Of a stretch of DNA of 64,000 bases, positions 1 through 64,000 are shown piece by piece. Source of the DNA: Beijerinckia sp. 28-YEA-48. GTDB taxonomy: Bacteria; Pseudomonadota; Alphaproteobacteria; Rhizobiales; Beijerinckiaceae. Numbering within the stretch: position 1 is the stretch's first letter; the number at the start of each line of letters is the position of its first letter. The notes under the pieces are model-generated. The model did not search any database, had not been told where the DNA came from, and saw nothing but the letters and a program-made list of their open reading frames with translations. Both the position numbers and the translations under genes were made by a program. Location: NCBI RefSeq assembly GCF_900104955.1, contig NZ_FNSI01000001.1:124001-188000 (forward strand). Direction: 5' to 3'.

Positions 1-198
1 GAGGAGGTCAGCCGGATGTGGCAGGACGGCGCTCCTAAAGTCTTCACGGAAGACATCGATGCGAGCGAGGCGATCGAAGAGATGATCGTGGCCTATGAGC
101 CCGGCTATCCGCCGGAGCTCGATCTCAAGGTCGATGGCGGCCCGCTGCGCGCGCGCCGCATTATCGAGCGTCTGATCGCACGGGAACGCCCGGCTTAG
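1..198 (+). CDS. C-terminal end of an unidentified protein (cut by window edge)
   Basis: The frame is open from base 1 and ends at TAG 196-198, so only the last 65 codons of a longer gene are visible. The tail is acidic and then basic, with a proline-containing middle (PGYPPELDLKVDG) and an arginine-rich end. I do not recognise the family. An internal ATG at 16 is possible but needs no separate gene. A Rieske oxygenase gene follows 50 bp downstream on the same strand and could be co-transcribed. Confidence 0.5.
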   Translation, partial: EEVSRMWQDGAPKVFTEDIDASEAIEEMIVAYEPGYPPELDLKVDGGPLRARRIIERLIARERPA

Positions 199-248
199 CG
201 CGGGTGCTCTGATCGTGGGGTTTTTTCATCGCTTCTGGGAGGAAGCAC

Positions 249-1298
249 ATGTATCCGTTCAATTCAGATCGAGCCTATATCCGCAATGCCTGGTATGTGG
301 CGGCCTGGGGGAGTGAGATCACTCGCAAGCCCTTTCAGCGCACCATCATGGAAGAGCCGATCGTCTTCTACCGCACGGAGAGCGGTGAGCCAGTTGCCAT
401 GTTTGGATTGTGCCCGCACCGGACCCATCCGCTGGTCGATGGGCGGCTGATCGGCGACGATATCATGTGCCCCTATCATGGCTTTACCTATAGTCCGCAA
501 GGCGCGTGTGTGCGCATTCCGGCTCAGGACAAAGTTCCCCAGCAGTTTCGGCAGCGGATTTATCCGCTGGTGGAACGCGGCGGCGCTGTTTGGATCTGGA
601 TGGGCGATGCTTCGGCTGTCGACATGACCAAGATGCCGCAAATTTCCGAAATCGGCATGGATGTGCCGGGCTGGAAGACCGTCGAAAACGGCATGACCAG
701 CATCAAGGCGAGATGGTCGCTTGTCATCGATAATGTGATGGACCTGAGCCATGTCGGCTTCATCCATTTAAAGACGATTGAAGCGCCGGCGGCTGGAGAA
801 GTGGCGCCGCAAGACGATGCGGATCAGCGTATTCAGTGCGCGCGTTGGTTGATCAATCAAAGCCCGGATATGAGCTACGCGCGGAACGCTATTCCCGACA
901 ACAGCGAGCCGCTGGACCTGGAATTGGGTTCGGTCTTTTACGGCCCCGGCCTCGTTGCTGCCTATCTGCGTTTCTACACGGCGGCCAGCAAGGGCGAGCG
1001 CAAACTGCTGAGTACAACCTATCATCTGCAATGCGTGACGCCGGAAACGCCGCATATGAGCTATAACTTCAGCGGCGTCGTTCGCAATGTTCGGCTGGAC
1101 GCACCGGACTTCGACCAATGGCTCAAGACCGCCGTGAATAAAACGCGCGAAGAGGATGTCGAAGCGCTGGAAAAAATCGAACCGATGGTCGACCGCTTTG
1201 CCAATGCGCGCAGCGAATTGTCTGGCGTCGGTGATGTCAGCGCCATTCGCGTCAGGCGGCAGCTCGCAGCGCTTCTGGCGCTGGAAGAAGCCGCCTAG
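249..1298 (+). CDS. Rieske non-heme iron oxygenase, alpha subunit (vanillate O-demethylase-like)
   Basis: This 349-residue protein is an aromatic-ring oxygenase or O-demethylase component. The Rieske [2Fe-2S] ligands are visible as C55-x-H57 and C74-x2-H77. The mononuclear iron site is the segment N162-x2-D165-x2-H168-x4-H173 (NVMDLSHVGFIH). Length and spacing fit the VanA / phenoxybenzoate-dioxygenase-type group. ATG 249 follows GGGAGGAAGC. No reductase (VanB-like) gene lies next to it, so the electron donor must be elsewhere. The substrate cannot be told from sequence. The TAG stop is also the left edge of a dispersed repeat copy (1296-1400), so the repeat sits immediately after the coding region. 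Confidence 0.88.
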   Translation: MYPFNSDRAYIRNAWYVAAWGSEITRKPFQRTIMEEPIVFYRTESGEPVAMFGLCPHRTHPLVDGRLIGDDIMCPYHGFTYSPQGACVRIPAQDKVPQQFRQRIYPLVERGGAVWIWMGDASAVDMTKMPQISEIGMDVPGWKTVENGMTSIKARWSLVIDNVMDLSHVGFIHLKTIEAPAAGEVAPQDDADQRIQCARWLINQSPDMSYARNAIPDNSEPLDLELGSVFYGPGLVAAYLRFYTAASKGERKLLSTTYHLQCVTPETPHMSYNFSGVVRNVRLDAPDFDQWLKTAVNKTREEDVEALEKIEPMVDRFANARSELSGVGDVSAIRVRRQLAALLALEEAA

Positions 1299-1400
1299 AG
1301 CAAATCACGTTTCGGTAGAAACGTGATTTTGCTTAGGTCCTCTTATTTGGACACGTCTTCACAGCTCGACGATTCCGTCGAGCTGCGAAACGCTATAGCG
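1296..1400 (+). repeat. Dispersed two-hairpin intergenic repeat, copy A (forward, full)
   Basis: Hairpin 1 spans about 1299-1332, with arms reading ATCACGTTTC and GAAACGTGAT around a GGTA loop. A spacer with TTATTTGGACACGTCTTC follows. Hairpin 2 is CTCGAC-GATTCC-GTCGAG at 1365-1382, and the copy ends in GCGAAACGCTATA. It fills almost the whole gap between the convergent oxygenase and amidohydrolase genes. It shares this layout with copies near 18.2, 19.4, 23.7, 24.9, 26.3, 57.9 and 59.6 kb. Confidence 0.85.
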
Positions 1401-1401
1401 C

Positions 1402-3090
1402 TTAGATGCCCGTGCGGTGAACGACCTTGCCGCCCAGCATGGTCATCAGCGCCTTGGTGTCGCGGATTTCCGCCGGCGGGATCGTCAGAATATCCTTCGA
1501 CAGCACGACGAGATCGGCAAGCTTGCCGGTCTCGATGGAGCCGCGTTCCTTTTCGACGCCCATCAGGATGGCATTGTTGATGGTGTAGAGCGTCAGCGCC
1601 TCGCGCGGCGTGATCGCCTGTTCGGGGCCAAGCGCATAGCCGTTCAGGGTCTGGCGCGTCGTCATCCACCACATGGATTGGAAGGGATCGAAGGGCACTA
1701 CAGGGCCATCCGAACCGCCGCCGGTCATGATCTTGGCATCGAGGATCTTGCGGATCGGGATCGCATAGGCAGCGCGCTCGTCGCCCCACCAGCGGCGCTG
1801 ATTGTGGCCGAGCAGCACCGCATGATCTTGCACGGTCGCCATGATGCCGATGTCGCTCATCGTCTTGAGCGCCGCGTCACTCGGCAGGAAGATATGCATG
1901 ATGGCCCAGCGCAGGTCGCGGATCGGTCGCGTGGCATTGACCTTTTCATAGCCGCGCACGACGACATCGATGGTTTCATCGCCGACCGCATGGGTCTGCG
2001 CCTGCAAGCCTGCGTCGGCGATGAGCTGCAGGGCTTTCGCCCATTCGTCTTCGCCGCCCGGCGGCAGCAGAAGGAGGCCGCGATAATCCTTGTCCGGCTG
2101 TTCGCCGGGGACGATCCGATAGGGCTCGCGCAAGCGCGCGCCTTCGACGCCGCCATCGAGCAGGAATTTGAAGCCGACGAAGCGCAGCATGTCGTCATTC
2201 TTCATGCTGCGCATGGCCAGGCCCTTCTGCACCTGTTCCAGCCCGACAGCACGATAGAGCAGGTCGGTGCGCACGGTCATCTCGCCATTGTCGCGCAGGC
2301 GCTGATAGAGGCCGGCGATGCGCTCGTCGATGCCGGGTTCGACGACGCCGACGATGCCGAGCGCATTCAATTGCTGCATCTGCGCTTTCAACAGCTCAAG
2401 GAAACGCTCGGGCGGCGGTGGCGGCGGCTGCACCTTGCGGGCGAAATAGGCAGCCGATTCCAGCAGCACGCCGGTGGCCTCGCCGGTTGTGGGATCGCGC
2501 ACGATGACGCCGCCCGCCGGGCTCTTCGTCTCCTTGGTGATGCCCGCGAGTTCCAGCGCCTTGCTGTTGATCGTCACCACATGGCCGCCACGGGGGATGA
2601 TGACGGGATGATCGGGCGCGGCCTTGTCGAGTTCGAAGCGCGTCGGCAGGCGTCCCTCGGCGAGCAGGCTTTCGTGCCAGCCGGAGGAGGCGACGATCCA
2701 TTGGCCCGCGGGCGTTTGGGCGGCGCGCTCGGCGATGCGCTTTTGCACATCGGCCACGGAGCGGGCGTCGATCAGTTGCACGGCCGGCAGATTGGTCGCG
2801 GCGAAGGATTGATGCAGATGGGTATCGGTGAGGCCTGGAATGACGACACGGCCGGCGAGGTCGATGACCTGTGTCGTCGGGCCCGCTTGTTTCATCACGG
2901 TCGCTTCGTCGCCGACGGCGCTGATGCGGCCGTCGCGGATGGCCACGGCCTCAGCCGTTCCGAAGGCCTTGTCGATCGTGTAAATCTTGCCGTTGCGCAG
3001 GATCGTGTCGGCGTTTTGCGCCTGCGCGGTGAGAGTGGCGAAGGCGAGCGCGCATACGCCGATGCTCAGATGAGCCATGAAGCGGATCAT
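1402..3090 (-). CDS. Secreted amidohydrolase family protein (YtcJ-like)
   Basis: This 562-residue metal-dependent hydrolase has an N-terminal signal peptide ending near AQA (residues 23-25). The metal-site motif DTHLHQS follows the typical IDLAGRVVIPGLTD strand. Further histidines lie in IIPRGGHVVT, QTHAVGDE and QDHAVLLGH. The C-terminal GSIETGKLADLVVLS segment is the usual beta-sandwich closure of amidohydrolases. The family resembles YtcJ / N-substituted formamide deformylase, but the substrate is unknown. ATG 3090 has AAAGG upstream. It lies 18 bp after the small secreted protein gene at 3109-3555 on the same strand, so the two probably form an operon. Confidence 0.88.
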   Translation of the reverse strand: MIRFMAHLSIGVCALAFATLTAQAQNADTILRNGKIYTIDKAFGTAEAVAIRDGRISAVGDEATVMKQAGPTTQVIDLAGRVVIPGLTDTHLHQSFAATNLPAVQLIDARSVADVQKRIAERAAQTPAGQWIVASSGWHESLLAEGRLPTRFELDKAAPDHPVIIPRGGHVVTINSKALELAGITKETKSPAGGVIVRDPTTGEATGVLLESAAYFARKVQPPPPPPERFLELLKAQMQQLNALGIVGVVEPGIDERIAGLYQRLRDNGEMTVRTDLLYRAVGLEQVQKGLAMRSMKNDDMLRFVGFKFLLDGGVEGARLREPYRIVPGEQPDKDYRGLLLLPPGGEDEWAKALQLIADAGLQAQTHAVGDETIDVVVRGYEKVNATRPIRDLRWAIMHIFLPSDAALKTMSDIGIMATVQDHAVLLGHNQRRWWGDERAAYAIPIRKILDAKIMTGGGSDGPVVPFDPFQSMWWMTTRQTLNGYALGPEQAITPREALTLYTINNAILMGVEKERGSIETGKLADLVVLSKDILTIPPAEIRDTKALMTMLGGKVVHRTGI

Positions 3091-3108
3091 GTGGTTTGAC
3101 CTTTGCGA

Positions 3109-3555
3109 TCAGGCGATCGAGGCGGTGGCGGCGATGAGGCGCGGCGGCTCTCCGCTTGCGGCTGCGAGCCTGCCAGTGACCTCGATCAGGCGCGTCATCA
3201 CGGCCTCGGCGGGCGCATCGGCCTCGATGCTGATGTTGGCGCCGGCATCGTGGATCATGCCGCAGAGTTGGCAGGGCGCGGCTGGGCCTTCGTAGAGATC
3301 GAAACGGCCGTCCGTCGTCACCGGCGCATAATAGCCCCGCAGGGTGACGTGCTCGCCATTGGCGGCGAGGGCGTGCGCACTCGCATTGCCTTGGGCGTCG
3401 ACGAGGTCACCGATCTTGAGGCTGTTCTGATCGGCGGCGCGGACCGGGCGCGCCAACAGCGGCAGTGCCGCTAAGGCGAGGAGGAGATGGCGACGGTCGA
3501 CCGAGGGGGTGATGGCGTCACAACGGAATGCGGAGTGACCAACGGACTGTTTCAT
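3109..3555 (-). CDS. Small secreted protein with a CxxC motif, unknown function
   Basis: This 148-residue protein begins with a long export signal (RRHLLLALAALPLLARPVRA, residues 22-41). The double arginine suggests possible Tat export. The mature part carries APCQLCGM, a CxxC pair that could bind metal or form a disulfide, and a predicted beta-rich fold. ATG 3555 is preceded by GAGGAGAGAACGCC, a strong ribosome site. It is the first gene of a likely two-gene operon with the amidohydrolase downstream. I do not recognise a named family. Confidence 0.72.
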   Translation of the reverse strand: MKQSVGHSAFRCDAITPSVDRRHLLLALAALPLLARPVRAADQNSLKIGDLVDAQGNASAHALAANGEHVTLRGYYAPVTTDGRFDLYEGPAAPCQLCGMIHDAGANISIEADAPAEAVMTRLIEVTGRLAAASGEPPRLIAATASIA

Positions 3556-3697
3556 GGCGTTCTCTCCTCGCTATTGAGCGAAGTAGAGCCCCAGGCGACG
3601 GGTCCGTCAATGGTCAAGGTCGACTCAGGGGCGGGTTGAAAATGTTTGCAGATGCGAACATGATTTCCCTCGACGTGGCGAAGGTGGGGCTTCAGCG

Positions 3698-4552
3698 ATG
3701 GCAGTAATCCGGAATGCGCTTCTGGCGCTGGTGGGGATGATGCTCCTGGCAATGCCAGTGGCGGCGGAAATTCGGATTGCTATGGGTTCTGTCCTGGTGA
3801 TGAATCCAGGTGATACCGCGCCGGGCCAAGTCGCCAGTTTCGAGAATGCGCTGCGGTCCGCGATCGCCGCAGCCGTGGAGAAGGCGCAGGGGAGCGGACG
3901 CTGTGACGTCAAGGCCGTCGATGTCAGCGAGCAGGCGATCAAAGGACGCCAGACAGAGGAAATGCTGCAGAGAAAAGGCTATTCGCAGAAGAATGGACTT
4001 TCGGACAGCAAGGTCGTCGTATCCGACGCGGTGAATGGCGCTGCCGGTTTCGATAACGATGGCGGTCTCGACTATGTACTCGAAGTCACCAATCTTGTGA
4101 CCAACAAGACGGTCGCGTGGCTCGAGGGCAACGTCAAGAACAGCCGTCTCATTGAAACCGCGGACAAGATCGCGGCCGATCTCGTCGATCAGATGTGCAA
4201 GAAGAAGGTCTATCACTACACCGTGCAGGCCCACGATCTAGTGATCGATCATATGATCTGTGATCTGACCAAGCCTTTCACTCTGAGTCCGAAGGGCAAG
4301 ATGTCGGGCCTGCGTTACACGTTCACGCCGTCGGGGGAGAACGGCGGCGGTTACTCGCTTGGGGGCTCGGCGGGTGGCGTGCCCTGGTCGGGGGGCGGCA
4401 CCTATACGCAGGCGGTATCCGATACGGGCGGTACACTCACCATGAATGGAACGTGGAAAGTCTCGTCGCCGGTTGGCGGCTTCAGCCGCAATGCTTCGAT
4501 CCCAGGCCGCTTGGAGGCCGTAACCTCGACCCAATGCGCGAGCGTGGACTGA
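3698..4552 (+). CDS. Secreted protein of unknown function
   Basis: The 284-residue product starts with a clear signal peptide (hydrophobic stretch ALLALVGMMLLAMPVAA, cleavage near residue 23). Residues 25-170 look like a mixed alpha/beta domain ending in a helical ETADKIAADLVDQMCKKK segment. The C-terminal 90 residues are glycine-, serine- and threonine-rich with alternating hydrophobic positions, suggesting a beta domain. Four cysteines are present in the mature part. It is divergent from the 3109-3555 gene across a 142-bp gap that should hold both promoters. I do not recognise the family. Confidence 0.65.
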   Translation: MAVIRNALLALVGMMLLAMPVAAEIRIAMGSVLVMNPGDTAPGQVASFENALRSAIAAAVEKAQGSGRCDVKAVDVSEQAIKGRQTEEMLQRKGYSQKNGLSDSKVVVSDAVNGAAGFDNDGGLDYVLEVTNLVTNKTVAWLEGNVKNSRLIETADKIAADLVDQMCKKKVYHYTVQAHDLVIDHMICDLTKPFTLSPKGKMSGLRYTFTPSGENGGGYSLGGSAGGVPWSGGGTYTQAVSDTGGTLTMNGTWKVSSPVGGFSRNASIPGRLEAVTSTQCASVD

Positions 4553-4580
4553 CGACAGGACAGGCGCGCGTCAATCGCGC

Positions 4581-4613
4581 TCTAGGAAAATCGCGTTTCG
4601 ATAGAAACGTTCC
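4581..4613 (+). repeat. Dispersed repeat, copy B (hairpin 1 only, truncated)
   Basis: The bases CTAGGAAAATCGCGTTTCGATAGAAACG match the left edge, left arm, loop and start of the right arm of the dispersed repeat. The second hairpin is absent. On the minus strand this stretch encodes the last residues of MiaA and its TAG stop, so the repeat fragment has become coding. Confidence 0.7.
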
Positions 4614-5505
4614 GCACGAGCCCTTGCGCCGCTTCGACACTCATCCATTCGAACTCAGGCAATTGGTGGCGGAACCAGGTGAACTGGCGTTTGGCATAAT
4701 GGCGCGTGTCGAGCTTGCCTTTGGCGATCGCGTCTTCGCGGGTCATCGTACCATTGAGAGAGGCAATGAGACCCGGCACGCCATGGGCGCGCATGGCGGG
4801 CAAAGCTGGATCCAGCGCGCGGGCCGCCAGCGCTTCGACCTCGTCGAGCGCCCCCGCCGCCATCATCGTATCGAAGCGACGGTCGATGCGGTCGAAGAGT
4901 TCGGTGCGTTCGGGCGCCAGGAAGAGGCAGCGACATTGGGTGGCGTCGAGCAATGGCGCGGCGCGTTTCTCCTGAAAACTCTTCAGAGGCTGGCCGGTCG
5001 CCTCGAACACTTCGAGCGCGCGCAGGATGCGTTGCGGATCGCTCGGGCGCAGGCCCGCCGCTGTCAGCGGATCGAGGGCTTTGAGGCGCTCGTGCAAGAC
5101 GGCCGGCGGCAGACCCTCGGCTTGCGCCCGCACGCGGGCGCGCACCTCGTCGGGCACTTTCGGGATGTCCGAGAGCCCGCGCAGCAGCGCCTTGAAATAC
5201 AGGCCGGTGCCGCCGCACAGGATCGGCAGGCGACCTTCTGCGCGCACTGCCTCAAGGGCTGCAACCGCGTCGGCGATCCAGAAGCCGGTTGAATAATTGG
5301 TGGCGGCATCGACATGGCCGAACAGGCGGTGGGGGAGGGCTGCTTCCTCCTCGACCGTCGGGCGGGCGGTGATGATGCGCAGATCCCGGTAAACCTGCAT
5401 GGAATCGGCGTTAATGACCGTCCCGCCCAGGCGTTGGCCGAGCGAAATCGCCAGGGCGGACTTGCCGCTTGCCGTCGGGCCTGCGATGAGAACAGCCGAA
5501 ACCAA
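4582..5505 (-). CDS. miaA: tRNA dimethylallyltransferase MiaA
   Basis: MiaA transfers the dimethylallyl group to A37 of tRNAs that read UNN codons. The P-loop [10 protein letters not shown] lies near the N-terminus, followed by [31 protein letters not shown] and, near the C-terminus, [12 protein letters not shown], all diagnostic for the family. I take TTG 5505 as the start: GGAG sits 7 bases upstream, and this gives 307 residues, the usual length. A longer reading from ATG 5583 would overlap the divergent serB. The final residues NVSIETRFS and the stop are encoded by a fragment of the dispersed repeat (4581-4613). Confidence 0.95.
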
Positions 5506-5564
5506 ATCTTTGCTCCGTAGCGGCCTAGGCACCTGCGTCCTGCCGCCTCTCTGATGGATGCCCT

Positions 5565-6506
5565 GTGGAACCCTATATCGCAACCCTGATCGCCAAACCC
5601 GGTAGCAAGGCCCTCAGCGCCGACATCGTGCGCAAGGCCGCCCGCATCGTGCCGCATGGCACCGTCGCGGCCTGGCTCGCGCCCGACGAGGCTGTGGATA
5701 TCACCTTCGACCTGGGCGGCACCCGCATCGAGCCGAATTCCGATATCGAGCACGAACTGATCTCGTCCTATGCCGAGGATATCGCGCATGAGGTCAAGGC
5801 GCTGCCGGTTGACGTGGTGTGCCAGCGCAATGGTCATCGGCGCAAGAAATTGTTCCTGGCCGATATGGATTCGACCATGATCGGCCAGGAATGTATCGAC
5901 GAACTCGCGGCGTTCGTTGGCATGAAAGAGCATGTGGCGGCGATCACCGAGCGCGCCATGCGCGGCGAGATCGATTTCGAGCCGGCTTTGCGTGAGCGTG
6001 TCGCCCTGCTCAAGGGGCTTTCCGCCAACGTGGTCGACAAGGTCATCGCCGAGCGCATTACTTTGACGCCCGGCGGGCGCGAATTGGTGATGACCATGCG
6101 CGCCAACGGCGCCTATACGGCGCTGGTCTCCGGTGGCTTCACTTTGTTCACCGGTCGCATCGGCAAGATGATCGGCTTCCATGAAGACAGGTCGAACGAG
6201 CTGATCGTTGAGGATGGCAAACTGGCCGGTCTGGTGCGTGAGCCGATCCTCGGGCGGGAGGCGAAACTGGCCTCGCTGATCGAACTGCGCGACGCACGCG
6301 CGATCGCGCGCGAAGACACTCTGGCGGTGGGCGACGGCGCCAACGATCTGGCCATGCTCGGCGAGGCGGGGTTGGGCGTTGCCTTCCATGCCAAGCCGGC
6401 GGTGGCGGAAGCCGCCCATGCACGCATCGACCATGGCGATCTGACGGCGCTGCTCTTCATGCAGGGCTATCGCCGCGATGAGTTTGTCTCCGGCGCCGTG
6501 CAATAA
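5565..6506 (+). CDS. serB: Phosphoserine phosphatase SerB
   Basis: SerB is a HAD-family phosphatase that makes L-serine from phosphoserine. The N-terminal 90 residues form an ACT-like domain. The HAD motifs follow in order: DMDST at 100-104 (nucleophile D100, acid/base D102), SGGFT at 189-193, and [10 protein letters not shown] from 256. The start is GTG 5565, since nearby ATGs are out of frame. The length of 313 residues fits the alphaproteobacterial form. It is divergent from miaA with about 60 bp between the two starts, and convergent with the degP-type gene across a strong terminator. Confidence 0.95.
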
Positions 6507-6522
6507 AAATGGCAATAAAAAA

Positions 6523-6551
6523 TCGCCCCGCGTGAGGGTCACGCGGGGCGA
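6523..6551 (-). terminator. Rho-independent terminator between serB and the degP-type gene
   Basis: A perfect 13-bp stem (TCGCCCCGCGTGA and its complement) closes a 3-base loop. On the minus strand it is followed by TTTTTTATTG, a proper U tract, so it mainly ends the degP-type transcript. It may also stop serB transcription on the plus strand, where the tail TAAATTT is weaker. Confidence 0.85.
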
Positions 6552-6578
6552 TAAATTTAAGTCAGATGCGGTGGAAGC

Positions 6579-8135
6579 TTATTCCACCGGCAGGGCGACG
6601 AAGCGCACTTCGCCTTGGGAATTGGCGACGAGGAACAGCGCCGATTTACGCCCCTGTTCCTTGGCTGCCTTCATCTTGGTGGCGATGTCGGTGGGCAGAT
6701 TGACGGCTTCCTGGTTGATTTCCACGATCGTATCGCCGGCCTGGATGCGCTTGTCAGCGGCCGGGGAGTTAGGATCGACATTGGTCACCACGACCCCTTT
6801 GATGCCTTCCTTGATCGAGAACTTCGTCCGGTTGGCGTCGTTGAGGTTGGAGAACTCCATGCCGAGCGCCTTCTGCGTGGTCGTGCGCGGCTCGGGTACG
6901 GTGTCGTTGCGGCCGGGATTGAGCGCGGCCTGACGTTCGCCATCTTCGAGGCGACCGAGCTTGACCTTCAAGGTCTGCTCCTTGCCGCCACGCACGATCA
7001 AGACATCGACATCCTTACCAACCGCGGTGCCGGCAACAATGCGCGGCAGGTCGGCCGAGGTCTTCACTTCGGTGCCGTCGAACTTAACGATCACGTCGCC
7101 GGCCTTGATGCCGGCTGGTTTCGCCGGGCCTTTGTCATCGACGCCGGCGACGAGGGCGCCACGCGCCTTGCCGAGGCCAAGGCTGTCAGCGACATCATCA
7201 TCGACGGACTGGATCTTGACGCCGAGCCAGCCGCGGCGGGTCTCGCCGAATTTCTGCAATTGCTCGACCAGCGGCGCGAGAATGTTGGAGGGCGAGGCGA
7301 AGCCGATGCCGACCGAACCGCCCGACGGCGACAGGATGGCCGTGTTGACGCCGATGACTTCGCCATCGACGTTGAACAGCGGGCCGCCTGAGTTGCCGCG
7401 ATTGATCGAGGCGTCGGTCTGCAGATAGTCGTCGTAGGGGCCGCTGTTGATGTTGCGGTTACGAGCCGAGAGGATGCCGACGGTGACCGTGCCGCCCAGG
7501 CCGAACGGGTTGCCGACCGCCATCACCCAGTCGCCGACGCGGGTTTTGTTGCTGTCGCCGAACTTCACCGCCTTCAGCGGCTTCTCCGGCTTGACGCGCA
7601 GCACCGCCACGTCGCTCTTGGAATCCTTACCCAGGATTTCCGCCTTCAGGCGGGTGCCGTCGGTGAATATCACCGTCACGTCGGTGGCGTCGCCAACCAC
7701 ATGGTTGTTGGTGACGATGATGCCGGAGGGATCGATGACGAAGCCCGAGCCCAGCGAATTGGAGCGGCGCTGCGGCCGTTGCTGACTATCGTCCTGGCCC
7801 TGGCCTTGCCCCTGGCCACGACGGCGGAAGAATTCCTCGAACAGATCGTCGAAGGGGGTGCCGCGCGGAATGTTGGGGCCAATTCCAGGACCGCTGCGGC
7901 GATCGGCGACCGCTTGCGATACGGAAATGTTGACGACGGCGTCAGAAACCTGCGCCGCCAGATCGGCGAAGCTGTCCGGCGTGCCGCGGGCCAAGGCCGG
8001 CAGCGGCGCCAGAGGAAGGAGGGCGGCCGATCCCGTGCCAAGGGCGATCAGCAGTGCCGCGGACACCCGCCGCAGGCGCGGGGCCAGGGAACGCGAGGCA
8101 GGGGCGCCTTTCGCTGGGATCACCGGTTTGGTCAT
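6579..8135 (-). CDS. degP: Periplasmic serine protease of the Do/DegP (HtrA) family
   Basis: The protein is an exported trypsin-like protease and chaperone for misfolded envelope proteins. A signal peptide ends near LPALA. The catalytic triad is visible as H145 (NNHVVGD), D175 (SKSDVAVL) and S249 (RGNSGGPLF). Two PDZ domains follow, around residues 280-380 and 420-510. A flexible segment with repeated GQGQGQ lies before the protease core. I prefer ATG 8135 because GAGGAG stands 9 bases upstream; ATGs at 8144 and 8141 are too close to it. It lies downstream of hflKC on the same strand, so membrane-protein quality control genes are grouped. Which Deg paralog this is cannot be told without comparison. 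Confidence 0.93.
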   Translation of the reverse strand: MTKPVIPAKGAPASRSLAPRLRRVSAALLIALGTGSAALLPLAPLPALARGTPDSFADLAAQVSDAVVNISVSQAVADRRSGPGIGPNIPRGTPFDDLFEEFFRRRGQGQGQGQDDSQQRPQRRSNSLGSGFVIDPSGIIVTNNHVVGDATDVTVIFTDGTRLKAEILGKDSKSDVAVLRVKPEKPLKAVKFGDSNKTRVGDWVMAVGNPFGLGGTVTVGILSARNRNINSGPYDDYLQTDASINRGNSGGPLFNVDGEVIGVNTAILSPSGGSVGIGFASPSNILAPLVEQLQKFGETRRGWLGVKIQSVDDDVADSLGLGKARGALVAGVDDKGPAKPAGIKAGDVIVKFDGTEVKTSADLPRIVAGTAVGKDVDVLIVRGGKEQTLKVKLGRLEDGERQAALNPGRNDTVPEPRTTTQKALGMEFSNLNDANRTKFSIKEGIKGVVVTNVDPNSPAADKRIQAGDTIVEINQEAVNLPTDIATKMKAAKEQGRKSALFLVANSQGEVRFVALPVE

Positions 8136-8256
8136 CGACATCATCTCCTCGATTGGCTCATCGCAATTTTGAGCCGATCCTGTTTTAACTTACATTCAGG
8201 CGGAAAAACGGATGTGTTTCGGCCTGATCACGGGAATGTCAGTTCCATATAGGACG

Positions 8257-8290
8257 TTCGGCGCAGACTTGAAGCCAAGTCTGCGCCGAA
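8257..8290 (-). other. Perfect 14-bp inverted repeat between hflC and the degP-type gene
   Basis: TTCGGCGCAGACTT and its exact complement flank a 6-base loop. There is no U tract on the minus strand, so it is not a classical terminator. It could be an mRNA-stabilising or processing hairpin that separates hflKC from degP expression, or a regulator binding site. Confidence 0.55.
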
Positions 8291-8328
8291 ACGGGTGTCT
8301 TACTCAATGAGTGGGGTCAAAGACCTGC

Positions 8329-9243
8329 TCAATTGCTGGGTTTCGACCCGGAGGCCGGAGCCGCCACGCCGCTGGGGCGGTTGAAATAGCGGAAAAACTC
8401 CGTATTCGGGCTGATGACCATGCGGGTCTCACCCGGTTTCAACGCTGCTTCATAGGCTTGCATGGAGCGGTAGAAACCGAAGAAGCCCGGGTCCTTGCCA
8501 AAAGCTTCGTTGAAGACACGGTTACGCTCGGCATCGCCTTCGCCTCGGGTCTGGTCGGCTTGGCGCTGCGCCTCGGCGCGGAGGACGACAACGTCGCGAT
8601 CCGCCTTCGAGGTGATGCGCTGCGCCTGTTCGGCACCCTGGGCGCGGTAGTCGGCCGCTTCCCTGGCGCGTTCCGTCTGCATGCGGCGGAAGACCTGTTC
8701 GGAAATCTGTCGCGGCAGGTCGGCGCGGCGGATGCGCACGTCGTTGATCTCGACACCGAACTTGGTCGATTCCTGGTTCACCTGATCGCGGATGCGACGC
8801 ATCAGGTTGGAGCGGTCGTCGCGGACGAGCTGAACCATGGTCGCTTCGCCCAGCACGCGGCGCACGGCCGAGTTCAGGATCGAGGCGAGTTGGTTGTTGC
8901 CGCCGTTGATCGTGCGCACCGAACGATAGAACTGCAGGATGTCGGTGATGCGATAACGCAGGAAGGCGTCGACTTCGATGCGGTTGTTGTCGGAGGCGAG
9001 CACTTCCTGTTTCGGCGTTTCGAGATCGAGGATGCGGTTGTCGAAATAGACCACGTTCTCGATAAAGGGCGCCTTGAAGTGCAGGCCCGGCTCCTTGACG
9101 ACGGCGCGGCCGGGAACCGGCTCGCCGAAGCGCAGCAGCAGGGCATATTCAGTCTGATTGACAGTGAACGTGGCGCTGTAGCCGACGAAAATCAGCGCCA
9201 CGAGAACGATGAGGCCGGCAAAGCCGAAGACGGACTTGTTCAT
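8329..9243 (-). CDS. hflC: HflC, subunit of the FtsH-regulating membrane complex
   Basis: HflC is a SPFH/prohibitin-domain protein that forms the periplasm-facing HflKC complex controlling the FtsH protease. One N-terminal membrane segment (FGFAGLIVLVALIFVGYSATF) is followed by the SPFH domain and a long coiled-coil region (roughly residues 180-260) rich in Glu, Arg and Ala. Its ATG overlaps the hflK stop by 4 bases, indicating translational coupling. The length of 304 residues is normal for the family. Confidence 0.94.
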   Translation of the reverse strand: MNKSVFGFAGLIVLVALIFVGYSATFTVNQTEYALLLRFGEPVPGRAVVKEPGLHFKAPFIENVVYFDNRILDLETPKQEVLASDNNRIEVDAFLRYRITDILQFYRSVRTINGGNNQLASILNSAVRRVLGEATMVQLVRDDRSNLMRRIRDQVNQESTKFGVEINDVRIRRADLPRQISEQVFRRMQTERAREAADYRAQGAEQAQRITSKADRDVVVLRAEAQRQADQTRGEGDAERNRVFNEAFGKDPGFFGFYRSMQAYEAALKPGETRMVISPNTEFFRYFNRPSGVAAPASGSKPSN

Positions 9244-10427
9244 CGACGGGGCGCTCCCTGCTGCGGTGCAGAGGTCGGCGCGGCCGTGCTTGCCGCCGAC
9301 GAATCGAGCATTTGGCCGAGCGGCAGAACCGGCACGACGCCGCCCTGACCCTGGCCAGCGCCCTGATCGAGAATGATCTTGTTGGCGCCTGCCAAAACAC
9401 GCTCCATGGTTTCAAGATACATGCGCTCGCGCGTCACATCGGGCGCAAGGCGATATTGGTCGTAGACCTGGGTGAAGCGCGAGGCCTGACCGCGTGCTTC
9501 GGCAACCGTCTGCTCGCGATAAGCTTCGGCTTCCTGAAGAATGCGGGCCGCGCCACCGCGTGCTTCCGGCACGACGCGATTGGCATAGGCTTCGGCTTCG
9601 TTGCGCAAGCGATCGAGGTCCTGTTGCGCGGCGGTGACGTCGCGGAAGGCCGCAATGACCTGCTCGGGCGGATCGACCGAGAGCAATTGCACCTGCAGAA
9701 TCTGCACACCGGCCTTGTAATCGTTCAGCACGCGCTGGGTCAGATCCTGAGCCGCCGGTTCGATCACTTTACGTTCGGCGGTGAGGATCTTCTGGATCTG
9801 CGTGCGGCCGACGATCTCGCGCATGGCGCTTTCGGAAACCGCCTTGATGGTCTCGCGCACCTCACGCACGTTGAAGGCATATTCTTCCGGCTTGGTCGGG
9901 TCGATCTGCCAGATGACGCGGAATTTCACGTCGGCGATGTTTTCATCGCCGGTGAGCATCAGGCTTTCTTCGGGCACATCGCTCTGGGTCTGATTATTCG
10001 GACGACGCGGGTCTTCGCGGGTGCGGAAGCCAATGTCGATGCTGTTACGGTCGGTGACGCGCAGCTTGATGACGTTGCCGATCGGCGCGGGCCAATTATA
10101 GCGCAGGCCGTTCTCGGTACGGTTGGTGAAGCGGCCGAAGACGGTTTCGATACCGGCCTCGTTCGGCTGCACCGTATAAATACCACTGGCGAGCCAGATG
10201 ACCGCGGCGGCCGCCACGACGAGCGCGATACCGGCGCCGCCCATGAAGCCACCCGGGACCACCTGTTTCAGCTTATCCTGGCTACGGCGCAGCAATTCCT
10301 CGAGGTCCGGTGTCGGACCGCCGCCGCCGGAGCCACCGCCCGACGGACCTTGTCCCCACGGACCGGGATTATTGTTCGGACGCCAGGGTCCACCCCCACC
10401 CCCGCCGCTTTGATTATTCCAGGGCAT
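9240..10427 (-). CDS. hflK: HflK, subunit of the FtsH-regulating membrane complex
   Basis: HflK partners with HflC. The N-terminus is a typical glycine/proline/asparagine-rich stretch (MPWNNQSGGGGGG). A single membrane helix (GGAGIALVVAAAAVIWLASGIY), the SPFH domain with VRDTI-like VREVRETIKAV, and a coiled coil follow. I take ATG 10427 because AAGGGAAG precedes it and the product then starts like known HflK proteins; an upstream ATG at 10481 would add 18 unlike residues. It follows folA by 99 bp on the same strand. Confidence 0.94.
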   Translation of the reverse strand: MPWNNQSGGGGGGPWRPNNNPGPWGQGPSGGGSGGGGPTPDLEELLRRSQDKLKQVVPGGFMGGAGIALVVAAAAVIWLASGIYTVQPNEAGIETVFGRFTNRTENGLRYNWPAPIGNVIKLRVTDRNSIDIGFRTREDPRRPNNQTQSDVPEESLMLTGDENIADVKFRVIWQIDPTKPEEYAFNVREVRETIKAVSESAMREIVGRTQIQKILTAERKVIEPAAQDLTQRVLNDYKAGVQILQVQLLSVDPPEQVIAAFRDVTAAQQDLDRLRNEAEAYANRVVPEARGGAARILQEAEAYREQTVAEARGQASRFTQVYDQYRLAPDVTRERMYLETMERVLAGANKIILDQGAGQGQGGVVPVLPLGQMLDSSAASTAAPTSAPQQGAPRR

Positions 10428-10526
10428 GAACTTCCCTTCGTTTCCCCAAACCGCCCAGCGCGGCAATTGCGCAAAGCCCAACGCAAATAAGCGCTATCGG
10501 GCTAGTTTTCAACGTATAAGCCGGAT

Positions 10527-11069
10527 TTACGATCGTTCGTAGGTGACGAAGGTAAATGGTGCCTGGTCGTTCGGGCCGAGTTCCAGCCCTCCGGGCCCAT
10601 GGGCGGTGCGTTGGACCAGACGCCAGGCGCCGGCGTCAACCTGGGGGAAGTACGTATCCCCCTCGGGGGCCAGATCGACTTCGGTAATTTCGAGCCGGGA
10701 GGCGAGCGGCATGGCCTGGGCGTAGATCTCGCCACCTCCGGCAATGATGATTTCGTTGGCGCCCATGGCCGCGGCGCGCTCGTGCGCGATCTCGAGGGCT
10801 GTTTCGAGGGTCGGGGCCGTCAGGACACCGGGCGCGGTAAAGGCGGGATTGCGGGTGATGACAATGGTTTCGCGGCCGGGCAGCGCTTTGCCGATCGACT
10901 CGAAGGTCTTGCGGCCCATGACCATCGGCTTGCCCCAGGTCAGCGCCTTATAGCGCTTGAGATCGGTCGACAGCCGCCAGAGCAAGCGGTTGTCGCCGCC
11001 GATGACGCGGTTGCTGGCAACCGCGGCGACGAGGACGATGGGAAGTGTACCAAGCTTGCCCGCGTTCAC
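10527..11069 (-). CDS. folA: Dihydrofolate reductase
   Basis: FolA reduces dihydrofolate with NADPH to regenerate tetrahydrofolate used up by thymidylate synthase. The motifs [18 protein letters not shown], the substrate-site [28 protein letters not shown] and [12 protein letters not shown] are all present. The ATG overlaps the thyA TGA by 3 bases, so the two are translationally coupled and functionally linked. The product is 180 residues long. Confidence 0.95.
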
Positions 11070-11860
11070 ACCGCCACCGGCGCCTTGATCAGCGGATGCG
11101 GATCGTAATTCTCGAAAGCAATATCGTCATAGTGGAAGTCGAACAGCGACTTCACGGCCGGATTGAGTTTCAGGCGCGGCAGCGGCCGGGGCTCGCGCGT
11201 CAATTGCAGGCGGGCCTGTTCGAAATGGTTGTTGTAGAGATGGGCGTCGCCGAAGGTGTGCACGAAATCGCCAACCTCAAGCCCGCTCACATGCGCGATC
11301 ATATGGGTGAGCAGGGCATAGCTGGCGATATTGAACGGCACGCCGAGGAACACATCCGCCGAGCGCTGATAGAGCTGGCAGGAGAGGCGGCCGTTGGCGA
11401 CATAGAACTGGAACAGGCAATGGCACGGCGCCAGTTTCATCGCCGGCAGGTCGGCGACGTTCCAGGCGGAAATGATCAGGCGGCGCGAATCCGGATTGCG
11501 CTTGATCTCGCTGAGCAGCGCCTTGAGCTGGTCGTGGGGCTGGCCGTCGGCGCCCGTCCAGGAGCGCCATTGATGGCCATAGACTGGGCCGAGGTCGCCG
11601 TTGGCGTCTGCCCACTCGTTCCAGATGCTGACGCCGTGGTCGTGGAGATAGCGGACATTGGTGTCGCCGGCGATGAACCAGAGCAGTTCATGGACGATGG
11701 ATTTGATATGGACGCGCTTGGTTGTGACCAGCGGAAATCCTTCGCTGAGATCGAAGCGCATCTGATGGCCAAACACCGAGCGGGTGCCAGTGCCGGTCCG
11801 GTCGGATTTGTCCGCTCCCGTTTCGAGGATGCGGCGCATGAGATCGAGATAAGGGCGCAT
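11066..11860 (-). CDS. thyA: Thymidylate synthase
   Basis: ThyA methylates dUMP to dTMP using methylene-tetrahydrofolate. With ATG 11860 the product is exactly 264 residues, the standard length, and the catalytic cysteine of [10 protein letters not shown] falls at residue 146, the same position as in E. coli. Further motifs include DRTGTGTRS, the [14 protein letters not shown] segment and [12 protein letters not shown]. An in-frame ATG 27 bases upstream would add 9 unlike residues. It is the first gene of the thyA-folA-hflK-hflC series. Confidence 0.96.
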
Positions 11861-12145
11861 GGTGTCCAGGCAAATGGAATTCGGCAAATGGAATTTGCGT
11901 CAGTCTAGCGCGAGACAGGCATTTCGTCGCGGCCGATGGTTGGGCAGTTCACAAGGGTTTCGCCGCGACCAAGTGGCACGCCGCCCACTGTGGAAAATGT
12001 CAAAGACCGATGAAAACTTGGTCATTTCTGGCGATTGACAGCGCCTAGATAGCCGTTTCAACTGCCCTTGTATTCGTCGGGACGAATTGAGGACGGCTGG
12101 TCATCGAGGGGGTGACGGGCTGTTCATCGTCGACGGGAGGGGACT
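11861..12145. other. Divergent intergenic region between thyA and the liv-type operon
   Basis: This 285-bp gap separates two outward-facing gene sets and should hold both promoters. I see no repeat copy, RNA gene or clear regulator site in it. GGAGGGGACT just before 12146 is the ribosome site of the first binding-protein gene. Confidence 0.5.
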
Positions 12146-13327
12146 ATGAAACGCACTTTGATCGCGTCCGCGGTGGCGGCGCTCGTATCGCTGTCGTCGG
12201 CTGCCTATGCCGATGTCGTCAAATTCGGCATCATCGCACCGTTTTCCGGGCCGTTCGCGGTCTGGGGCACGCAATTCAAGGATGCCGTCGATGCTTTTCA
12301 GAAATTGAATGGCAAGAGCGTCAACGGCCACGAAATCCAAGTGATCTGGCGCGACGAAGGCGCCGGCGATGCCTCGAAGTCGCGGCAGTTCGCGGAAGAA
12401 CTGGTCCTGCGTGAAAAGGTCAATGTCCTCGGCGGGTTCGCGCTGACGCCGGACGCCTTGGCGGTCGCCGAAGTGATCTCCGAATCAAAGACGCCGACGA
12501 TCATCCTCAATGCCGCGACCTCGATCGTCACGCGTAAATCGCCTTATTTCATCCGCGTCAGCATGACGGTGGCGCAATATATCTCGCCGCTCGGTGGCTG
12601 GGCGACGCAGAACGGCATCAAGTCCGCCTATGTGATGGTCAGCGACTATGCGCCGGGCCATGATGCGGAAGGCGAGTTCATCAGCGGTTTCGAGAAGGGC
12701 GGCGGCAAGATCGTCGGCAAGGACCGTATCCCGCTGAATGTCACCGATTATGCGCCCTATATGGAACGCGCCTTGCAATCGAAGGCCGATGGGCTGTTCA
12801 TCTTTTCGCCCGCCGGCGCGCCGTCGGTGGCCATGGTGCGTGAGTTCGAGCGTCGTGGTCTGAAGACGGCCGGGATGAAACTGATGGGCTCGGGCGAGAT
12901 GCAGGAAATCTTCCTGCCGTCGTTCGGCGATTCAATCATAGGCGCGATTTCCTCGACCCACTATACCGAGTCGAACCAGCGGCCGGAGAACGTCGCCTTC
13001 CGGAAGGTGTTGAACGAAGTGACCGGCAAGGACACCGTTCCCGACATGGCCTCCATCGCCGCCTGGGACGCCATGGGGCTCGTCTATTCCACGGTGAAAT
13101 CGCTTGGTCCGAAATTCACGGGCGATCAGGCGATCGACTTCATGAAGAACCAGACGATCAACAGCCCGCGTGGTCCGGTCAAGTTCGATCCGAAGGAACG
13201 CGACATCATCCAGAATGTCTATGTCCGCGAGGTCAAGAAAGTCGACGGCAAGTTGATCAATGTCGACATTTCGACGACCGAGGGCGTTCGCGATCCGTGG
13301 AAGGACAACAATCCGAACGCCAAATAG
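12146..13327 (+). CDS. Branched-chain-amino-acid-type ABC transporter binding protein, paralog 1
   Basis: This 393-residue periplasmic binding protein (peripla_BP_6 type, LivJ-like) has a signal peptide ending at AYA-D. It starts the mature fold with VVKFGIIAPFSGPFAVWG. It delivers ligand to the LivHMGF-type transporter encoded downstream. The next gene is a close tandem paralog: long blocks such as GSGEMQEIFLPSFGDS and DPKERDIIQNVYVREVKK are identical or nearly so. Ligands of this family include amino acids, amides and aromatic compounds, so the true substrate is unknown. Confidence 0.92.
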   Translation: MKRTLIASAVAALVSLSSAAYADVVKFGIIAPFSGPFAVWGTQFKDAVDAFQKLNGKSVNGHEIQVIWRDEGAGDASKSRQFAEELVLREKVNVLGGFALTPDALAVAEVISESKTPTIILNAATSIVTRKSPYFIRVSMTVAQYISPLGGWATQNGIKSAYVMVSDYAPGHDAEGEFISGFEKGGGKIVGKDRIPLNVTDYAPYMERALQSKADGLFIFSPAGAPSVAMVREFERRGLKTAGMKLMGSGEMQEIFLPSFGDSIIGAISSTHYTESNQRPENVAFRKVLNEVTGKDTVPDMASIAAWDAMGLVYSTVKSLGPKFTGDQAIDFMKNQTINSPRGPVKFDPKERDIIQNVYVREVKKVDGKLINVDISTTEGVRDPWKDNNPNAK

Positions 13328-13332
13328 CCCCA

Positions 13333-13383
13333 GCAAGAGCGTTGGCAAATGATCCTGCCTGATCGTTTGCCTCATCGTCTTGC
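13333..13383 (+). other. Long hairpin between the two binding-protein genes
   Basis: GGCAAATGATC at 13344-13354 pairs with GATCGTTTGCC at 13361-13371 (one G-U pair). The flanking GCAAGA at 13333-13338 pairs with TCTTGC at 13378-13383. There is no U tract. Such hairpins after a binding-protein gene commonly protect the upstream message and lower downstream expression. Confidence 0.5.
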
Positions 13384-13420
13384 TGCATGGCCTGGTGAAG
13401 TCTTGCTGGAGAGGAAGAAG

Positions 13421-14602
13421 ATGAAACGTGCCTTGGTCGCGACGGTTGTCGCGGCGATGATGTTTGGTGTGTCGTCAGCCCATGCCGACGTGATCAAGTT
13501 CGGCATCATCGCGCCGTTTTCCGGGCCGTTCGCGGTTCTGGGCAAACAGGCGAAGGAAGCGGTCGAGGCTTTTCAGAAACTCAACGGCAAGACGGTCAAC
13601 GGCCATGAAATCCAGGTGATCTGGCGTGACGAGGGCGCGGGTGACGCGGCCAAGTCACGGCAGTTCGCCGAGGAGCTGATCCTGCGCGAGAAGGTCAATG
13701 TGCTCGGTGGTTTCGCGCTGACGCCGGATGCCATCGCGGTGGCCGAATTGATCACCGAGGCGCAGACGCCGACCGTCATTCTCAACGCGGCGACGTCGAT
13801 CATCACGCGTAAATCACCTTATTTTATCCGCGTCAGCATGACGGCGGCGCAATATATCTCGCCGCTCGGTGGATGGGCGACGAAGAACGGGGTCAAGACC
13901 GCCTATACGATGGTCAGCGATTATGGCCCGGGTCTCGATATGGAAGGTGAATTCACGTCCAGCTTCGAAAAGGGCGGCGGCAAGATCGCCGGCAAAGATC
14001 GGGTGCCGCTCAACGTCACCGATTTCGCGCCCTATATGGAGCGCGCTTTGCAATCGAAGGCCGATGCGCTGTTCATCTTCGCGCCGGGCGGCGCGCCTTC
14101 GGTGGCGATGGTGCGTGAGTTCGAGCGTCGTGGTCTGAAACAAGCGGGCATGAAGCTGCTCGGCTCGGGCGAGATGCAGGAAATCTTCCTGCCGTCCTTC
14201 GGCGATTCCGTGCTCGGGGCGATCTCGTCCAATCATTATACCGAATCGAACCAGCGGCCGGAGAACATCGCTTTCCGCAAAGCGCTCAACGATTCCACCG
14301 GACGTGAGGCGGTTCCCGATATCGTCGCCGTGGCCTCGTGGGATGGCATGCAGCTCGTCTACGAGACGGTGAAAGCTCTTGGGCCGAAATTCAGCGGCGA
14401 CCAGGCGATCGATTTTATGAAGAAGCAGACGATCAAAAGTCCACGCGGTCCGATTTCCTTCGATCCGAAGGAGCGCGACATCATTCAGAATGTCTATGTC
14501 CGCGAAGTCAAAAAGGTCGACGGTAAGGTCATCAATGTCGATATCGCCACGTTCGAAAATGTTCGCGATCCGTGGAAGGACAATAATCCGAACGCCAAAT
14601 AG
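13421..14602 (+). CDS. Branched-chain-amino-acid-type ABC transporter binding protein, paralog 2
   Basis: The protein is 393 residues with a signal peptide ending at AHA-D and a mature start VIKFGIIAPFSGPFAVLG. ATG 13421 follows GGAGAGGAAGAAG; an upstream ATG at 13349 would place 24 non-signal residues before the export signal and lies in the hairpin region. It is so close to the preceding gene in sequence and length that the pair must come from a tandem duplication. Differences are scattered (for example WGTQFKDAVDA against LGKQAKEAVEA), so the two may bind related but different ligands. Confidence 0.92.
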   Translation: MKRALVATVVAAMMFGVSSAHADVIKFGIIAPFSGPFAVLGKQAKEAVEAFQKLNGKTVNGHEIQVIWRDEGAGDAAKSRQFAEELILREKVNVLGGFALTPDAIAVAELITEAQTPTVILNAATSIITRKSPYFIRVSMTAAQYISPLGGWATKNGVKTAYTMVSDYGPGLDMEGEFTSSFEKGGGKIAGKDRVPLNVTDFAPYMERALQSKADALFIFAPGGAPSVAMVREFERRGLKQAGMKLLGSGEMQEIFLPSFGDSVLGAISSNHYTESNQRPENIAFRKALNDSTGREAVPDIVAVASWDGMQLVYETVKALGPKFSGDQAIDFMKKQTIKSPRGPISFDPKERDIIQNVYVREVKKVDGKVINVDIATFENVRDPWKDNNPNAK

Positions 14603-14701
14603 CGCGTCCATCAGGGGCGCGCCCAGCGGCGATCGCAAGAGTCTTTATCGCATGAGCCTTAGTCGCGTGAGCCTTTATCCGATGCCAGCAGGGGAGTTCC
14701 A

Positions 14702-15571
14702 GTGACGCAGTTCTTGACGATCCTGTTGGACGGGATGTCCTACGGGATGGTGCTCTTCATCATCTCGGTTGGATTGACCGTGACGATGGGACTGATGCGG
14801 GTGGTCAATCTTGCCCATGGCGCTTTCGCCATGATTGGCGGCTATATTGCCGCTGTCCTGGTTCTCAAACTGGGCGTCCCGTTTCTCCTCGCGTCGCTGC
14901 TCGCTGCTGTCGCCGCAGGTCTTCTCGGCGGCGTCGCGGAATTGACGGTCTACCGTCCGCTCTATCGCAAGGGCGAGCTGCCGCAGGTGTTGCTCACCAT
15001 CGGCCTGTGCTTCGTGGCGATTGCCGCGCTAACCTTCTTCGTGGGGCCGACGCCGCTGCCGGCCATCGTGCCAGCCTGGCTCGACCAGATGGTCGATATC
15101 GGCTTTCGCCTCTATCCCGCCTACCGCTTGTTCCTGATCGCGGTGGGCGCCGTGCTGGCTTTCATCGTCTGGCTGATCATCGAGCGCTCGCTGTTTGGCG
15201 CACGTTTGCGCGCGGCGGTGGATGATCCGCAGATGGCGCGGGCGGTGGGCATGGATGTCAATCGCATGTTCACCGTCACGTTCGTTGGCGGCTGCGCCCT
15301 GGCAGGCTTCGGCGGCGCGATCGGTGCGGGCGTGCTGCCACTCGAGCCGTTCTATGCGCTGCGCTATCTGGTCTATTTCCTGATCGTCGTGGCTGTTGGC
15401 GGCATGGGCAGCTTTCGCGGTTCGCTGCTGGCGGCGCTTTCGATCGGCATCATCGACACGGCCGGCCGCTATATCGTGCCGCAGTTTGGCGGCTTCCTGC
15501 TCTATCTCCTGGTGTTCGGTCTGTTGTTGTGGCGGCCGAACGGTCTCTTGCCGCCGAAGTCAGTCGCATGA
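14702..15571 (+). CDS. livH: Branched-chain-amino-acid-type ABC transporter permease (LivH-like)
   Basis: The product is a 289-residue polytopic inner-membrane permease of the LivH group, with the family start ILLDGMSYGMVLFIISVGLT and the conserved NLAHGAFAMIGGY segment. RAAVDDPQMARAVGMDVNR is the cytoplasmic coupling loop that contacts the ATPases. It follows the second binding protein by about 100 bp and overlaps livM by 4 bases (ATGA). The start at 14702 is preceded by GGGGAGTTCCA (GTG). Confidence 0.92.
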   Translation: MTQFLTILLDGMSYGMVLFIISVGLTVTMGLMRVVNLAHGAFAMIGGYIAAVLVLKLGVPFLLASLLAAVAAGLLGGVAELTVYRPLYRKGELPQVLLTIGLCFVAIAALTFFVGPTPLPAIVPAWLDQMVDIGFRLYPAYRLFLIAVGAVLAFIVWLIIERSLFGARLRAAVDDPQMARAVGMDVNRMFTVTFVGGCALAGFGGAIGAGVLPLEPFYALRYLVYFLIVVAVGGMGSFRGSLLAALSIGIIDTAGRYIVPQFGGFLLYLLVFGLLLWRPNGLLPPKSVA

Positions 15572-16578
15572 CCCAACTCACGCAAGCTCCCGCCACCACC
15601 GCTCCGGCGCACACGTTCAAGCCCAGCATGCTCTGGCATGCTTTGCCCTGGGCGTTCGCCATCGGCATTTATTTCATCGCCGACGGCTATCATGGCCTCG
15701 GCACCAATATCATGATTTGGATCCTGTTCGCCGTGTCGCTCGACCTGGCGCTGGGCTATGGCGGCATCATCACGCTGGGCCACGCGGCTTTCTTCGGCGC
15801 GGGGGCTTATTGCGCCGGTGTTTTCGCCATTCACGTCAACCCCGATCCGATCCTTGGTCTGTTGGTGGCGACGGTCTTCGCCGGGCTGATCGGCTTTATC
15901 ACTGGCATGCTGATCCTGCATACGCGCGGCGAGACGCTGCTGATGCTGACCTTGGCTATCGCCGCGATCTTCTACGAGGCGGCCAATCACGCACGCTGGC
16001 TGACAGGCGGCGACGATGGCCTGTCGGGCATTCGCGTCGCGCCCGTGCTCGGGTTGTTTCGTTTCGATCTCTGGGGCAAGACGGCCTATCTATATACGCT
16101 CTCGGTGTTGTTCGTCTGGTTCATCGTCGCTTTCGTGGTGGTGCGCTCGCCTTTCGGCCGTTCGCTCGATGGCATCCGCCAGAACACCAAGCGCATGCGG
16201 GCGATCGGCACGCCGGTGTGGTGGCGGCTTGTCGCCATGTATGCCTTGTCGGCGGCCATGGCTGGCAGTGCCGGCGCGCTGATGGCGCAGACGACACGCA
16301 TTGTTGGCCTATCGTCGCTGGAACTGCTGACATCGGGCGTCGTCGCGGTGATGCTGGTGCTGGGCGGCGAGCGGCGGCTCTATGGCGCCTTCATCGGCGC
16401 GACGATCTATGTGCTCGTGCAGGATCTCGCCGGCGCCATCAGCCCGTTCATCTGGATGTTCGTCATCGGTCTGCTGCTGATCGTGATCGTCCTGTTCTTC
16501 GAAGGCGGATTGATGGGCATCATCGATGACATTGTCGGCAAGTTGAAAGGCCGCGAGCGCAAGGATCAGCGCCCGTGA
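15568..16578 (+). CDS. livM: Branched-chain-amino-acid-type ABC transporter permease (LivM-like)
   Basis: This 336-residue permease partners with LivH. It shows the family segments LDLALGYGGIITLGHAAFFGAGAY and the coupling loop LDGIRQNTKRMRAIGTP. I start it at ATG 15568, which overlaps the livH stop (ATGA); a further upstream ATG at 15529 would overlap livH by more than 40 bases. The C-terminal tail is basic and cytosolic. Confidence 0.92.
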   Translation: MTQLTQAPATTAPAHTFKPSMLWHALPWAFAIGIYFIADGYHGLGTNIMIWILFAVSLDLALGYGGIITLGHAAFFGAGAYCAGVFAIHVNPDPILGLLVATVFAGLIGFITGMLILHTRGETLLMLTLAIAAIFYEAANHARWLTGGDDGLSGIRVAPVLGLFRFDLWGKTAYLYTLSVLFVWFIVAFVVVRSPFGRSLDGIRQNTKRMRAIGTPVWWRLVAMYALSAAMAGSAGALMAQTTRIVGLSSLELLTSGVVAVMLVLGGERRLYGAFIGATIYVLVQDLAGAISPFIWMFVIGLLLIVIVLFFEGGLMGIIDDIVGKLKGRERKDQRP

Positions 16579-17333
16579 GCGAAGCCGATCCCATCCTCAA
16601 AGTGCGCGGCCTGTGCAAGAATTTCGGCGCGTTGGCGGTGACCCAGCACGTCGATCTCGATCTGGCGCGCGGCGCGCGCATCGGCCTCATCGGGCCGAAT
16701 GGCGCCGGCAAGACCACATTGGTCAATCTGCTCACCGGCATGCTGTCGAACGATGCCGGCACGATCGTCGTCGATGGCCAGAACCTCGAACAGGCTAAGC
16801 CTGAAACACGGGTGCGCCACGGTCTGGTGCGCACGCATCAGATCAATACTCTGCTGATGGAGACGAATGCGCGCGACAATGTCGCCATCGCCGTCGCCGA
16901 ACGCGAGAAATATGCCTGGCGCATGCTGCGCTACGGATCGCAGTGGCGAACCTGTCTGGCTGAAGCGCAGCACTATCTTGAGGAAATGGGCATCGGTCAT
17001 GTGGGCGATCGTCGCGTGTCGGAAATGCCCTATGGCGAGCAGCGTCTGCTCGAGATCGCCATCGGCCTGTCGCTGAAGCCGCGCATTCTGCTGCTTGACG
17101 AACCGGCCGCCGGCATTCCTTCCACCGAAGCGCATGTCATCCACGATGCGCTTGAACGTTTGCCGCGCGACATCGCGATCCTGCTCATCGAACATGACAT
17201 GGATCTGGTGTTCAAATTCGCCAAAGAGATCGTCGTGCTGGTGATGGGGCGGGTGTTGACCCGGGACGTGCCCGCCAATATTTCCGCTAATGCCGAAGTG
17301 CGTTCGGTCTATCTGGGACGGAGCGCGGTATGA
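16575..17333 (+). CDS. livG: Branched-chain-amino-acid-type ABC transporter ATPase (LivG-like)
   Basis: The cytosolic ATPase of 252 residues has Walker A GPNGAGKTTL, a degenerate ABC signature region (MPYGEQRLLEIAIGLS, where LSGGQ is replaced by MPYGEQ as is common in LivG) and Walker B ILLLDEPAAG. The switch histidine is in LLIEHDMDLVF. The start is GTG 16575, overlapping the livM stop by 4 bases. Confidence 0.92.
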   Translation: MSEADPILKVRGLCKNFGALAVTQHVDLDLARGARIGLIGPNGAGKTTLVNLLTGMLSNDAGTIVVDGQNLEQAKPETRVRHGLVRTHQINTLLMETNARDNVAIAVAEREKYAWRMLRYGSQWRTCLAEAQHYLEEMGIGHVGDRRVSEMPYGEQRLLEIAIGLSLKPRILLLDEPAAGIPSTEAHVIHDALERLPRDIAILLIEHDMDLVFKFAKEIVVLVMGRVLTRDVPANISANAEVRSVYLGRSAV

Positions 17334-18034
17334 GCATCGGTATCTCAGCGCAAAATCTGGTGGCGGGCTACGGGCCGACGATCGTGCTTGATGGCCTGTC
17401 TGTTGATGCGCCAGCCGGGACGACACTGGCGGTGCTGGGGCGCAACGGCGTCGGCAAGACGACCTTGCTCTGCACCTTGATGGGGCTGACCAATCGCACC
17501 CAGGGCGCGATCCAACTTGGCAAGCGCGATATCACCGCGCTGCCGACCCATCAGCGGGTGCATGCCGGCCTCTGTTATGTGCCGCAGGAACGACGCATTT
17601 TTCCTTCGCTCACGGTGGCGGAAAATCTCGCCGTCTCGGTCATTCCGGGCGGCTGGACGCCGGAGGCGGTGTTCGATCTTTTTCCCAGCCTTGCCGCGCG
17701 CCGCAACAATGCCGGCAATCAGCTTTCAGGCGGCGAACAGCAAATGCTGGCGGTCGGCCGGGCCCTGGTTGGCAAGCCGGACGTGCTGCTGCTCGACGAG
17801 CCGATGGAGGGACTGGCGCCGATCATCGTCGAGACGCTGTTTGAGGCGCTCGGCCGCATCCGCAAGGAAAGTGGCATGACCATGCTTCTGGTTGAGCAAA
17901 AGATTGATCTCGCCATGGATTTTGCTCAGGACGCCATCGTGCTTGATCGCGGCAAAGTGGTCTGGACCGGCACAACTGCCGCGCTCAAGGCTGATGAAGA
18001 GGCGCAGCACAACTACCTCAGCGTCGGCGTTTGA
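17330..18034 (+). CDS. livF: Branched-chain-amino-acid-type ABC transporter ATPase (LivF-like)
   Basis: This second ATPase has 234 residues, with Walker A GRNGVGKTTL, signature LSGGEQQMLAVGRAL, Walker B VLLLDEPMEGLAP and the switch region LLVEQKIDLA typical of LivF. It overlaps livG by 4 bases and ends the five-component importer operon. Confidence 0.92.
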   Translation: MSIGISAQNLVAGYGPTIVLDGLSVDAPAGTTLAVLGRNGVGKTTLLCTLMGLTNRTQGAIQLGKRDITALPTHQRVHAGLCYVPQERRIFPSLTVAENLAVSVIPGGWTPEAVFDLFPSLAARRNNAGNQLSGGEQQMLAVGRALVGKPDVLLLDEPMEGLAPIIVETLFEALGRIRKESGMTMLLVEQKIDLAMDFAQDAIVLDRGKVVWTGTTAALKADEEAQHNYLSVGV

Positions 18035-18160
18035 GCGGACGGCGATAATTGACGTCATGATCACGTGAAATTGAAGCTTTAACCGGCCGATGTCGCGCAC
18101 TACATTCCGGTGCCGCACACTACATTAGGGTGTCCGCCGTATGCGGCGCCCCGGCGTCTG

Positions 18161-18231
18161 AGGCAAATCGCGTTTCGATAGAACACGATTTGCCGAGGAT
18201 TTCTATTTGACGCGTCTGCGAGACGCTATGG
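18161..18231 (+). repeat. Dispersed repeat, copy C (forward, hairpin 2 lost)
   Basis: Hairpin 1 (GGCAAATCGCGTTTCGATAG and its return arm) is followed by the spacer ending TTGACGCGTCT and the terminal GCGAGACGCTATG, but the second hairpin is missing. The rest of the livF-rhodanese gap holds two close copies of CACTACATT near 18097-18127 and nothing else I can name. Confidence 0.75.
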
Positions 18232-18247
18232 CCGGCATTGGAGTTCC

Positions 18248-19201
18248 ATGATGCCTCGGATTCTATCAAACCTGCTGCTGGCAGTTGCATTGCTGTTTGG
18301 CGCCTTTGTCGCGCCCGCTTTGGCCCAGCCGTTGGTCGATGTCGAATGGGCCAAAGCCAACATTGGCAAGCCCGACGTTGTCTTTCTCGATCTGCGCAGC
18401 GGTGGTGGCCTGACCAAACAGGGCTATCTCAAGGAACACATCCCCGGCGCGATCTTCACCGATTACGCCAAGGACGGCTGGCGCGAGAAGATCGATGGTG
18501 TCGAGGGCATGCTGCCGCCGCCCGAGAAAGTGGCGAAGCTGATCGGCTCTCTGGGCATCAGCAATTCCTCGCATGTGGTGATCGTGCCGATGGGGCGCGC
18601 CGCGGTGGATATGGGCGCGGCGACGCGGGTCTATTGGACCTTCAAGGTTCTCGGCCATGACAATGTTTCGATCCTCGATGGTGGCTATCAAGCGTGGATC
18701 GCGGCTGTCGACGAGAAGACCAAACAGCCGATCAACCCGCTCGCGTCAGGCGGCGCGGAACTGCCGCCAACCACGTTCATCCCGCATTTCCGCAAGGAAA
18801 TGGTGGTTGACCGCAACGATGTGAAAAAGGCCATGGATGCCGGCGTGCCGCTGATCGATAACCGGCCGAACGATTTCTATCTGGGCATCACAACGAGCCC
18901 GGTGGTGAAGCGCGCCGGCACGATCCCCGGTGCGAAAAGCCTGCAGGAAAGCTGGCTGACGAAGAACAATGGCGGATCGTTCCGCTCCAAGAGCCAGCTG
19001 GAGGCGCTCTACAAGCAAGCCGGCGTGCCGGTGCAGGGTGAGCAGATCACCTTCTGCAACACCGGCCATTGGGCTTCGCTGGGCTGGTTCGTGTCGTCGG
19101 AAATCCTCGGCAATAAGAACGTCAAGCTGTACGACGGCTCGATGGCGGAGTGGTCGCAGCATCCCGAGCTGCCGGTCGAGCGGAAATTCAAACTGGACTG
19201 A
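18248..19201 (+). CDS. Exported sulfurtransferase with two rhodanese domains
   Basis: This is a 317-residue thiosulfate/mercaptopyruvate-type sulfurtransferase. A signal peptide ends near PALA. The first rhodanese domain (about 30-155) is non-catalytic. The second (about 185-315) has the active-site loop FCNTGHWAS with the sulfur-carrying cysteine. Periplasmic location is inferred from the signal. ATG 18248 or 18251 both suit. It stands alone between two dispersed-repeat copies. Confidence 0.88.
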   Translation: MMPRILSNLLLAVALLFGAFVAPALAQPLVDVEWAKANIGKPDVVFLDLRSGGGLTKQGYLKEHIPGAIFTDYAKDGWREKIDGVEGMLPPPEKVAKLIGSLGISNSSHVVIVPMGRAAVDMGAATRVYWTFKVLGHDNVSILDGGYQAWIAAVDEKTKQPINPLASGGAELPPTTFIPHFRKEMVVDRNDVKKAMDAGVPLIDNRPNDFYLGITTSPVVKRAGTIPGAKSLQESWLTKNNGGSFRSKSQLEALYKQAGVPVQGEQITFCNTGHWASLGWFVSSEILGNKNVKLYDGSMAEWSQHPELPVERKFKLD

Positions 19202-19325
19202 GCCTCTCGAAGGCGCGCCTTGTCACCGCTTGCCGCGATGCGCGGTTGGCGGTTTTGGCCCATGGCGTTTTTCGCCGAGGCCTTCCGACCACGCTTGCCC
19301 GCAGCATCGCAAGAGACGTCTCCCT

Positions 19326-19425
19326 GGAGCACATCGCGTTTCGATAGGAGTGCGATTTTGCTTAGGATGCTAATTTTTGACGCGTCTTTGTGGCGTTTGA
19401 CTTCGTCAAACTGCAAAACGCTATA
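19326..19425 (+). repeat. Dispersed repeat, copy D (forward, full)
   Basis: Hairpin 1 runs from GCACATCGCGTTTCGATAGG through TGCGATTTTGC. After the spacer with TTTTTGACGCGTCTTTG comes a second hairpin of different sequence but the same position, GTTTGACTTCGTCAAAC (about 19394-19411), then TGCAAAACGCTATA. The changed arms remain paired. The remaining bases of this 296-bp gap show nothing I can identify. Confidence 0.85.
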
Positions 19426-19497
19426 AAGCCAGAAATGCGTTATAAGTCGGGGATGTACGACGAGCTGTAACCGCAACCGACAGGGCGATCTGGCGAT

Positions 19498-22400
19498 TTG
19501 GCGTTTTTTCGAGAAATCCTGACCATCGTGGCGATGCTGCTGCTGGCGGTGCTGACGGCGCTGCTGGTGGGGCCGTGGTTCGTCGACTGGAATGCCCAGC
19601 GTGAGCAGATCGAGGCGCTGCTCGGCGAGGCGACCGGTCTGACGGTGTCGATCGGCGGCGACCTCGACGTCAAACTGTTGCCGATCCCTCGGATGCACCT
19701 GGCGCAAGTCTCCGTGCGTCCAGCCCAGGGCGGGGAGGTCATCGCCACGGCCGCCGATGTCAGCATGGAAATGGCTGTCGCGCCGCTGCTGCACGGGGCT
19801 TTCCGTTTCGTCGAAATGCGCATCGCCCAACCACGCATTACCTTGGCGGGGGATGGCAGCGGCGGCGTGATCCTGCCGCCGCTTTCGGTCAGTGCCTCGG
19901 CGGATGTGTCGTTTGAGCGCCTCTCGATCAGCGACGGTACGGTCGTCGTGACCCGTCCTGGCGCCCCGGCGCTCACCTTCGATCAGCTGACCCTCGATAC
20001 CGATAGTCCGGCTCTGGAAGGCCCGTATAAAGGCCAGGGCTGGGTCCGTGCTTTCGGTCGGGTTCTGCCCTTCCGTTTCGGCACGAGCGTTAAGGACGCG
20101 AGCGGCCTGCGCGCCAAGCTCATCGTTGAGCAGGCGGAGCCGCCGGTGCGGGCCGAACTCGATGGCCTGGTGACGCTGTCGGCCGGCAAGGGGCGCGGGC
20201 AGGTTCCAGGCTTCGAAGGCGCGTTGACCCTGGCGGGCACGGTCTCGCCCACGGGCGAAGCGGTGTCCTGGCGCGTCAACGGTCCCGTGCGGCTGGAAGA
20301 TGGCGCGTTGCGGCTGGAGCCAGCGGACATTCGCCTGGGCGCGGAAGGGCGCGCCATTGCGGCCAATGGCGCGGCTTCGCTGACGCTCGGCGATACGGTC
20401 CAGGTCTTCGCCAAGCTGACCGCGGCGCAAGCCGACCTCGATCTCTTCGCCAACGAAAAGCGTGATCCCGCCGCCGGCATGGCGTTGCTGCGCGACATGA
20501 TCGGCGCTCTCTCCGCCCAGGGCTCGGCCGTGTTGCCAGGCATGGCCTTCAATTTCGATGGCTCGGTGCCGGTGTTGATCGTCGGCGGGGAGACCGTGAC
20601 CGATGCGCATCTGCGGCTGGAGCGACCGGCCGGGCGCACCAGCGTTGATCTTGGGCTTGAGGCCGGTTTGCCGGGCCGCGCCGAGGTGAAGGCCTCGGGC
20701 GTTTTGCAAACCGGCGCCGCCGCGCGCTTCACCGGGGAGGGCGCGTTGAACCTGCGCGATCCCCTGCGCTTTGGCCAATGGCTCGGGCGCGGCTGGCCTG
20801 ATTTCGCCATGAAGCTCGATGCTATCGCCCCGCGCGCACTCGATGTCCGTGGCGCGGTCGAGATATCGCCGGCGGCCATCGCTGTGCAGGACATCAAGAT
20901 CGCCGCCGATCGATCGACGCTGACGGGCTCGGTTGCCTTCACCCAGCCAGTTGGCAACACGCGTGGCAAGCTCGTCGCCAATCTCTCTTCGCAGGCGCTC
21001 GATCTCGAAGGGCTTCCCGACATCGGCACACCGTTGCGATCGGCCACAGGGCTCGATCTTGATCTGTCGCTCGATGCGCGTGCCGTGCGTATCGCGCGCT
21101 TTGGCTCCGGCATGGTCGATTCCGGACGTATCCGCATCAGGCTGTCGCGCATAGGCGACGTGCTGAAGCTCGACGATGTGACGATCGACAATCTCGGTGG
21201 CGCCAATCTGTCGGCGCGTGGCGAGAGCCGACCGGGCGCGGCGCGTCTTGAAGCGCGGCTCGATGCCGATCGTCTGGTTGAACTGGCGGCGCTGGTGCGC
21301 CGGGTTGCACCAGGTCCTTTGGCTGAGGCTTTCGCCAGCCGCGCGGTGGCTTTGTCGCCCGCCCGTCTCACGCTGAATGCGGAAGGCACGGATGTCGCGC
21401 CGGCTGCCATCGCCAGTTTGAAACTGGACGGCACGGCACGCGGCACAAATATCTCTGGCACGGTCAGCCCCGGCAGCAACGGCCGCGCCGTCGCGGCGCA
21501 GTTCAATTTCGACAATGCCGACGCGCATATGCTGTTGCGGCAGATGGGGTTTGAGACCGTGGCTCTGTCGCGCTTTGGCGCCGGGCGTGTGCAGGTGCAG
21601 GCCAATGGCCGCAGCGACGGTAGCTATGGCACCAAGGTCGATGCTTCTCTTGCCGGCACCACGCTTGCCTTCGATGGCACCGCGACGCCGCGCGCCGGTA
21701 CATTCGAGGGCGATGGTCGCGTGCGGCTTGCAAGCGGCAATCTGGCGCCGCTGTTGCAGATCCTCGCGCTGGCCTTGCCGGATCCAACCGCCAGCGTGCC
21801 GGCCGATGGCAGCGGCATGTTGCGGATCAGCGACGGCGGTTTCGTTCTCGCCGATGCCACGGGCAAGATTGGTGGGTCGGCGGTTTCGGGGCGTCTGGAA
21901 CGGGCTGCCGGCAATGCGCAGCTCACCGGCGCGCTCGATGTCGATCGACTGTCCTTGGCGTCGCTCGCCAGTCTCGTCTTCGGCCCCGCACAGCCGCCGC
22001 GCGCCGGTCAGCGCTGGGCCGATCTCAAATTCGCGCCAGCGCCGATCGATGCGCCGAAGGCGAGCCTTGTTGTCAAAGCCGGCCAGTTCGAGCCCGGCGG
22101 GGGGCTCGCGCCGGGGCCGGCGCAGTTCCGTCTTGGCCTCGATGCGGGCGCGCTCGCCTTCGACGACCTGCGGCTGAAAACCGGCCCGGCCACGGTGTCG
22201 GGTTCGCTCAATCTGCGCCGCGACCGCGATCAGGGCTCGCTCTCGGGCAAGCTTGCGATCGCCACGCCGCTCGCCGGCCATTTCGACATGGAAGGGCAGG
22301 CGGACGGCACGTTCGAATTCGCCGGTTCAGGCACCAGTGAAGCAACGCTGATCGGCGGATTGGGCGGCCATGGCGCCGTCAATGTTTCGGCGCTGCGCAT

Positions 22401-23166
22401 CGCCAATGCTGATTCCGCCGCTCTCGATCAGACGATCGCGGCGATTGAACGCGAACAGCTCGCCGTTGAGCCGACCAAGGTGGAAGCGCAGATGCAGAAG
22501 GCGCTGGCCGCCGGTCCTCTGGCGCTCGACAAGGTGTCGTTGGATGCGACCATAGCGGGTGGGGTTTTGCGACTGCAATCGCCAGTGTTTGCGACGCCGG
22601 CGGGACCGCGCGGGCAGATCGGCGCCAGTTTCGACCTCCGCACTTTCGGCGCCGAGGCGACGCTTGATCTCGCCTCGATGAAGCCGCCGAAAGACTGGTC
22701 GGGCGATGCGCCGCGCGCGCGGCTCGTGCGGCGCGAGATGGACGGCAGGGTCGAGCGGACCCTGGAAATAGCGCCCCTGGCGAATGGGCTTTCGGGCCGC
22801 GCCATCGAGCGGGAGGCGGCGCGTGCGGCGGCTCTGGAGGCCGATATTCGCGAACGGGCGATGTTCAACCGGCGACTGCGGGCGCAGGAATTCCTGAAGC
22901 GCCGCGAGGCCGAGATCGCCGCTTGGAAGCTGGAACAGGCGCGCCTCGCCGAGGAAAAAGCGGCCAAGGCTAGAGAGGCGGAACGGCAAGCAGAAAGGCA
23001 AGCGCAGGAGGCCGCGCGCGCCAGGGCCGAGATGGAGCGCCGCGTCCAGGACGTCATCCGTTCAGCACCGGTTGCGCGCCCGCCGATCGAAGTCGTGCCG
23101 CGGCCACAACCGCACCCACCCGCCGTCGCGCCGCCGCGAGACCCTTCGCCGTCTGGAATCTATTGA
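19498..23166 (+). CDS. Very large AsmA-family protein
   Basis: The 1222-residue product has one N-terminal membrane helix (EILTIVAMLLLAVLTALLVGPWFVDW) followed by the AsmA N-terminal pattern IEALLGEATGLTVSIGGDLDVKLLP. A very long beta-rich periplasmic region follows, as in bridge-like lipid transfer proteins. Residues about 1085-1190 form an Ala/Glu/Arg-rich coiled coil, and the tail is proline-rich. The start is TTG 19498, as no ATG lies before the membrane helix. Members are thought to move phospholipids to the outer membrane. A long reverse-strand open frame across this gene is an artefact of its codon composition. Confidence 0.88.
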   Translation: MAFFREILTIVAMLLLAVLTALLVGPWFVDWNAQREQIEALLGEATGLTVSIGGDLDVKLLPIPRMHLAQVSVRPAQGGEVIATAADVSMEMAVAPLLHGAFRFVEMRIAQPRITLAGDGSGGVILPPLSVSASADVSFERLSISDGTVVVTRPGAPALTFDQLTLDTDSPALEGPYKGQGWVRAFGRVLPFRFGTSVKDASGLRAKLIVEQAEPPVRAELDGLVTLSAGKGRGQVPGFEGALTLAGTVSPTGEAVSWRVNGPVRLEDGALRLEPADIRLGAEGRAIAANGAASLTLGDTVQVFAKLTAAQADLDLFANEKRDPAAGMALLRDMIGALSAQGSAVLPGMAFNFDGSVPVLIVGGETVTDAHLRLERPAGRTSVDLGLEAGLPGRAEVKASGVLQTGAAARFTGEGALNLRDPLRFGQWLGRGWPDFAMKLDAIAPRALDVRGAVEISPAAIAVQDIKIAADRSTLTGSVAFTQPVGNTRGKLVANLSSQALDLEGLPDIGTPLRSATGLDLDLSLDARAVRIARFGSGMVDSGRIRIRLSRIGDVLKLDDVTIDNLGGANLSARGESRPGAARLEARLDADRLVELAALVRRVAPGPLAEAFASRAVALSPARLTLNAEGTDVAPAAIASLKLDGTARGTNISGTVSPGSNGRAVAAQFNFDNADAHMLLRQMGFETVALSRFGAGRVQVQANGRSDGSYGTKVDASLAGTTLAFDGTATPRAGTFEGDGRVRLASGNLAPLLQILALALPDPTASVPADGSGMLRISDGGFVLADATGKIGGSAVSGRLERAAGNAQLTGALDVDRLSLASLASLVFGPAQPPRAGQRWADLKFAPAPIDAPKASLVVKAGQFEPGGGLAPGPAQFRLGLDAGALAFDDLRLKTGPATVSGSLNLRRDRDQGSLSGKLAIATPLAGHFDMEGQADGTFEFAGSGTSEATLIGGLGGHGAVNVSALRIANADSAALDQTIAAIEREQLAVEPTKVEAQMQKALAAGPLALDKVSLDATIAGGVLRLQSPVFATPAGPRGQIGASFDLRTFGAEATLDLASMKPPKDWSGDAPRARLVRREMDGRVERTLEIAPLANGLSGRAIEREAARAAALEADIRERAMFNRRLRAQEFLKRREAEIAAWKLEQARLAEEKAAKAREAERQAERQAQEAARARAEMERRVQDVIRSAPVARPPIEVVPRPQPHPPAVAPPRDPSPSGIY

Positions 23167-23438
23167 GGGAGCGGCGCCGTCTGCAGTTTCGCCTGCGTCT
23201 GGCGCAGGACGAAAACGCGCAGCGCCGAGGATAGATTGGCTTCGCCACGTTTGTCGTCGATTTCCCCGACTAGGGCCGCGAGCGATAGGTTGCGTTCGCG
23301 CGCCAGTTCTTTCAGCGCTTCCCAGAACGGCGCTTCGAGCGAGATCGAGGTGCGATGGCCCGCGATCACCAGCGAATGTTTGGTGACGGGGGCGAAAGGC
23401 GCGTCGAGAGGCGCGTCATGGTCCGGGCTGTCAGTCAT
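23160..23438 (-). CDS. Ribbon-helix-helix domain protein
   Basis: With ATG 23438 the product has 92 residues. The core HSLVIAGHRTSISLEAPFWEALKELARERNLSLAALV, quoted here in function only as a strand followed by two helices, matches the RHH_4 type found widely in alphaproteobacteria. Its DNA or partner is unknown. The ATG overlaps the end of the DUF4169 gene by 8 bases, which supports this start over longer ones. It converges on the AsmA-family gene, overlapping its end by 7 bases. Confidence 0.75.
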   Translation of the reverse strand: MTDSPDHDAPLDAPFAPVTKHSLVIAGHRTSISLEAPFWEALKELARERNLSLAALVGEIDDKRGEANLSSALRVFVLRQTQAKLQTAPLPQ

Positions 23439-23628
23439 CGGCGCGTCTGTCGCTGGTTTCGCGGCGATGGCCATCGATGCGTTTGTCATCGAGCGCACGC
23501 AGCGCCTTGGTCTGGAGTTTTTCGACCTTGGTGCGTCCTGAGGCCAGACGCGCCGCTTCGGCCGCACGGGTTTCGTCATCTCGCTGCTTTGCCTTGCGGG
23601 CCCGTCGCAGATTGATGATATCGCCCAT
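23431..23628 (-). CDS. DUF4169 family small protein
   Basis: The product is 65 residues, highly charged and helical, beginning MGDIINLRRARKAKQR, the hallmark of the DUF4169 family found in alphaproteobacteria. Its function is unknown. It overlaps the RHH gene, so the two are co-translated. A dispersed-repeat copy lies just upstream, between this gene and sspB. Confidence 0.78.
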   Translation of the reverse strand: MGDIINLRRARKAKQRDDETRAAEAARLASGRTKVEKLQTKALRALDDKRIDGHRRETSDRRADD

Positions 23629-23645
23629 GGTCGCCTCTCGGCTTA

Positions 23646-23740
23646 TCGCCTTTTGCAGTTTGCTTCAGTCAAACGCCCAAAGATGCGTCAAAGCAAATAT
23701 CCGAGGCAAAATTGCGTTTCTGTCGAAACGTAATGTGCTT
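23646..23740 (-). repeat. Dispersed repeat, copy E (reverse, full)
   Basis: In plus-strand order it begins with CGCCTTTTGCAGTTTG, has a worn second hairpin GTTTGCTTCAGTCAAAC, the spacer with GATGCGTCAAAGC, and hairpin 1 AAATTGCGTTTCTGTCGAAACG. It ends exactly at the 3' edge of sspB. Confidence 0.8.
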
Positions 23741-24342
23741 CAGGTCTTCTTGCGGAAAGCGTCGATGGAGACAACCTTGCCTTGCTGGTTGTCCTCGATC
23801 GGCTCCGGCGCAGATTCAGGCTCGACCTTGCGTGCGGCGGGCTTTTCCGCCTTCTCGGTCTTGTCTTTTTTAGCGGCTGTTTTGGCCTTGGCCGGTGCCG
23901 GCTCGGCGGCTTCCGTGGCGTCGGGTACAGCGGCGAGGGGCACGGCGGCAAGCGTCGGTGCGGGCGCGGCTGCCTCGGTGGTGGGGACGCGCGGCTCGAA
24001 TTTCACGCCGAAGGGGCCGGTCGGATCCTCGAAGCCGCTGACGGCGTCGAAGGGCACGATGAGCCGCTCGGGAATATTGTTGAACGACAGGTTCACCTCG
24101 AAACGCGTCTCGTTGACGGTGAGGTCCCAGAACTGGTGCTGCAGGACGATGGTGATCTCTTCGGGATATTTCGCCTTCATCCGCTGCGACAGCTGCACGC
24201 CTGGTGCATTGGTGCGGAAGCTGACGAAGAAATGATGTTCACCCGGCGTGCCTTCGCGCGCCGCGTCGGCGAGCACCTTGCGCACGACGCCCCGCAGCGC
24301 GTCCTGAACCAGAAGATCGTAGCGGATAACGGGGCCTGTCAT
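23740..24342 (-). CDS. sspB: SspB-family ClpXP adaptor
   Basis: SspB brings ssrA-tagged and other substrates to the ClpXP protease. The N-terminal 120 residues (RYDLLVQDALRGVVRKVLAD, HHFFVSFRT, LSQRMKAKYPEEITIVLQHQFWDL, FNNIPERLIVPFDAVSGF) are the SspB fold. The last 70 residues are Ala/Pro/Lys-rich and disordered, ending in a likely ClpX-binding tail. The product is 200 residues. The tmRNA gene that makes the tag lies immediately upstream on the same strand, so tag maker and tag reader are adjacent. Confidence 0.92.
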   Translation of the reverse strand: MTGPVIRYDLLVQDALRGVVRKVLADAAREGTPGEHHFFVSFRTNAPGVQLSQRMKAKYPEEITIVLQHQFWDLTVNETRFEVNLSFNNIPERLIVPFDAVSGFEDPTGPFGVKFEPRVPTTEAAAPAPTLAAVPLAAVPDATEAAEPAPAKAKTAAKKDKTEKAEKPAARKVEPESAPEPIEDNQQGKVVSIDAFRKKT

Positions 24343-24419
24343 TCAAAAACCTTTGCACCGGACGGTCACCGGATGCACCGGCCCATGGAAATGAAAGTGG
24401 AGGCTTCTGTTGCCAGGCG

Positions 24420-24720
24420 CCTCCGAGCCCCGCCTGTAAGTGCTACCCTACAGGGCTTGGTACCAGTATCGGCACCGCATTACGCGGCGACGGCCACCGG
24501 AGCATAGTTGTCATTGGCAACTATAAGTTTGACCCGATAACGGCGGTATCATGCCGGGCAAAAGAGCACCTTTTACACCCCCGTCGAACCTATTTCGCCC
24601 CCGCCGAAAACCACCGCGCGGATGGTTTTGGGTGGAGGCGCCGGGTACCGCCCCCGGGTCCGGATGGCTTATTACGATGTCCGTTTATCACCATAGTCTC
24701 CTTGCGGAGACGGATTGAAT
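24420..24720 (-). ncRNA. ssrA: Circularly permuted two-piece tmRNA (ssrA)
   Basis: Reading the minus strand, the acceptor piece comes first and ends CGGTACCCGGCGCCTCCA (to about 24633). A short hairpin spacer (AAAACCA paired with TGGTTTT, 24630-24607) follows, then the coding piece begins GGGGGCGAAATAGGTTCGAC at 24602. GGGGGCG pairs with CGCCTCC to rebuild the acceptor stem. The tag frame, after TAGTT, is 24518-24480 and reads ANDNYAPVAVAA-stop, ending in the AVAA expected for alphaproteobacterial tags. This order is the permuted form known from alphaproteobacteria. The outer ends are approximate. The base after the stem reads ACCCA rather than ACCA, so the CCA end may be trimmed and rebuilt. 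Confidence 0.92.
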
Positions 24721-24760
24721 ATAGGCGTCCGGCCGCCGAATGGGAAGAGCACGAAAGAAA

Positions 24761-24787
24761 ACAGCCGGCTGCGGGGCAGCCGGCTGT
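24761..24787 (-). terminator. Rho-independent terminator after the TerC-family gene
   Basis: A perfect 12-bp stem ACAGCCGGCTGC with its complement around a 3-base loop is followed on the minus strand by TTTCTTTCG. It lies between the TerC-family gene and ssrA and should separate their transcripts. Confidence 0.75.
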
Positions 24788-24814
24788 GGTTCTGTCCACA
24801 TTTTTGGAGGTTTA

Positions 24815-24915
24815 TGGCGTCTCACAGCTCGGCGAAATCGCCGAGCGCCATGAAGATGCGTCCAAAAAGAGGTTCCAGGCAGATCGCGTTTCTGTCGAGA
24901 CGCGATTTGCTCTAG
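24815..24915 (-). repeat. Dispersed repeat, copy F (reverse, full)
   Basis: On the plus strand: GGCGTCTCACAG, hairpin 2 CTCGGCGAAATCGCCGAG, spacer CGCCATGAAGATGCGTCC, hairpin 1 ATCGCGTTTCTGTCGAGACG, and the edge GCTCTAG. That edge supplies the TAG stop of the TerC-family gene. Confidence 0.85.
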
Positions 24916-25664
24916 CCGGCGGAATGTCGCCGGCGGTAGGAACTGGCGAAGGCGATTATGGCAATCAGGCCCAAAACACCCCCCACGATAAAGGGCACCA
25001 TGGCCGCGACATCGGGACTGACGAAGCGGGTGGCCAGGGGCGTGATTTCGTTCCAGCCGCGCCACACCATTTCGAACGCCACATAGACGATGATGGCGAG
25101 GCCGGCGTAGCCGATCCAGCGATGACGCTGCAGCAGGCTGGCGATCCAGGTCGCAGCGAGACCCATCAGGGCGATCGACAGAGCCAAACCGAACACCAGC
25201 ACCCACGGATGCTCGCGCGCCGCCCCGCCGACGGCCAGCACGTTGTCGAGCGACATGGAGAGGTCGGCGACGATGATTTGCCACACGGCCGCGCGGAAGG
25301 TTTTGCGTGGCGCTCCGCTATCGGTCGCGTGAGCACCTTCGTCTTCCTGGCTATGTCCGGCGCGCAATTCGCGCCACATTTTCCAGCTCACCCACAGCAG
25401 CAGGATGCCGCCTGCCAGCAGGAGGCCGACGATCTGTAGGAGTTGCGTGGTCATCAAAGCGAGAACGATGCGCAGCACCGTCGCGGCGACGATGCCGATG
25501 ACGATCACTTTGCCACGTTGTTCTTTCGGCAGTCCGGCAGCGGCCAGGCCGATGACGACGGCATTATCGCCGGCCAGCACCAGATCGATCATGATGACCT
25601 GGAAAAGCGCCGTAAGGACGCCTGGTGCGAAGAGTTCCTCTAACATCAACTGTACCTGCATCAA
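24912..25664 (-). CDS. TerC/YjbE-family integral membrane protein
   Basis: The 250-residue polytopic membrane protein has the two TerC signature segments, DLVLAGDNAVVIGLAA near the N-terminus and DLSMSLDNVLAVGGAA in the second half. Acidic residues within these membrane helices are thought to handle metal ions (Mn or Ca) in this family. A charged cytosolic loop with QEDEGAHATDSG separates the halves. No other tellurite genes are near. The stop codon lies in the edge of repeat copy F. Confidence 0.88.
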   Translation of the reverse strand: MMQVQLMLEELFAPGVLTALFQVIMIDLVLAGDNAVVIGLAAAGLPKEQRGKVIVIGIVAATVLRIVLALMTTQLLQIVGLLLAGGILLLWVSWKMWRELRAGHSQEDEGAHATDSGAPRKTFRAAVWQIIVADLSMSLDNVLAVGGAAREHPWVLVFGLALSIALMGLAATWIASLLQRHRWIGYAGLAIIVYVAFEMVWRGWNEITPLATRFVSPDVAAMVPFIVGGVLGLIAIIAFASSYRRRHSAG

Positions 25665-25692
25665 CTGCTGGCGCTATCTCACGCGCCTGTTG

Positions 25693-26010
25693 CTAAAACC
25701 AATGCGCGACATGATCGGGATCTCCGAGCATGCTGGCGGCGAGGCCGACGAAGATGAGCGTGGCTGCGAAGATCAAAGCTGGAAGCCGATGTTCGGGCTG
25801 CCGCGTCCAGGCATAGAGACCAGCAAGCGCTGCGAGCACGATGGTGCCGAGGCTGAGCGCCGGCAGGAACACTGTCGGCGGCACTGTGATGGCCGCGACA
25901 AGGCCGATCCCGGCCGTGATGGCGATCGCCCAAAGGGCCGCTGTCACCAGATGCGGATCGTCCTGATGCCCGATCGATTTTCCTAAGCTTTGCGAATGCA
26001 ATAGAGCCAT
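25693..26010 (-). CDS. Small membrane protein of unknown function
   Basis: The 105-residue product has three hydrophobic helices (about 25-45, 48-66 and 76-94) and short polar ends. ATG 26010 is preceded by GGGAGGCGACC; a longer start at 26046 would include the ribosome site. It is 28 bp upstream of the TerC-family gene on the same strand, so the two may be co-transcribed. I do not recognise the family. Confidence 0.65.
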   Translation of the reverse strand: MALLHSQSLGKSIGHQDDPHLVTAALWAIAITAGIGLVAAITVPPTVFLPALSLGTIVLAALAGLYAWTRQPEHRLPALIFAATLIFVGLAASMLGDPDHVAHWF

Positions 26011-26238
26011 GGTCGCCTCCCTCGAAGGCAAGCAAAAACTGGCCACACGTTTCAGTTCGCCGCTTTCATGAAAGCGGCGTTCCTGGCGCGTCGACAGTTG
26101 CTTGAGGAGGAGTCTAGGAGGGTGACCCGTGTTTTTGTATTCGCAATGATTGCGCCGTGAGATTACCCGTTACGATAACGGCGATCCTCGTGGGTAATCA
26201 TACGCTGTAAATATACGGGCTCTGCAAATATACGGATC

Positions 26239-26350
26239 ATGGCGTTTTGCAGTTTGACTTAGTCAAACGCCACAAAGACGCGTCAAACAATGATGCGTCA
26301 AACAACGTTCCCTAGGCAAAATTGCGTTTCTGTCGAAACGCAATTTGCTC
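26239..26350 (-). repeat. Dispersed repeat, copy G (reverse, full, slightly expanded)
   Basis: On the plus strand: GGCGTTTTGCA, hairpin 2 GTTTGACTTAGTCAAAC, a spacer in which GATGCGTCAAACAA appears twice in near copy (AGACGCGTCAAACAATGATGCGTCAAACAA), then hairpin 1 AAATTGCGTTTCTGTCGAAA and its return arm. The rest of the 26011-26356 gap contains only a short palindromic patch near 26161-26200 (GATTACCC and GGGTAATC). Confidence 0.85.
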
Positions 26351-26356
26351 TTTGCC

Positions 26357-26971
26357 CTACGGCGCGATGCGACCGAGGCGAATGGCCAGGCGAACCAGCG
26401 ACGCGACGTTGTCGATCTGCAGTTTGTCCATGATTTGAGCGCGATAGCTCTCCACCGTGCGCGATGAAATGCCGAGCGTTTTGGCGATCACCGGGCTGGT
26501 ATGGCCTTCGACCACGAGATCGAACACTTCGCGTTCGCGCGTCGTCAGATTGTCGAAGCGGGTTTCGCTTTCGCGCGAATTCTTTTCGGCGGCGTTGATC
26601 TGCGCCGCGCGAGCGAGGCCGCGATTAATGGCCGCAACGAGCTTGATGTCGTCGATTGGCTTCTCGATGAAGTCTTCGGCGCCGGAGCGGATCGCGGCGA
26701 TGGCCATGGGAATGTCGGCATGGCCGGAGATGAGAATCACTGGGATCGCGGGTTTGCGATCGGCGAGACGGCGCACCAGTTCGACGCCGTCCATGCCTGG
26801 CATGCGCACATCGCTGACGATGCAGGCAAATTTTTCGCCGGTCGCGGCGTCAAGCAAGGCGTCGGCAGTCTCGAACAATTCAGTGACATAGCCGTAGACG
26901 CCAAGCAGTTCGCCCAGGGCCCGGCGCACCTCGGCCTGGTCGTCAACGATGGCGATTCTGGCTCCACTCAC
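26357..26971 (-). CDS. FixJ-type response regulator
   Basis: The 204-residue protein has an N-terminal receiver domain with the acidic pocket VDD (10-11), phosphoacceptor D54 (VSDVRMPGMDG) and K104 (FIEKPID). A C-terminal LuxR-type helix-turn-helix (LTTREREVFDLVVEGHTS to SSRTVESYRAQIMDKL) follows. Its ATG overlaps the stop of the kinase gene by 4 bases, so it is its partner. Target genes are unknown; the TctC gene in the same transcript is an obvious candidate. Confidence 0.92.
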   Translation of the reverse strand: MSGARIAIVDDQAEVRRALGELLGVYGYVTELFETADALLDAATGEKFACIVSDVRMPGMDGVELVRRLADRKPAIPVILISGHADIPMAIAAIRSGAEDFIEKPIDDIKLVAAINRGLARAAQINAAEKNSRESETRFDNLTTREREVFDLVVEGHTSPVIAKTLGISSRTVESYRAQIMDKLQIDNVASLVRLAIRLGRIAP

Positions 26972-28623
26972 GTGTCATCTCCCGATTGATCAGCCGGCAA
27001 CCAGAACCGAAATTCGGTGTCGCCGGGCTCACTACGTTCTAGCCATATTCGGCCCGCATGCGCCTGCGCAATATTGGCGCAGACCGCCAACCCCAGTCCC
27101 AGGCCGTCGGCGCGGGACGTAAACAGCGGTTCGAACAGCCGCTCGGAGGCGGAAGGATCAATACCTGATCCGTTATCCTGAACAAGTACCTCGATGCGGG
27201 CGGGGTTGCTGGTGGTGGTAGCGGCAATGCGGATGCGACCATCGGTCCTGCCGGTCGAGGAAATGGCGTCGATCGAATTGGCGACCAGATTCATGACGAT
27301 CTGCTGGATTTGGATGCGATCGCACTGCAACTGCATCGGGCCAGAGAAGCGTGGCGGTTCGATGACGACACCTTGCTGGGCGACAAGCGGGCGCAGCAGG
27401 GCCAGCGCATCGGCGATGATCTCGCGCATATCAGCCCGGCTCTTTTCCGGCTCGCCGCGCTTCAGGAATTCGCGCATGCGGCGCAGGATTTCGCCGGCCG
27501 TGTCGATACTTTGCACGACACCGCGCAGATTGTCCTGCAAGCGGGAGAGGTCAATGGTGCTTTCCTGTTCGCTGCGCACGGCGGCGGTTCGCGCCAGGGC
27601 GCGCGCTGCCGTGAGCGGTTGGCTGATCTCGTGCGCCAGGGTCGACGTCATGCCCGAGACGAGATGGAAACGGTCGGCACGGGCAGCGCCGCGTTCGGCT
27701 TCCTTCAATCGTTCGGCCGCATCGGCGGCAGCGCGCGCGGCGGCGTCGCGCTCAGTGACGATGGAGCCGATCAGAAGCGCGGTCGCGGTCAGCACGATCA
27801 TGCCGCTTTGATAGACGGTGAACAGGCGCTCGTCGGAGCTGCTGTTGGACATGATGGCGTCGGCGACAAAGGCGACTTGAACGCAGGCGAGCGTCATGCA
27901 CGCGCCGTCGATGCCGTAGATCAGCGCTACGGTGATCACGGGCAGGAACAAGAGATAGAAATACGACGTGCCGACGGTCGGAAAGGTTTGCAGCACTAAG
28001 CCAATGAGCACTCCGGTGGCGATGGCGATGATCGGGGCGCTGAGGTTCGACAGGCGCGGCTTTTGTTCAAACAGGCCGGCCCTGATCTTGGGCCAGCGCA
28101 AGACCAGTGGCGTCACCACGCCGACGCCGATGAGTTCGCCGATTAGCAAGGGCGTGGTGACGAAGGGAATGTCGGCAAGATTGATATCATCGGACAGAAT
28201 GAAGGCGACGGTGACGACGATCGAGGTCAAGGCGGAGGCCAAAAGGCCGCAGCCGAGCAGAACGCTGATATCGCCGATGCGGGCGAGGGAGGGATCGAAA
28301 TCGAAATAGCGCTTCGCCGCAATGGTGGCCGCTGCATAGCAGAGCGTGGTGCCGACGGCGACGACGCCGATCATCGGCCAGCCGGGGGCGCGATCGATGA
28401 AAATCGATTCAGACAACATGATGCTGGCCAGCATGGCGATGCTGCCCGCCGTCACATTGCGGAACATGATGCCGAACAGGAGCCCAATGCCGGGGCTCCA
28501 GGCTGTGACATGCAAGCCTTTATGCTCGTGGATCTCACTGATCCATTCGAGCGCCACGAAGGCCAGGGTCAGAACGGCAATCTCTGACCACTTTGGCAGG
28601 CTCGGAAAACTTATCTTCGTCAT
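26968..28623 (-). CDS. Membrane sensor histidine kinase with MASE1-like input domain
   Basis: With ATG 28623 the product is 551 residues. Residues 1-290 contain about eight membrane helices in a MASE1-like pattern. A linker coiled coil follows, then the phosphoacceptor segment LAHEISQPLTAARAL (H331) and a HATPase domain with DNGSGID and GLGLGLAVCANIAQAH. It overlaps the response regulator gene and starts 19 bp after the stop of a TctC-type receptor gene. No periplasmic sensor domain is present, so the signal is probably sensed in or at the membrane. Confidence 0.88.
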   Translation of the reverse strand: MTKISFPSLPKWSEIAVLTLAFVALEWISEIHEHKGLHVTAWSPGIGLLFGIMFRNVTAGSIAMLASIMLSESIFIDRAPGWPMIGVVAVGTTLCYAAATIAAKRYFDFDPSLARIGDISVLLGCGLLASALTSIVVTVAFILSDDINLADIPFVTTPLLIGELIGVGVVTPLVLRWPKIRAGLFEQKPRLSNLSAPIIAIATGVLIGLVLQTFPTVGTSYFYLLFLPVITVALIYGIDGACMTLACVQVAFVADAIMSNSSSDERLFTVYQSGMIVLTATALLIGSIVTERDAAARAAADAAERLKEAERGAARADRFHLVSGMTSTLAHEISQPLTAARALARTAAVRSEQESTIDLSRLQDNLRGVVQSIDTAGEILRRMREFLKRGEPEKSRADMREIIADALALLRPLVAQQGVVIEPPRFSGPMQLQCDRIQIQQIVMNLVANSIDAISSTGRTDGRIRIAATTTSNPARIEVLVQDNGSGIDPSASERLFEPLFTSRADGLGLGLAVCANIAQAHAGRIWLERSEPGDTEFRFWLPADQSGDDT

Positions 28624-28642
28624 CGGTTCGGGGAAACCCGTG

Positions 28643-29629
28643 CTATTTGCCGTCTTCGGCCTTGGCGCCGGTGGCGCGCACCACTTCTTCCCACTTTTTC
28701 GTCTCGCTGGAAACATAGGCATTGATTTCGGCCAGGCTGCCGCCCAGCGGGCTCATGCCGGCGCGGTTGATCAATTGAGCGGTGTTGCCGCTTTTCAGCG
28801 CCGCATTGGCATCCGCGTTGATCTTGGCGACGATGGCATCGGGCGTCTTGGCTGGCACAAACAGGGCGATCCAGGTGGAATCTTCCACGTCGCCGATACC
28901 GGTTTCCGCCATGGTGGGCACATCGGGCAGTTCCGGCGTGCGCTTGGCGGCGGTGATGGCATAGCCCTTCAGCTTGCCGGCCTTCACCAGTTCAATGGCC
29001 GGCGTCATGGCGACGACGCCCAATTGCACATGGCCGGCCGTGACCGCGTTCATCGCCGGTCCGGCGCCGGTAAAGGGCACGTGGCGGATATCGACCTTGC
29101 CGATGAGGCGGAAAATGCGCTCGGCGGACAGATGCGGCGTCGTGCCCGGGCCAGGCCCTGCATAGGCGAGGGGCTGGGTCTTCGCCAGCGTCAGCACATC
29201 GGCCAGGGTGGCGGCGGGCAGATCTGGCGCGCCGACGACGATGTTGGGCGTGGTGGCGACCAGGGCCGCCACTTTGAAGTCCGAGGCGGCATAGCCAGGG
29301 TTGGGATAATAGCTCAAATTGACCGAGAAGGAGCTGGTCGAGGCCAGCACCGTATAGCCGTCGGCTTCGCCGCGGGCGACGGCGACGGTGGCGATATTGC
29401 CGCCGGCCCCGCCGCGGTTTTCGATCACCACCGCCTTGCCCCAATGCTCCTGCAGCGCCTGGCCGATGATGCGCGCGCCGACATCGGCCGGGCCGCCTGG
29501 CGCGAAGGAAACAACGAAGCGCACGGGACGATCCGGATAGGTGGCTTGCGCCATGGTGGCGCTCGTTCCGAACCCGAACAGGATGAGGCCACCGCAGAGT
29601 GCCGCCTGCATCGTCCTGTGAACCGCCAT
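28643..29629 (-). CDS. Bug/TctC-type periplasmic solute receptor
   Basis: The 328-residue binding protein of the tripartite tricarboxylate transporter family has a signal peptide ending near MAQA. The family start YPDRPVRFVVSFAPGGPADVGARI and VVIENRGGAGGNIAT are present. No membrane components (TctA, TctB) are encoded here. It heads a probable operon with the histidine kinase and response regulator, which suggests receptor-coupled sensing of a carboxylate. Confidence 0.9.
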   Translation of the reverse strand: MAVHRTMQAALCGGLILFGFGTSATMAQATYPDRPVRFVVSFAPGGPADVGARIIGQALQEHWGKAVVIENRGGAGGNIATVAVARGEADGYTVLASTSSFSVNLSYYPNPGYAASDFKVAALVATTPNIVVGAPDLPAATLADVLTLAKTQPLAYAGPGPGTTPHLSAERIFRLIGKVDIRHVPFTGAGPAMNAVTAGHVQLGVVAMTPAIELVKAGKLKGYAITAAKRTPELPDVPTMAETGIGDVEDSTWIALFVPAKTPDAIVAKINADANAALKSGNTAQLINRAGMSPLGGSLAEINAYVSSETKKWEEVVRATGAKAEDGK

Positions 29630-29725
29630 GTCGTTTCCTCCCTGATGTGTTGAAGCCAGTTGTCTTGAAGCAGGACGCGCGGCCGACCGACCCTCCGTCA
29701 GCCAGCCGCGCGTGACTTTAAGCGA

Positions 29726-31141
29726 TCAGACGCTGACCACTTTGCCGGGATTCATGATGTTGAGTGGATCGATGGAGCGTTTCAGCGTCCGCATCAATTC
29801 GAGCGTCGCGGGCGAATGCTCCTTGAGGAGATATTTCATCTTCGCCTGGCCAACGCCGTGCTCGCCGGTGCAGGTGCCTTCCATGGCGATGCCACGCAGC
29901 ACGAGGCGCTCAAGGAATTGCTCGGTGCGGGTGACCTCGTCCTTGTCGTCCATGTCGACCAGCAGGTTGACGTGGAAATTGCCGTCGCCGACATGGCCGA
30001 GGATCGGCGCCACGAGTTTCGACTCGGCGAGGTCGCGATAGGTTTCCTCGACACAATCGGCCAGGCGCGAGATTGGCACGCAGACGTCGCTGGCCAGCGT
30101 CTTGGCGCCGGGGCGCAGGGTGAAGCCGGCCCAATAGGCATCGTGGCGCGCTTGCCAGAGCTTGGTACGATCTTCGGGTTTGGTGGCCCAGGCGAAATCG
30201 CCGCCGCCGAATTCCTGGGCGATTTCACCGAAGCGTTCCGCTTGTTCCTTCACGCTCGCGTCGGTGCCGTGAAACTCCAGCAGCAGCAGCGGCTCTTCCG
30301 GCAGGCCGAGCTTGGAATGCAGGTTGACGGCGTGCACCATGAGTGCGTCCAGCAATTCGATACGCGCCACCGGCAGGCCGCTCTGGATGGTGGCAATGGT
30401 GGCGTCGCAGCAGGCGCGCACGGACGGGAAAGTGCAGACGCCAGCCGAAATCGCTTCGGGAATGCCGTAAAGACGCAGAGTGATCTCGGTGATGACACCA
30501 AGCGTGCCTTCGGCGCCGATGAAGAGGCGGGTCAGATCATAGCCGGCCGAGGATTTCTTGGCGCGGCTCGCCGTCTTGACGATCTCGCCGTCGGGCATGA
30601 CCACGGTGAGGGAGAGCACATTGTCCTTCATCGTGCCGTAGCGCACCGCATTGGTGCCAGACGCACGCGTCGACACCATGCCGCCGATAGAGGCATCGGC
30701 GCCGGGATCGATGGGGAAGAACAGGCCGGTGTCGCGCAGATATTCGTTCAGTTCCTTGCGGGTGATGCCCGGCTCGACGACGACGTTGAGGTCTTCCGCG
30801 TGAACGGCGACGACGCGCTTCATCTGCGACAGATCAATGCAGATGCCGCCGTAGGGCGCGTTGACATGGCCTTCCAGCGACGTGCCGGTGCCGAAGGGAA
30901 TGACGGGCACGCGATGGAGGGCGCAGAGCTTGACGATCTCGACCACTTCCTCGGTCGACTGCGCGAAGACCACCGCGTCAGGCGCCTGGTTTGGCGTCCA
31001 CGTGAGGGTATGGCCATGCTGCTGGCGCACGGTCTCATTGGCCGAATAGCGATTGCCGAATTTTTTCGACAGGGCGTCGCGCACGGCGTCGATGGAAGCC
31101 TGGGGCGGACGCGTGGTGGCGATGGTCTGGTGCGTGTTCAA
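29726..31141 (-). CDS. FAD-binding oxidase, GlcD / D-lactate dehydrogenase type
   Basis: The flavoprotein of about 471 residues has the PCMH FAD-binding fold: VPVIPFGTGTSLEGHVNAPYGGICIDLSQM, then FFPIDPGADASIGGMVSTRASGTNAVRYGT. The C-terminal cap contains GHVGDGNFHVNLLVD and the final CTGEHGVGQAKMKYL with NIMNPGKV. It oxidises 2-hydroxy acids such as glycolate or D-lactate. TTG 31141 with AGGA 8 bases upstream gives the usual length; ATG 31201 is an alternative. It lies downstream of the AraC-type regulator. The GlcF-type subunit gene is on the other side of that regulator. Confidence 0.88.
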   Translation of the reverse strand: MNTHQTIATTRPPQASIDAVRDALSKKFGNRYSANETVRQQHGHTLTWTPNQAPDAVVFAQSTEEVVEIVKLCALHRVPVIPFGTGTSLEGHVNAPYGGICIDLSQMKRVVAVHAEDLNVVVEPGITRKELNEYLRDTGLFFPIDPGADASIGGMVSTRASGTNAVRYGTMKDNVLSLTVVMPDGEIVKTASRAKKSSAGYDLTRLFIGAEGTLGVITEITLRLYGIPEAISAGVCTFPSVRACCDATIATIQSGLPVARIELLDALMVHAVNLHSKLGLPEEPLLLLEFHGTDASVKEQAERFGEIAQEFGGGDFAWATKPEDRTKLWQARHDAYWAGFTLRPGAKTLASDVCVPISRLADCVEETYRDLAESKLVAPILGHVGDGNFHVNLLVDMDDKDEVTRTEQFLERLVLRGIAMEGTCTGEHGVGQAKMKYLLKEHSPATLELMRTLKRSIDPLNIMNPGKVVSV

Positions 31142-31237
31142 GAGCGCTTCCTGATGTCGGTGTCGAAGAGCGACCTTAGAGGGGTTGGCGCGGCGGAACA
31201 ATCCGCTTTGGCCAGGCGGCTGATTTGGCCAAATGGC

Positions 31238-32233
31238 TTAATTCGGGCGGTTGCGCCAGGCGCTGGCGCTCACGCCAAAGCGGCGTTTGAACAGCCGGCA
31301 GAAATGCGAAAGGTCGTTGAAGCCGGCGCGATAGGCGATCTGGGAAATGTTCTGGTTGCCCTGGCGCGGATCGCTCAGCGCCTCGCGGCAGGTTTCGAGG
31401 CGCCGTTCGACGATCCAGTCGCCAAAGCTCTGGCCGGTCTTTTCGAAACGCATATGCAGCGTGCGGAGCGAAATGCCGAAACCGCGCGCGACGAAGGCGG
31501 GGGAAAGCCGTGGGTCGAATAGGTTGCTGCGACAGAAGGCGAGGATGTTCTCCAATTGCACGTCCTGGTCGGGCCGGCCGGTCTCTTCGGCCCGGGTCGA
31601 AAGCGCCAGCAGGTTATAGAGATTTTCGACGAGCAGATTGGCTTCGATGCTGGGTAAGGTGTCGCTACCGACCAATTGGCGGATATGTTGCCTTGTCATA
31701 TCCAGATAGGGCGCGCGCGCATCGATCTTCAACGTGCGCGATCGCTTGAGCCAGGGAATACGCGGTTCCAGCACGCTGCTGGGCACAATGGCGATGAGCC
31801 GTTGGACCGGCGCTTCGAACCGCATCTCGAACGGCCGGCGGCTGTCCATGATGGCGATTTCGCCAGGGTCGAGAGTGAAGCGCGTCTCGTCCTGGGCGAT
31901 GAGGCTTTGCCCCTCCACTTGCAGGCTCACCAGATAGGTCGGCTCGTCCTCGCGCCGGATATGCTGGGGCCGGCGCAGGATGCGGTGCCGTTGCGAGTGG
32001 AATTGCGCCACCTTGAAGGCGCCATAGTTGCGCGCGGCGATCCTGGCTTGAAAGTGTGGCGGCGCTTCGCTTTCCGGCGAGACGTTGAGAATGGTCCGGC
32101 AGACGATTTCCCGCCAATAGGCGAGGCGGTCCACCGTTCGCATCGTCTCGCTTGCCCATGTCGTGCTGTTCACAGCCATCTCTCCGGAGCCGGAACAGCA
32201 GCTTACACCAAGTTTCAAAACGGAAATATCCAT
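31238..32233 (-). CDS. AraC-family transcriptional regulator
   Basis: The 331-residue regulator has an N-terminal ligand domain of the AraC-binding-like (AraC_binding_2) type (RRPQHIRREDEPTYLVSLQVEG, FTLDPGEIAIMDSRRPFEMRF) and a C-terminal double helix-turn-helix ending in SQIAYRAGFNDLSHFCRLFKRRFG. The start may be ATG 32233 or the internal ATG 32179. It is divergent from glcF and upstream of the GlcD-type gene on the same strand, so it likely controls both sides. Confidence 0.88.
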   Translation of the reverse strand: MDISVLKLGVSCCSGSGEMAVNSTTWASETMRTVDRLAYWREIVCRTILNVSPESEAPPHFQARIAARNYGAFKVAQFHSQRHRILRRPQHIRREDEPTYLVSLQVEGQSLIAQDETRFTLDPGEIAIMDSRRPFEMRFEAPVQRLIAIVPSSVLEPRIPWLKRSRTLKIDARAPYLDMTRQHIRQLVGSDTLPSIEANLLVENLYNLLALSTRAEETGRPDQDVQLENILAFCRSNLFDPRLSPAFVARGFGISLRTLHMRFEKTGQSFGDWIVERRLETCREALSDPRQGNQNISQIAYRAGFNDLSHFCRLFKRRFGVSASAWRNRPN

Positions 32234-32365
32234 TCTGCAATTTCATCCGGGGCGTAAAATCCGGGTTGCGCTGGTGGTCAAATCGGCTGCGCGCTCGTCC
32301 AAGCCTGGCGGGCCCATTTTTGCGAGGCTGGCGCGTTAATCAAACGGCGTCGCCAGTGGCATAGA

Positions 32366-33724
32366 ATGCGGACAAATTTCACCCCTGAGCAATTGCAGAG
32401 GCCGGAGATCGCGGAGGCGAACGGTATTCTCGAAACCTGTGTCCACTATGGGTTTTGCACCAATGCCTGTCCCACCTATGTGCTGACCCGCGACGAGAAC
32501 GAGGCGCCTCGCGGCCGCATCGACCTGATCCGCGAAATGCTGGAACTGGGCGGCGCGCCGAAGCCCGAAACCGTCGGCCATCTCGACAATTGCCTGTCTT
32601 GCCTCTCCTGCATGACCACCTGCGCGGCGAAGGTCGACTATGTGCATCTGATCGACCGGGCCCGCGTCCATATCGAGGAGAACTATCGGCGTCCTGTCGG
32701 TGAGCGGCTTTTGCGTAGCGCGCTCGCCCGCATTTTGCCCTATCCGCGGCGTTTTCGATGGGCGCTGGCGCTGGGCCGCTGGGGCACGCATTTGCGCGGC
32801 ATGATGCCCGCCCTGTTGCGGCCGCTTCTCGACATGGTGCCCGTGGAGACGTCGACGGAGATTCTCGCGCCGCAGATTTTCAAGGCTGAAGGCGTGCGTC
32901 GCCACCGCGTCGCGCTGTTGGCCGGCTGCGCGCAGCAGGTGCTGAACAGCCATATCAATGCCGCCACCATTCGCCTGTTGCAGCGCCACGGCTGCGAGGT
33001 GGTGATTACGGCGGGCGCTGGCTGCTGTGGCTCTCTCACCTTGCATATGGGACGCGAGGGGGACGCCAAGGCATCGGCGCGCGCCAATGTTCTGGCCTGG
33101 CAGCGGGAGATCGCGCAGGGCGGTCTCGATGCGATCATCGTCAACGCCTCGGGCTGCGGCACGACGGTGAAGGACTACGCCCATCTGCTGGCGCGCGATC
33201 CCGACATGGCGGCGCCGGCGCGCGCGATCGCGGCCTTGGCCTGCGACGTCACCGAGTTTCTCGCCCGGTTGGGACTGCAAGCACCGGTCGAGCCCCGCGC
33301 CTACAAAGTCGCCTATCACGATCCCTGTTCCATGCAGCATGTGCAGAAGGTGATCCGGCCGCCGCGCGATCTATTGCAGGCGGCGGGCTACCGCGTGCAG
33401 GACATCGCCGAAAAGCATTTCTGCTGCGGCTCGGCTGGCACCTACAATCTGTTGCATCCGGCGATGGCCGAGCGGTTGGGCCAGCGCAAGGCCGGCCATA
33501 TCGCCAGCGCCGATCCCGACATTCTGGCGACGGGCAATATCGGCTGCATGACGCAGATCGGCCGCTATCTGCCGCTGCCCGTCGTCCACACGGTGGAACT
33601 GCTCGATTGGGCGACCGGCGGGCCAAAGCCAGCGGCTTTGCTGGGCCGCGTCCTGCGGGCGCCACCGCCAGCCTCCGTAACAACCAAGACGTCAGCATCT
33701 CCAGAGACGGACGGTTTCTGGTAG
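32366..33724 (+). CDS. glcF: GlcF-type iron-sulfur subunit
   Basis: The 452-residue electron-transfer subunit has two [4Fe-4S] clusters, seen as C-x6-C-x3-CP near residue 30 (CVHYGFCTNACP) and CLSCLSCMTTC near residue 75. Two CCG-type domains follow (GAGCCGSLTLHMGR and HFCCGSAGTYNLL). It normally works with GlcD and GlcE in glycolate oxidation. Here it is followed after 19 bp by a vanillyl-alcohol-oxidase-type flavoprotein, an unusual pairing. Confidence 0.9.
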   Translation: MRTNFTPEQLQRPEIAEANGILETCVHYGFCTNACPTYVLTRDENEAPRGRIDLIREMLELGGAPKPETVGHLDNCLSCLSCMTTCAAKVDYVHLIDRARVHIEENYRRPVGERLLRSALARILPYPRRFRWALALGRWGTHLRGMMPALLRPLLDMVPVETSTEILAPQIFKAEGVRRHRVALLAGCAQQVLNSHINAATIRLLQRHGCEVVITAGAGCCGSLTLHMGREGDAKASARANVLAWQREIAQGGLDAIIVNASGCGTTVKDYAHLLARDPDMAAPARAIAALACDVTEFLARLGLQAPVEPRAYKVAYHDPCSMQHVQKVIRPPRDLLQAAGYRVQDIAEKHFCCGSAGTYNLLHPAMAERLGQRKAGHIASADPDILATGNIGCMTQIGRYLPLPVVHTVELLDWATGGPKPAALLGRVLRAPPPASVTTKTSASPETDGFW

Positions 33725-33743
33725 CGGGATAGAGGAGAAACCC

Positions 33744-35267
33744 ATGGATCCGGCATCATTTGAGGCTTTCCTTGGCGCTGTGGCGCACAGCGTCGGCGCT
33801 GATGCGATCAATGTCAGTCGCGAGACGATCACGCGCTATGGCGAGAACACCATGCCGGGTGGGGATCGCCCGCCAGCGGCGGTGCTGTCTCCGTCGACGA
33901 CCGCGCATGTGCAGGCGATTGTCCGGGCCGCCAACGCTCACCGCATTCCGCTCTACCCGATCAGCACCGGCAACAACATCGGCCTCGGCAGTCGCTCGGC
34001 GACATTGGCGGGCCAGGTGGTGATCGATCTCGGCGCGCGGATGAACCGCATTCTCGAAGTCAACGAGCGGCTTGGCTATGCGGTGGTGGAGCCTGGCGTC
34101 AGCTATCAGATGATGCACGACGAGCTGGTGCGGCTCGGCAATCGCTACATGGTCGACGTGACGTCGGGGCCGCCGCAAGGCGGCATCATCGGCAATGCGC
34201 TCGATAAGGGCGCTGGCTATGGGCCTTATTTCGATCACTTCGGCACGGCCTGCGGCATGGAAGTGGTGCTCGGCAATGGCGAAATACTGCGCACCGGTGA
34301 CGGGGCTTTGGCGAGCGACACGCTGACCAATTGGCATACGTCGAAATATTCCTATGGGCCTGTGATCGATGGCCTGTTCGCCCAATCGAACTATGGCATC
34401 GTCACCCGCATGGGCATGTGGCTGATGCCGCGCCCGCCGGCGGTGCGCAGTTTCCATTTCGCCTTTCCCGATGATGGCGATCTCGAAGAGATCGTCGAAC
34501 TCTGCCGCCCGCTGAAAATGTCGAATTTCGTGCCGACGTTGTTTCGGGTCGCCAATGATGTTTATCTCTGCGGCTCGGAGGGCGAGAGCGCCGAATATCG
34601 CTCAAGCAATGGCCGCAAGGCGGTCAGCGATGAAGGCCGTCGCGCCTTGCGCGCCCGCCATGGCCTCGGCGCATGGACGGTGTCCGGCGCTTTCTATGGA
34701 CCCAGCGCCGAGGCGGTGGAACCGATGATCCGCCGCGTGCGCGATGTCTTCGAGCGCTCCGGCAAAGCCAAATACATCCCACATGACGAGGCGCAGGCGA
34801 TCGGGCCGCTGCAAGTGGCGATCAACGCTTTCTCCGGCGTGCCAAGCCATGGCGAACTCGGCCTGTTGAAATGGCGGCCGGGCGGCGGCAACACCTGGTT
34901 CCTGCCGGGCACGCCCATGGACGGCAAGGTGGCCAATGAATTCCAGGCCCTGTGCCGCAAGATCTATGGGGATCATGGCCTCGACTACATGGTGATGAAC
35001 GTGTGCAGCGCGCGCTTCGCCCGTGGCCTGCATGTCATCGTCTTCAATCGCGAGGATGAGGACGAGTGCAGGCGCGCCGACGCCTGCTACAAGAAGATGT
35101 CGGAAGCGGTGGCGAGCCGTGGCGTCTTCGTCGGCCGCGCGCCGATCGATTATCACGCTTTCCACATGCAGCAGACGGCGGCGAGCTTCCAGGGTGCCTG
35201 CAACGGCATCAAACAGGCGCTCGACCCCAATGGCGTGATCGCGCCGGGGCGCTATGGCATCGGGTAG
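33744..35267 (+). CDS. FAD-linked oxidase of the vanillyl-alcohol oxidase / p-cresol methylhydroxylase family
   Basis: The 507-residue flavoprotein has the PCMH FAD site (YPISTGNNIGLGSRSATLAG, VVIDLGARMNRILEVNERLGYAVVEPGVSY) and the VAO-type segment SGPPQGGIIGNALDKGAGYGPYFDHFG. Family members oxidise 4-alkylphenols or benzylic alcohols. AGGAGAAACCC precedes ATG 33744. No cytochrome c subunit gene is adjacent; the only nearby electron carrier is the GlcF-type protein just upstream. Confidence 0.85.
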   Translation: MDPASFEAFLGAVAHSVGADAINVSRETITRYGENTMPGGDRPPAAVLSPSTTAHVQAIVRAANAHRIPLYPISTGNNIGLGSRSATLAGQVVIDLGARMNRILEVNERLGYAVVEPGVSYQMMHDELVRLGNRYMVDVTSGPPQGGIIGNALDKGAGYGPYFDHFGTACGMEVVLGNGEILRTGDGALASDTLTNWHTSKYSYGPVIDGLFAQSNYGIVTRMGMWLMPRPPAVRSFHFAFPDDGDLEEIVELCRPLKMSNFVPTLFRVANDVYLCGSEGESAEYRSSNGRKAVSDEGRRALRARHGLGAWTVSGAFYGPSAEAVEPMIRRVRDVFERSGKAKYIPHDEAQAIGPLQVAINAFSGVPSHGELGLLKWRPGGGNTWFLPGTPMDGKVANEFQALCRKIYGDHGLDYMVMNVCSARFARGLHVIVFNREDEDECRRADACYKKMSEAVASRGVFVGRAPIDYHAFHMQQTAASFQGACNGIKQALDPNGVIAPGRYGIG

Positions 35268-35315
35268 AAGCGTTGCGAGGCCTCGGTGTCATCAAGTCAG
35301 TTGAATATGCCACAG

Positions 35316-35376
35316 CCTTGGTGTCATCCCGGACGACTGCGCAGCAGGCGATCCGGGACCCAGGGGCGTGTGGTAG
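35316..35376 (+). repeat. Inverted-repeat arm left of the GIY-YIG gene
   Basis: About 60 bp beginning CCTTGGTGTCATCCCGGAC and ending CCAGGGGCGTGTGGTAG. It contains an internal palindrome (TCCCGGA and TCCGGGA). An inverted near copy lies at 35720-35779 beyond the gene, and a same-orientation relative at 35818-35875. Confidence 0.8.
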
Positions 35377-35411
35377 AGTGAGGGCCGACGAGGCCATCAA
35401 GAATCCACCCC

Positions 35412-35705
35412 ATGCAGCATTCTTATTGGGTTTATATTTTGGCGAGCGGTCGCAACGGTACGCTTTACACGGGCGTCAGCAACGATCTAGCCTGGCGCGT
35501 TTATGAGCATAAAACGAAAGCCATCCCTGGCTTCACGGCTCGCCATGATGTTTCGAAGCTCGTTTGCTACGAAGAGCATAGCGAAATCGATGATGCGATC
35601 GCACGCGAGAAGAAGCTCAAACGTTGGCGGCGGGACTGGAAACTGCAACTGATCGAAGCGGTCAATCCGCAGTGGAATGATTTGTATGAGACATTGAATC
35701 CCTAA
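35412..35705 (+). CDS. GIY-YIG domain endonuclease-like protein
   Basis: The 97-residue protein is a single GIY-YIG nuclease domain: SYWVYILAS and LYTGVSNDLAWRVYEHK carry the VYI and YTG motifs with the conserved arginine. The acidic segment AIAREKKLKRWRRDWK holds the metal-binding glutamate. It is of the UPF0213 (YhbQ-like) type. The gene is enclosed by inverted copies of a 60-bp palindromic repeat, which suggests a small mobile or domesticated cassette. Confidence 0.85.
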   Translation: MQHSYWVYILASGRNGTLYTGVSNDLAWRVYEHKTKAIPGFTARHDVSKLVCYEEHSEIDDAIAREKKLKRWRRDWKLQLIEAVNPQWNDLYETLNP

Positions 35706-35719
35706 AGCTGTCGATGGGT

Positions 35720-35779
35720 CCTACCACGCGCCCCTGGTTCCCGGATCGCGCTTTCAGCGCGTCCGGGATGACACCAAGG
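35720..35779 (-). repeat. Inverted-repeat arm right of the GIY-YIG gene
   Basis: The mirror copy of 35316-35376 on the opposite strand, with an internal hairpin (CCCGGATCGCGCT and AGCGCGTCCGGG). The outer edges CCTTGGTGTCAT and GTGGTAG match the left arm exactly; the hairpin loop differs. Confidence 0.8.
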
Positions 35780-35817
35780 TTTTGGGAAAACGATGGACGT
35801 TGAAGAATAGTCCAGCA

Positions 35818-35875
35818 CCTCGGTGTCATCCCCGACAGCCGCGTAGCGGCTGAGCGGGGATCCAGGGGCCAGCGG
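35818..35875 (+). repeat. Third relative of the GIY-YIG flanking repeat
   Basis: CCTCGGTGTCATCCCCGACA to GATCCAGGGGCC, in the same orientation as the left arm. The internal stem is CAGCCGC-GTAG-CGGCTG inside TCCCC and GGGGA. It borders a broken regulator gene, so the repeat may have landed in or next to that gene. Confidence 0.7.
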
Positions 35876-35909
35876 ACAAATGTGGCTTGAGGGTTCAATA
35901 GCCCAGGCA

Positions 35910-36262
35910 GCGTTTGGCAGGAGGCGGATGCGCGCGGCGATCCATCTGTCGGGCGGCTTTCACGTGCTGATGGCGAACTCTCCGGTAACAGGATTCTGGC
36001 CGAACAGGTGCGCTTGCTGGTGGCGCACACCAGCCTCATCGTCAATCTGTTCGAAAACCAGGCCGGCCTCGCCGGCTGGCACGACCACCACGACGATCTC
36101 ATCGGTCCTTGCGAAGCCGGCCGCGTTGACGAAGCGGTGGCGCTGATGCGCGCACATATCGTCGAGCTGGAGGAAAGCCTGGCGCTTATCGCAGGCGGCC
36201 GGTGGCGTTCGATAGCTGGGGGTGTTTGCGGTGGAGTGAGGGGGGAAGAAGGCCGAGACTGA
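35910..36262 (+). pseudogene. Remnant of a GntR-family regulator (FCD domain), frameshifted and truncated
   Basis: One frame reads RAAIHLSGGFHVLMA. The neighbouring frame continues LSGNRILAEQVRLLVAHTSL and VNLFENQAGLAGWHDHHDDL with EAVALMRAHIVELEESL, which together are the C-terminal FCD ligand domain of a GntR-type regulator. The frame changes near 35974-35978, where one base appears to be missing. The DNA-binding N-terminus is absent; the preceding bases are repeat sequence. Confidence 0.75.
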
Positions 36263-36353
36263 CAAGACGACGCAGACCAATGCAGTAGCTTACAAGAAAT
36301 TGCGGATATAGCGGATGTCCGAATATCGGCCGTTGTTGAAATCAAGATGGATT

Positions 36354-38621
36354 TCATTGAGGCATGTCCGGAGAGCGTGAAGGCGGGACAGAAGCCGAAG
36401 ATGGGGTGAGTGCTTGTTGATTTGACGATTGACCGTCGGCTGTATGGCCTTCGTTTATTTGTGTCAGTATTTTTGTTGTTCCTTTGACAATGGCCTTAAG
36501 CAGATTTGCCTGGTCTTCGGTGATTTCTGAGCTAGTTAGATGTTTTTTTGCTGCTTCAAACAAAATAGAGAGATCGTAGAACTCATTGGGAGGTTGCTCC
36601 CGCATTGTATATCGTCGTGGAGTTTCTCCGATGCTGTACGATACGAGTCCTATCGCAGTCTTTGCCGTGAATATGGCATTTTCCGTCATACCTTTGGAGA
36701 GCCACGCTCTGGGCGCGTCGTTTCCTCTTAATTGACCCCAAGCTCGTACGATATCGAAGTAGAATGGTGCTTGCGCAAGAGTCCCATCCGCTTCTGCTGC
36801 CTCGATTTTTGATATTAATATTTGCCCTAGCTGCTCAAAGTCATTGGATGTGATTACAAGCGCTTCCTTTGACTGAGCTGCAAATATGTTTAGTTCTCGC
36901 CCTCTATCAGCATAAATGTCTGCCATAAAAGCTGGCGAGGTTGCCGAACCAAATGCCTCGATGAGGTGCCTACCTGCCTGTTCTAGCCCCCATTGTTCCA
37001 GTAAGTTTCGAACGAGAAATCCGACCTGTGCTCGAGGAGACAATTCAAACATATTGCCGTCCGATTCCATTTTAATTATATCTTCTCCAACCGAGAAAAT
37101 TGCATCGAGAAGAGCTTGTGTCGGCTGGGGAGGATTACGAGAGCGGAACTGCACCCGTAGTTCCTCAAGAAGCTTGGAAATCATTAATTCATGGCGACTA
37201 TTCTTTTTGAACAAATAGGTACGAAATACTTTTTCAATGTTGGTCGAGTTATTCTCTCGTTCGATTAGAGTCGTTACTAGAGAGTTAGATATTGCGTCAG
37301 GAGATGGATGAAGCCCAAAGTAGGTATCGTATCCAGCCTCACTGCCAATCCCCCGTCGCTTTGCAACTTCAATATCGGTTTCTCCGCCAAAGGAATTTTT
37401 GTCTCCAAGCAATTTTTCTAAGTGAGGAAACAGAACCGAAAGGATGCGTAAAATCTGCGGGCTGACGTCACCAACAATGCGACGCTTCAGAATTTCGATA
37501 GCTTCGTTTTTTAGTTCATCATCTGCTAGAATAAAACGGCCGTCATTAAAAATGAAGTCGCGATTATCTCTGAGCCAATAAAAGGCTGCAGCATCGAATA
37601 AGCGTAGACCTTCCATCGCCAATAGGTCTTGGCGATCCAGTTCTCCTTCAATCGCGGGCCACGCAAATTTAATCGCATTGGCAGTTCGTATTATATCTCG
37701 AGGAGATTGAATCCAGCGTCGTATGCCGTCTCGTATAATAAATTGCCATCGAATTGAATCTGGAGTGTCTTGGAGAAGAAAGGCTATCTCCTCGTCCAAC
37801 AAGGTGAGCAATGCGTTCTGTGAAATTTTGGGGAGTTCGATTTCTTGTTGGACTATTTTCTCTGCAAAACGCGGGCCCGGGCGGTTTGTCGTTTGATCCA
37901 GCGCGGCCCAAATGATTTCGCGATCGTATGATAGTAGGTAAACGACATTTGGTAGGCGCCCAATACTTTTTACCATCTGCATAATGGCTCTAACATCGTC
38001 GTCATTCAGACGATCAATGTCATCAATGGTAACGACAAAGCGCCTATTGCTTCGACCAAGTTGTTCTTTAAGGCTTTGATATGCGGCTTGTAATGATGGT
38101 TCCTCGAGGAATTTGCGAATTAATGCATTGATGGATTTCTTCGCTAAACCTTGTGCGAGCTGTGACGCAGTGCCGCCAGTTGGGTCTACGCTGAGAGCAA
38201 CAGTGGCGGCGGCATCAACCAAGTTGTCCGTCTTGCCATGTAAAAAGTGCACGAGCCACTTCCATAGCCGCGCAAATGTACCCTCTTTCGGTCCTAAGTT
38301 TTCCGATAAAATTTTGAAGAACGCTACAATAAGGTCTTGGTGGCCAGATACGATCCACGGTCTGAAGTCTATGTGAGAAATTTGATCGTCTTCATTCTCT
38401 GCATTGTGCTTTTTGAGGTATGCTAAAATGAAATTGATTGCAGTAGATTTTCCACTTCCCCATTGGCCGTGTAAGCCAATTACGTAACCATTCGGCGCAG
38501 CCAAATCGATCAAAACTCGAGAGATGCGTTTCGCAAATGGCGCGTAGCCTAGTCGGTCATCCTGCCACGGGTTTTCTTTTGGTAGATCGTCGCCGAAGAC
38601 GTGCTTTTTGTCTGAGGTCAT
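36354..38621 (-). CDS. KAP-family P-loop NTPase
   Basis: The 755-residue protein has Walker A GQWGSGKST at 52-60 and Walker B FVVTIDDIDR at 195-204, with the KAP pattern of a FRPW segment after Walker A (DFRPWIVSGHQDL). I see no clear membrane insert between the Walker motifs, so it is probably cytosolic. The gene is markedly richer in A and T than its neighbours and uses different codons, a sign of horizontal transfer. Some KAP NTPases take part in phage exclusion; that role here is only a possibility. No partner gene is adjacent. ATG 38621 is the natural start. Confidence 0.85.
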   Translation of the reverse strand: MTSDKKHVFGDDLPKENPWQDDRLGYAPFAKRISRVLIDLAAPNGYVIGLHGQWGSGKSTAINFILAYLKKHNAENEDDQISHIDFRPWIVSGHQDLIVAFFKILSENLGPKEGTFARLWKWLVHFLHGKTDNLVDAAATVALSVDPTGGTASQLAQGLAKKSINALIRKFLEEPSLQAAYQSLKEQLGRSNRRFVVTIDDIDRLNDDDVRAIMQMVKSIGRLPNVVYLLSYDREIIWAALDQTTNRPGPRFAEKIVQQEIELPKISQNALLTLLDEEIAFLLQDTPDSIRWQFIIRDGIRRWIQSPRDIIRTANAIKFAWPAIEGELDRQDLLAMEGLRLFDAAAFYWLRDNRDFIFNDGRFILADDELKNEAIEILKRRIVGDVSPQILRILSVLFPHLEKLLGDKNSFGGETDIEVAKRRGIGSEAGYDTYFGLHPSPDAISNSLVTTLIERENNSTNIEKVFRTYLFKKNSRHELMISKLLEELRVQFRSRNPPQPTQALLDAIFSVGEDIIKMESDGNMFELSPRAQVGFLVRNLLEQWGLEQAGRHLIEAFGSATSPAFMADIYADRGRELNIFAAQSKEALVITSNDFEQLGQILISKIEAAEADGTLAQAPFYFDIVRAWGQLRGNDAPRAWLSKGMTENAIFTAKTAIGLVSYSIGETPRRYTMREQPPNEFYDLSILFEAAKKHLTSSEITEDQANLLKAIVKGTTKILTQINEGHTADGQSSNQQALTPSSASVPPSRSPDMPQ

Positions 38622-38708
38622 TTTTGGGATCTCGGCGTTAGATGGCTGCCAAGTATCGTAAGGGGAATATTTTCAGGAAGGCAGGGACACACATTAACTA
38701 TCCCCAGC

Positions 38709-38737
38709 TTGACCTCCCCCATTCCTTCCTCTAAAAA
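38709..38737 (+). promoter_or_regulatory. Putative promoter of the ilv leader
   Basis: TTGACC at 38709-38714 and TAAAAA at 38732-38737 are separated by 17 bases. Initiation near 38744 would give a short 5' end before the leader-peptide ribosome site at 38752. Confidence 0.5.
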
Positions 38738-38763
38738 CAGCCCCCACAACCGGAGTGCCTCAC

Positions 38764-38817
38764 GTGGCCCGTAAGCTTATTGTAGTATTGTCAGCGCCGC
38801 AGCAGGGACGGGGGTAA
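38764..38817 (+). CDS. ilv leader peptide (attenuator)
   Basis: GTG 38764 with GGAG 8 bases upstream opens a 17-codon frame reading MARKLIVVLSAPQQGRG. The run Leu-Ile-Val-Val-Leu covers all three branched-chain amino acids that the downstream genes make. Ribosome stalling on these codons when charged tRNA is scarce would change folding of the following RNA. This is the classical logic of ilv attenuation. Confidence 0.82.
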   Translation: MARKLIVVLSAPQQGRG

Positions 38818-38876
38818 CCCCCGGCACTCCCTCCATAGGCGCTGATCCCGAAGGCCCCCTCAGAGGGCCTTTTTTG
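38791..38876 (+). promoter_or_regulatory. Transcription attenuator upstream of ilvB, with terminator
   Basis: TCAGCGCC (38791-38798) pairs with GGCGCTGA (38838-38845), enclosing AGGGA/TCCCT and CGGGGG/CCCCCG stems. Then AAGGCCC (38851-38857) pairs with GGGCCTT (38865-38871), followed by a run of six T, forming a rho-independent terminator. The G run at 38810-38814 can alternatively pair with the C run at 38855-38859, which would block the terminator. The leader peptide lies over the first stem. Confidence 0.8.
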
Positions 38877-38946
38877 TTGCCTAAATTCCAAGAAACCACG
38901 AATAAAACCGCAGAGAACGACCAGAATTAAGCCGTTGGAGCGTATC

Positions 38947-40707
38947 ATGAGCAAGCAGATGACCGGCGCGGAGATGGTGATCGAGGCCCTGAAGGATCAG
39001 GGGGTCGATACGGTGTTTGGATACCCGGGCGGCGCCGTCCTCCCGATCTATGACGCCATGTTCCACCAGAATTTCGTCAAGCACGTTCTGGTGCGCCATG
39101 AGCAGGGCGCGGCCCATGCGGCCGAGGGCTATGCCCGCTCCACCGGCAAGGTCGGCGTGTTGCTCGTCACCTCCGGCCCCGGCGCCACCAATGCGGTCAC
39201 CGGCCTCACCGACGCCTTGATGGATTCCATTCCCCTGGTCTGCCTGACCGGCCAGGTGCCGACCCATCTCATCGGCTCGGACGCTTTCCAGGAGGCCGAT
39301 ACGGTTGGCATCACCCGCCATTGCACCAAGCATAACTATCTGGTGCGCTCGATCGAGGACCTGCCGCGCATCCTGCACGAGGCTTTCCATGTGGCACGCT
39401 CGGGCCGGCCGGGCCCGGTTGTCGTCGATCTGCCGAAGGACGTGCAGTTCGCCACCGGCGCCTATCAGTTCCTGCAGAACATCGAGCACAAGACCTATCG
39501 TCCCCGGTTGAAGGGCGACGAGGCCAAGATCGAGGCCATGCTGGATTTGATGGCCAAGGCCAAGCGGCCGGTGTTTTACACCGGCGGCGGCATCATCAAT
39601 GCCGGGCCGAAGGCGTCGGAACTGCTGCGCGAATTCGTCCAGCTGACCAATTTCCCCATCACCTCCACCTTGATGGGGCTCGGCGCCTATCCGGCCTCGG
39701 GCAAGAACTGGCTCGGCATGCTGGGCATGCACGGCACTTATGAAGCCAACAACACGATGCACGATTGCGACCTGATGCTGTGCATCGGCGCGCGTTTCGA
39801 TGACCGCATCACCGGCCGGCTCGATGCCTTCTCGCCGGGCTCCACCAAGGTGCATATCGATATCGATGCATCGTCGATCAACAAGAACGTCAAGGTCGAT
39901 ATCGGCATCATCGGCGATTGCACCCATGTGCTGGAACAGGCGATCGTCAGCTGGAAAGCGCGCAAGCTGAAGAGCGACGCGGCGGCTTTGGCCGAATGGT
40001 GGAAGCAGATCGACCTCTGGCGGGCCCGCAAGTCATTGGCGTTCCGCACCTCGAAATCGACCATCAAGCCGCAGCTTGCTGTCCAGCGTCTGTATGAACT
40101 GACCAAGGGCCGTGACACCTTCATCACCACCGAGGTCGGCCAGCATCAAATGTGGGCGGCGCAGCACTACCATTTCGAGGAGCCGAACCGCTGGATGACG
40201 TCTGGCGGTCTGGGCACCATGGGCTATGGCCTGCCGGCGGCGGTTGGCGTGCAGATGGCCCATCCCAAGGCCTTGGTCATCGACATCGCCGGCGAAGCCT
40301 CGGTGCTGATGAACATGCAGGAGATGTCGACGGCGGCACAGTATCGGCTGCCGATCAAGATCTTCATTCTCAACAACGAATATATGGGCATGGTGCGCCA
40401 GTGGCAGGAACTGCTGCATGGTGGGCGCTATTCGGAAAGCTATTCGGCGGCGCTGCCGGACTTCGTCAAATTGGCGGAAGCCTATGGCGCCAAGGGCATC
40501 CGCTGTGACGATCCGGCCAAGCTCGACGACGCCATCCGCGAGATGATCGATTTCCCCGGTCCGGTGATCTTCGACTGCCTCGTCGACAAGGAAGAGAACT
40601 GCCTGCCGATGATCCCGTCGGGCAAGGCCCATAACGAGATGATCATGCCCGACTTCGCCAGTGATATCGGCTCGGTCATCGACGAAAAGGGCAAGATGCT
40701 CGTTTAG
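38947..40707 (+). CDS. ilvB: Acetolactate synthase large subunit
   Basis: The thiamine-diphosphate enzyme makes acetolactate or acetohydroxybutyrate, the first common step of valine, leucine and isoleucine synthesis. The product has 586 residues with FGYPGGAVLPIYDAM, RHEQGAAHAAEGYAR (catalytic Glu) and the thiamine-diphosphate/Mg motif region GEASVLMNMQEMSTA to ILNNEYMGMVRQWQ. GGAG sits 6 bases before ATG 38947; TTG 38935 is less likely. Expression is probably set by the attenuator upstream. Confidence 0.96.
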   Translation: MSKQMTGAEMVIEALKDQGVDTVFGYPGGAVLPIYDAMFHQNFVKHVLVRHEQGAAHAAEGYARSTGKVGVLLVTSGPGATNAVTGLTDALMDSIPLVCLTGQVPTHLIGSDAFQEADTVGITRHCTKHNYLVRSIEDLPRILHEAFHVARSGRPGPVVVDLPKDVQFATGAYQFLQNIEHKTYRPRLKGDEAKIEAMLDLMAKAKRPVFYTGGGIINAGPKASELLREFVQLTNFPITSTLMGLGAYPASGKNWLGMLGMHGTYEANNTMHDCDLMLCIGARFDDRITGRLDAFSPGSTKVHIDIDASSINKNVKVDIGIIGDCTHVLEQAIVSWKARKLKSDAAALAEWWKQIDLWRARKSLAFRTSKSTIKPQLAVQRLYELTKGRDTFITTEVGQHQMWAAQHYHFEEPNRWMTSGGLGTMGYGLPAAVGVQMAHPKALVIDIAGEASVLMNMQEMSTAAQYRLPIKIFILNNEYMGMVRQWQELLHGGRYSESYSAALPDFVKLAEAYGAKGIRCDDPAKLDDAIREMIDFPGPVIFDCLVDKEENCLPMIPSGKAHNEMIMPDFASDIGSVIDEKGKMLV

Positions 40708-40712
40708 GGTTC

Positions 40713-40735
40713 GGTGCGGAGGGGGGCTCCGCGCC
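40713..40735 (+). other. Hairpin between ilvB and ilvN
   Basis: GGTGCGGAG and CTCCGCGCC form a 9-bp stem (one G-U) around five G, right after the ilvB stop. There is no T run directly behind it, so it is more likely an mRNA-stabilising element than a terminator. Confidence 0.4.
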
Positions 40736-40806
40736 AAAACTGAGGAACAACCCCATGCAAGCGGCATAACTGGGCGCTTAGCCCGACTTTTTAACGGAAC
40801 AAAATC

Positions 40807-41355
40807 ATGAGCGTCCCGGCTTCTTTGTCCCCCTATTCGTCCTCCACCGGCAAGGCCAACACCGTGCGCCGGACCTTGTCGGTGCTTGTCGACAACGAAC
40901 CAGGGGTTCTTGCCAGGGTCGTGGGACTGTTTTCGGGACGCGGCTACAATATCGAGAGCCTGACGGTTGCAGAAGTGGCCCATGTCGAACATTGGTCGCG
41001 CATCACGATCGTCACCTCGGGCACGCCCGAGGCGATCGAGCAGATCGGCCATCAGCTCGAACGCATCGTGCCGATCCATAAGGTGACGGACCTGACCCTG
41101 CGCGGGCGCGCGATCGAGCGCGAACTCGCCATGATCAAGGTGCGCGGCAAGGGCGACAATCGGGTCGAGGCGTTGCGCCTGGCCGAGGCTTTCAAGGCGA
41201 AAGTGGTCGACGCGACGATCGAGAGCTTCATCTTCGAGCTGACCGGCAATTCGACCAAGATCGACGATTTCATCGAGATCATGCGGCCGCTTGGTCTGGT
41301 CGAGATCGCGCGCACGGGCGTCGCCGCCATCGAGCGCGGCGCTGAGGCCGGTTAG
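40807..41355 (+). CDS. ilvN: Acetolactate synthase small (regulatory) subunit
   Basis: The 182-residue subunit gives feedback control by valine. The N-terminal ACT domain is RTLSVLVDNEPGVLARVVGLFSGRGYNIESLTVA; the C-terminal part (ELAMIKV to IEIMRPLGLVEIARTGVAAIERG) is the second conserved domain. It lies 99 bp after ilvB on the same strand. Confidence 0.95.
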   Translation: MSVPASLSPYSSSTGKANTVRRTLSVLVDNEPGVLARVVGLFSGRGYNIESLTVAEVAHVEHWSRITIVTSGTPEAIEQIGHQLERIVPIHKVTDLTLRGRAIERELAMIKVRGKGDNRVEALRLAEAFKAKVVDATIESFIFELTGNSTKIDDFIEIMRPLGLVEIARTGVAAIERGAEAG

Positions 41356-41356
41356 T

Positions 41357-41962
41357 GTGACCACCGAACTCGCTCTCGCGGCGGCTGCCTTCTGCTTCGC
41401 GGGGGCGCTGACGCCCGGACCTAACAATGTGATGCTACTCGCCTCGGGCGTGAACTTCGGTTTCGCCCGCACGGTGCCGCATATGGTCGGCGTCGTCGCC
41501 GGCTATGCCTTTCTGATCCTGGTGATCGGCATGGGGCTGGGCCAGACGGTGGTGGACCATCCCGTCGCCTTCGAGGCGCTGCGCGTCGCTGGCGCCGTTT
41601 ATATGGTCTGGCTGGCCTGGAAGATCGCCACCACGCGCGGCGGCCCCAAGGACGATGGCCGCGGCTCGCCGCTGACCTTCTTTCAGGCGGTGGCCTTCCA
41701 ATGGGTCAATGTCAAAGGCGTGCTTCTGGGGATCAGCGGCGTCGCCGCTTTCACCCGGCCGAGCGACTTTACCGTCACCTTCACGGTTCTGCTGGTCCTG
41801 GCGACGTTGGCGACCCTGGTCTCGGTGCTGGTCTGGACGTCCTTCGGAACTGGCCTGCGCCGGCTGCTGGCCGATCCGCGCAAGGCCCGCGTTTTCAATG
41901 TGGTGATGGCAGTGTTGCTGCTCGCTTCGCTCTATCCGATGCTGGTGGAGGTGCGATCCTAA
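41357..41962 (+). CDS. LysE-family amino acid exporter
   Basis: The 201-residue polytopic protein begins (from GTG 41357, one base after the ilvN stop codon) TTELALAAAAFCFAGALTPGPNNVMLL, with the TPGPN motif typical of the LysE/RhtB family. GAGG stands upstream within ilvN. Its place between ilvN and ilvC suggests export of a branched-chain amino acid or relief of excess, but substrate cannot be told. Confidence 0.88.
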   Translation: MTTELALAAAAFCFAGALTPGPNNVMLLASGVNFGFARTVPHMVGVVAGYAFLILVIGMGLGQTVVDHPVAFEALRVAGAVYMVWLAWKIATTRGGPKDDGRGSPLTFFQAVAFQWVNVKGVLLGISGVAAFTRPSDFTVTFTVLLVLATLATLVSVLVWTSFGTGLRRLLADPRKARVFNVVMAVLLLASLYPMLVEVRS

Positions 41963-42020
41963 CCCAAAAATCACCCGGGCAGGCGCCCCCGGCCATGCGG
42001 CCGCCGCCTGTCACCTTTGA

Positions 42021-43163
<1,143 letters not shown>

Positions 43164-43209
43164 ACTACGCAACTAAAGTACGCTTCTCTGCCGCCGTCGG
43201 GCCTGTTAC

Positions 43210-43244
43210 AGCAAATCTCGTTTCGACAGAAACATGATTTTGCT
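43210..43244 (+). repeat. Dispersed repeat, copy H (hairpin 1 only)
   Basis: AGCAAATCTCGTTTCGACAG with the return arm AAACATGATTTTGCT forms an imperfect hairpin 1. The spacer and hairpin 2 are absent. It lies between ilvC and the ABC transporter operon. Confidence 0.7.
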
Positions 43245-43297
43245 GCGGGTCCGGCGGCGAGCGGGGAGGGACTGTTGCGGGCAGGGAGCGTGACCAG

Positions 43298-44155
43298 GTG
43301 AGCGCAGATAAAACTGCCGCTGCGGTATCCCTGTCCGGCGTCGCTATCTCCTTCGGGACCGGCGCCAAACTCTATCGCGCCGTGGCCGATGTCGATCTGA
43401 CCGTTCAGCCTGGCGAATTCGTCGCCATCGTCGGGCCCACAGGCTGCGGCAAATCCACTCTTCTCAATGTTGCCGCCGGCCTGCTGGCGCCAAGCGCCGG
43501 CACCGCTGAGGTCAGCGGCCGCAAGGTCGAGGGCATCACCCGCGCGGCGGGCTATCTGTTCCAAGCCGATGCGTTGATGCCGTGGAAGACGGCGCTCGCC
43601 AATGTCGCCGTCGCCCTGGAAGTGGCCGGTGTCGGCCGCGCGGAAGCGCGCGAACGGGCCTTGGCCTGGCTGGCGCGGGTGGGCCTGAGAGGTTTTTCGG
43701 AGCGCTATCCGCACCAGCTTTCGGGCGGCCAGAAGAAGCGCGTCGCGTTGGCGCAGATGCTGATCCGCGATCCGGCTATTTTGTTGATGGACGAGCCGTT
43801 CGGTCCGCTTGACGCGCAGACGCGCGCCCTGATGGGCGATCTCCTGCTGTCGCTTTGGCAGGCCGACCGCAAGGCGGTGCTGTTCGTCACCCATGATCTC
43901 GATGAAGCCATCGCGCTCGCCGACCGGGTGGTGGTGATGTCGGCGGGGCCGGCCTCGCACATCATCGCCGATCATCGCATCGATCTGCCGCGCCCGCGCG
44001 AGATGGTCGACATTCGTCTCGATCCGCGTTTCCACGCCCTGCAAAGCGCCATCTGGCGTGACCTGAAGGCGGAAGTCATGCGCGCCTATGGCGATGAATT
44101 CGCCGCCCTGGGCTTGGGCAATATGGGTTTAGCCAAAACGACAGGTGCGCCATGA
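43298..44155 (+). CDS. NitT/TauT-type ABC transporter ATPase
   Basis: The 285-residue ATPase of the nitrate/sulfonate/taurine group has Walker A GPTGCGKSTL, a Q-loop YLFQADALMPWKTA, signature LSGGQKKRVALAQML and Walker B ILLMDEPFGPLD, followed by the switch VTHDLDEAIALADR. The start is GTG 43298 with AGGGAG upstream. It overlaps the permease gene by 4 bases. Confidence 0.92.
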   Translation: MSADKTAAAVSLSGVAISFGTGAKLYRAVADVDLTVQPGEFVAIVGPTGCGKSTLLNVAAGLLAPSAGTAEVSGRKVEGITRAAGYLFQADALMPWKTALANVAVALEVAGVGRAEARERALAWLARVGLRGFSERYPHQLSGGQKKRVALAQMLIRDPAILLMDEPFGPLDAQTRALMGDLLLSLWQADRKAVLFVTHDLDEAIALADRVVVMSAGPASHIIADHRIDLPRPREMVDIRLDPRFHALQSAIWRDLKAEVMRAYGDEFAALGLGNMGLAKTTGAP

Positions 44156-44940
44156 AACGCACGACGCTGCTCGCCTGGCAGATCGGACTGGCCATCGCCA
44201 TCATCGCTGTCTGGCATGTGTTGACCACCTATCCTGTTATCTCCGAAGTGAAGCAGGCGCGCTTCTTCTTTTCGACGCCGGTCGATGTGGCGCTGCGGGT
44301 GTGGCGTTTCTTCGCCACCGGCATGATTTGGCGGCATCTGTGGATCACGCTGCTGGAAACGCTGCTCGCCTTCGGCATCGGCTCGATTGCTGGCATCGTC
44401 ATCGGCTTCTGGCTGGCGCGTCAGCCGCGCGTCGCCGCCGTGCTCGATCCGTTCGTTAAAATGGCCAATGCCCTGCCGCGCGTCGTGCTGGCGCCGATCT
44501 TCATGCTGTGGTTTGGCCTCGACATCTGGTCGAAAGTGGCGCTCGGCGTCACCCTGGTGTTCTTCATCGTCTTCTTCAACGTCTACCAGGGCGTGAAGGA
44601 AGTGAGCCCGGTGATCCTGTCGAACGCGCGCATGCTCGGCATGAACGAGCGGCAGCTGTTTCGCCATGTCTATTGGCCTTCCGCGTTGTCGTGGATGTTC
44701 TCGTCGTTGCACACGTCGATCGGCTTCGCGCTGGTGGGCGCGGTGGTCGGCGAATATCTGGGTTCGGCCGCGGGGCTCGGCTATCTGATCCATGAGGCGG
44801 AAAGCACGTTCGATATGACCGGCGTTGTCGCCGGTATGGTGGTGTTGTCGGTCGTGGTTGTGCTGATTGACTGGCTGGTTACACTGATCGAGGTTCGGTT
44901 GCTGGCCTGGCGGCCGGAAGGGACGGCCCAGGGCGCTTGA
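44152..44940 (+). CDS. NitT/TauT-type ABC transporter permease
   Basis: The 262-residue inner-membrane permease has the coupling loop EVSPVILSNARMLGMNERQLFRHVYWPSALSWM and a typical arrangement of membrane helices. It pairs with the preceding ATPase. The next gene is a TctC receptor, not the ABC binding protein, which follows later. Confidence 0.92.
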   Translation: MKRTTLLAWQIGLAIAIIAVWHVLTTYPVISEVKQARFFFSTPVDVALRVWRFFATGMIWRHLWITLLETLLAFGIGSIAGIVIGFWLARQPRVAAVLDPFVKMANALPRVVLAPIFMLWFGLDIWSKVALGVTLVFFIVFFNVYQGVKEVSPVILSNARMLGMNERQLFRHVYWPSALSWMFSSLHTSIGFALVGAVVGEYLGSAAGLGYLIHEAESTFDMTGVVAGMVVLSVVVVLIDWLVTLIEVRLLAWRPEGTAQGA

Positions 44941-44970
44941 GGGAGCGCGGGCCAAGCAGGAGGGAAAAGA

Positions 44971-45948
44971 ATGAAGCGTCGCAGTCTGTTGGCTGGTGTT
45001 CTCGCCGTTGGTTTGGCGTCAGCTTTGAGCGTGCCGTCCTGGGCGCAGAATTTTCCGACGCGTCCCGTAACCGTCGTCGTGCCGTTCGCCGCCGGTGGTT
45101 CAACTGATATCGTCGCGCGCGTCATTGCCCAAAAAATGAGCGAGCTTCTTGGCCAGTCGGTGGTGGTGGAAAACCGCGCTGGTGCTGGTGGCAGCACGGG
45201 TGCTGCCGCCGTGGCGAAGGCCGCGCCCGATGGCTATACGCTGCTGCTGGCGACCGTTGCGACCCATGCCATCAATCCGGCGGCGTTCAAGAAACTGCCG
45301 TTCGATCCGGTGAAAGACTTTGAATCGGTGGCGCTGCTCGCCTATGTGCCGAACGTTCTCATCGTGACGAACAACCTGCCGGCCAAGGATGTGAAAGAGC
45401 TGATTGCGTTGCTGAAAGCCAATCCAGGCAAGTACAGCTATGCCTCGTCGGGTGTCGCCACGCCGCTGCATCTCTCGGGCGAGTTGTTCAAAACGCTGAC
45501 GCAGACGGAATACGTCCATGTGCCCTACCGCGGCGGTGGTCCGGCGCTCGCCGACCTGATCAGCGGCCAGGTGCCGATCATGTTCGACAATCTGCCCTCG
45601 GCCATCGAACAGATCCGCGGTGGTGGCGCGCGCGCCTTGGCGGTGACGACGAAGGAGCGCAGCCCGGCCGCGCCCGATGTGCCGACGATGATCGAAGCCG
45701 GTGTGCCGGGCTATGAGACCTATACGTGGAATGCTTTCCTGGCGCCGGCCAAGACGCCGAAGGCGGCGATCACCGTTCTCAACGATGCGGCGAATAAGGC
45801 CGTGCGCGATCCGCAGGTGAAGCAGAAGCTGGCCGATCTCAGCGCGATGGCTGCAGGCTCGACGCCTGAAGAACTCGATGCCTTCATCAAGGCGGAACTC
45901 GCCAAATGGGCGCCGATCGTCAAGGCGGCCGGCGTCTCGTTGGACTAA
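44971..45948 (+). CDS. Bug/TctC-type periplasmic solute receptor within the ABC operon
   Basis: The 325-residue product has a signal peptide ending SWAQ, then NFPTRPVTVVVPFAAGGSTDIVARV and VVVENRAGAGGSTG. AGGAGGGAAAAGA precedes ATG 44971. It sits between the ABC permease and the ABC binding protein in the same direction with short gaps, so it is probably co-transcribed. No TctA or TctB is present nearby. Confidence 0.9.
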   Translation: MKRRSLLAGVLAVGLASALSVPSWAQNFPTRPVTVVVPFAAGGSTDIVARVIAQKMSELLGQSVVVENRAGAGGSTGAAAVAKAAPDGYTLLLATVATHAINPAAFKKLPFDPVKDFESVALLAYVPNVLIVTNNLPAKDVKELIALLKANPGKYSYASSGVATPLHLSGELFKTLTQTEYVHVPYRGGGPALADLISGQVPIMFDNLPSAIEQIRGGGARALAVTTKERSPAAPDVPTMIEAGVPGYETYTWNAFLAPAKTPKAAITVLNDAANKAVRDPQVKQKLADLSAMAAGSTPEELDAFIKAELAKWAPIVKAAGVSLD

Positions 45949-46013
45949 GCGCCTGGGTTAAGCGAAGAGAGCGGCATCGCGGAAAAGCGATGCCGCAACA
46001 GCGGGAGGAAGAG

Positions 46014-47048
46014 ATGACCATGTCGAAGACGTTCGGATTGTTGGTGGCGGCATCGGTTGCCGTTGTGACGTTCACGACGCAGATCAACGCGCAGGCGCAA
46101 ACGGCGCTGGAAAAGCCGAACATCAAGCTCGGCGTCGGCGGCAAGGCGCTGCTCTATTATCTGCCGCTGACGATTGCCGAGCAGAAGGGCTTCTTCAAGG
46201 ACGAAGGGCTGAACGTCGAGATCCAAGATTTCGCCGGCGGCTCGCGTTCGCTGCAGGCGCTCGTCGGCGGCTCGGTCGATGTCGTGACCGGCGCCTACGA
46301 GCACACGATCCGCATGCAGGCCAAGGGGCAGGACGTTCGCGCCGTGCTCGAACTCGGCCGCTTCCCCGGTATCGCCGTGGCGGTGAAGAAGGGCGTCAAA
46401 TGGGACGGTCCGGCTGATTTCAAAGGTATGAAGATCGGCGTTACCGCGCCGGGCTCATCGACCAATATGCTGATGAATTTCATCATGGCGAAGTCAGGGC
46501 TAGCGCCATCGGACGCGGCCTATATCGGTATCGGCTCGGCGCAATCGGCCCTGGCGGCGATCCAGAAGGGCGAGATCCAGGCGATTTCCCATCTCGAGCC
46601 GGTGTTGTCATTCCTTGAACGTTCCGGTGATGTGCGCGTCGTTTATGACACGCGCACGGAGGAGGGCACGCGGGCGTTGTTTGGTGGCTCCAATCCGGCG
46701 GCGGTGGTCTATCTCAAAGCGGACTTTGCCGAGAAATCGCCGCGCACCACCCTGGCCGTGGTCAATGCGCTCTACAAGGCCTTGGTCTGGCTGAGGACCG
46801 CGACCCCGGCCGACATCGCCGCTACCGTGCCCGAGCAGTATCTGCTGGGCGACAAGGAGCTTTACATGCTGGCGGCGAAGAATTCGCAGCCGTCCTATTC
46901 GCAGACCGGCCTGATCCCGCGCGAAGGCATGCAATCGACCTTCGACATGCTGGTGAAATTCGACCCGGAAATGAAGGACGCTCAGGTGGACCTTGGCCGG
47001 ACCTTCGACGACCGCTTCGCCAAAAAGGCAGCGGAGACGGTGAAATAG
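46014..47048 (+). CDS. NitT/TauT-type ABC transporter binding protein
   Basis: The 344-residue periplasmic protein has a signal peptide ending near INAQA and the fold start IKLGVGGKALLYYLPLTIAEQKGFFKDEGLNVEI of the NMT1/SsuA type. GGGAGGAAGAG precedes ATG 46014. It completes the importer made by 43298-44940. Ligands of this group include nitrate, sulfonates, pyrimidine precursors and aromatics; none can be chosen here. Confidence 0.9.
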   Translation: MTMSKTFGLLVAASVAVVTFTTQINAQAQTALEKPNIKLGVGGKALLYYLPLTIAEQKGFFKDEGLNVEIQDFAGGSRSLQALVGGSVDVVTGAYEHTIRMQAKGQDVRAVLELGRFPGIAVAVKKGVKWDGPADFKGMKIGVTAPGSSTNMLMNFIMAKSGLAPSDAAYIGIGSAQSALAAIQKGEIQAISHLEPVLSFLERSGDVRVVYDTRTEEGTRALFGGSNPAAVVYLKADFAEKSPRTTLAVVNALYKALVWLRTATPADIAATVPEQYLLGDKELYMLAAKNSQPSYSQTGLIPREGMQSTFDMLVKFDPEMKDAQVDLGRTFDDRFAKKAAETVK

Positions 47049-47071
47049 CTGTTTTGGAAATAGCTGTTTTG
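47042..47071 (+). repeat. 15-bp tandem duplication over a stop codon
   Basis: GAAATAGCTGTTTTG occurs twice in direct succession, covering the TAG stop of the binding-protein gene. It looks like a replication-slippage duplication without effect on the protein. Confidence 0.7.
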
Positions 47072-47081
47072 ATGGCAGCTT

Positions 47082-47113
47082 CCCGATCCCGGCCGCCAGG
47101 CTTGGGGATCGGG
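47082..47113 (+). other. Hairpin after the ABC transporter operon
   Basis: CCCGATCCC and GGGATCGGG form a 9-bp stem around a 14-base loop, followed by TTAAGCC. It may end or protect the upstream message; the weak T tract makes a true intrinsic terminator doubtful. Confidence 0.45.
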
Positions 47114-47196
47114 TTAAGCCCGTATTAATGGCCCCGCGCTAACCTGACGCCCGCCGCGATCGTGCCCGATCGCGCCCTGCTGCGCGGGACAGGCCC

Positions 47197-48159
47197 TTGA
47201 CCGACGATATAGCCCTTTACGCGAACCAGCGCGCGGCGTTGCGGAATGCGGCCGGTGTGCGGCTCATCGATTTTACGCGCACGCTGCAGCCGAAGTATCG
47301 CGTCGTTTATCGTGACATTGGGTTAGGTTATCTGGCTCTCATCTTGTCCTGCGTATTGACGGCAGCTTTGCCGTCCGTTGGCGTGCCATGGTTGCTGGCG
47401 GCGGTGATCGGGGCCGGGTTGATCGGTTCCGCGATTGCTTATCTGCAACTGTTCATACATGAGGGCGCGCATTACAATCTCGCGGCCGATCGCAGGCGTA
47501 GCGACCTAGTCTGCGATCTGCTTATCTCGTGGATGGCCGGTACAACAGTCGCCAACTATCGTTTGGTGCATTTCCGCCACCATCGCGAACTTGGTAAGCC
47601 CGACGATAGTGAACATACCTATTTCTTCGCGCTTGATCCTCTGTTCATTTTGAAATCATTGACGGGATGGCGGGCGCTGGAAGTCTTGCTGTTTCGTCGT
47701 GGCATCGCGGTGTCGCCAAGCGAGGGGCGCAGGCCTGGAGTTTCTTGGCCGGTGATTTTGGGCGCATTCTTCCATCTCGCCGTTGTCGTCTTGAGCCTTG
47801 CCTTCCACCAATGGTCCTTGGCGTTTGGTTGGATCGGTGGCGTCGTGATCGTCTTTCCCTTCCTCGGGGCCTTGCGACAGTTGCTCGAACATCGTCGTCC
47901 TGATGCGGGAGCTCATGTCGATTACTTTCGAGAAGCACACGGTGCCTACAGTCGCCTGTTTAGCGATGGGCCGATCGACGCGATTGTCGGTGGCGCAGGA
48001 TTTAACCGGCACCTGCTGCATCATTGGGAACCGCAGTTGTCCTATACCAATTTGCCAGAGCTGGAGCGGTTCCTGCTAGAGACGCCGCTCCGCGATCATC
48101 TAGTGTCGCGTCGAAGCACGTATTGGCGCACGTTCCGTTCGCTGCTGACCGCTGGATGA
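47197..48159 (+). CDS. Membrane fatty-acid-desaturase-like protein
   Basis: The 320-residue membrane protein has the three histidine boxes of the di-iron desaturase/hydroxylase superfamily: HEGAH (near residue 88), HFRHH (near 128) and HLLHH (near 272). Two helix pairs surround them. The start is TTG 47197. Base composition falls from here on compared with the transporter operon before it, and the gene heads a same-strand run of envelope-modification genes. The substrate could be a lipid or a glycolipid acyl chain. Confidence 0.82.
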   Translation: MTDDIALYANQRAALRNAAGVRLIDFTRTLQPKYRVVYRDIGLGYLALILSCVLTAALPSVGVPWLLAAVIGAGLIGSAIAYLQLFIHEGAHYNLAADRRRSDLVCDLLISWMAGTTVANYRLVHFRHHRELGKPDDSEHTYFFALDPLFILKSLTGWRALEVLLFRRGIAVSPSEGRRPGVSWPVILGAFFHLAVVVLSLAFHQWSLAFGWIGGVVIVFPFLGALRQLLEHRRPDAGAHVDYFREAHGAYSRLFSDGPIDAIVGGAGFNRHLLHHWEPQLSYTNLPELERFLLETPLRDHLVSRRSTYWRTFRSLLTAG

Positions 48160-48162
48160 AAC

Positions 48163-49089
48163 ATGAGCGATGATTCTGTAGCGTGTCCGTTGTGCAAGAA
48201 AGGGGGCGCTTCGCTTTGGGCCACCGCGCACGACATTGAATATTTCACCTCGACGAACGATTTCGATTTCTATCGCTGCGAAGCTTGCGACGTGCTGTTC
48301 ATTTCGCCGATGCTGAGCAGTGATCTTTCCACGATATATCCGAAGAACTATTATTCGTTCGCAGGTCAGAAACCGAGCTTGGTGCAACGCATAAAGCAGG
48401 TTTTGGATCGCCGCGCATTTCGCGCTGTGAGCGCGGAAATACCCGGCCAGGATCTTGCAGCACTTGATGTCGGCGGTGGTTCCGGTTGGCTGCTTAATCA
48501 GTTGCGGCAAGTTGACGATCGGTTCACCCACACATGCGTTGTTGATATCGACCCCGGGGCGGGAGCTCTAGCTGAAGCGGCGGGACATCGCTTCGACCTC
48601 GGATCGATCGAGGATTTTTCAGCCAATCGCTCTTTCGATCTGGTGTTCATGTTAAATCTTATCGAACATGTGGCCGATCCTGAGCGTGTTTTACGTAAGG
48701 CCGCGGATATGCTGTCGGCTAACGGGCGCCTACTTCTGAAAACGCCAAACTTTGACGCCCTCGATGCCAGGCTCTTTCGCCACCATTCATGGGCTGGGTT
48801 GCACACGCCTCGGCATTTTGTGCTCTTTACACGCGAAAGCCTCGTCGATCTTTGTCTCCGCAGTGGTCTTGAGGTGGTTTCATTCCATTATACCCAAGGT
48901 GCGCCGTTCTGGAGCGTTTCTGTCCTCGACCTGCTCCGTCGCGCGGGGCTTGTGAAGGTCGATGCAGCCCGGCCTGCCGTGATGCATCCGCTTATTCCTC
49001 CGCTCCAGGCGTTATTTGCCGCGTTCGATTTCTTGCGACGGCCATTTGCTCGATTGTCGCAGATGGAACTCGTTCTCCGTAAGATATGA
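48163..49089 (+). CDS. SAM-dependent methyltransferase with N-terminal zinc-binding motif
   Basis: The 308-residue protein has a C8-x2-C11 and C39-x2-C42 cysteine set (CPLCKKG, CEACDVLF), a likely zinc knuckle. A class I methyltransferase core with LDVGGGSGWLLNQL and FDLVFMLNLIEHVADP follows. Such proteins are common in sugar and O-antigen clusters. It starts 4 bp after the desaturase-like gene, indicating co-transcription. Confidence 0.85.
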   Translation: MSDDSVACPLCKKGGASLWATAHDIEYFTSTNDFDFYRCEACDVLFISPMLSSDLSTIYPKNYYSFAGQKPSLVQRIKQVLDRRAFRAVSAEIPGQDLAALDVGGGSGWLLNQLRQVDDRFTHTCVVDIDPGAGALAEAAGHRFDLGSIEDFSANRSFDLVFMLNLIEHVADPERVLRKAADMLSANGRLLLKTPNFDALDARLFRHHSWAGLHTPRHFVLFTRESLVDLCLRSGLEVVSFHYTQGAPFWSVSVLDLLRRAGLVKVDAARPAVMHPLIPPLQALFAAFDFLRRPFARLSQMELVLRKI

Positions 49090-49101
49090 TCAGGGGCATC
49101 G

Positions 49102-50673
49102 ATGACGATCTCCTCTGTTTCGCAAATGATCCGACAGGAACGAGACGCTCGGATTGATGCCAAGATCGGCTGCGCCCTCATTATCATTCTGTGCGGCGTC
49201 GCCATCTGGTTACGTTTCCTTTTGCCGATGAACACCGACACCAGCTGGCTCATCACCGTGTCGGATCTGGTTCTCGACGGTAAGAAACTCTATGTCGATG
49301 TCAGCGAGACTAACCCGCCAGCTTCGGTCTGGATCTATCTGCCCATCGTGGCGCTGGCCCGTTTGCTGCACGTCGCGCCCGAACCGCTCGTCATCACGTG
49401 GATCTTCGCGCTGACGGCGATGAGCTTGGGGCTGGCTGCTGCCATTCTGGCGCGCGCCGGTTGGCTGCAACGCTATGATCGGCTGCTGCTGCTTGCGCTG
49501 GCGATCGCGATATTCACCATCTTACCCGGCAACGCATTTTCCGAGCGTGAGCATGTCGCTACGCTGTTCTGCCTGCCGTTCCTGGCGGCGGCGGTGGCGC
49601 GTGTCGAAGGTCGAGCGCTCAGCTGGCCATTGCTCATTGCGGCTGGCCTCTGCGGTGGCATCGTGGTGATCATTAAGCCGCATTTCGTTCTTAGCGTTGA
49701 GCTGCCGGTTCTGGTCGCTCTTGCTGCGGATCGGCGCTGGCGCACGCTCCTCAGTCCTGAAAATATGATCGCGGGCCTGCTGACGATTGCTTACGTGGTC
49801 AGTACTTTCGTGTTCTATTCGGACTATTGGACAGTGACCATGCCGGTCAACGCGGCAATCTATCTGCCGGTTGCGCGCATGGGGGACGCCCTACAGTCGG
49901 TTTACTTACCGCTCTTGGGGGGATTGATCCTGAGTGCGTGGTTGTTCTCGGGCAGGCACTTCCTGCGTCATCCGGCAGTGATCGTGTTTGCGGCAGCGAT
50001 CGGCTTTTGCATCGCTTTTGTCATTCAGGGTAAGCTGTGGTCCTATCAGATCTATCCGGCGATCTCGCTTGGATTGATGGGCGCTGCATTGGTCGTGATC
50101 GATCGCGGATTGTCGTGGCCCGGCGGTTGGCTGCGTCTCGTCTTCCATCCGGCCGTGGTGGCCGCCGTGACGGTGGCGATTTGCGCGCCTCTGTTCTTTC
50201 TTCATTTTCACTATGACAGGCTTGTTGAGGCGATCGCGAAACTGCATCCGCATCCCACCCTGGCGATCGTTTCCGGTGACATTGCGCTCGGGCATCCGAC
50301 CACCCGCATGGTGAACGGCCGTTGGGGCATGACCCAATGGGCGTTGTGGACCGAGACCTATGGCCTTCAGCTGCGCTGGAAGTTTGGTAGCGACCCTGCG
50401 TTTCGGAAGAGGCTGAGCACGATTGAGGCTATTGAGAAAGCTGATATGGCGACCTTTCTCACCGATCTACGTCGCAATCGGCCGGATATTCTCCTCACCT
50501 TCCGGATGGAAACAGACCTGCGGGCGCATATTCGTAACTTTCCTGGCATAGCGGAGGAATTGGATCGCTACGAAATCGTCGACACGGTGTCGTTGGTTGA
50601 TCAGCCGGAGGGGGTTGTCGATATTTTGCGCCGCCGGCCAGATGCGCCAATTTCCTCCGATCTGCGATCATAG
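49102..50673 (+). CDS. Polytopic membrane protein, GT-C glycosyltransferase-like, paralog 1
   Basis: The 523-residue product has about ten membrane helices. The first external loop reads MNTDTSWLITVSDLVLDGKK and then LYVDVSETNPPASVW. This order (acidic residue, DGKKLY-D, NPP before a helix) matches the pattern of GT-C enzymes of the GT39/ArnT type, which use polyprenyl-linked sugars. The C-terminal domain carries SGDIALGHPTTRMVNGRW and DLRRNRPDILL, shared with the next two genes. Function is inferred; no named family is certain. Confidence 0.72.
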   Translation: MTISSVSQMIRQERDARIDAKIGCALIIILCGVAIWLRFLLPMNTDTSWLITVSDLVLDGKKLYVDVSETNPPASVWIYLPIVALARLLHVAPEPLVITWIFALTAMSLGLAAAILARAGWLQRYDRLLLLALAIAIFTILPGNAFSEREHVATLFCLPFLAAAVARVEGRALSWPLLIAAGLCGGIVVIIKPHFVLSVELPVLVALAADRRWRTLLSPENMIAGLLTIAYVVSTFVFYSDYWTVTMPVNAAIYLPVARMGDALQSVYLPLLGGLILSAWLFSGRHFLRHPAVIVFAAAIGFCIAFVIQGKLWSYQIYPAISLGLMGAALVVIDRGLSWPGGWLRLVFHPAVVAAVTVAICAPLFFLHFHYDRLVEAIAKLHPHPTLAIVSGDIALGHPTTRMVNGRWGMTQWALWTETYGLQLRWKFGSDPAFRKRLSTIEAIEKADMATFLTDLRRNRPDILLTFRMETDLRAHIRNFPGIAEELDRYEIVDTVSLVDQPEGVVDILRRRPDAPISSDLRS

Positions 50674-50709
50674 AAGCGGCGAAACTCGTGCTGTGCGGTA
50701 TGTGAGGTA

Positions 50710-52314
50710 TTGATGTCAGTTTCGTCGGGTTTTTCGTCCATCTGGCAAGAGCAGAGGAAGCGGACCTCCGTTGATCTGTGGGCCGGCTGTATGTTGATCC
50801 TGATGCTCATTGGTGCCGCGATATGGCTGCGCGCGCTGATGCCGATGAATTCCGATACGAGTTGGCTGATCTCAGCTTCAGAAATGCTGCTCGACGGCAA
50901 GAAGCTCTATGTCGATATCGGAGAAACCAATCCTCCTGCATCGATCTGGCTCTATGCGCCCGTGGTTGCATTTGCCCGTCTGCTCGGTATACGGCCAGAG
51001 CCGGTCGTCAATGGCTATATATTTGCGATGCTGACAATTAGCCTCGCTTTAACGGGCGTCATATTGGCCCGAAGTGGCTGGCTGAAGCGGTTCAATGGCT
51101 TTCTTCTGACGGCGATTTTCCTTGTTCTTTTCGCCATTCTCCCAGGCGCCAGCTTTTCAGAGCGAGAACATGTCGCGGCAATGCTATGTCTGCCGTTTCT
51201 TGCTGCGACACTGATACGGGCCGGTGGGGCGGCACCGAGCTGGCCGTTGTTGATTGCGGCCGGCATATGCGGCGGTATTGTCGTTATTATCAAGCCGCAT
51301 TTTTTGCTCGCTTTAGAGCTGCCTGTTCTCATGGCGCTGTGGGTACAGCCGCGGCTGCGAACACTTTTTAGCCCGGAGAATGTGATCGCGGGCTTTCTTT
51401 GCCTTGCTTACATCGCAAGTACGTTCATTTTCTACCGCGAGTTCTGGACGATGGCGATGCCGGTCAACGCGACGGTCTATCTTCCCAATGCGGATCGTCT
51501 GCAGGCCTTTAGGACAATTACCACGCCTATTCTTGTCGCGCTTTGCCTGACGTCCTGGCTTTTCTGCGGTCGTTCTTTCCCCCGACATCCGGCCGGGATT
51601 GTCTTGGCTGCGTCGGTGGGTTTTTATGTGGCTTTCGTCGTGCAAGGCAAGCTGTGGCCTTACCATGTTTACCCGGCGGTGGCTCTGGGTGTCTTGGGCG
51701 GAGCTCTGGCTGCGTTTGATCGCCGCTTGCTCGAAACCGGTGGTCGTCAGACTGAGGTCAGTCCGTTATTAGCCAGAGTGCCCTTCCTGTGTCGGCTTGC
51801 CAACCCGGGCGTCGTTGCTGTCGGTGCGCTGGTCGGCTTTTCTTCGTTGTTCTTCATTCACGGCAATTATCAGGTACTGGCTGCCATCATCACGAGACTT
51901 CATCCCAATCCCGTTATCGCCAGTCTGTCCGGAGATATTTCTGTCGGCTATCCCGTGACCCGAATGGTGAACGGACGTTGGGGCGCGACGCAGCCATCAT
52001 TGTGGGTCATAGCGAATGGCATTGTGTTGAGACGGCGGTATCCCGATTTATCGCCATCGAAGTTGTCGGCCGTAGAAGCCGTGGAGAATGCCGATCTCGC
52101 GGTGCTTCTCGCAGATCTGCGCCGCAACCGCCCGGATATCCTTTTAGCTCTGAAGCAGGAAACGTCGCTGCTTGAGCGCTTGCGTGCCTTTCCGGGCATG
52201 AAGGAAGAGCTTGATCGTTATGAGTTCGCGGGCAGGGCGGGGTTGGTCGAGGAGGGCGATATCGTCGATATTTTGCGTCGCCGCCCGGATTTACGATCCT
52301 CGATGGATCCTTAG
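50710..52314 (+). CDS. Polytopic membrane protein, GT-C glycosyltransferase-like, paralog 2
   Basis: The 534-residue product is similar in length and layout to the genes on both sides. It has the loop MNSDTSWLISASEMLLDGKK, then LYVDIGETNPPASIW, the middle IKPHFLLALELPVLMAL, and C-terminal SGDISVGYPVTRMVNGRW and DLRRNRPDILL. The protein ends DILRRRPDLRSSMDP. It is part of a tandem triplication. Confidence 0.72.
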   Translation: MMSVSSGFSSIWQEQRKRTSVDLWAGCMLILMLIGAAIWLRALMPMNSDTSWLISASEMLLDGKKLYVDIGETNPPASIWLYAPVVAFARLLGIRPEPVVNGYIFAMLTISLALTGVILARSGWLKRFNGFLLTAIFLVLFAILPGASFSEREHVAAMLCLPFLAATLIRAGGAAPSWPLLIAAGICGGIVVIIKPHFLLALELPVLMALWVQPRLRTLFSPENVIAGFLCLAYIASTFIFYREFWTMAMPVNATVYLPNADRLQAFRTITTPILVALCLTSWLFCGRSFPRHPAGIVLAASVGFYVAFVVQGKLWPYHVYPAVALGVLGGALAAFDRRLLETGGRQTEVSPLLARVPFLCRLANPGVVAVGALVGFSSLFFIHGNYQVLAAIITRLHPNPVIASLSGDISVGYPVTRMVNGRWGATQPSLWVIANGIVLRRRYPDLSPSKLSAVEAVENADLAVLLADLRRNRPDILLALKQETSLLERLRAFPGMKEELDRYEFAGRAGLVEEGDIVDILRRRPDLRSSMDP

Positions 52315-52484
52315 CGCTGCTGACCTTAGGCTGTTGTCGTTGGCGGAGCGTGCCCGTGCGGATGCTGGTCACAGCGTTTTCTACAGCCGTGCCATTTGCC
52401 GGTATGAGATCGCGGACGCAGTCGAATTAGCAGGCCGGTGTCGACATCTTCCGTTTTGTTGGCGCCATTACCTTCCCCTCACCG

Positions 52485-54092
52485 TTGAGCGAGTGGACCA
52501 TGTCGTGGCTTAAACTTACATCGTCGGAGCACTCTCGCTTCGCGGCTGTTCCGGTCTTCCTCATTTTAGTGATGTTGCTGGGCGTTTCCATTCTGATGCG
52601 TTTCTTGCTGCCAATGAATTCCGATACCAGTTGGCTGCTTACCGCATCAGAAATGCTGGTCGACGGAAAGAGACTGTATATCGACATCGGCGAAACTAAT
52701 CCTCCAGCCTCGATCTGGATTCACGTGCCTGTCGTGGCTCTAGCGCGCATACTGGATTTTTCCCCCGACATATTGATGGTCGTTTGCGTATTTGGCTTGC
52801 TGATAGTCAGCGTGGTTATCTCTTACCTGGCATTTTTTCGCACTGACAAGCGTTTCAATCGCTTTGTTCTGCTGTCGATCGTTCTGGCGACATTCGTTAT
52901 TTTGCCGGGCGTATCATTTGCGCAGCGTGATCACATCGCGGCGATTTTATGTCTCCCGTTTTTGAGCGTGACCATGGCGCGGGCGTCGGGGAGAATGCTG
53001 CCTTGGCCATTGCTTGTTTCGGCAGGTATCTGTGGCGGCATTGTCATGATCATTAAGCCGCACTTTGCCCTGGCGTTGGAGATGCCCGTTTTAATTGCGC
53101 TGCTCAATGTGCGGTCTTGGCGAGTTTTGTTCAGCGCAGAAAACCTAATCGCTGGCACATTGATGGTCGCATATGTTGCGGTTGTCGTTGTTTTTTGTCG
53201 CGAGTTCTGGGCCGTTGCGATGCCCATCAATACGCTTCTCTATCTGCCGGCGGCCAATAGGTTGGCTGCCTTGTTGTCGATATATGTTTTGTTTTTCTTC
53301 GGTCTGTTCGCCACGTCGTGGATTTTCTGCGGACGTGAGTTGCGGAGCCATCCGTCAGTCTTTGCCTTCGCTGCGGCGGCTGGTTTTGGAATTGCATTTA
53401 TTCTGCAGGGAAAGCTTTGGTACTATCATGTCTATCCCATGATTGCGTTTGCGCTCGTGGGAGGCATGTTGGCTATGTTTGACAAGAAGCTCCTGGCGAT
53501 TGGTGGGCGCCCGGAAGATGTGAGCCCGACGCTTGCTCGGCAGCGGTGGTTGCGCATTCTTTTGAATCCCGGTGTTTTTGCCGCCGTTGTATTCTCAATC
53601 TGTTTCTCTTGGTTTGTTCGACATCTGGATCATCAACAGGTTGCTGAAGCAATTGTTCGCATCCAGCCTCGTCCAACGTTAGCCGTTCTTTCCGGCGATA
53701 TTTCGGTGGGGCATCCTGTTGCCCGTATGGTGGATGCGCGTTGGAGCATGACGTCGCCCGCGCTATGGGCACTATCGAATGCTCTTTTGCTCCGCGACTT
53801 GTACAGGTCCGATCCCCCGAACGATCAGCCCGATACTCTACTGGCTATCGCGGCAGCGGAGGATGCTGAACTCGCCACTTTTCTTTCAGATCTGCGTCGA
53901 AATAGGCCGGATATTCTGCTGGCTCTCTCAAGCGAGAGGGATTTACAATCCCGTGTACGAGCTTTTCCCGGTATGGCTGCGGAGCTCGCCCATTATGAAT
54001 TAGCCGATACGGCTGCTTTGGTAGGCCGTAGGACGCATCTGATTGATATTTTTCGGCGTCGCCCGAATTTACGATCTTCAACAAATCCTTAA
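52485..54092 (+). CDS. Polytopic membrane protein, GT-C glycosyltransferase-like, paralog 3
   Basis: The 535-residue third paralog has the loop MNSDTSWLLTASEMLVDGKR, then LYIDIGETNPPASIW, and C-terminal SGDISVGHPVARMVDARW and DLRRNRPDILL. The start is TTG 52485 or ATG 52500. The 170-bp gap before it shows no gene. It seems closest to paralog 2 by eye, suggesting two rounds of duplication. Confidence 0.72.
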   Translation: MSEWTMSWLKLTSSEHSRFAAVPVFLILVMLLGVSILMRFLLPMNSDTSWLLTASEMLVDGKRLYIDIGETNPPASIWIHVPVVALARILDFSPDILMVVCVFGLLIVSVVISYLAFFRTDKRFNRFVLLSIVLATFVILPGVSFAQRDHIAAILCLPFLSVTMARASGRMLPWPLLVSAGICGGIVMIIKPHFALALEMPVLIALLNVRSWRVLFSAENLIAGTLMVAYVAVVVVFCREFWAVAMPINTLLYLPAANRLAALLSIYVLFFFGLFATSWIFCGRELRSHPSVFAFAAAAGFGIAFILQGKLWYYHVYPMIAFALVGGMLAMFDKKLLAIGGRPEDVSPTLARQRWLRILLNPGVFAAVVFSICFSWFVRHLDHQQVAEAIVRIQPRPTLAVLSGDISVGHPVARMVDARWSMTSPALWALSNALLLRDLYRSDPPNDQPDTLLAIAAAEDAELATFLSDLRRNRPDILLALSSERDLQSRVRAFPGMAAELAHYELADTAALVGRRTHLIDIFRRRPNLRSSTNP

Positions 54093-54134
54093 CGAGCCGG
54101 ATTTAGACTGCTGCAGCTCATCAGGGTCATTTTC

Positions 54135-55118
54135 ATGCAGCTCACCGGCGCCGCTGTCTACAGCCTTGTTATTCCGCTCTTCAATGAAGAGGCGGTTTTG
54201 CCGGTGCTTGCGTTGCGGCTGGAAACCCTTCTGGCGAGATTGGACGGGCCGGCCGAGGTGATTTTCGTCGACGACGGCAGCACCGATACGACGAGTATAT
54301 TCCTGCGTGCGAAAGCGCGCCATGATAGCCGCTTCAAATATCTCGGACTGTCGCGCAATTTTGGCCATCAGATCGCGATCTCGGCTGGCATGGAAGCTGC
54401 GAGTGGCGAAGCGGTGATCGTCATGGACGGTGATCTGCAGGATCCTCCCGAACTTGTCCTCGACATGATCGCCAAATGGCGTGAGGGCAATTCCATCGTT
54501 TATGCCAAGCGCCTGGACCGCGAAGGCGAGAGCCAATTCAAGGTGCGCAGCGCGCGCTTTTTCTATCGCATCCTGAACCGGCTTTCTTCCGTGCCGATTC
54601 CAGAAGACGTGGGCGATTTCCGCTTGGTTGGCCGCGATGCGCTCAACGCTTTTCTCCAGATGCCAGAGCGCGATCGTTTCGTGCGCGGCATGTTTGCATG
54701 GCTCGGGTTTAAACAGGCGGCCGTTGAGTTTGACCGGCCGGCGCGGGCCGCGGGCGAAACAAAATATCCGTTGTGGAAGATGCTGCGATTGGCCGTGACT
54801 GGGCTCGTTGGCTTTTCCGATGTGCCGCTGCGCTTGGCGATCTGGGGCGGTATGGGGGTGTCGGCCTTAGCCTTGTTCTATGGCGTCTATGTCATCAGCC
54901 TGAAATTGATCGGAGGCCATGTCATCGATGGATGGGCCTCGACAATGGTCGTCGTCTCGTTCTTGTGTGGCGCCAATATGCTGATGACAGGCATTATCGG
55001 GCTCTATATCGGCCGCATCCATGGCGAAGTGAAGCGACGCCCACTCTATGTCGTTGGCGAGCGAGGCGGATTTGGCGAGGGGCAGGCGGTTCAGCGGCCG
55101 GAGGTCCGAAGCGCATGA
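54135..55118 (+). CDS. GtrB/DPM1-type family 2 glycosyltransferase
   Basis: The 327-residue enzyme transfers a sugar from a nucleotide to a polyprenyl phosphate carrier. The GT2 core has VYSLVIPLFNEEAVLPVL, FVDDGSTD and VMDGDLQDPPEL. Two C-terminal membrane helices (around 235-258 and 270-292) anchor it, as in GtrB and ArnC. It would supply the lipid-linked sugar to GT-C enzymes encoded just upstream. Confidence 0.9.
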   Translation: MQLTGAAVYSLVIPLFNEEAVLPVLALRLETLLARLDGPAEVIFVDDGSTDTTSIFLRAKARHDSRFKYLGLSRNFGHQIAISAGMEAASGEAVIVMDGDLQDPPELVLDMIAKWREGNSIVYAKRLDREGESQFKVRSARFFYRILNRLSSVPIPEDVGDFRLVGRDALNAFLQMPERDRFVRGMFAWLGFKQAAVEFDRPARAAGETKYPLWKMLRLAVTGLVGFSDVPLRLAIWGGMGVSALALFYGVYVISLKLIGGHVIDGWASTMVVVSFLCGANMLMTGIIGLYIGRIHGEVKRRPLYVVGERGGFGEGQAVQRPEVRSA

Positions 55119-55804
55119 GTCAGACGTTCGATGCTTATCGCAAGACCTACGGAAATACAGTTGAGCAATCGGTCGCATTCACGGGCTTGACGCATGATTT
55201 TTTTCTGCGCGCAAAGGCCGATTTGTTGCGGGAGAGGTTGGCTGAACGCGGGTTTGATCCTGCCGATAAGCATTTGTTGGATGTGGGATGCGGCATAGGG
55301 CTCATGCACGATCTGCTGAATCCAACGTTCGGGGCCGTTTCGGGTGTTGATGTTTCGGTCGAAAGTGTTGCCGAAGCGCGTTGCCGCCATCCTTTGAATG
55401 CTTATCTGACTTATGGCGGAGAGCATCTGCCCTTCGATGATAACGCTGTCGATGCCGCGCTGGCCGTCTGTGTGGTGCATCATGTTCCTGTGGCGCAATG
55501 GCCAGCGTTTGTCGCCGAAATGCGCCGTGTCGTGCGACCGGGCGGCATCGTGTGCATCATCGAACACAATCCACTTAATCCATTGACCCAACTGGGTGTA
55601 TCGCGATGCGCTTTTGATGCCGATGCCGTGTTGCTGGGAGCGAAGCGGGTTGAGGCATTGATGCGGATGGCCGGAATTATCGATATTGAGACACGCTATT
55701 TCCTGCTGTCGCCGTTCGAGATGAAGCCGTTGCGCGCGATGGAGCGTGTCTTAGCGCGGTTGCCGCTTGGTGGTCAGTACCTGACGATGGGAACCGTGCG
55801 GTGA
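55115..55804 (+). CDS. Class I SAM-dependent methyltransferase
   Basis: The 229-residue enzyme has the motif I LLDVGCGIGLMHDLL, acidic VSGVDVSVESV, and AALAVCVVHHVPVAQWPAFV. ATG 55115 overlaps the stop of the glycosyltransferase gene (ATGA), so it is coupled to it. The likely target is a sugar or lipid intermediate of the cluster. Confidence 0.85.
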   Translation: MSQTFDAYRKTYGNTVEQSVAFTGLTHDFFLRAKADLLRERLAERGFDPADKHLLDVGCGIGLMHDLLNPTFGAVSGVDVSVESVAEARCRHPLNAYLTYGGEHLPFDDNAVDAALAVCVVHHVPVAQWPAFVAEMRRVVRPGGIVCIIEHNPLNPLTQLGVSRCAFDADAVLLGAKRVEALMRMAGIIDIETRYFLLSPFEMKPLRAMERVLARLPLGGQYLTMGTVR

Positions 55805-56196
55805 CGCGACTGCGCCGTATCGTGGTATTTGCAGCGGTTGGCGTCGGAGCTGCAACCGTCTATTTTCTTTGTGCGATGGCATTGCTGCGGGTTGGCGTCA
55901 GGCCGGCGGCGTTAACCTCGCTGATCGCCTATGCGATATCCGGTGTTTTTTCGTATCTCGGGCATCGGTTGTTCACCTTCCAGTCGAGTGCACCGCATGG
56001 ACGAACACTGCCACGTTTCGTTCTGGCCAATGCGACGGGGTATCTTATTGCTGTTCTGGTGCCGTTGCTGTTGACGGATGTGATGAATTGGCCACCGCTC
56101 ATAGCTACGGTTCTCGTTTGTGTCGCTGTCCCGGCGACCAATTTCATTTTGCTGACAATGTTTGTTTTCTGGAAACCGGCGAACGTTCGGTTTTAG
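55801..56196 (+). CDS. GtrA-family membrane protein
   Basis: The 131-residue protein has four membrane helices in the GtrA pattern (IVVFAAVGVGAATVYFLCAM, ISGVFSYLGHRLFTFQS, ATGYLIAVLVPLLLTDVM, ATNFILLTMFVFWKP). GtrA is thought to flip polyprenyl-linked sugars across the inner membrane. The start GTG 55801 overlaps the methyltransferase stop. It completes a GtrA/GtrB/GT-C set. Confidence 0.88.
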   Translation: MTRLRRIVVFAAVGVGAATVYFLCAMALLRVGVRPAALTSLIAYAISGVFSYLGHRLFTFQSSAPHGRTLPRFVLANATGYLIAVLVPLLLTDVMNWPPLIATVLVCVAVPATNFILLTMFVFWKPANVRF

Positions 56197-56261
56197 CCGG
56201 AGCCTCGGAGGCTTGCATCCGGCTGACGCACATGAGCCAATAACGCTCCGGGATCCGAATC

Positions 56262-57173
56262 ATGCGACGCAAGTTCCAAACTCTCGACGTCTTCACCGAG
56301 CAGCGTTTCGGGGGCAATCCGTTGGCGGTTGTCGTCGAGAGCGAGGGGCTGTCGGGCGAAGACATGCAGCGTATCGCGCGCGAGTTCAATCTGTCGGAGA
56401 CGATCTTTCTGCTTGAAGCGCGTGATCCGGTGAATACGGCGCGTGTTCGCATTTTCACGCCGGGGGCTGAACTTCCCTTCGCCGGGCATCCGACGATCGG
56501 AGCGGCGGTGGCAATAGGCCTGATCAAAGCGCCGCGCCTTATTCAGGTGCAGGACATCGGTCTTATGATCGAGGAGGAGATCGGTACAGTCTCCTGCACG
56601 GTGCGTCAGCGCAAGGGGCGGCCGCCTGAGGCGGAATTCATCCTGCCGCATCTGCCGCAGCGCATCGGCGAAACAGGGGCGCGGGCCGATGTGGCGCGGG
56701 CACTGTCGCTTGAGGCCAGCGACATCGGTTTCGATGAACATGAGATGGGCGTGTGGTCCGCCGGCGTGGCGCTGAGCTTCGTACCGGTTGCCTCGCTTGC
56801 CGCGATTGCGCATGCGCGGGTCAATCAGGCGTATTGGGACGCAGCCTTCCCCGGGGAAGGTGAGTTTGGTGTTTTTCTCTATACCAAACAGGTTTCGGAA
56901 GACGGGCATCATGTACATGCGCGCATGTTCGCGCCGAGGCTCGGTATCGCCGAGGATCCAGCGACCGGTTCGGCGGCGGCGGCTTTCGCGGGCGTCTGCA
57001 TGGCCTATGAAAGGCCTGAGGATGGCGAACATGTCATCGTCATCGAACAGGGCTATGAGATGGGGCGACCGAGCCAGATCATCTTGAAGCTGAATGTCAT
57101 GGATGGGATTTTACAGAGCGCAGCTATTGGTGGGGCGGTCGTGCCGGTCATGGAAGGCACGATTGAAACATGA
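56262..57173 (+). CDS. PhzF-family isomerase/epimerase
   Basis: The 303-residue protein has the PhzF motifs FTEQRFGGNPLAVV, catalytic E46 in NLSETIFL, LPFAGHPTIGAAVA and EDPATGSAAAAFAG. Substrate is unknown in most PhzF members. The TGA overlaps the ATG of the following Nudix gene by 4 bases, so the two act in one transcript. Confidence 0.9.
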   Translation: MRRKFQTLDVFTEQRFGGNPLAVVVESEGLSGEDMQRIAREFNLSETIFLLEARDPVNTARVRIFTPGAELPFAGHPTIGAAVAIGLIKAPRLIQVQDIGLMIEEEIGTVSCTVRQRKGRPPEAEFILPHLPQRIGETGARADVARALSLEASDIGFDEHEMGVWSAGVALSFVPVASLAAIAHARVNQAYWDAAFPGEGEFGVFLYTKQVSEDGHHVHARMFAPRLGIAEDPATGSAAAAFAGVCMAYERPEDGEHVIVIEQGYEMGRPSQIILKLNVMDGILQSAAIGGAVVPVMEGTIET

Positions 57174-57907
57174 ATGTGACAATTGAGGCCGTTGACGCCA
57201 TCGAGAGCACTTATGTGCCGCGCGAATGGGCTTTTGCACTCGAGCGAAAAGCGGAGATCGATGCCCACTGGGCCAAGCTGACGACGCAGAAGCCGCTGCT
57301 CTATGATGGGCGTGTGCTGTTAATGGATCACTGGGAGATCGTCGAGCGCAACGGCATGCGTGTATTGCGGACGCGGCATTTTTCGACGGACTATCGCAGT
57401 TTTCTGGCCTGGCGTGATTTCGGCTTTCCGGATCCTGCGGTCAGGAATTGTTTCGCGGCGGCGGCTCTGTTGTCGCGTGATGACGTCTTTTTGTTGGGCG
57501 AAATGGCAAGCCATACCGCCAATGCGGGCAAAGTCTATTTCGCGGCGGGCACGCCCGATATGGGAGACGTGCAGGGCGATGAAGCCGGCGCACGCGTCGA
57601 TCTTGCCGGCAGCGTGTTGCGCGAACTCGCGGAGGAAACCGGGATTACGGCCGAGCAGGTGCAGTGCGAGGCGCGTTGGACCGTGGTGTTCGAAGGGCCA
57701 CGCGTTGGCTGTATGAAGATCGTGCGCTCGCCGCTCGATGCGGCGGCGCTCATGGCGCAGGTTGATCAGTTTCTTCGTTCTGATCCGCAAGCGGAACTGG
57801 TGCGGCTGCATCAGGTGAGCACGAATGGCGATCTACGGCCAGACATCATGCCTGGCTTCATCATCGCCTATCTTGATCGGATGTTGGGGCAAATCGCATT
57901 TCGATAG
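57170..57907 (+). CDS. Nudix hydrolase
   Basis: The 245-residue protein carries a Nudix box around residues 134-160 with the core R151-E-L-A-E-E156-TGI. A family-specific N-terminal domain of about 90 residues precedes it. Substrate is unknown. The last residues (QIAFR) and the TAG stop are encoded by the left arm of a dispersed repeat copy, so the original C-terminus may have been replaced. Confidence 0.85.
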   Translation: MNVTIEAVDAIESTYVPREWAFALERKAEIDAHWAKLTTQKPLLYDGRVLLMDHWEIVERNGMRVLRTRHFSTDYRSFLAWRDFGFPDPAVRNCFAAAALLSRDDVFLLGEMASHTANAGKVYFAAGTPDMGDVQGDEAGARVDLAGSVLRELAEETGITAEQVQCEARWTVVFEGPRVGCMKIVRSPLDAAALMAQVDQFLRSDPQAELVRLHQVSTNGDLRPDIMPGFIIAYLDRMLGQIAFR

Positions 57908-57987
57908 AAACGCGATTTTGCCTGGCGCGTTTGTTTTGACGCGTCTTCATGGCGCTCGGCGATTCCGCCGAGCTGTGAAACGCTATC
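57888..57987 (+). repeat. Dispersed repeat, copy I (forward, full)
   Basis: Hairpin 1 is GGCAAATCGCATTTCGATAG with return arm AAACGCGATTTTGCC. The spacer has TTTTGACGCGTCTTCATGGCG. Hairpin 2 is CTCGGC-GATTCC-GCCGAG and the end is TGTGAAACGCTATCG. The loop of hairpin 1 supplies the TAG stop of the Nudix gene. Confidence 0.87.
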
Positions 57988-58000
57988 GCTCGCGCGTCAT

Positions 58001-58381
58001 TCAGCTGGCCGGATAACCATGGCGGGCGCGGCTGGCGCGCACCAAAGCGCGGGCTTCACCATCACGACCGGCCTGGCACGCCGCCGAAGCGCGATCGATA
58101 TCGCCCTTGATCTGGTTGTAGACCGATTGATTGACGTTGCCGGTCTGGCGGTCGTTGTCCTGGATCGCCTGCCAGCGCGCGACCTCGCCGGCGCAGCCCG
58201 AACCTTCCGGCATGCGAAAACTTGCAGGGGTGACGCTCGAATAGGTTTCAGCCGGCCCGGTCGCGGCGGCGTTGACCTGTGGTTGCGTGGTGTTGCAGCC
58301 GGTGAGGAGGACGGTTGAGAGGAGAAGAACGGGCAATGATTTACGCAAATTGATGGAACGCGGAGGGAATGGCGTGATCAT
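58001..58381 (-). CDS. Small lipoprotein of unknown function
   Basis: The 126-residue product has a lipobox LLSTVLLTGC with the lipidated cysteine near residue 29. Two further cysteines in the mature part (GSGCAGEV, SAACQAG) may pair. The C-terminal half is helical and charged. It is divergent from the TctC gene at 58521 across a 139-bp gap. I do not recognise the family. Confidence 0.7.
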   Translation of the reverse strand: MITPFPPRSINLRKSLPVLLLSTVLLTGCNTTQPQVNAAATGPAETYSSVTPASFRMPEGSGCAGEVARWQAIQDNDRQTGNVNQSVYNQIKGDIDRASAACQAGRDGEARALVRASRARHGYPAS

Positions 58382-58520
58382 CGTTGGCCTCGTGTTGGCT
58401 GTAGGACCAAACTAGCGCGTGGATAGCGAGGCGACAACCAGCGGCGCGCCGTTAAAACCGTTTGGGATCGGCGCGGGGGCGGTTAAGCTGCCTACGACAT
58501 AAGGCGAGGGAGGCGCGCCA

Positions 58521-59489
58521 ATGCCGATTAAAATCTTGTATCTATTCGCGGCGATTGTCGTTGCGCTCGGCTGTGGGCCAGTCGCGGCGCAGACCTATCC
58601 GGATCGGCCGGTGAAGATCATCGTGCCATCGTCGCCAGGCGGCGGCTTCGATGTTGTTGGCCGGGTGTTGGCGGAGCGGTTGCAGCGCATTTATGGGCAG
58701 GGCTTCGTCGTTGAAAACCGAACAGGGGCCGGCACGCTGGTTGGCACCGAAGCGGTGATGCAGGCGCCCGCGGATGGTTACACCTTGTTGATCGGCGGCC
58801 TGTCGAACATGGCGCTCAATCCTGGGCTTTACGCCAAGATTGCTTATGATCCGGTGAAGGATTTTACGCCGCTCGGTCTTGTGGTGAGTTGGTCCTACAC
58901 GCTGATCGCCCGCAAGGACGCGCCTTACACGGATTTGCGCGCCATGATCGACTACGCGCGCGCCAATCCGGAAAAGGTCACGGTCGGCTATGGCAAGGGA
59001 TCGGGCCAGCATATCGCCATCGCGGCGCTGGAGAACGCCACGGGGGTAAAGTTTCTCTATGTGCCTTATCGGGGTGCGCAGCCGGTCTATCAGGATTTGT
59101 TGAGTGGCCGGATCGATCTGTATTTCGACAATTCGCAAACGGCGATGCCGCACGTGGAGGGCAAAGCGGTGATCCCGCTCGCCGTGTCGTCACGGATGCG
59201 GCAAGTGTTCCACCCCGATGTGCCGACGGTCGCTGAAACCGGCTTGACGCCCATGGATATGGAAACCTGGTTCGGTCTTTACGCGCCAGCGGCGACGCCG
59301 AAGTCTATTGTCGAAACCCTGCGTGCCTCGGTCTCGAAGATCGCCGTTGATCCAGAGGTCATGGCTTTGTTTCGGAAGATCGGCGGGCGGCCGCTCGATA
59401 TGACGCCGCAGGAGACGGAGACATTCGTCCGCATTGAGCTTGAGCGCTGGACGAAGCTGCTCAAAACCATTGGCGTGACGGCGGATTGA
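58521..59489 (+). CDS. Bug/TctC-type periplasmic solute receptor, tandem copy 1
   Basis: The 322-residue product has a signal peptide ending VAAQ, then TYPDRPVKIIVPSSPGGGFDVVGRV and FVVENRTGAGTLVGTEAV. GAGGGAGGCGCGCCA precedes ATG 58521. The shared GAGTLVGTEA element groups it with the next gene. No TctAB is present. Confidence 0.9.
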   Translation: MPIKILYLFAAIVVALGCGPVAAQTYPDRPVKIIVPSSPGGGFDVVGRVLAERLQRIYGQGFVVENRTGAGTLVGTEAVMQAPADGYTLLIGGLSNMALNPGLYAKIAYDPVKDFTPLGLVVSWSYTLIARKDAPYTDLRAMIDYARANPEKVTVGYGKGSGQHIAIAALENATGVKFLYVPYRGAQPVYQDLLSGRIDLYFDNSQTAMPHVEGKAVIPLAVSSRMRQVFHPDVPTVAETGLTPMDMETWFGLYAPAATPKSIVETLRASVSKIAVDPEVMALFRKIGGRPLDMTPQETETFVRIELERWTKLLKTIGVTAD

Positions 59490-59501
59490 AGGGGAGCGTC
59501 C

Positions 59502-59607
59502 CTATAGCGTTTCACAGCTCGACGGAATCGTCGAGCGCCATGAAGACGCGTCCAAATAAGAGGATCTAAGCAAAATCACCTTTCTACCGAAACGTGATTT
59601 GCTCTAG
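59502..59607 (-). repeat. Dispersed repeat, copy J (reverse, full)
   Basis: On the plus strand: TATAGCGTTTCACAG, hairpin 2 CTCGACGGAATCGTCGAG, spacer CGCCATGAAGACGCGTCCAA, hairpin 1 ATCACCTTTCTACCGAAACG with TGATTTGCTCTAG. It lies between two TctC genes of the same orientation. Confidence 0.87.
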
Positions 59608-59630
59608 GGCGCAGAGGAGGGGAGTGAGTG

Positions 59631-60611
59631 ATGGGTGTGATCAAGCGTAGTGCATTGGCTTTGACGGTGGTGGTCTCAGCTTTCGCGGCCAGCTTCGTGC
59701 AGGCGCAGACTTTTCCGGATCATCCGCTGAAACTGATCGTGCCGCAGCCGCCCGGCGGTGGCTTTGATACAGCGGCGCGTATTATCGCCGACCGCATGGG
59801 GCCGCTCCTCGGCCAGCCGATCATTGTCGAAAATCGCACGGGTGCCGGCACCTTGGTTGGCACGGAAGCGGCGGCGAAGGCGCCGGCCGATGGTTACACC
59901 CTGTTGCTCGGGGGGCTCGCCAATATCGCGCTTAATCCGGGGCTCTACGACAAGCTGAGCTATGATCCGCTGAAGGATTTCAAGCTCGTCGGTCTTGTCG
60001 TCGGTAATCCTTATATGCTGATTGCACGCCCCGGCTTGCCGCAAAAATCGCTGAAGGAGCTGATCGACTACGCACGGGCCAATCCGGAGAAAATAACCTA
60101 TGCCTCCGGCGGTCGCGGGACCGGCCAGCATATCGGCATGGCGATCGTGGCGGAGCTTGCCGGGGTGAAGATGACCCATGTGCCCTATCGCGGCGCGCAG
60201 GCGGCCTATCAGGATATTCTCGGCGACCGCGTCGATCTGTTCTTCGACAATTGGGGCACGGCGCGTCCGCTCGTCGATGACAAGCGCGTCATCGCGCTCG
60301 CGGCCTCGACCGCGACCCGCCTGCCTGGTGCGCCTGATATCGCCACGATCAAGGAGTTGGGGATTGGCGATCTCGACATGGAGACATGGTTTGGTCTGTT
60401 CGTGCCTGCGGCGACACCAGCGCCGGTCTTGGAAAAGCTGCGCGCGGACGTACGCCAGGCCGGCACGCAGCCTGATGTCGTCGCCTTGTTTGAGAAGACC
60501 GGTGGCCGTTCGCTGAGTGGCATGCCGATTGGCGAGATGGAGGCGCTGGTGGCACGCGATGTCGCGACGTTCACCAAACTGATCCGTGCCGCCGGCATCA
60601 AAGCCGAGTGA
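59631..60611 (+). CDS. Bug/TctC-type periplasmic solute receptor, tandem copy 2
   Basis: The 326-residue product has a signal peptide ending VQAQ and the start TFPDHPLKLIVPQPPGGGFDTAARI, with GAGTLVGTEAAAKAPADGYTLLLGGLANIALNPGLYDKL. AGGAGGGGAG precedes ATG 59631 (GTG 59628 is an alternative). It is clearly related to tandem copy 1. Confidence 0.9.
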   Translation: MGVIKRSALALTVVVSAFAASFVQAQTFPDHPLKLIVPQPPGGGFDTAARIIADRMGPLLGQPIIVENRTGAGTLVGTEAAAKAPADGYTLLLGGLANIALNPGLYDKLSYDPLKDFKLVGLVVGNPYMLIARPGLPQKSLKELIDYARANPEKITYASGGRGTGQHIGMAIVAELAGVKMTHVPYRGAQAAYQDILGDRVDLFFDNWGTARPLVDDKRVIALAASTATRLPGAPDIATIKELGIGDLDMETWFGLFVPAATPAPVLEKLRADVRQAGTQPDVVALFEKTGGRSLSGMPIGEMEALVARDVATFTKLIRAAGIKAE

Positions 60612-60660
60612 CGACGACACAATTGATCACGACATGGGCATGGACAGAGGGAGAAGTTAT

Positions 60661-61629
60661 ATGCTCACGCGGCGATATTTCACGATAGGCACGGCGGCGG
60701 CTTGCGCCGCCGGCGTCGGGCCGGCCTGGGCGCAGAATTATCCGACACAGGATATCCGCTTTGTCTGTGGCTTTGCTGCGGGCAGCGGCGCCGATGTGAT
60801 CGTGCGCTTCTTCGCCGAGAAGATGAAGGCTTTGGCCAAGCGCAATATCATCGTCGAGAACAGAGTGGGCGCGGTCGGCAATATCGCCACCGAATATACG
60901 ATACGGGCCAAGCCCGATGGCCATACGGTCTATGTCACGGGCGGCAGTGCACTGGCGGCAGGACAGAGCATGATGAAGCAGCCGCCTTTCGACATCGGCA
61001 AGGCGTTGCAGACCGTCGGCACGATCAATCGACAACCTCTGATGATTGCGGTGCGCACCGACGCGCCGTGGAAGAGCCTGAGGGAGTTCGCTGAGGCGAT
61101 GCGCGCCAAGGGTAATCGCGCAAGTTATGGCACGGCCAATCCCTCAGCGCGTGTGGTGGGCGCCATGTTCACGAAACTGGCCGGCCTGGAAGCGATTGAA
61201 GTGCAGTATCGCACGGGTGCTGATTTTCTCAACGATCTGGCGGCCGGCAATATTGATTTTAGCATTGCAGATAATGTGATGGCGGTCGCGCAGGAGAAGG
61301 CCGGACGGCTGCGCAGCCTGGCGGTGTCGACGGCGGAACGCATGCAGGCGGCGCCCGAGTATCCGACGATGCGCGAAGAAGGCTTCGACACGAATCTTTC
61401 CGGCTGGTTTGCTGCTTTCGTGCCAGCCGACACGCCTAAGCCGATCGTGGCGCAGCTTAATGGCTGGCTCAATGAGGTTGTCTTGAGCCCGGAAGGCAAG
61501 GCCTTTCTCAATACATTCGCCAGCGACCCCTGGGCCAATACGCCGGAGGAGGCCCAGGCGCAGTTCTTGCGGGAGATCAAGAACTGGGAAGATTATGTGA
61601 AACTGGCGAACATCGAAAAGCAGGGCTGA
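60661..61629 (+). CDS. Bug/TctC-type periplasmic solute receptor, tandem copy 3
   Basis: With ATG 60661 the product has 322 residues. It begins MLTRRYFTIGTAAACAAGVG, a twin-arginine-like signal, then NYPTQDIRFVCGFAAGSGADVIVRF. It is more distant from copies 1 and 2 and lacks their GAGTLVG element. GGGAGAAG precedes the start. It converges on the CitE-like gene. Confidence 0.88.
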   Translation: MLTRRYFTIGTAAACAAGVGPAWAQNYPTQDIRFVCGFAAGSGADVIVRFFAEKMKALAKRNIIVENRVGAVGNIATEYTIRAKPDGHTVYVTGGSALAAGQSMMKQPPFDIGKALQTVGTINRQPLMIAVRTDAPWKSLREFAEAMRAKGNRASYGTANPSARVVGAMFTKLAGLEAIEVQYRTGADFLNDLAAGNIDFSIADNVMAVAQEKAGRLRSLAVSTAERMQAAPEYPTMREEGFDTNLSGWFAAFVPADTPKPIVAQLNGWLNEVVLSPEGKAFLNTFASDPWANTPEEAQAQFLREIKNWEDYVKLANIEKQG

Positions 61630-61633
61630 TATC

Positions 61634-62503
61634 TCAGCCCGCAATGGTGCGGGCCAAAAGCCGTTGCGCCTTGCGCAAATGCGGACGATCAACCATGGCG
61701 CCAGCGATCGAAAGAACGCCGGCGTCGGGATTGGCTTTGAAGGCGTCGACAATCGCCCGCGCCTTTTCGATCTCCTGCGGCTGTGGCGAAAACACGTCGT
61801 TGATAATCGCCACCTGATCGGGATGGATCGCCATCTTCGCCACAAAGCCATCGCGGCGTGCGGCGAGGCACTCGCGACGAAAGCCGTCGTGATCACGGAA
61901 ATTGGCGAAGACCGTGTCGATCGCGTCGACTTCAGCGCTGGCGGCGGCAAACAGCATGAGATTGCGCGCCAAAGCGAAAGGCGGCGTATAGGTCGCGTCC
62001 TCGAAACGATTGGTCTCGGCGCCGATGTCGGCGGCGAGATCCTCGGCGCCCCAGGTGATTGCCGACAGGCGTGTGCTTGAGGCGCGATAGCTGCCGAGAT
62101 GGAACATCGCCGCCGCCGTTTCGGTGACAATGGGCACGATCGCGATCGCGTGAGCGGGCAGGCCATGTTCGGCCTCGCGCACACCAAGTTTGACCGAGAG
62201 ATGTTGCACGTCGGTGCCGCCCTGCGCCTTTGGCAGCATGATGGCTGCTGGCGCGAGGGGGACGATTGCGTCGAGATCGGTGTCGGTGAGCCCGGTATCG
62301 AGCGCATTGACGCGCACGATCAGTTTGGGCGCGGCGGGACCACGATGGGCAGCGAGAAAAGCCGCGGCCCCCTCGCGCCCCTGTTGTTTGGCGCCTGCGG
62401 CGACGGAATCCTCCAGATCGAGGATCAATGCGTCGGCGCCGCTCGCCAGGGCTCGTTCGAGCTTGCGCGGACTGTCGGCCGGGACGAAGAGGAGGGAGCG
62501 CAT
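61634..62503 (-). CDS. CitE-like CoA ester lyase (HpcH/HpaI family)
   Basis: The 289-residue enzyme has the CitE start RSLLFVPADSPRKLERALASGADALILDLEDSVA, and metal and substrate residues in IMLPKAQ, IVPIVTETAAA and TWGAEDLAADIGAE. Stand-alone members cleave malyl-, citramalyl- or similar CoA esters. It starts 2 bp after the MaoC-type hydratase gene stop, so the two likely act in one CoA-thioester pathway. Confidence 0.9.
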   Translation of the reverse strand: MRSLLFVPADSPRKLERALASGADALILDLEDSVAAGAKQQGREGAAAFLAAHRGPAAPKLIVRVNALDTGLTDTDLDAIVPLAPAAIMLPKAQGGTDVQHLSVKLGVREAEHGLPAHAIAIVPIVTETAAAMFHLGSYRASSTRLSAITWGAEDLAADIGAETNRFEDATYTPPFALARNLMLFAAASAEVDAIDTVFANFRDHDGFRRECLAARRDGFVAKMAIHPDQVAIINDVFSPQPQEIEKARAIVDAFKANPDAGVLSIAGAMVDRPHLRKAQRLLARTIAG

Positions 62504-62505
62504 GC

Positions 62506-63006
62506 TCAGGCTTTGGGGCGTTTCAAGATGAAGGCCTGCCGTTTGGTTTCAGCGACAAGCGTACCATCCTGTTTGAACGCCTGGTGGTGAAATTCGACGA
62601 TACCGGCGTCGGGGCGCGATTTTGACTCGCGCTTGCCAAGGATTTCGGTGGTGCAATAAACGGTGTCGCCCTCGAACAGCGGATTGGGGAAGCGGGTTTC
62701 GGTCATGCCGAGATTGGCGATCGTGGTGCCGTTGGTGAGGTCGGTGACGGCGATGCCGATCATCAGGCCGAGGGTGAACAGCGAGTTCATCAGCGGCTGG
62801 CCCCAGTCGGTCTCCGTCTCGCAGAAATGCCGGTCCACATGCAGAGGCTGCGGATTCATCGTCATGTTGGAGAACAGCATATTGTCCATCTGGGTGACGG
62901 TGCGGGTCAGGCGATGTTTCCAGACCACGCCGACCTCGAAGTCCTCCAGATAGAGGCCACCACGCCAATGGCGCTTGTCGTCGGCGGTGATCGGTGTCTT
63001 GCTCAT
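62506..63006 (-). CDS. MaoC-family (hotdog) CoA hydratase
   Basis: The 166-residue protein has the MaoC-like pattern: WRGGLYLEDFEVG, TQMDNMLFSNMTMNPQPLHVD (hydratase region with Asp/His), and PLFEGDTVYCTTEILGKRESKSRPDAGIVEF. Length and partners resemble mesaconyl-CoA or beta-methylmalyl-CoA dehydratases. It is the first gene of the pair with the CitE-like lyase. ATG 63006 is preceded by GGAGACACC. Confidence 0.88.
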   Translation of the reverse strand: MSKTPITADDKRHWRGGLYLEDFEVGVVWKHRLTRTVTQMDNMLFSNMTMNPQPLHVDRHFCETETDWGQPLMNSLFTLGLMIGIAVTDLTNGTTIANLGMTETRFPNPLFEGDTVYCTTEILGKRESKSRPDAGIVEFHHQAFKQDGTLVAETKRQAFILKRPKA

Positions 63007-63150
63007 CCCGGGTGTCTCCTAATGATACAGGTGCGGGCCCTTTTAGTGGCCGAGTCTTAAACGGGCATTTACCATAAAATCCCATTCTAAGGGGCGGACT
63101 TACTTTGCCCGGCGGGCTGGCGAAGTGTCCAGACAGAGTTGCTGCCCATT

Positions 63151-64000
63151 ATGATTGTCCGTTCGTTCCTTGCCTGGTTTGAGACAGCAACCGTGGCGCA
63201 ACGTTCGCGTGCCGCTGGTGCCCTGGCGCGCGCCTATCTCGTTTCCGAGCTGAGCGAGGCGGATCGCGCCGATGCGTTGGTGGCGATGGCGGTTCTGCTG
63301 GATGACCCATCGTCGTCGGTGCGCCGGGAGCTTGCGGTGGCGCTGGCGACATCGGCTGATGCGCCCCATCACATTATCACGGCTCTTGCGGCCGATCAGC
63401 TGGAGGTGGCCTTGCCGATCCTCCAGCGCTCGCCCGTGTTGGCGGAAAGCGATCTGATCGATCTTGTGGCCACGGCCAGCGCCGAGGCGCAGGTGGTGAT
63501 CGCGCGGCGGTCCAGCGTGATGCCGATGCTGCGGGCCCTGCTGGCGGAAGTCGGCGGGCGCGACGCTGTTTTGGCGATCATCGATGCGCGCCTGAGCGAT
63601 GCCGTGCTGACGCGGCTGGTCGATCGCTTCGCTACCGATGGCGAAGTCCGGGAAGCCATTCTTCAATTGCCCGATCTGCCCGCGGATCTGCGCGCCCGCC
63701 TTGTCGGCGCGACAGCGCAGGCGTTGTCGGATTTCGTCGCCGGCTGTGCGTGGCTGCCGCAGGATCGGTTGGCGCGGCTGGCGCGCGAGGCTTGCGAACG
63801 TGGCGCGGTGATCATTGCCAGCGATAGCGATTATAGAGCCGATGACCTGCGCCGGCTGGTTCGACATTTACGTGACAGCCGGCAATTGACGGCGGCCCTG
63901 TTGCTTCGGTCGCTTCTCTCTGGCGACCGGCTGCTGCTTGAGGTGTCGCTGGCGGAGCTGTCGGGTTTCTCGGCTGAGCGCGTCGCCGGCCTGGTGCGGC
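63151..64000 (+). CDS. DUF2336-family protein (cut by window edge)
   Basis: The frame from ATG 63151 stays open to the last base, giving at least 283 residues. The sequence is rich in Ala, Leu, Arg and Asp and appears fully helical, with HEAT-like repeats (LLDDPSSSVRRELAVALATS, APHHIITALAADQLEVALPIL). These match the DUF2336 family of alphaproteobacteria, whose role is unknown. It is divergent from the MaoC gene across 144 bp. Confidence 0.82.
   Translation, partial: MIVRSFLAWFETATVAQRSRAAGALARAYLVSELSEADRADALVAMAVLLDDPSSSVRRELAVALATSADAPHHIITALAADQLEVALPILQRSPVLAESDLIDLVATASAEAQVVIARRSSVMPMLRALLAEVGGRDAVLAIIDARLSDAVLTRLVDRFATDGEVREAILQLPDLPADLRARLVGATAQALSDFVAGCAWLPQDRLARLAREACERGAVIIASDSDYRADDLRRLVRHLRDSRQLTAALLLRSLLSGDRLLLEVSLAELSGFSAERVAGLVR

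Follow-up and report, generated by a model that had tools for sequence, protein, structure and literature searches.

Mobile elements usually stay harmless by choosing intergenic sites or the ends of tRNA genes. Among the repeats of the order Rhizobiales, RIME1 (the Rhizobium-specific intergenic mosaic element) is said to have been described by Osteras in 1995 as an intergenic repeat of ~100 bp that contains two large palindromes, and we know of no stop-codon insertion for it. The family described here is like RIME1 in its size, its two palindromes and its occurrence in Rhizobiales, a likeness at the level of description. RIME1 has been named alongside Sm-repeats and the A, B and C motifs (part of PMC2573895). 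Bru-RS1 and Bru-RS2 of Brucella, palindromic repeats of 103 and 106 bp (part of PMC10800456), are similar by description in length, in palindromic form and in belonging to the same order.

REPs have been sorted into GTAG and CGTC superfamilies (part of PMC3733652). Like REP, BIME and REPIN elements, the present family consists of dispersed, high-copy palindromes with an inverted pair that carries TAG-containing tags. It differs from such systems accompanied by a RAYT in that its own genome has no PF01797 match, and E. coli GTAG REPs do not occupy the stop-codon register described below (0/29). Br-REP1 and Br-REP2 of Bradyrhizobium are Rhizobiales hairpin repeats located in 3'-UTRs; their quoted consensus sequences differ from ours, and the quoted portion of that source makes no mention of stop-codon insertion (PMC5082802). 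MITEs of the IS427/IS711-like type are likewise short, with TA-containing ends and a YTAR target (part of PMC3163539), whereas our family shows no correlated target duplication and its genome has no match to an IS5-type transposase. A search of the open-licence literature, by title or abstract start, returned no description of repeats that insert at stop codons.

Anatomy, copy number and distribution

The repeat is ~105 nt (~105 bp) long and comprises two long hairpins with short terminal tags. Folding combined with pairing by hand gave the arms of hairpin 1 as CCTA-g-AGCAAATCRCGTTTC and GAAACGYGATTtTGCT-TAGG; in hairpin 2, an outer stem formed by GCGTcTTCAT and GTGAAACGC encloses an inner stem of either CTCGACG or GTTTGAC. 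The first-pass annotation had laid out the element as hairpin 1, spacer, hairpin 2 and terminal sequence. The two hairpins were borne out, but the sequences assigned to spacer and tail, GCGTCTTCAT and ATGAAACGC, both belong to the outer stem of hairpin 2. The motifs it quoted are indeed present above chance in the window (the whole 64-kb stretch of DNA analysed): GACGCGTCTTCATGGCG has five matches with ≤3 mismatches against 0.54 expected, and GAAACGCTATA has four with ≤1 mismatch against 0.33 expected. The element begins CC-TAG-AGC, so that its bases 3-5 form a TAG that defines the register used below. Its 5' tag is CTAG, while CGTC is present in the outer stem of hairpin 2 and not as an unpaired end tag. 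The terminal inverted repeats are imperfect in this genome (CTAGAGC..GCTATR), whereas those of other genera are good (TAGAGC..GCTCTA).

All ten copies reported earlier for the window were recovered by direct-repeat search, eight of them full or nearly full and two consisting of hairpin 1 only. Folds were more stable than those of shuffled sequences in 8/8 full copies (z from -2.7 to -8.1), and the two half copies gave z of -1.8 and -3.3. With Rfam 15, no match in the window exceeded the gathering score except those to tmRNA models; a single chance-level match lay near 57854. The tmRNA gene itself, of the permuted alphaproteobacterial type, occupies 24396-24750 on the minus strand, directly downstream of a terC-like gene and the element copy at 24813.

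A covariance model built from four window copies was searched against the window's own genome (G000) and returned at least 150 scored matches, every listed one on contig C1 (5,935,066 bases). None of the 150 matches listed fell on the second contig (~0.49 Mb; about 492,560 bases), where ~11 would be expected (P ~6e-6 if evenly spread). Eight of the 150 were left out of further analysis (hairpin 1 only, weak, or near a better copy) and one separately found copy was added, giving 143 copies analysed with their flanks. A dispersed, structured repeat family with copies on the chromosome is thus confirmed, and the 143 copies analysed genome-wide are not a few chance palindromes. The proposal that copies lie always in or at gene ends was too strong, as 17 of the 143 are situated between divergent genes.

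Among 60 relatives only one genome, G023 (apparently Rhizobiales bacterium 62-17), was rich in copies, with at least 64 matches; five others had one to seven weak matches. In an order-wide sample in which the best 13 matches per genome were considered, 18 of 297 genomes (own genome included) and 9 of 123 genera had a match at E ≤1e-4. With one copy as the blastn query, plasmids and phages gave no match.

Window copies and their orthologous sites

The regions around the window copies could be aligned to G023, for the most part with 74-93% identity, and the breaks in the alignment coincide with the elements. The full copy at 1294..1397 (+) provides TAG at 1296-1298 as the stop codon of a Rieske/VanA-type oxygenase gene (249-1298), and a second TAG lies past its 3' end at 1396-1398; the site in G023 is empty and the gene stops at the identical codon. 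Similarly, the terC-like gene (24912-25664) stops at the TAG (24912-24914) of the full copy at 24813..24916 (-), beyond whose 3' end lies TAA (24812-24814), and the empty site in G023 has a TAA stop at the identical codon. A full but worn copy at 23644..23744 (-) still has TGA at its 5' end, and this TGA (23740-23742) is the stop codon of an sspB-like gene (23740-24342); here too G023 is empty and stops at the identical codon.

Sites of two other full copies are also empty in G023. The one at 57883..57987 (+) is entered by a frame (57170-57907) that ends at a TAG in the loop of hairpin 1 (57905-57907), and the one at 59503..59608 (-) lies between genes, off stop codons. A full copy with an internal duplication at 26238..26354 (-) starts 2 nt past the stop of a response-regulator gene (26357-26971), and G023 has a hairpin-1 remnant at the corresponding site. 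The copy at 19323..19425 (+), full and of the GTTTGAC/GTCAAAC subtype, is located between two same-strand genes, and the G023 site is not alignable. At 18157..18230 (+), hairpin 1 is followed by a shortened hairpin 2 that has lost its inner part; G023 is without an element here, in an alignment that is less clean. The hairpin-1 remnants lie at 4585..4609 (+), at the end of a miaA-like gene (4582-5583, -), and at 43205..43248 (+), flanked by one gene of KARI-like type (42144-43163) and one of ABC-transporter type (43298-44155).

Beyond the window copies, the sites at C1 coordinates 87326, 108242 and 204414 are empty in G023, as are 4213419, 4360890, 5898339 and 5166062. Copies at 97765 and 211155 are common to both genomes, 85225 (like 26238) has left a remnant in G023, and 44055 and 190320, like 19323, could not be judged there. 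These comparisons show that the element is mobile: orthologous sites are occupied in one genome and vacant in the other, and insertions are exact and have a fixed polarity.

Short internal duplications inside or beside hairpin 2 were seen in two copies, window 26238-26354 and G000:C1:44055-44184 (GACGCATCATTGTTTGACGCGTC; repeated GGCGCTCGTTC). Elsewhere in the window, at 49195-54092, three similar genes of ~530 codons follow one another in a row (repeat families D1, D7 and D8).

The stop-codon register

The main finding, which the first-pass annotation missed, is the register that the element keeps with stop codons. With genes called by a purpose-made simple codon-usage gene finder, 104 of the 143 copies followed a same-strand gene, and in 50 of the 143 the stop codon of that upstream gene coincided with element bases 3-5, leaving 93 outside the register. 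Only five genes ended elsewhere inside a copy, and the mirror register at the 3' end was occupied in four copies, compared with the 50 at the 5' end. TAG was the stop in 40 of the 50 stop-coincident copies versus 92 of 392 other genes. Among G023's own copies, 10 of 37 were in stop register (three antisense overlaps were left out of 40 matches).

Twenty-two of the 50 stop-coincident copies were looked up in G023: seven in a syntenic block, one more, and 14 by flank query, 13 of which were found. The flank-query sites were hand-picked, nearly all having a 5' TAG and together spanning different 3' triplets, and TAG retention was compared only given TAG. At 16 of 16 readable empty sites the G023 orthologue stopped at the same codon, as did 117 of 129 control genes (a further seven had unaligned ends). 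The empty sites end in TGA (9), TAA (4) or TAG (3), and the filled genes in TAG (15) or TGA (1). Because the orthologues stop at the same codon in every case, mostly with TGA or TAA where the filled genes have TAG, we conclude that the stop codon is where the element joins and that the stop then comes from the element. Given TAG in G000, G023 also had TAG at 3 of 15 element sites versus 15 of 26 control genes (P 0.025), and the claim that the element brings a TAG stop is well supported.

The remaining sites examined were shared or held a remnant (85225, 97765, 3064137) or were unreadable (1517170, 3006006, 5200197). Close to the corresponding gene end at the G023 site orthologous to G000:C1:5200197 there seems to be another insertion that resembles hairpin 1, which may have arisen independently. 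The triplet past the 3' end of the element was identical to the G023 stop in 6 of 16 sites, where shuffling predicted 3.7 (P 0.13); survival of the old stop behind the element is likely at some sites, namely 764169, 5687494, 5166062 and window 24813, and as a general rule is only suggested.

These results are probably best explained by a non-autonomous mobile repeat that joins at stop codons, offers its own TAG as the in-frame stop and is moved by a trans-acting enzyme that reads the hairpins. About one in three of the copies analysed is inserted at a gene's stop codon, where TAG-AGC at the 5' end of the element serves as the in-frame stop and leaves the protein end unchanged. In the favoured version, the element would join directly before the stop without target duplication, and the old stop would come to lie just past the 3' end (..GCTA-TRR). 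The enzyme, which may since have been lost, would recognise the terminal hairpins and join the element before a short Y-TRR-like target, and stop codons would be at least the cost-free class of such targets, as the TAG tag replaces the stop. By landing on a stop codon with a replacement in hand, an element could, by simple means, multiply unnoticed in a compact genome. Counted against this explanation are the negative searches for PF01797, PF13340, PF01609 and PF01548 transposases in the own genome, the 3' triplet agreeing in only 6 of 16 sites, the 93 of 143 copies off register, the stops at either end in other genera and the TGA of copy 23644.

How specifically stops are targeted depends on the null applied. 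An oriented TRR or Y-TRR target predicts 7-9% of copies at stops (P 2e-17). With an unoriented YTAR target 24% are expected and 54 of 143 (38%) were seen at either end (P 2e-4), and same-strand sites ≤60 nt from a stop are exceeded 2.6-fold (P 4e-4). The chief reservation concerns general Y-TRR or YTAR targeting followed by purifying selection, which would explain much of the pattern while sharing the same element anatomy; stop insertions would then be over-represented harmless survivors of a target not specific to stops. We give this account a little under an even chance. It accords with the small excess over the YTAR null, with the excess of only 2.6-fold over nearby same-strand sites, and with the TRR, TGG included, that non-stop copies also have past their 3' end. 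Yet the excess is significant under all three nulls, and the share of stop-coincident copies, by score group from the best-scoring down, is 18/35, 9/35, 13/35 and 10/38. The best-scoring copies are presumably the youngest, and selective survival would raise the share with age; the higher share among them thus leans to targeting. Because the excess shrinks under the YTAR null and the 3'-triplet test is nonsignificant, we weight both specific stop targeting and the explanation of a stop-joining, TAG-supplying repeat slightly lower.

Candidate enzymes, paired changes and other genera

The register, the TAG tag and the polarity of insertion would together provide a sharp signature with which to seek the mobilising enzyme. 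The first-pass annotation had suggested a REP-associated tyrosine transposase (PF01797); none was found in G000 or G023, control genomes did match, and 5 of 41 genus genomes have the domain. A REPIN-like element moved on single strands by a tyrosine (Y1/HUH) transposase would have the two terminal hairpins with inverted TAG tags, the polar insertion and the lack of visible duplication seen here, and some REPs start with GTAG or TGTAGAGC (part of PMC2817692). We nevertheless regard such an origin as unlikely, given the PF01797 searches, the even division of copies between leading and lagging orientations (69:74, without the bias that would be a sign of single-strand transposition) and the behaviour of GTAG REPs in E. 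coli. Of 29 GTAG REPs in six 50-kb segments of E. coli MG1655, several of them tandem copies, none supplied the TAG stop to a reading frame open over 80 codons, whereas the identical measure gave 57 of 143 in the window's own genome; E. coli REPs were accordingly rejected as a general case of the register.

Correlating the flanks of copies produced no convincing target duplication: TA predominates at the 5' end, TG is roughly as frequent as TA past the 3' end, and the two ends are uncorrelated. This bears on a further alternative, a MITE of an IS427/IS711-like transposon (IS5 family) with ends GAGC..GCTC, which would duplicate TA at YTAR and, on insertion into TAA or TAG, regenerate TAG at either end. 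Elements of other genera, with the termini TAGAGC...GCTCTA and a stop at one end or the other (8 and 10 of 38 loci), fit this scheme, and the Brucella element IS711 targets YTAR and duplicates TA, in one case having landed in a 103-bp Bru-RS1 (part of PMC3163539). The flanks in the own genome speak against it, as do the TGA stops at 9 of 16 empty G023 sites, although the ancestor of G000 could have differed there. The IS5-type domains PF13340 and PF01609 gave no match in G000, and G023 has one PF13340 match. On balance a MITE of this type has a low probability. IS110 (PF01548) also had no match in G000.

A small GIY-YIG gene near 35.4 kb was considered as a mobiliser and rejected, since the four small-gene loci examined lacked CTAGAGC and three carry another repeat. 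In the window, this nuclease gene (35412-35705) is flanked by a different palindromic repeat (GTGTCATCCCGGACG...) at 35303-35367 and 35805-35869, and repeats of the GTGTCATCCCGGACG type occur on both sides in three of the four small GIY-YIG loci inspected in the own genome and G023.

The paired arm changes noted earlier in hairpins 1 and 2 hold genome-wide, and significance tests gave an excess over shuffles on both alignments used. When 100 copies were aligned by fitting to the model, 33 of 36 pairs changed on both sides (353 cells versus 124 in shuffles); in a structure-blind alignment of 71 copies, 19 of 36 did so (224 cells versus 84). Further pair types in the latter were less clear, at 51 versus 47 in shuffles, with 12 of 500 shuffles reaching 51. 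Much of the covariation consists of a few subfamily-wide switches. Cells changed on one side only, in the blind alignment, comprised 117 G-U and 87 A-C over all pairs, 42 G-U and 67 A-C once the outer helix and a single fixed U-G pair were set aside, and 42 of each when one pair that is A-C throughout a subfamily was also left out. Strand-specific RNA selection should clearly favour G-U, so the rough equality of the two does not indicate it; the balance is what pairing at the DNA level or neutral decay would produce. The paired changes had been taken to mean that the folded form is selected or needed for spreading. The covariation stands, and a selected folded RNA is not what the subfamily switches and the G-U/A-C balance indicate. 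In our reading, pairing is required in the DNA or for the element to spread, and copies decay thereafter; correction of one palindrome arm by the other may also have produced paired changes. For a repeat joining at stop codons, the paired changes would mean that both hairpins are needed for mobilisation, rather than that each copy has an RNA function.

The same balance weighs on the idea that RNA hairpins regulate the upstream gene, through translation at the stop or protection of the mRNA 3' end, and that copies are for this reason kept beside stops. The 104 of 143 copies that follow a same-strand gene are in keeping with it, and E. coli REPs ≤15 nt from a stop have been reported to lower translation (part of PMC12306157). 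Set against the G-U/A-C ratio and a stop share that falls with age instead of rising, we judge it quite improbable, the least probable of the alternatives weighed. A stop-joining mobile repeat would explain, without invoking any function of the RNA, why hairpin repeats in Rhizobiales lie so close to stop codons.

Weak model matches in other genera are built alike, with TAGAGC followed by hairpin 1, a spacer that includes TTTGTTTTGACGCG-like sequence, hairpin 2 and GCTCTA. A stop codon occupies the terminal register at 18 of 38 loci, eight at the 5' end and ten at the 3' end, and the 5' polarity is therefore not general. A broader reading, which we advance only tentatively and think has the smaller chance of being right, is that of a Rhizobiales-wide two-hairpin superfamily whose integration machinery would single out stop codons, displace the host stop and install its own TAG, leaving the protein untouched.
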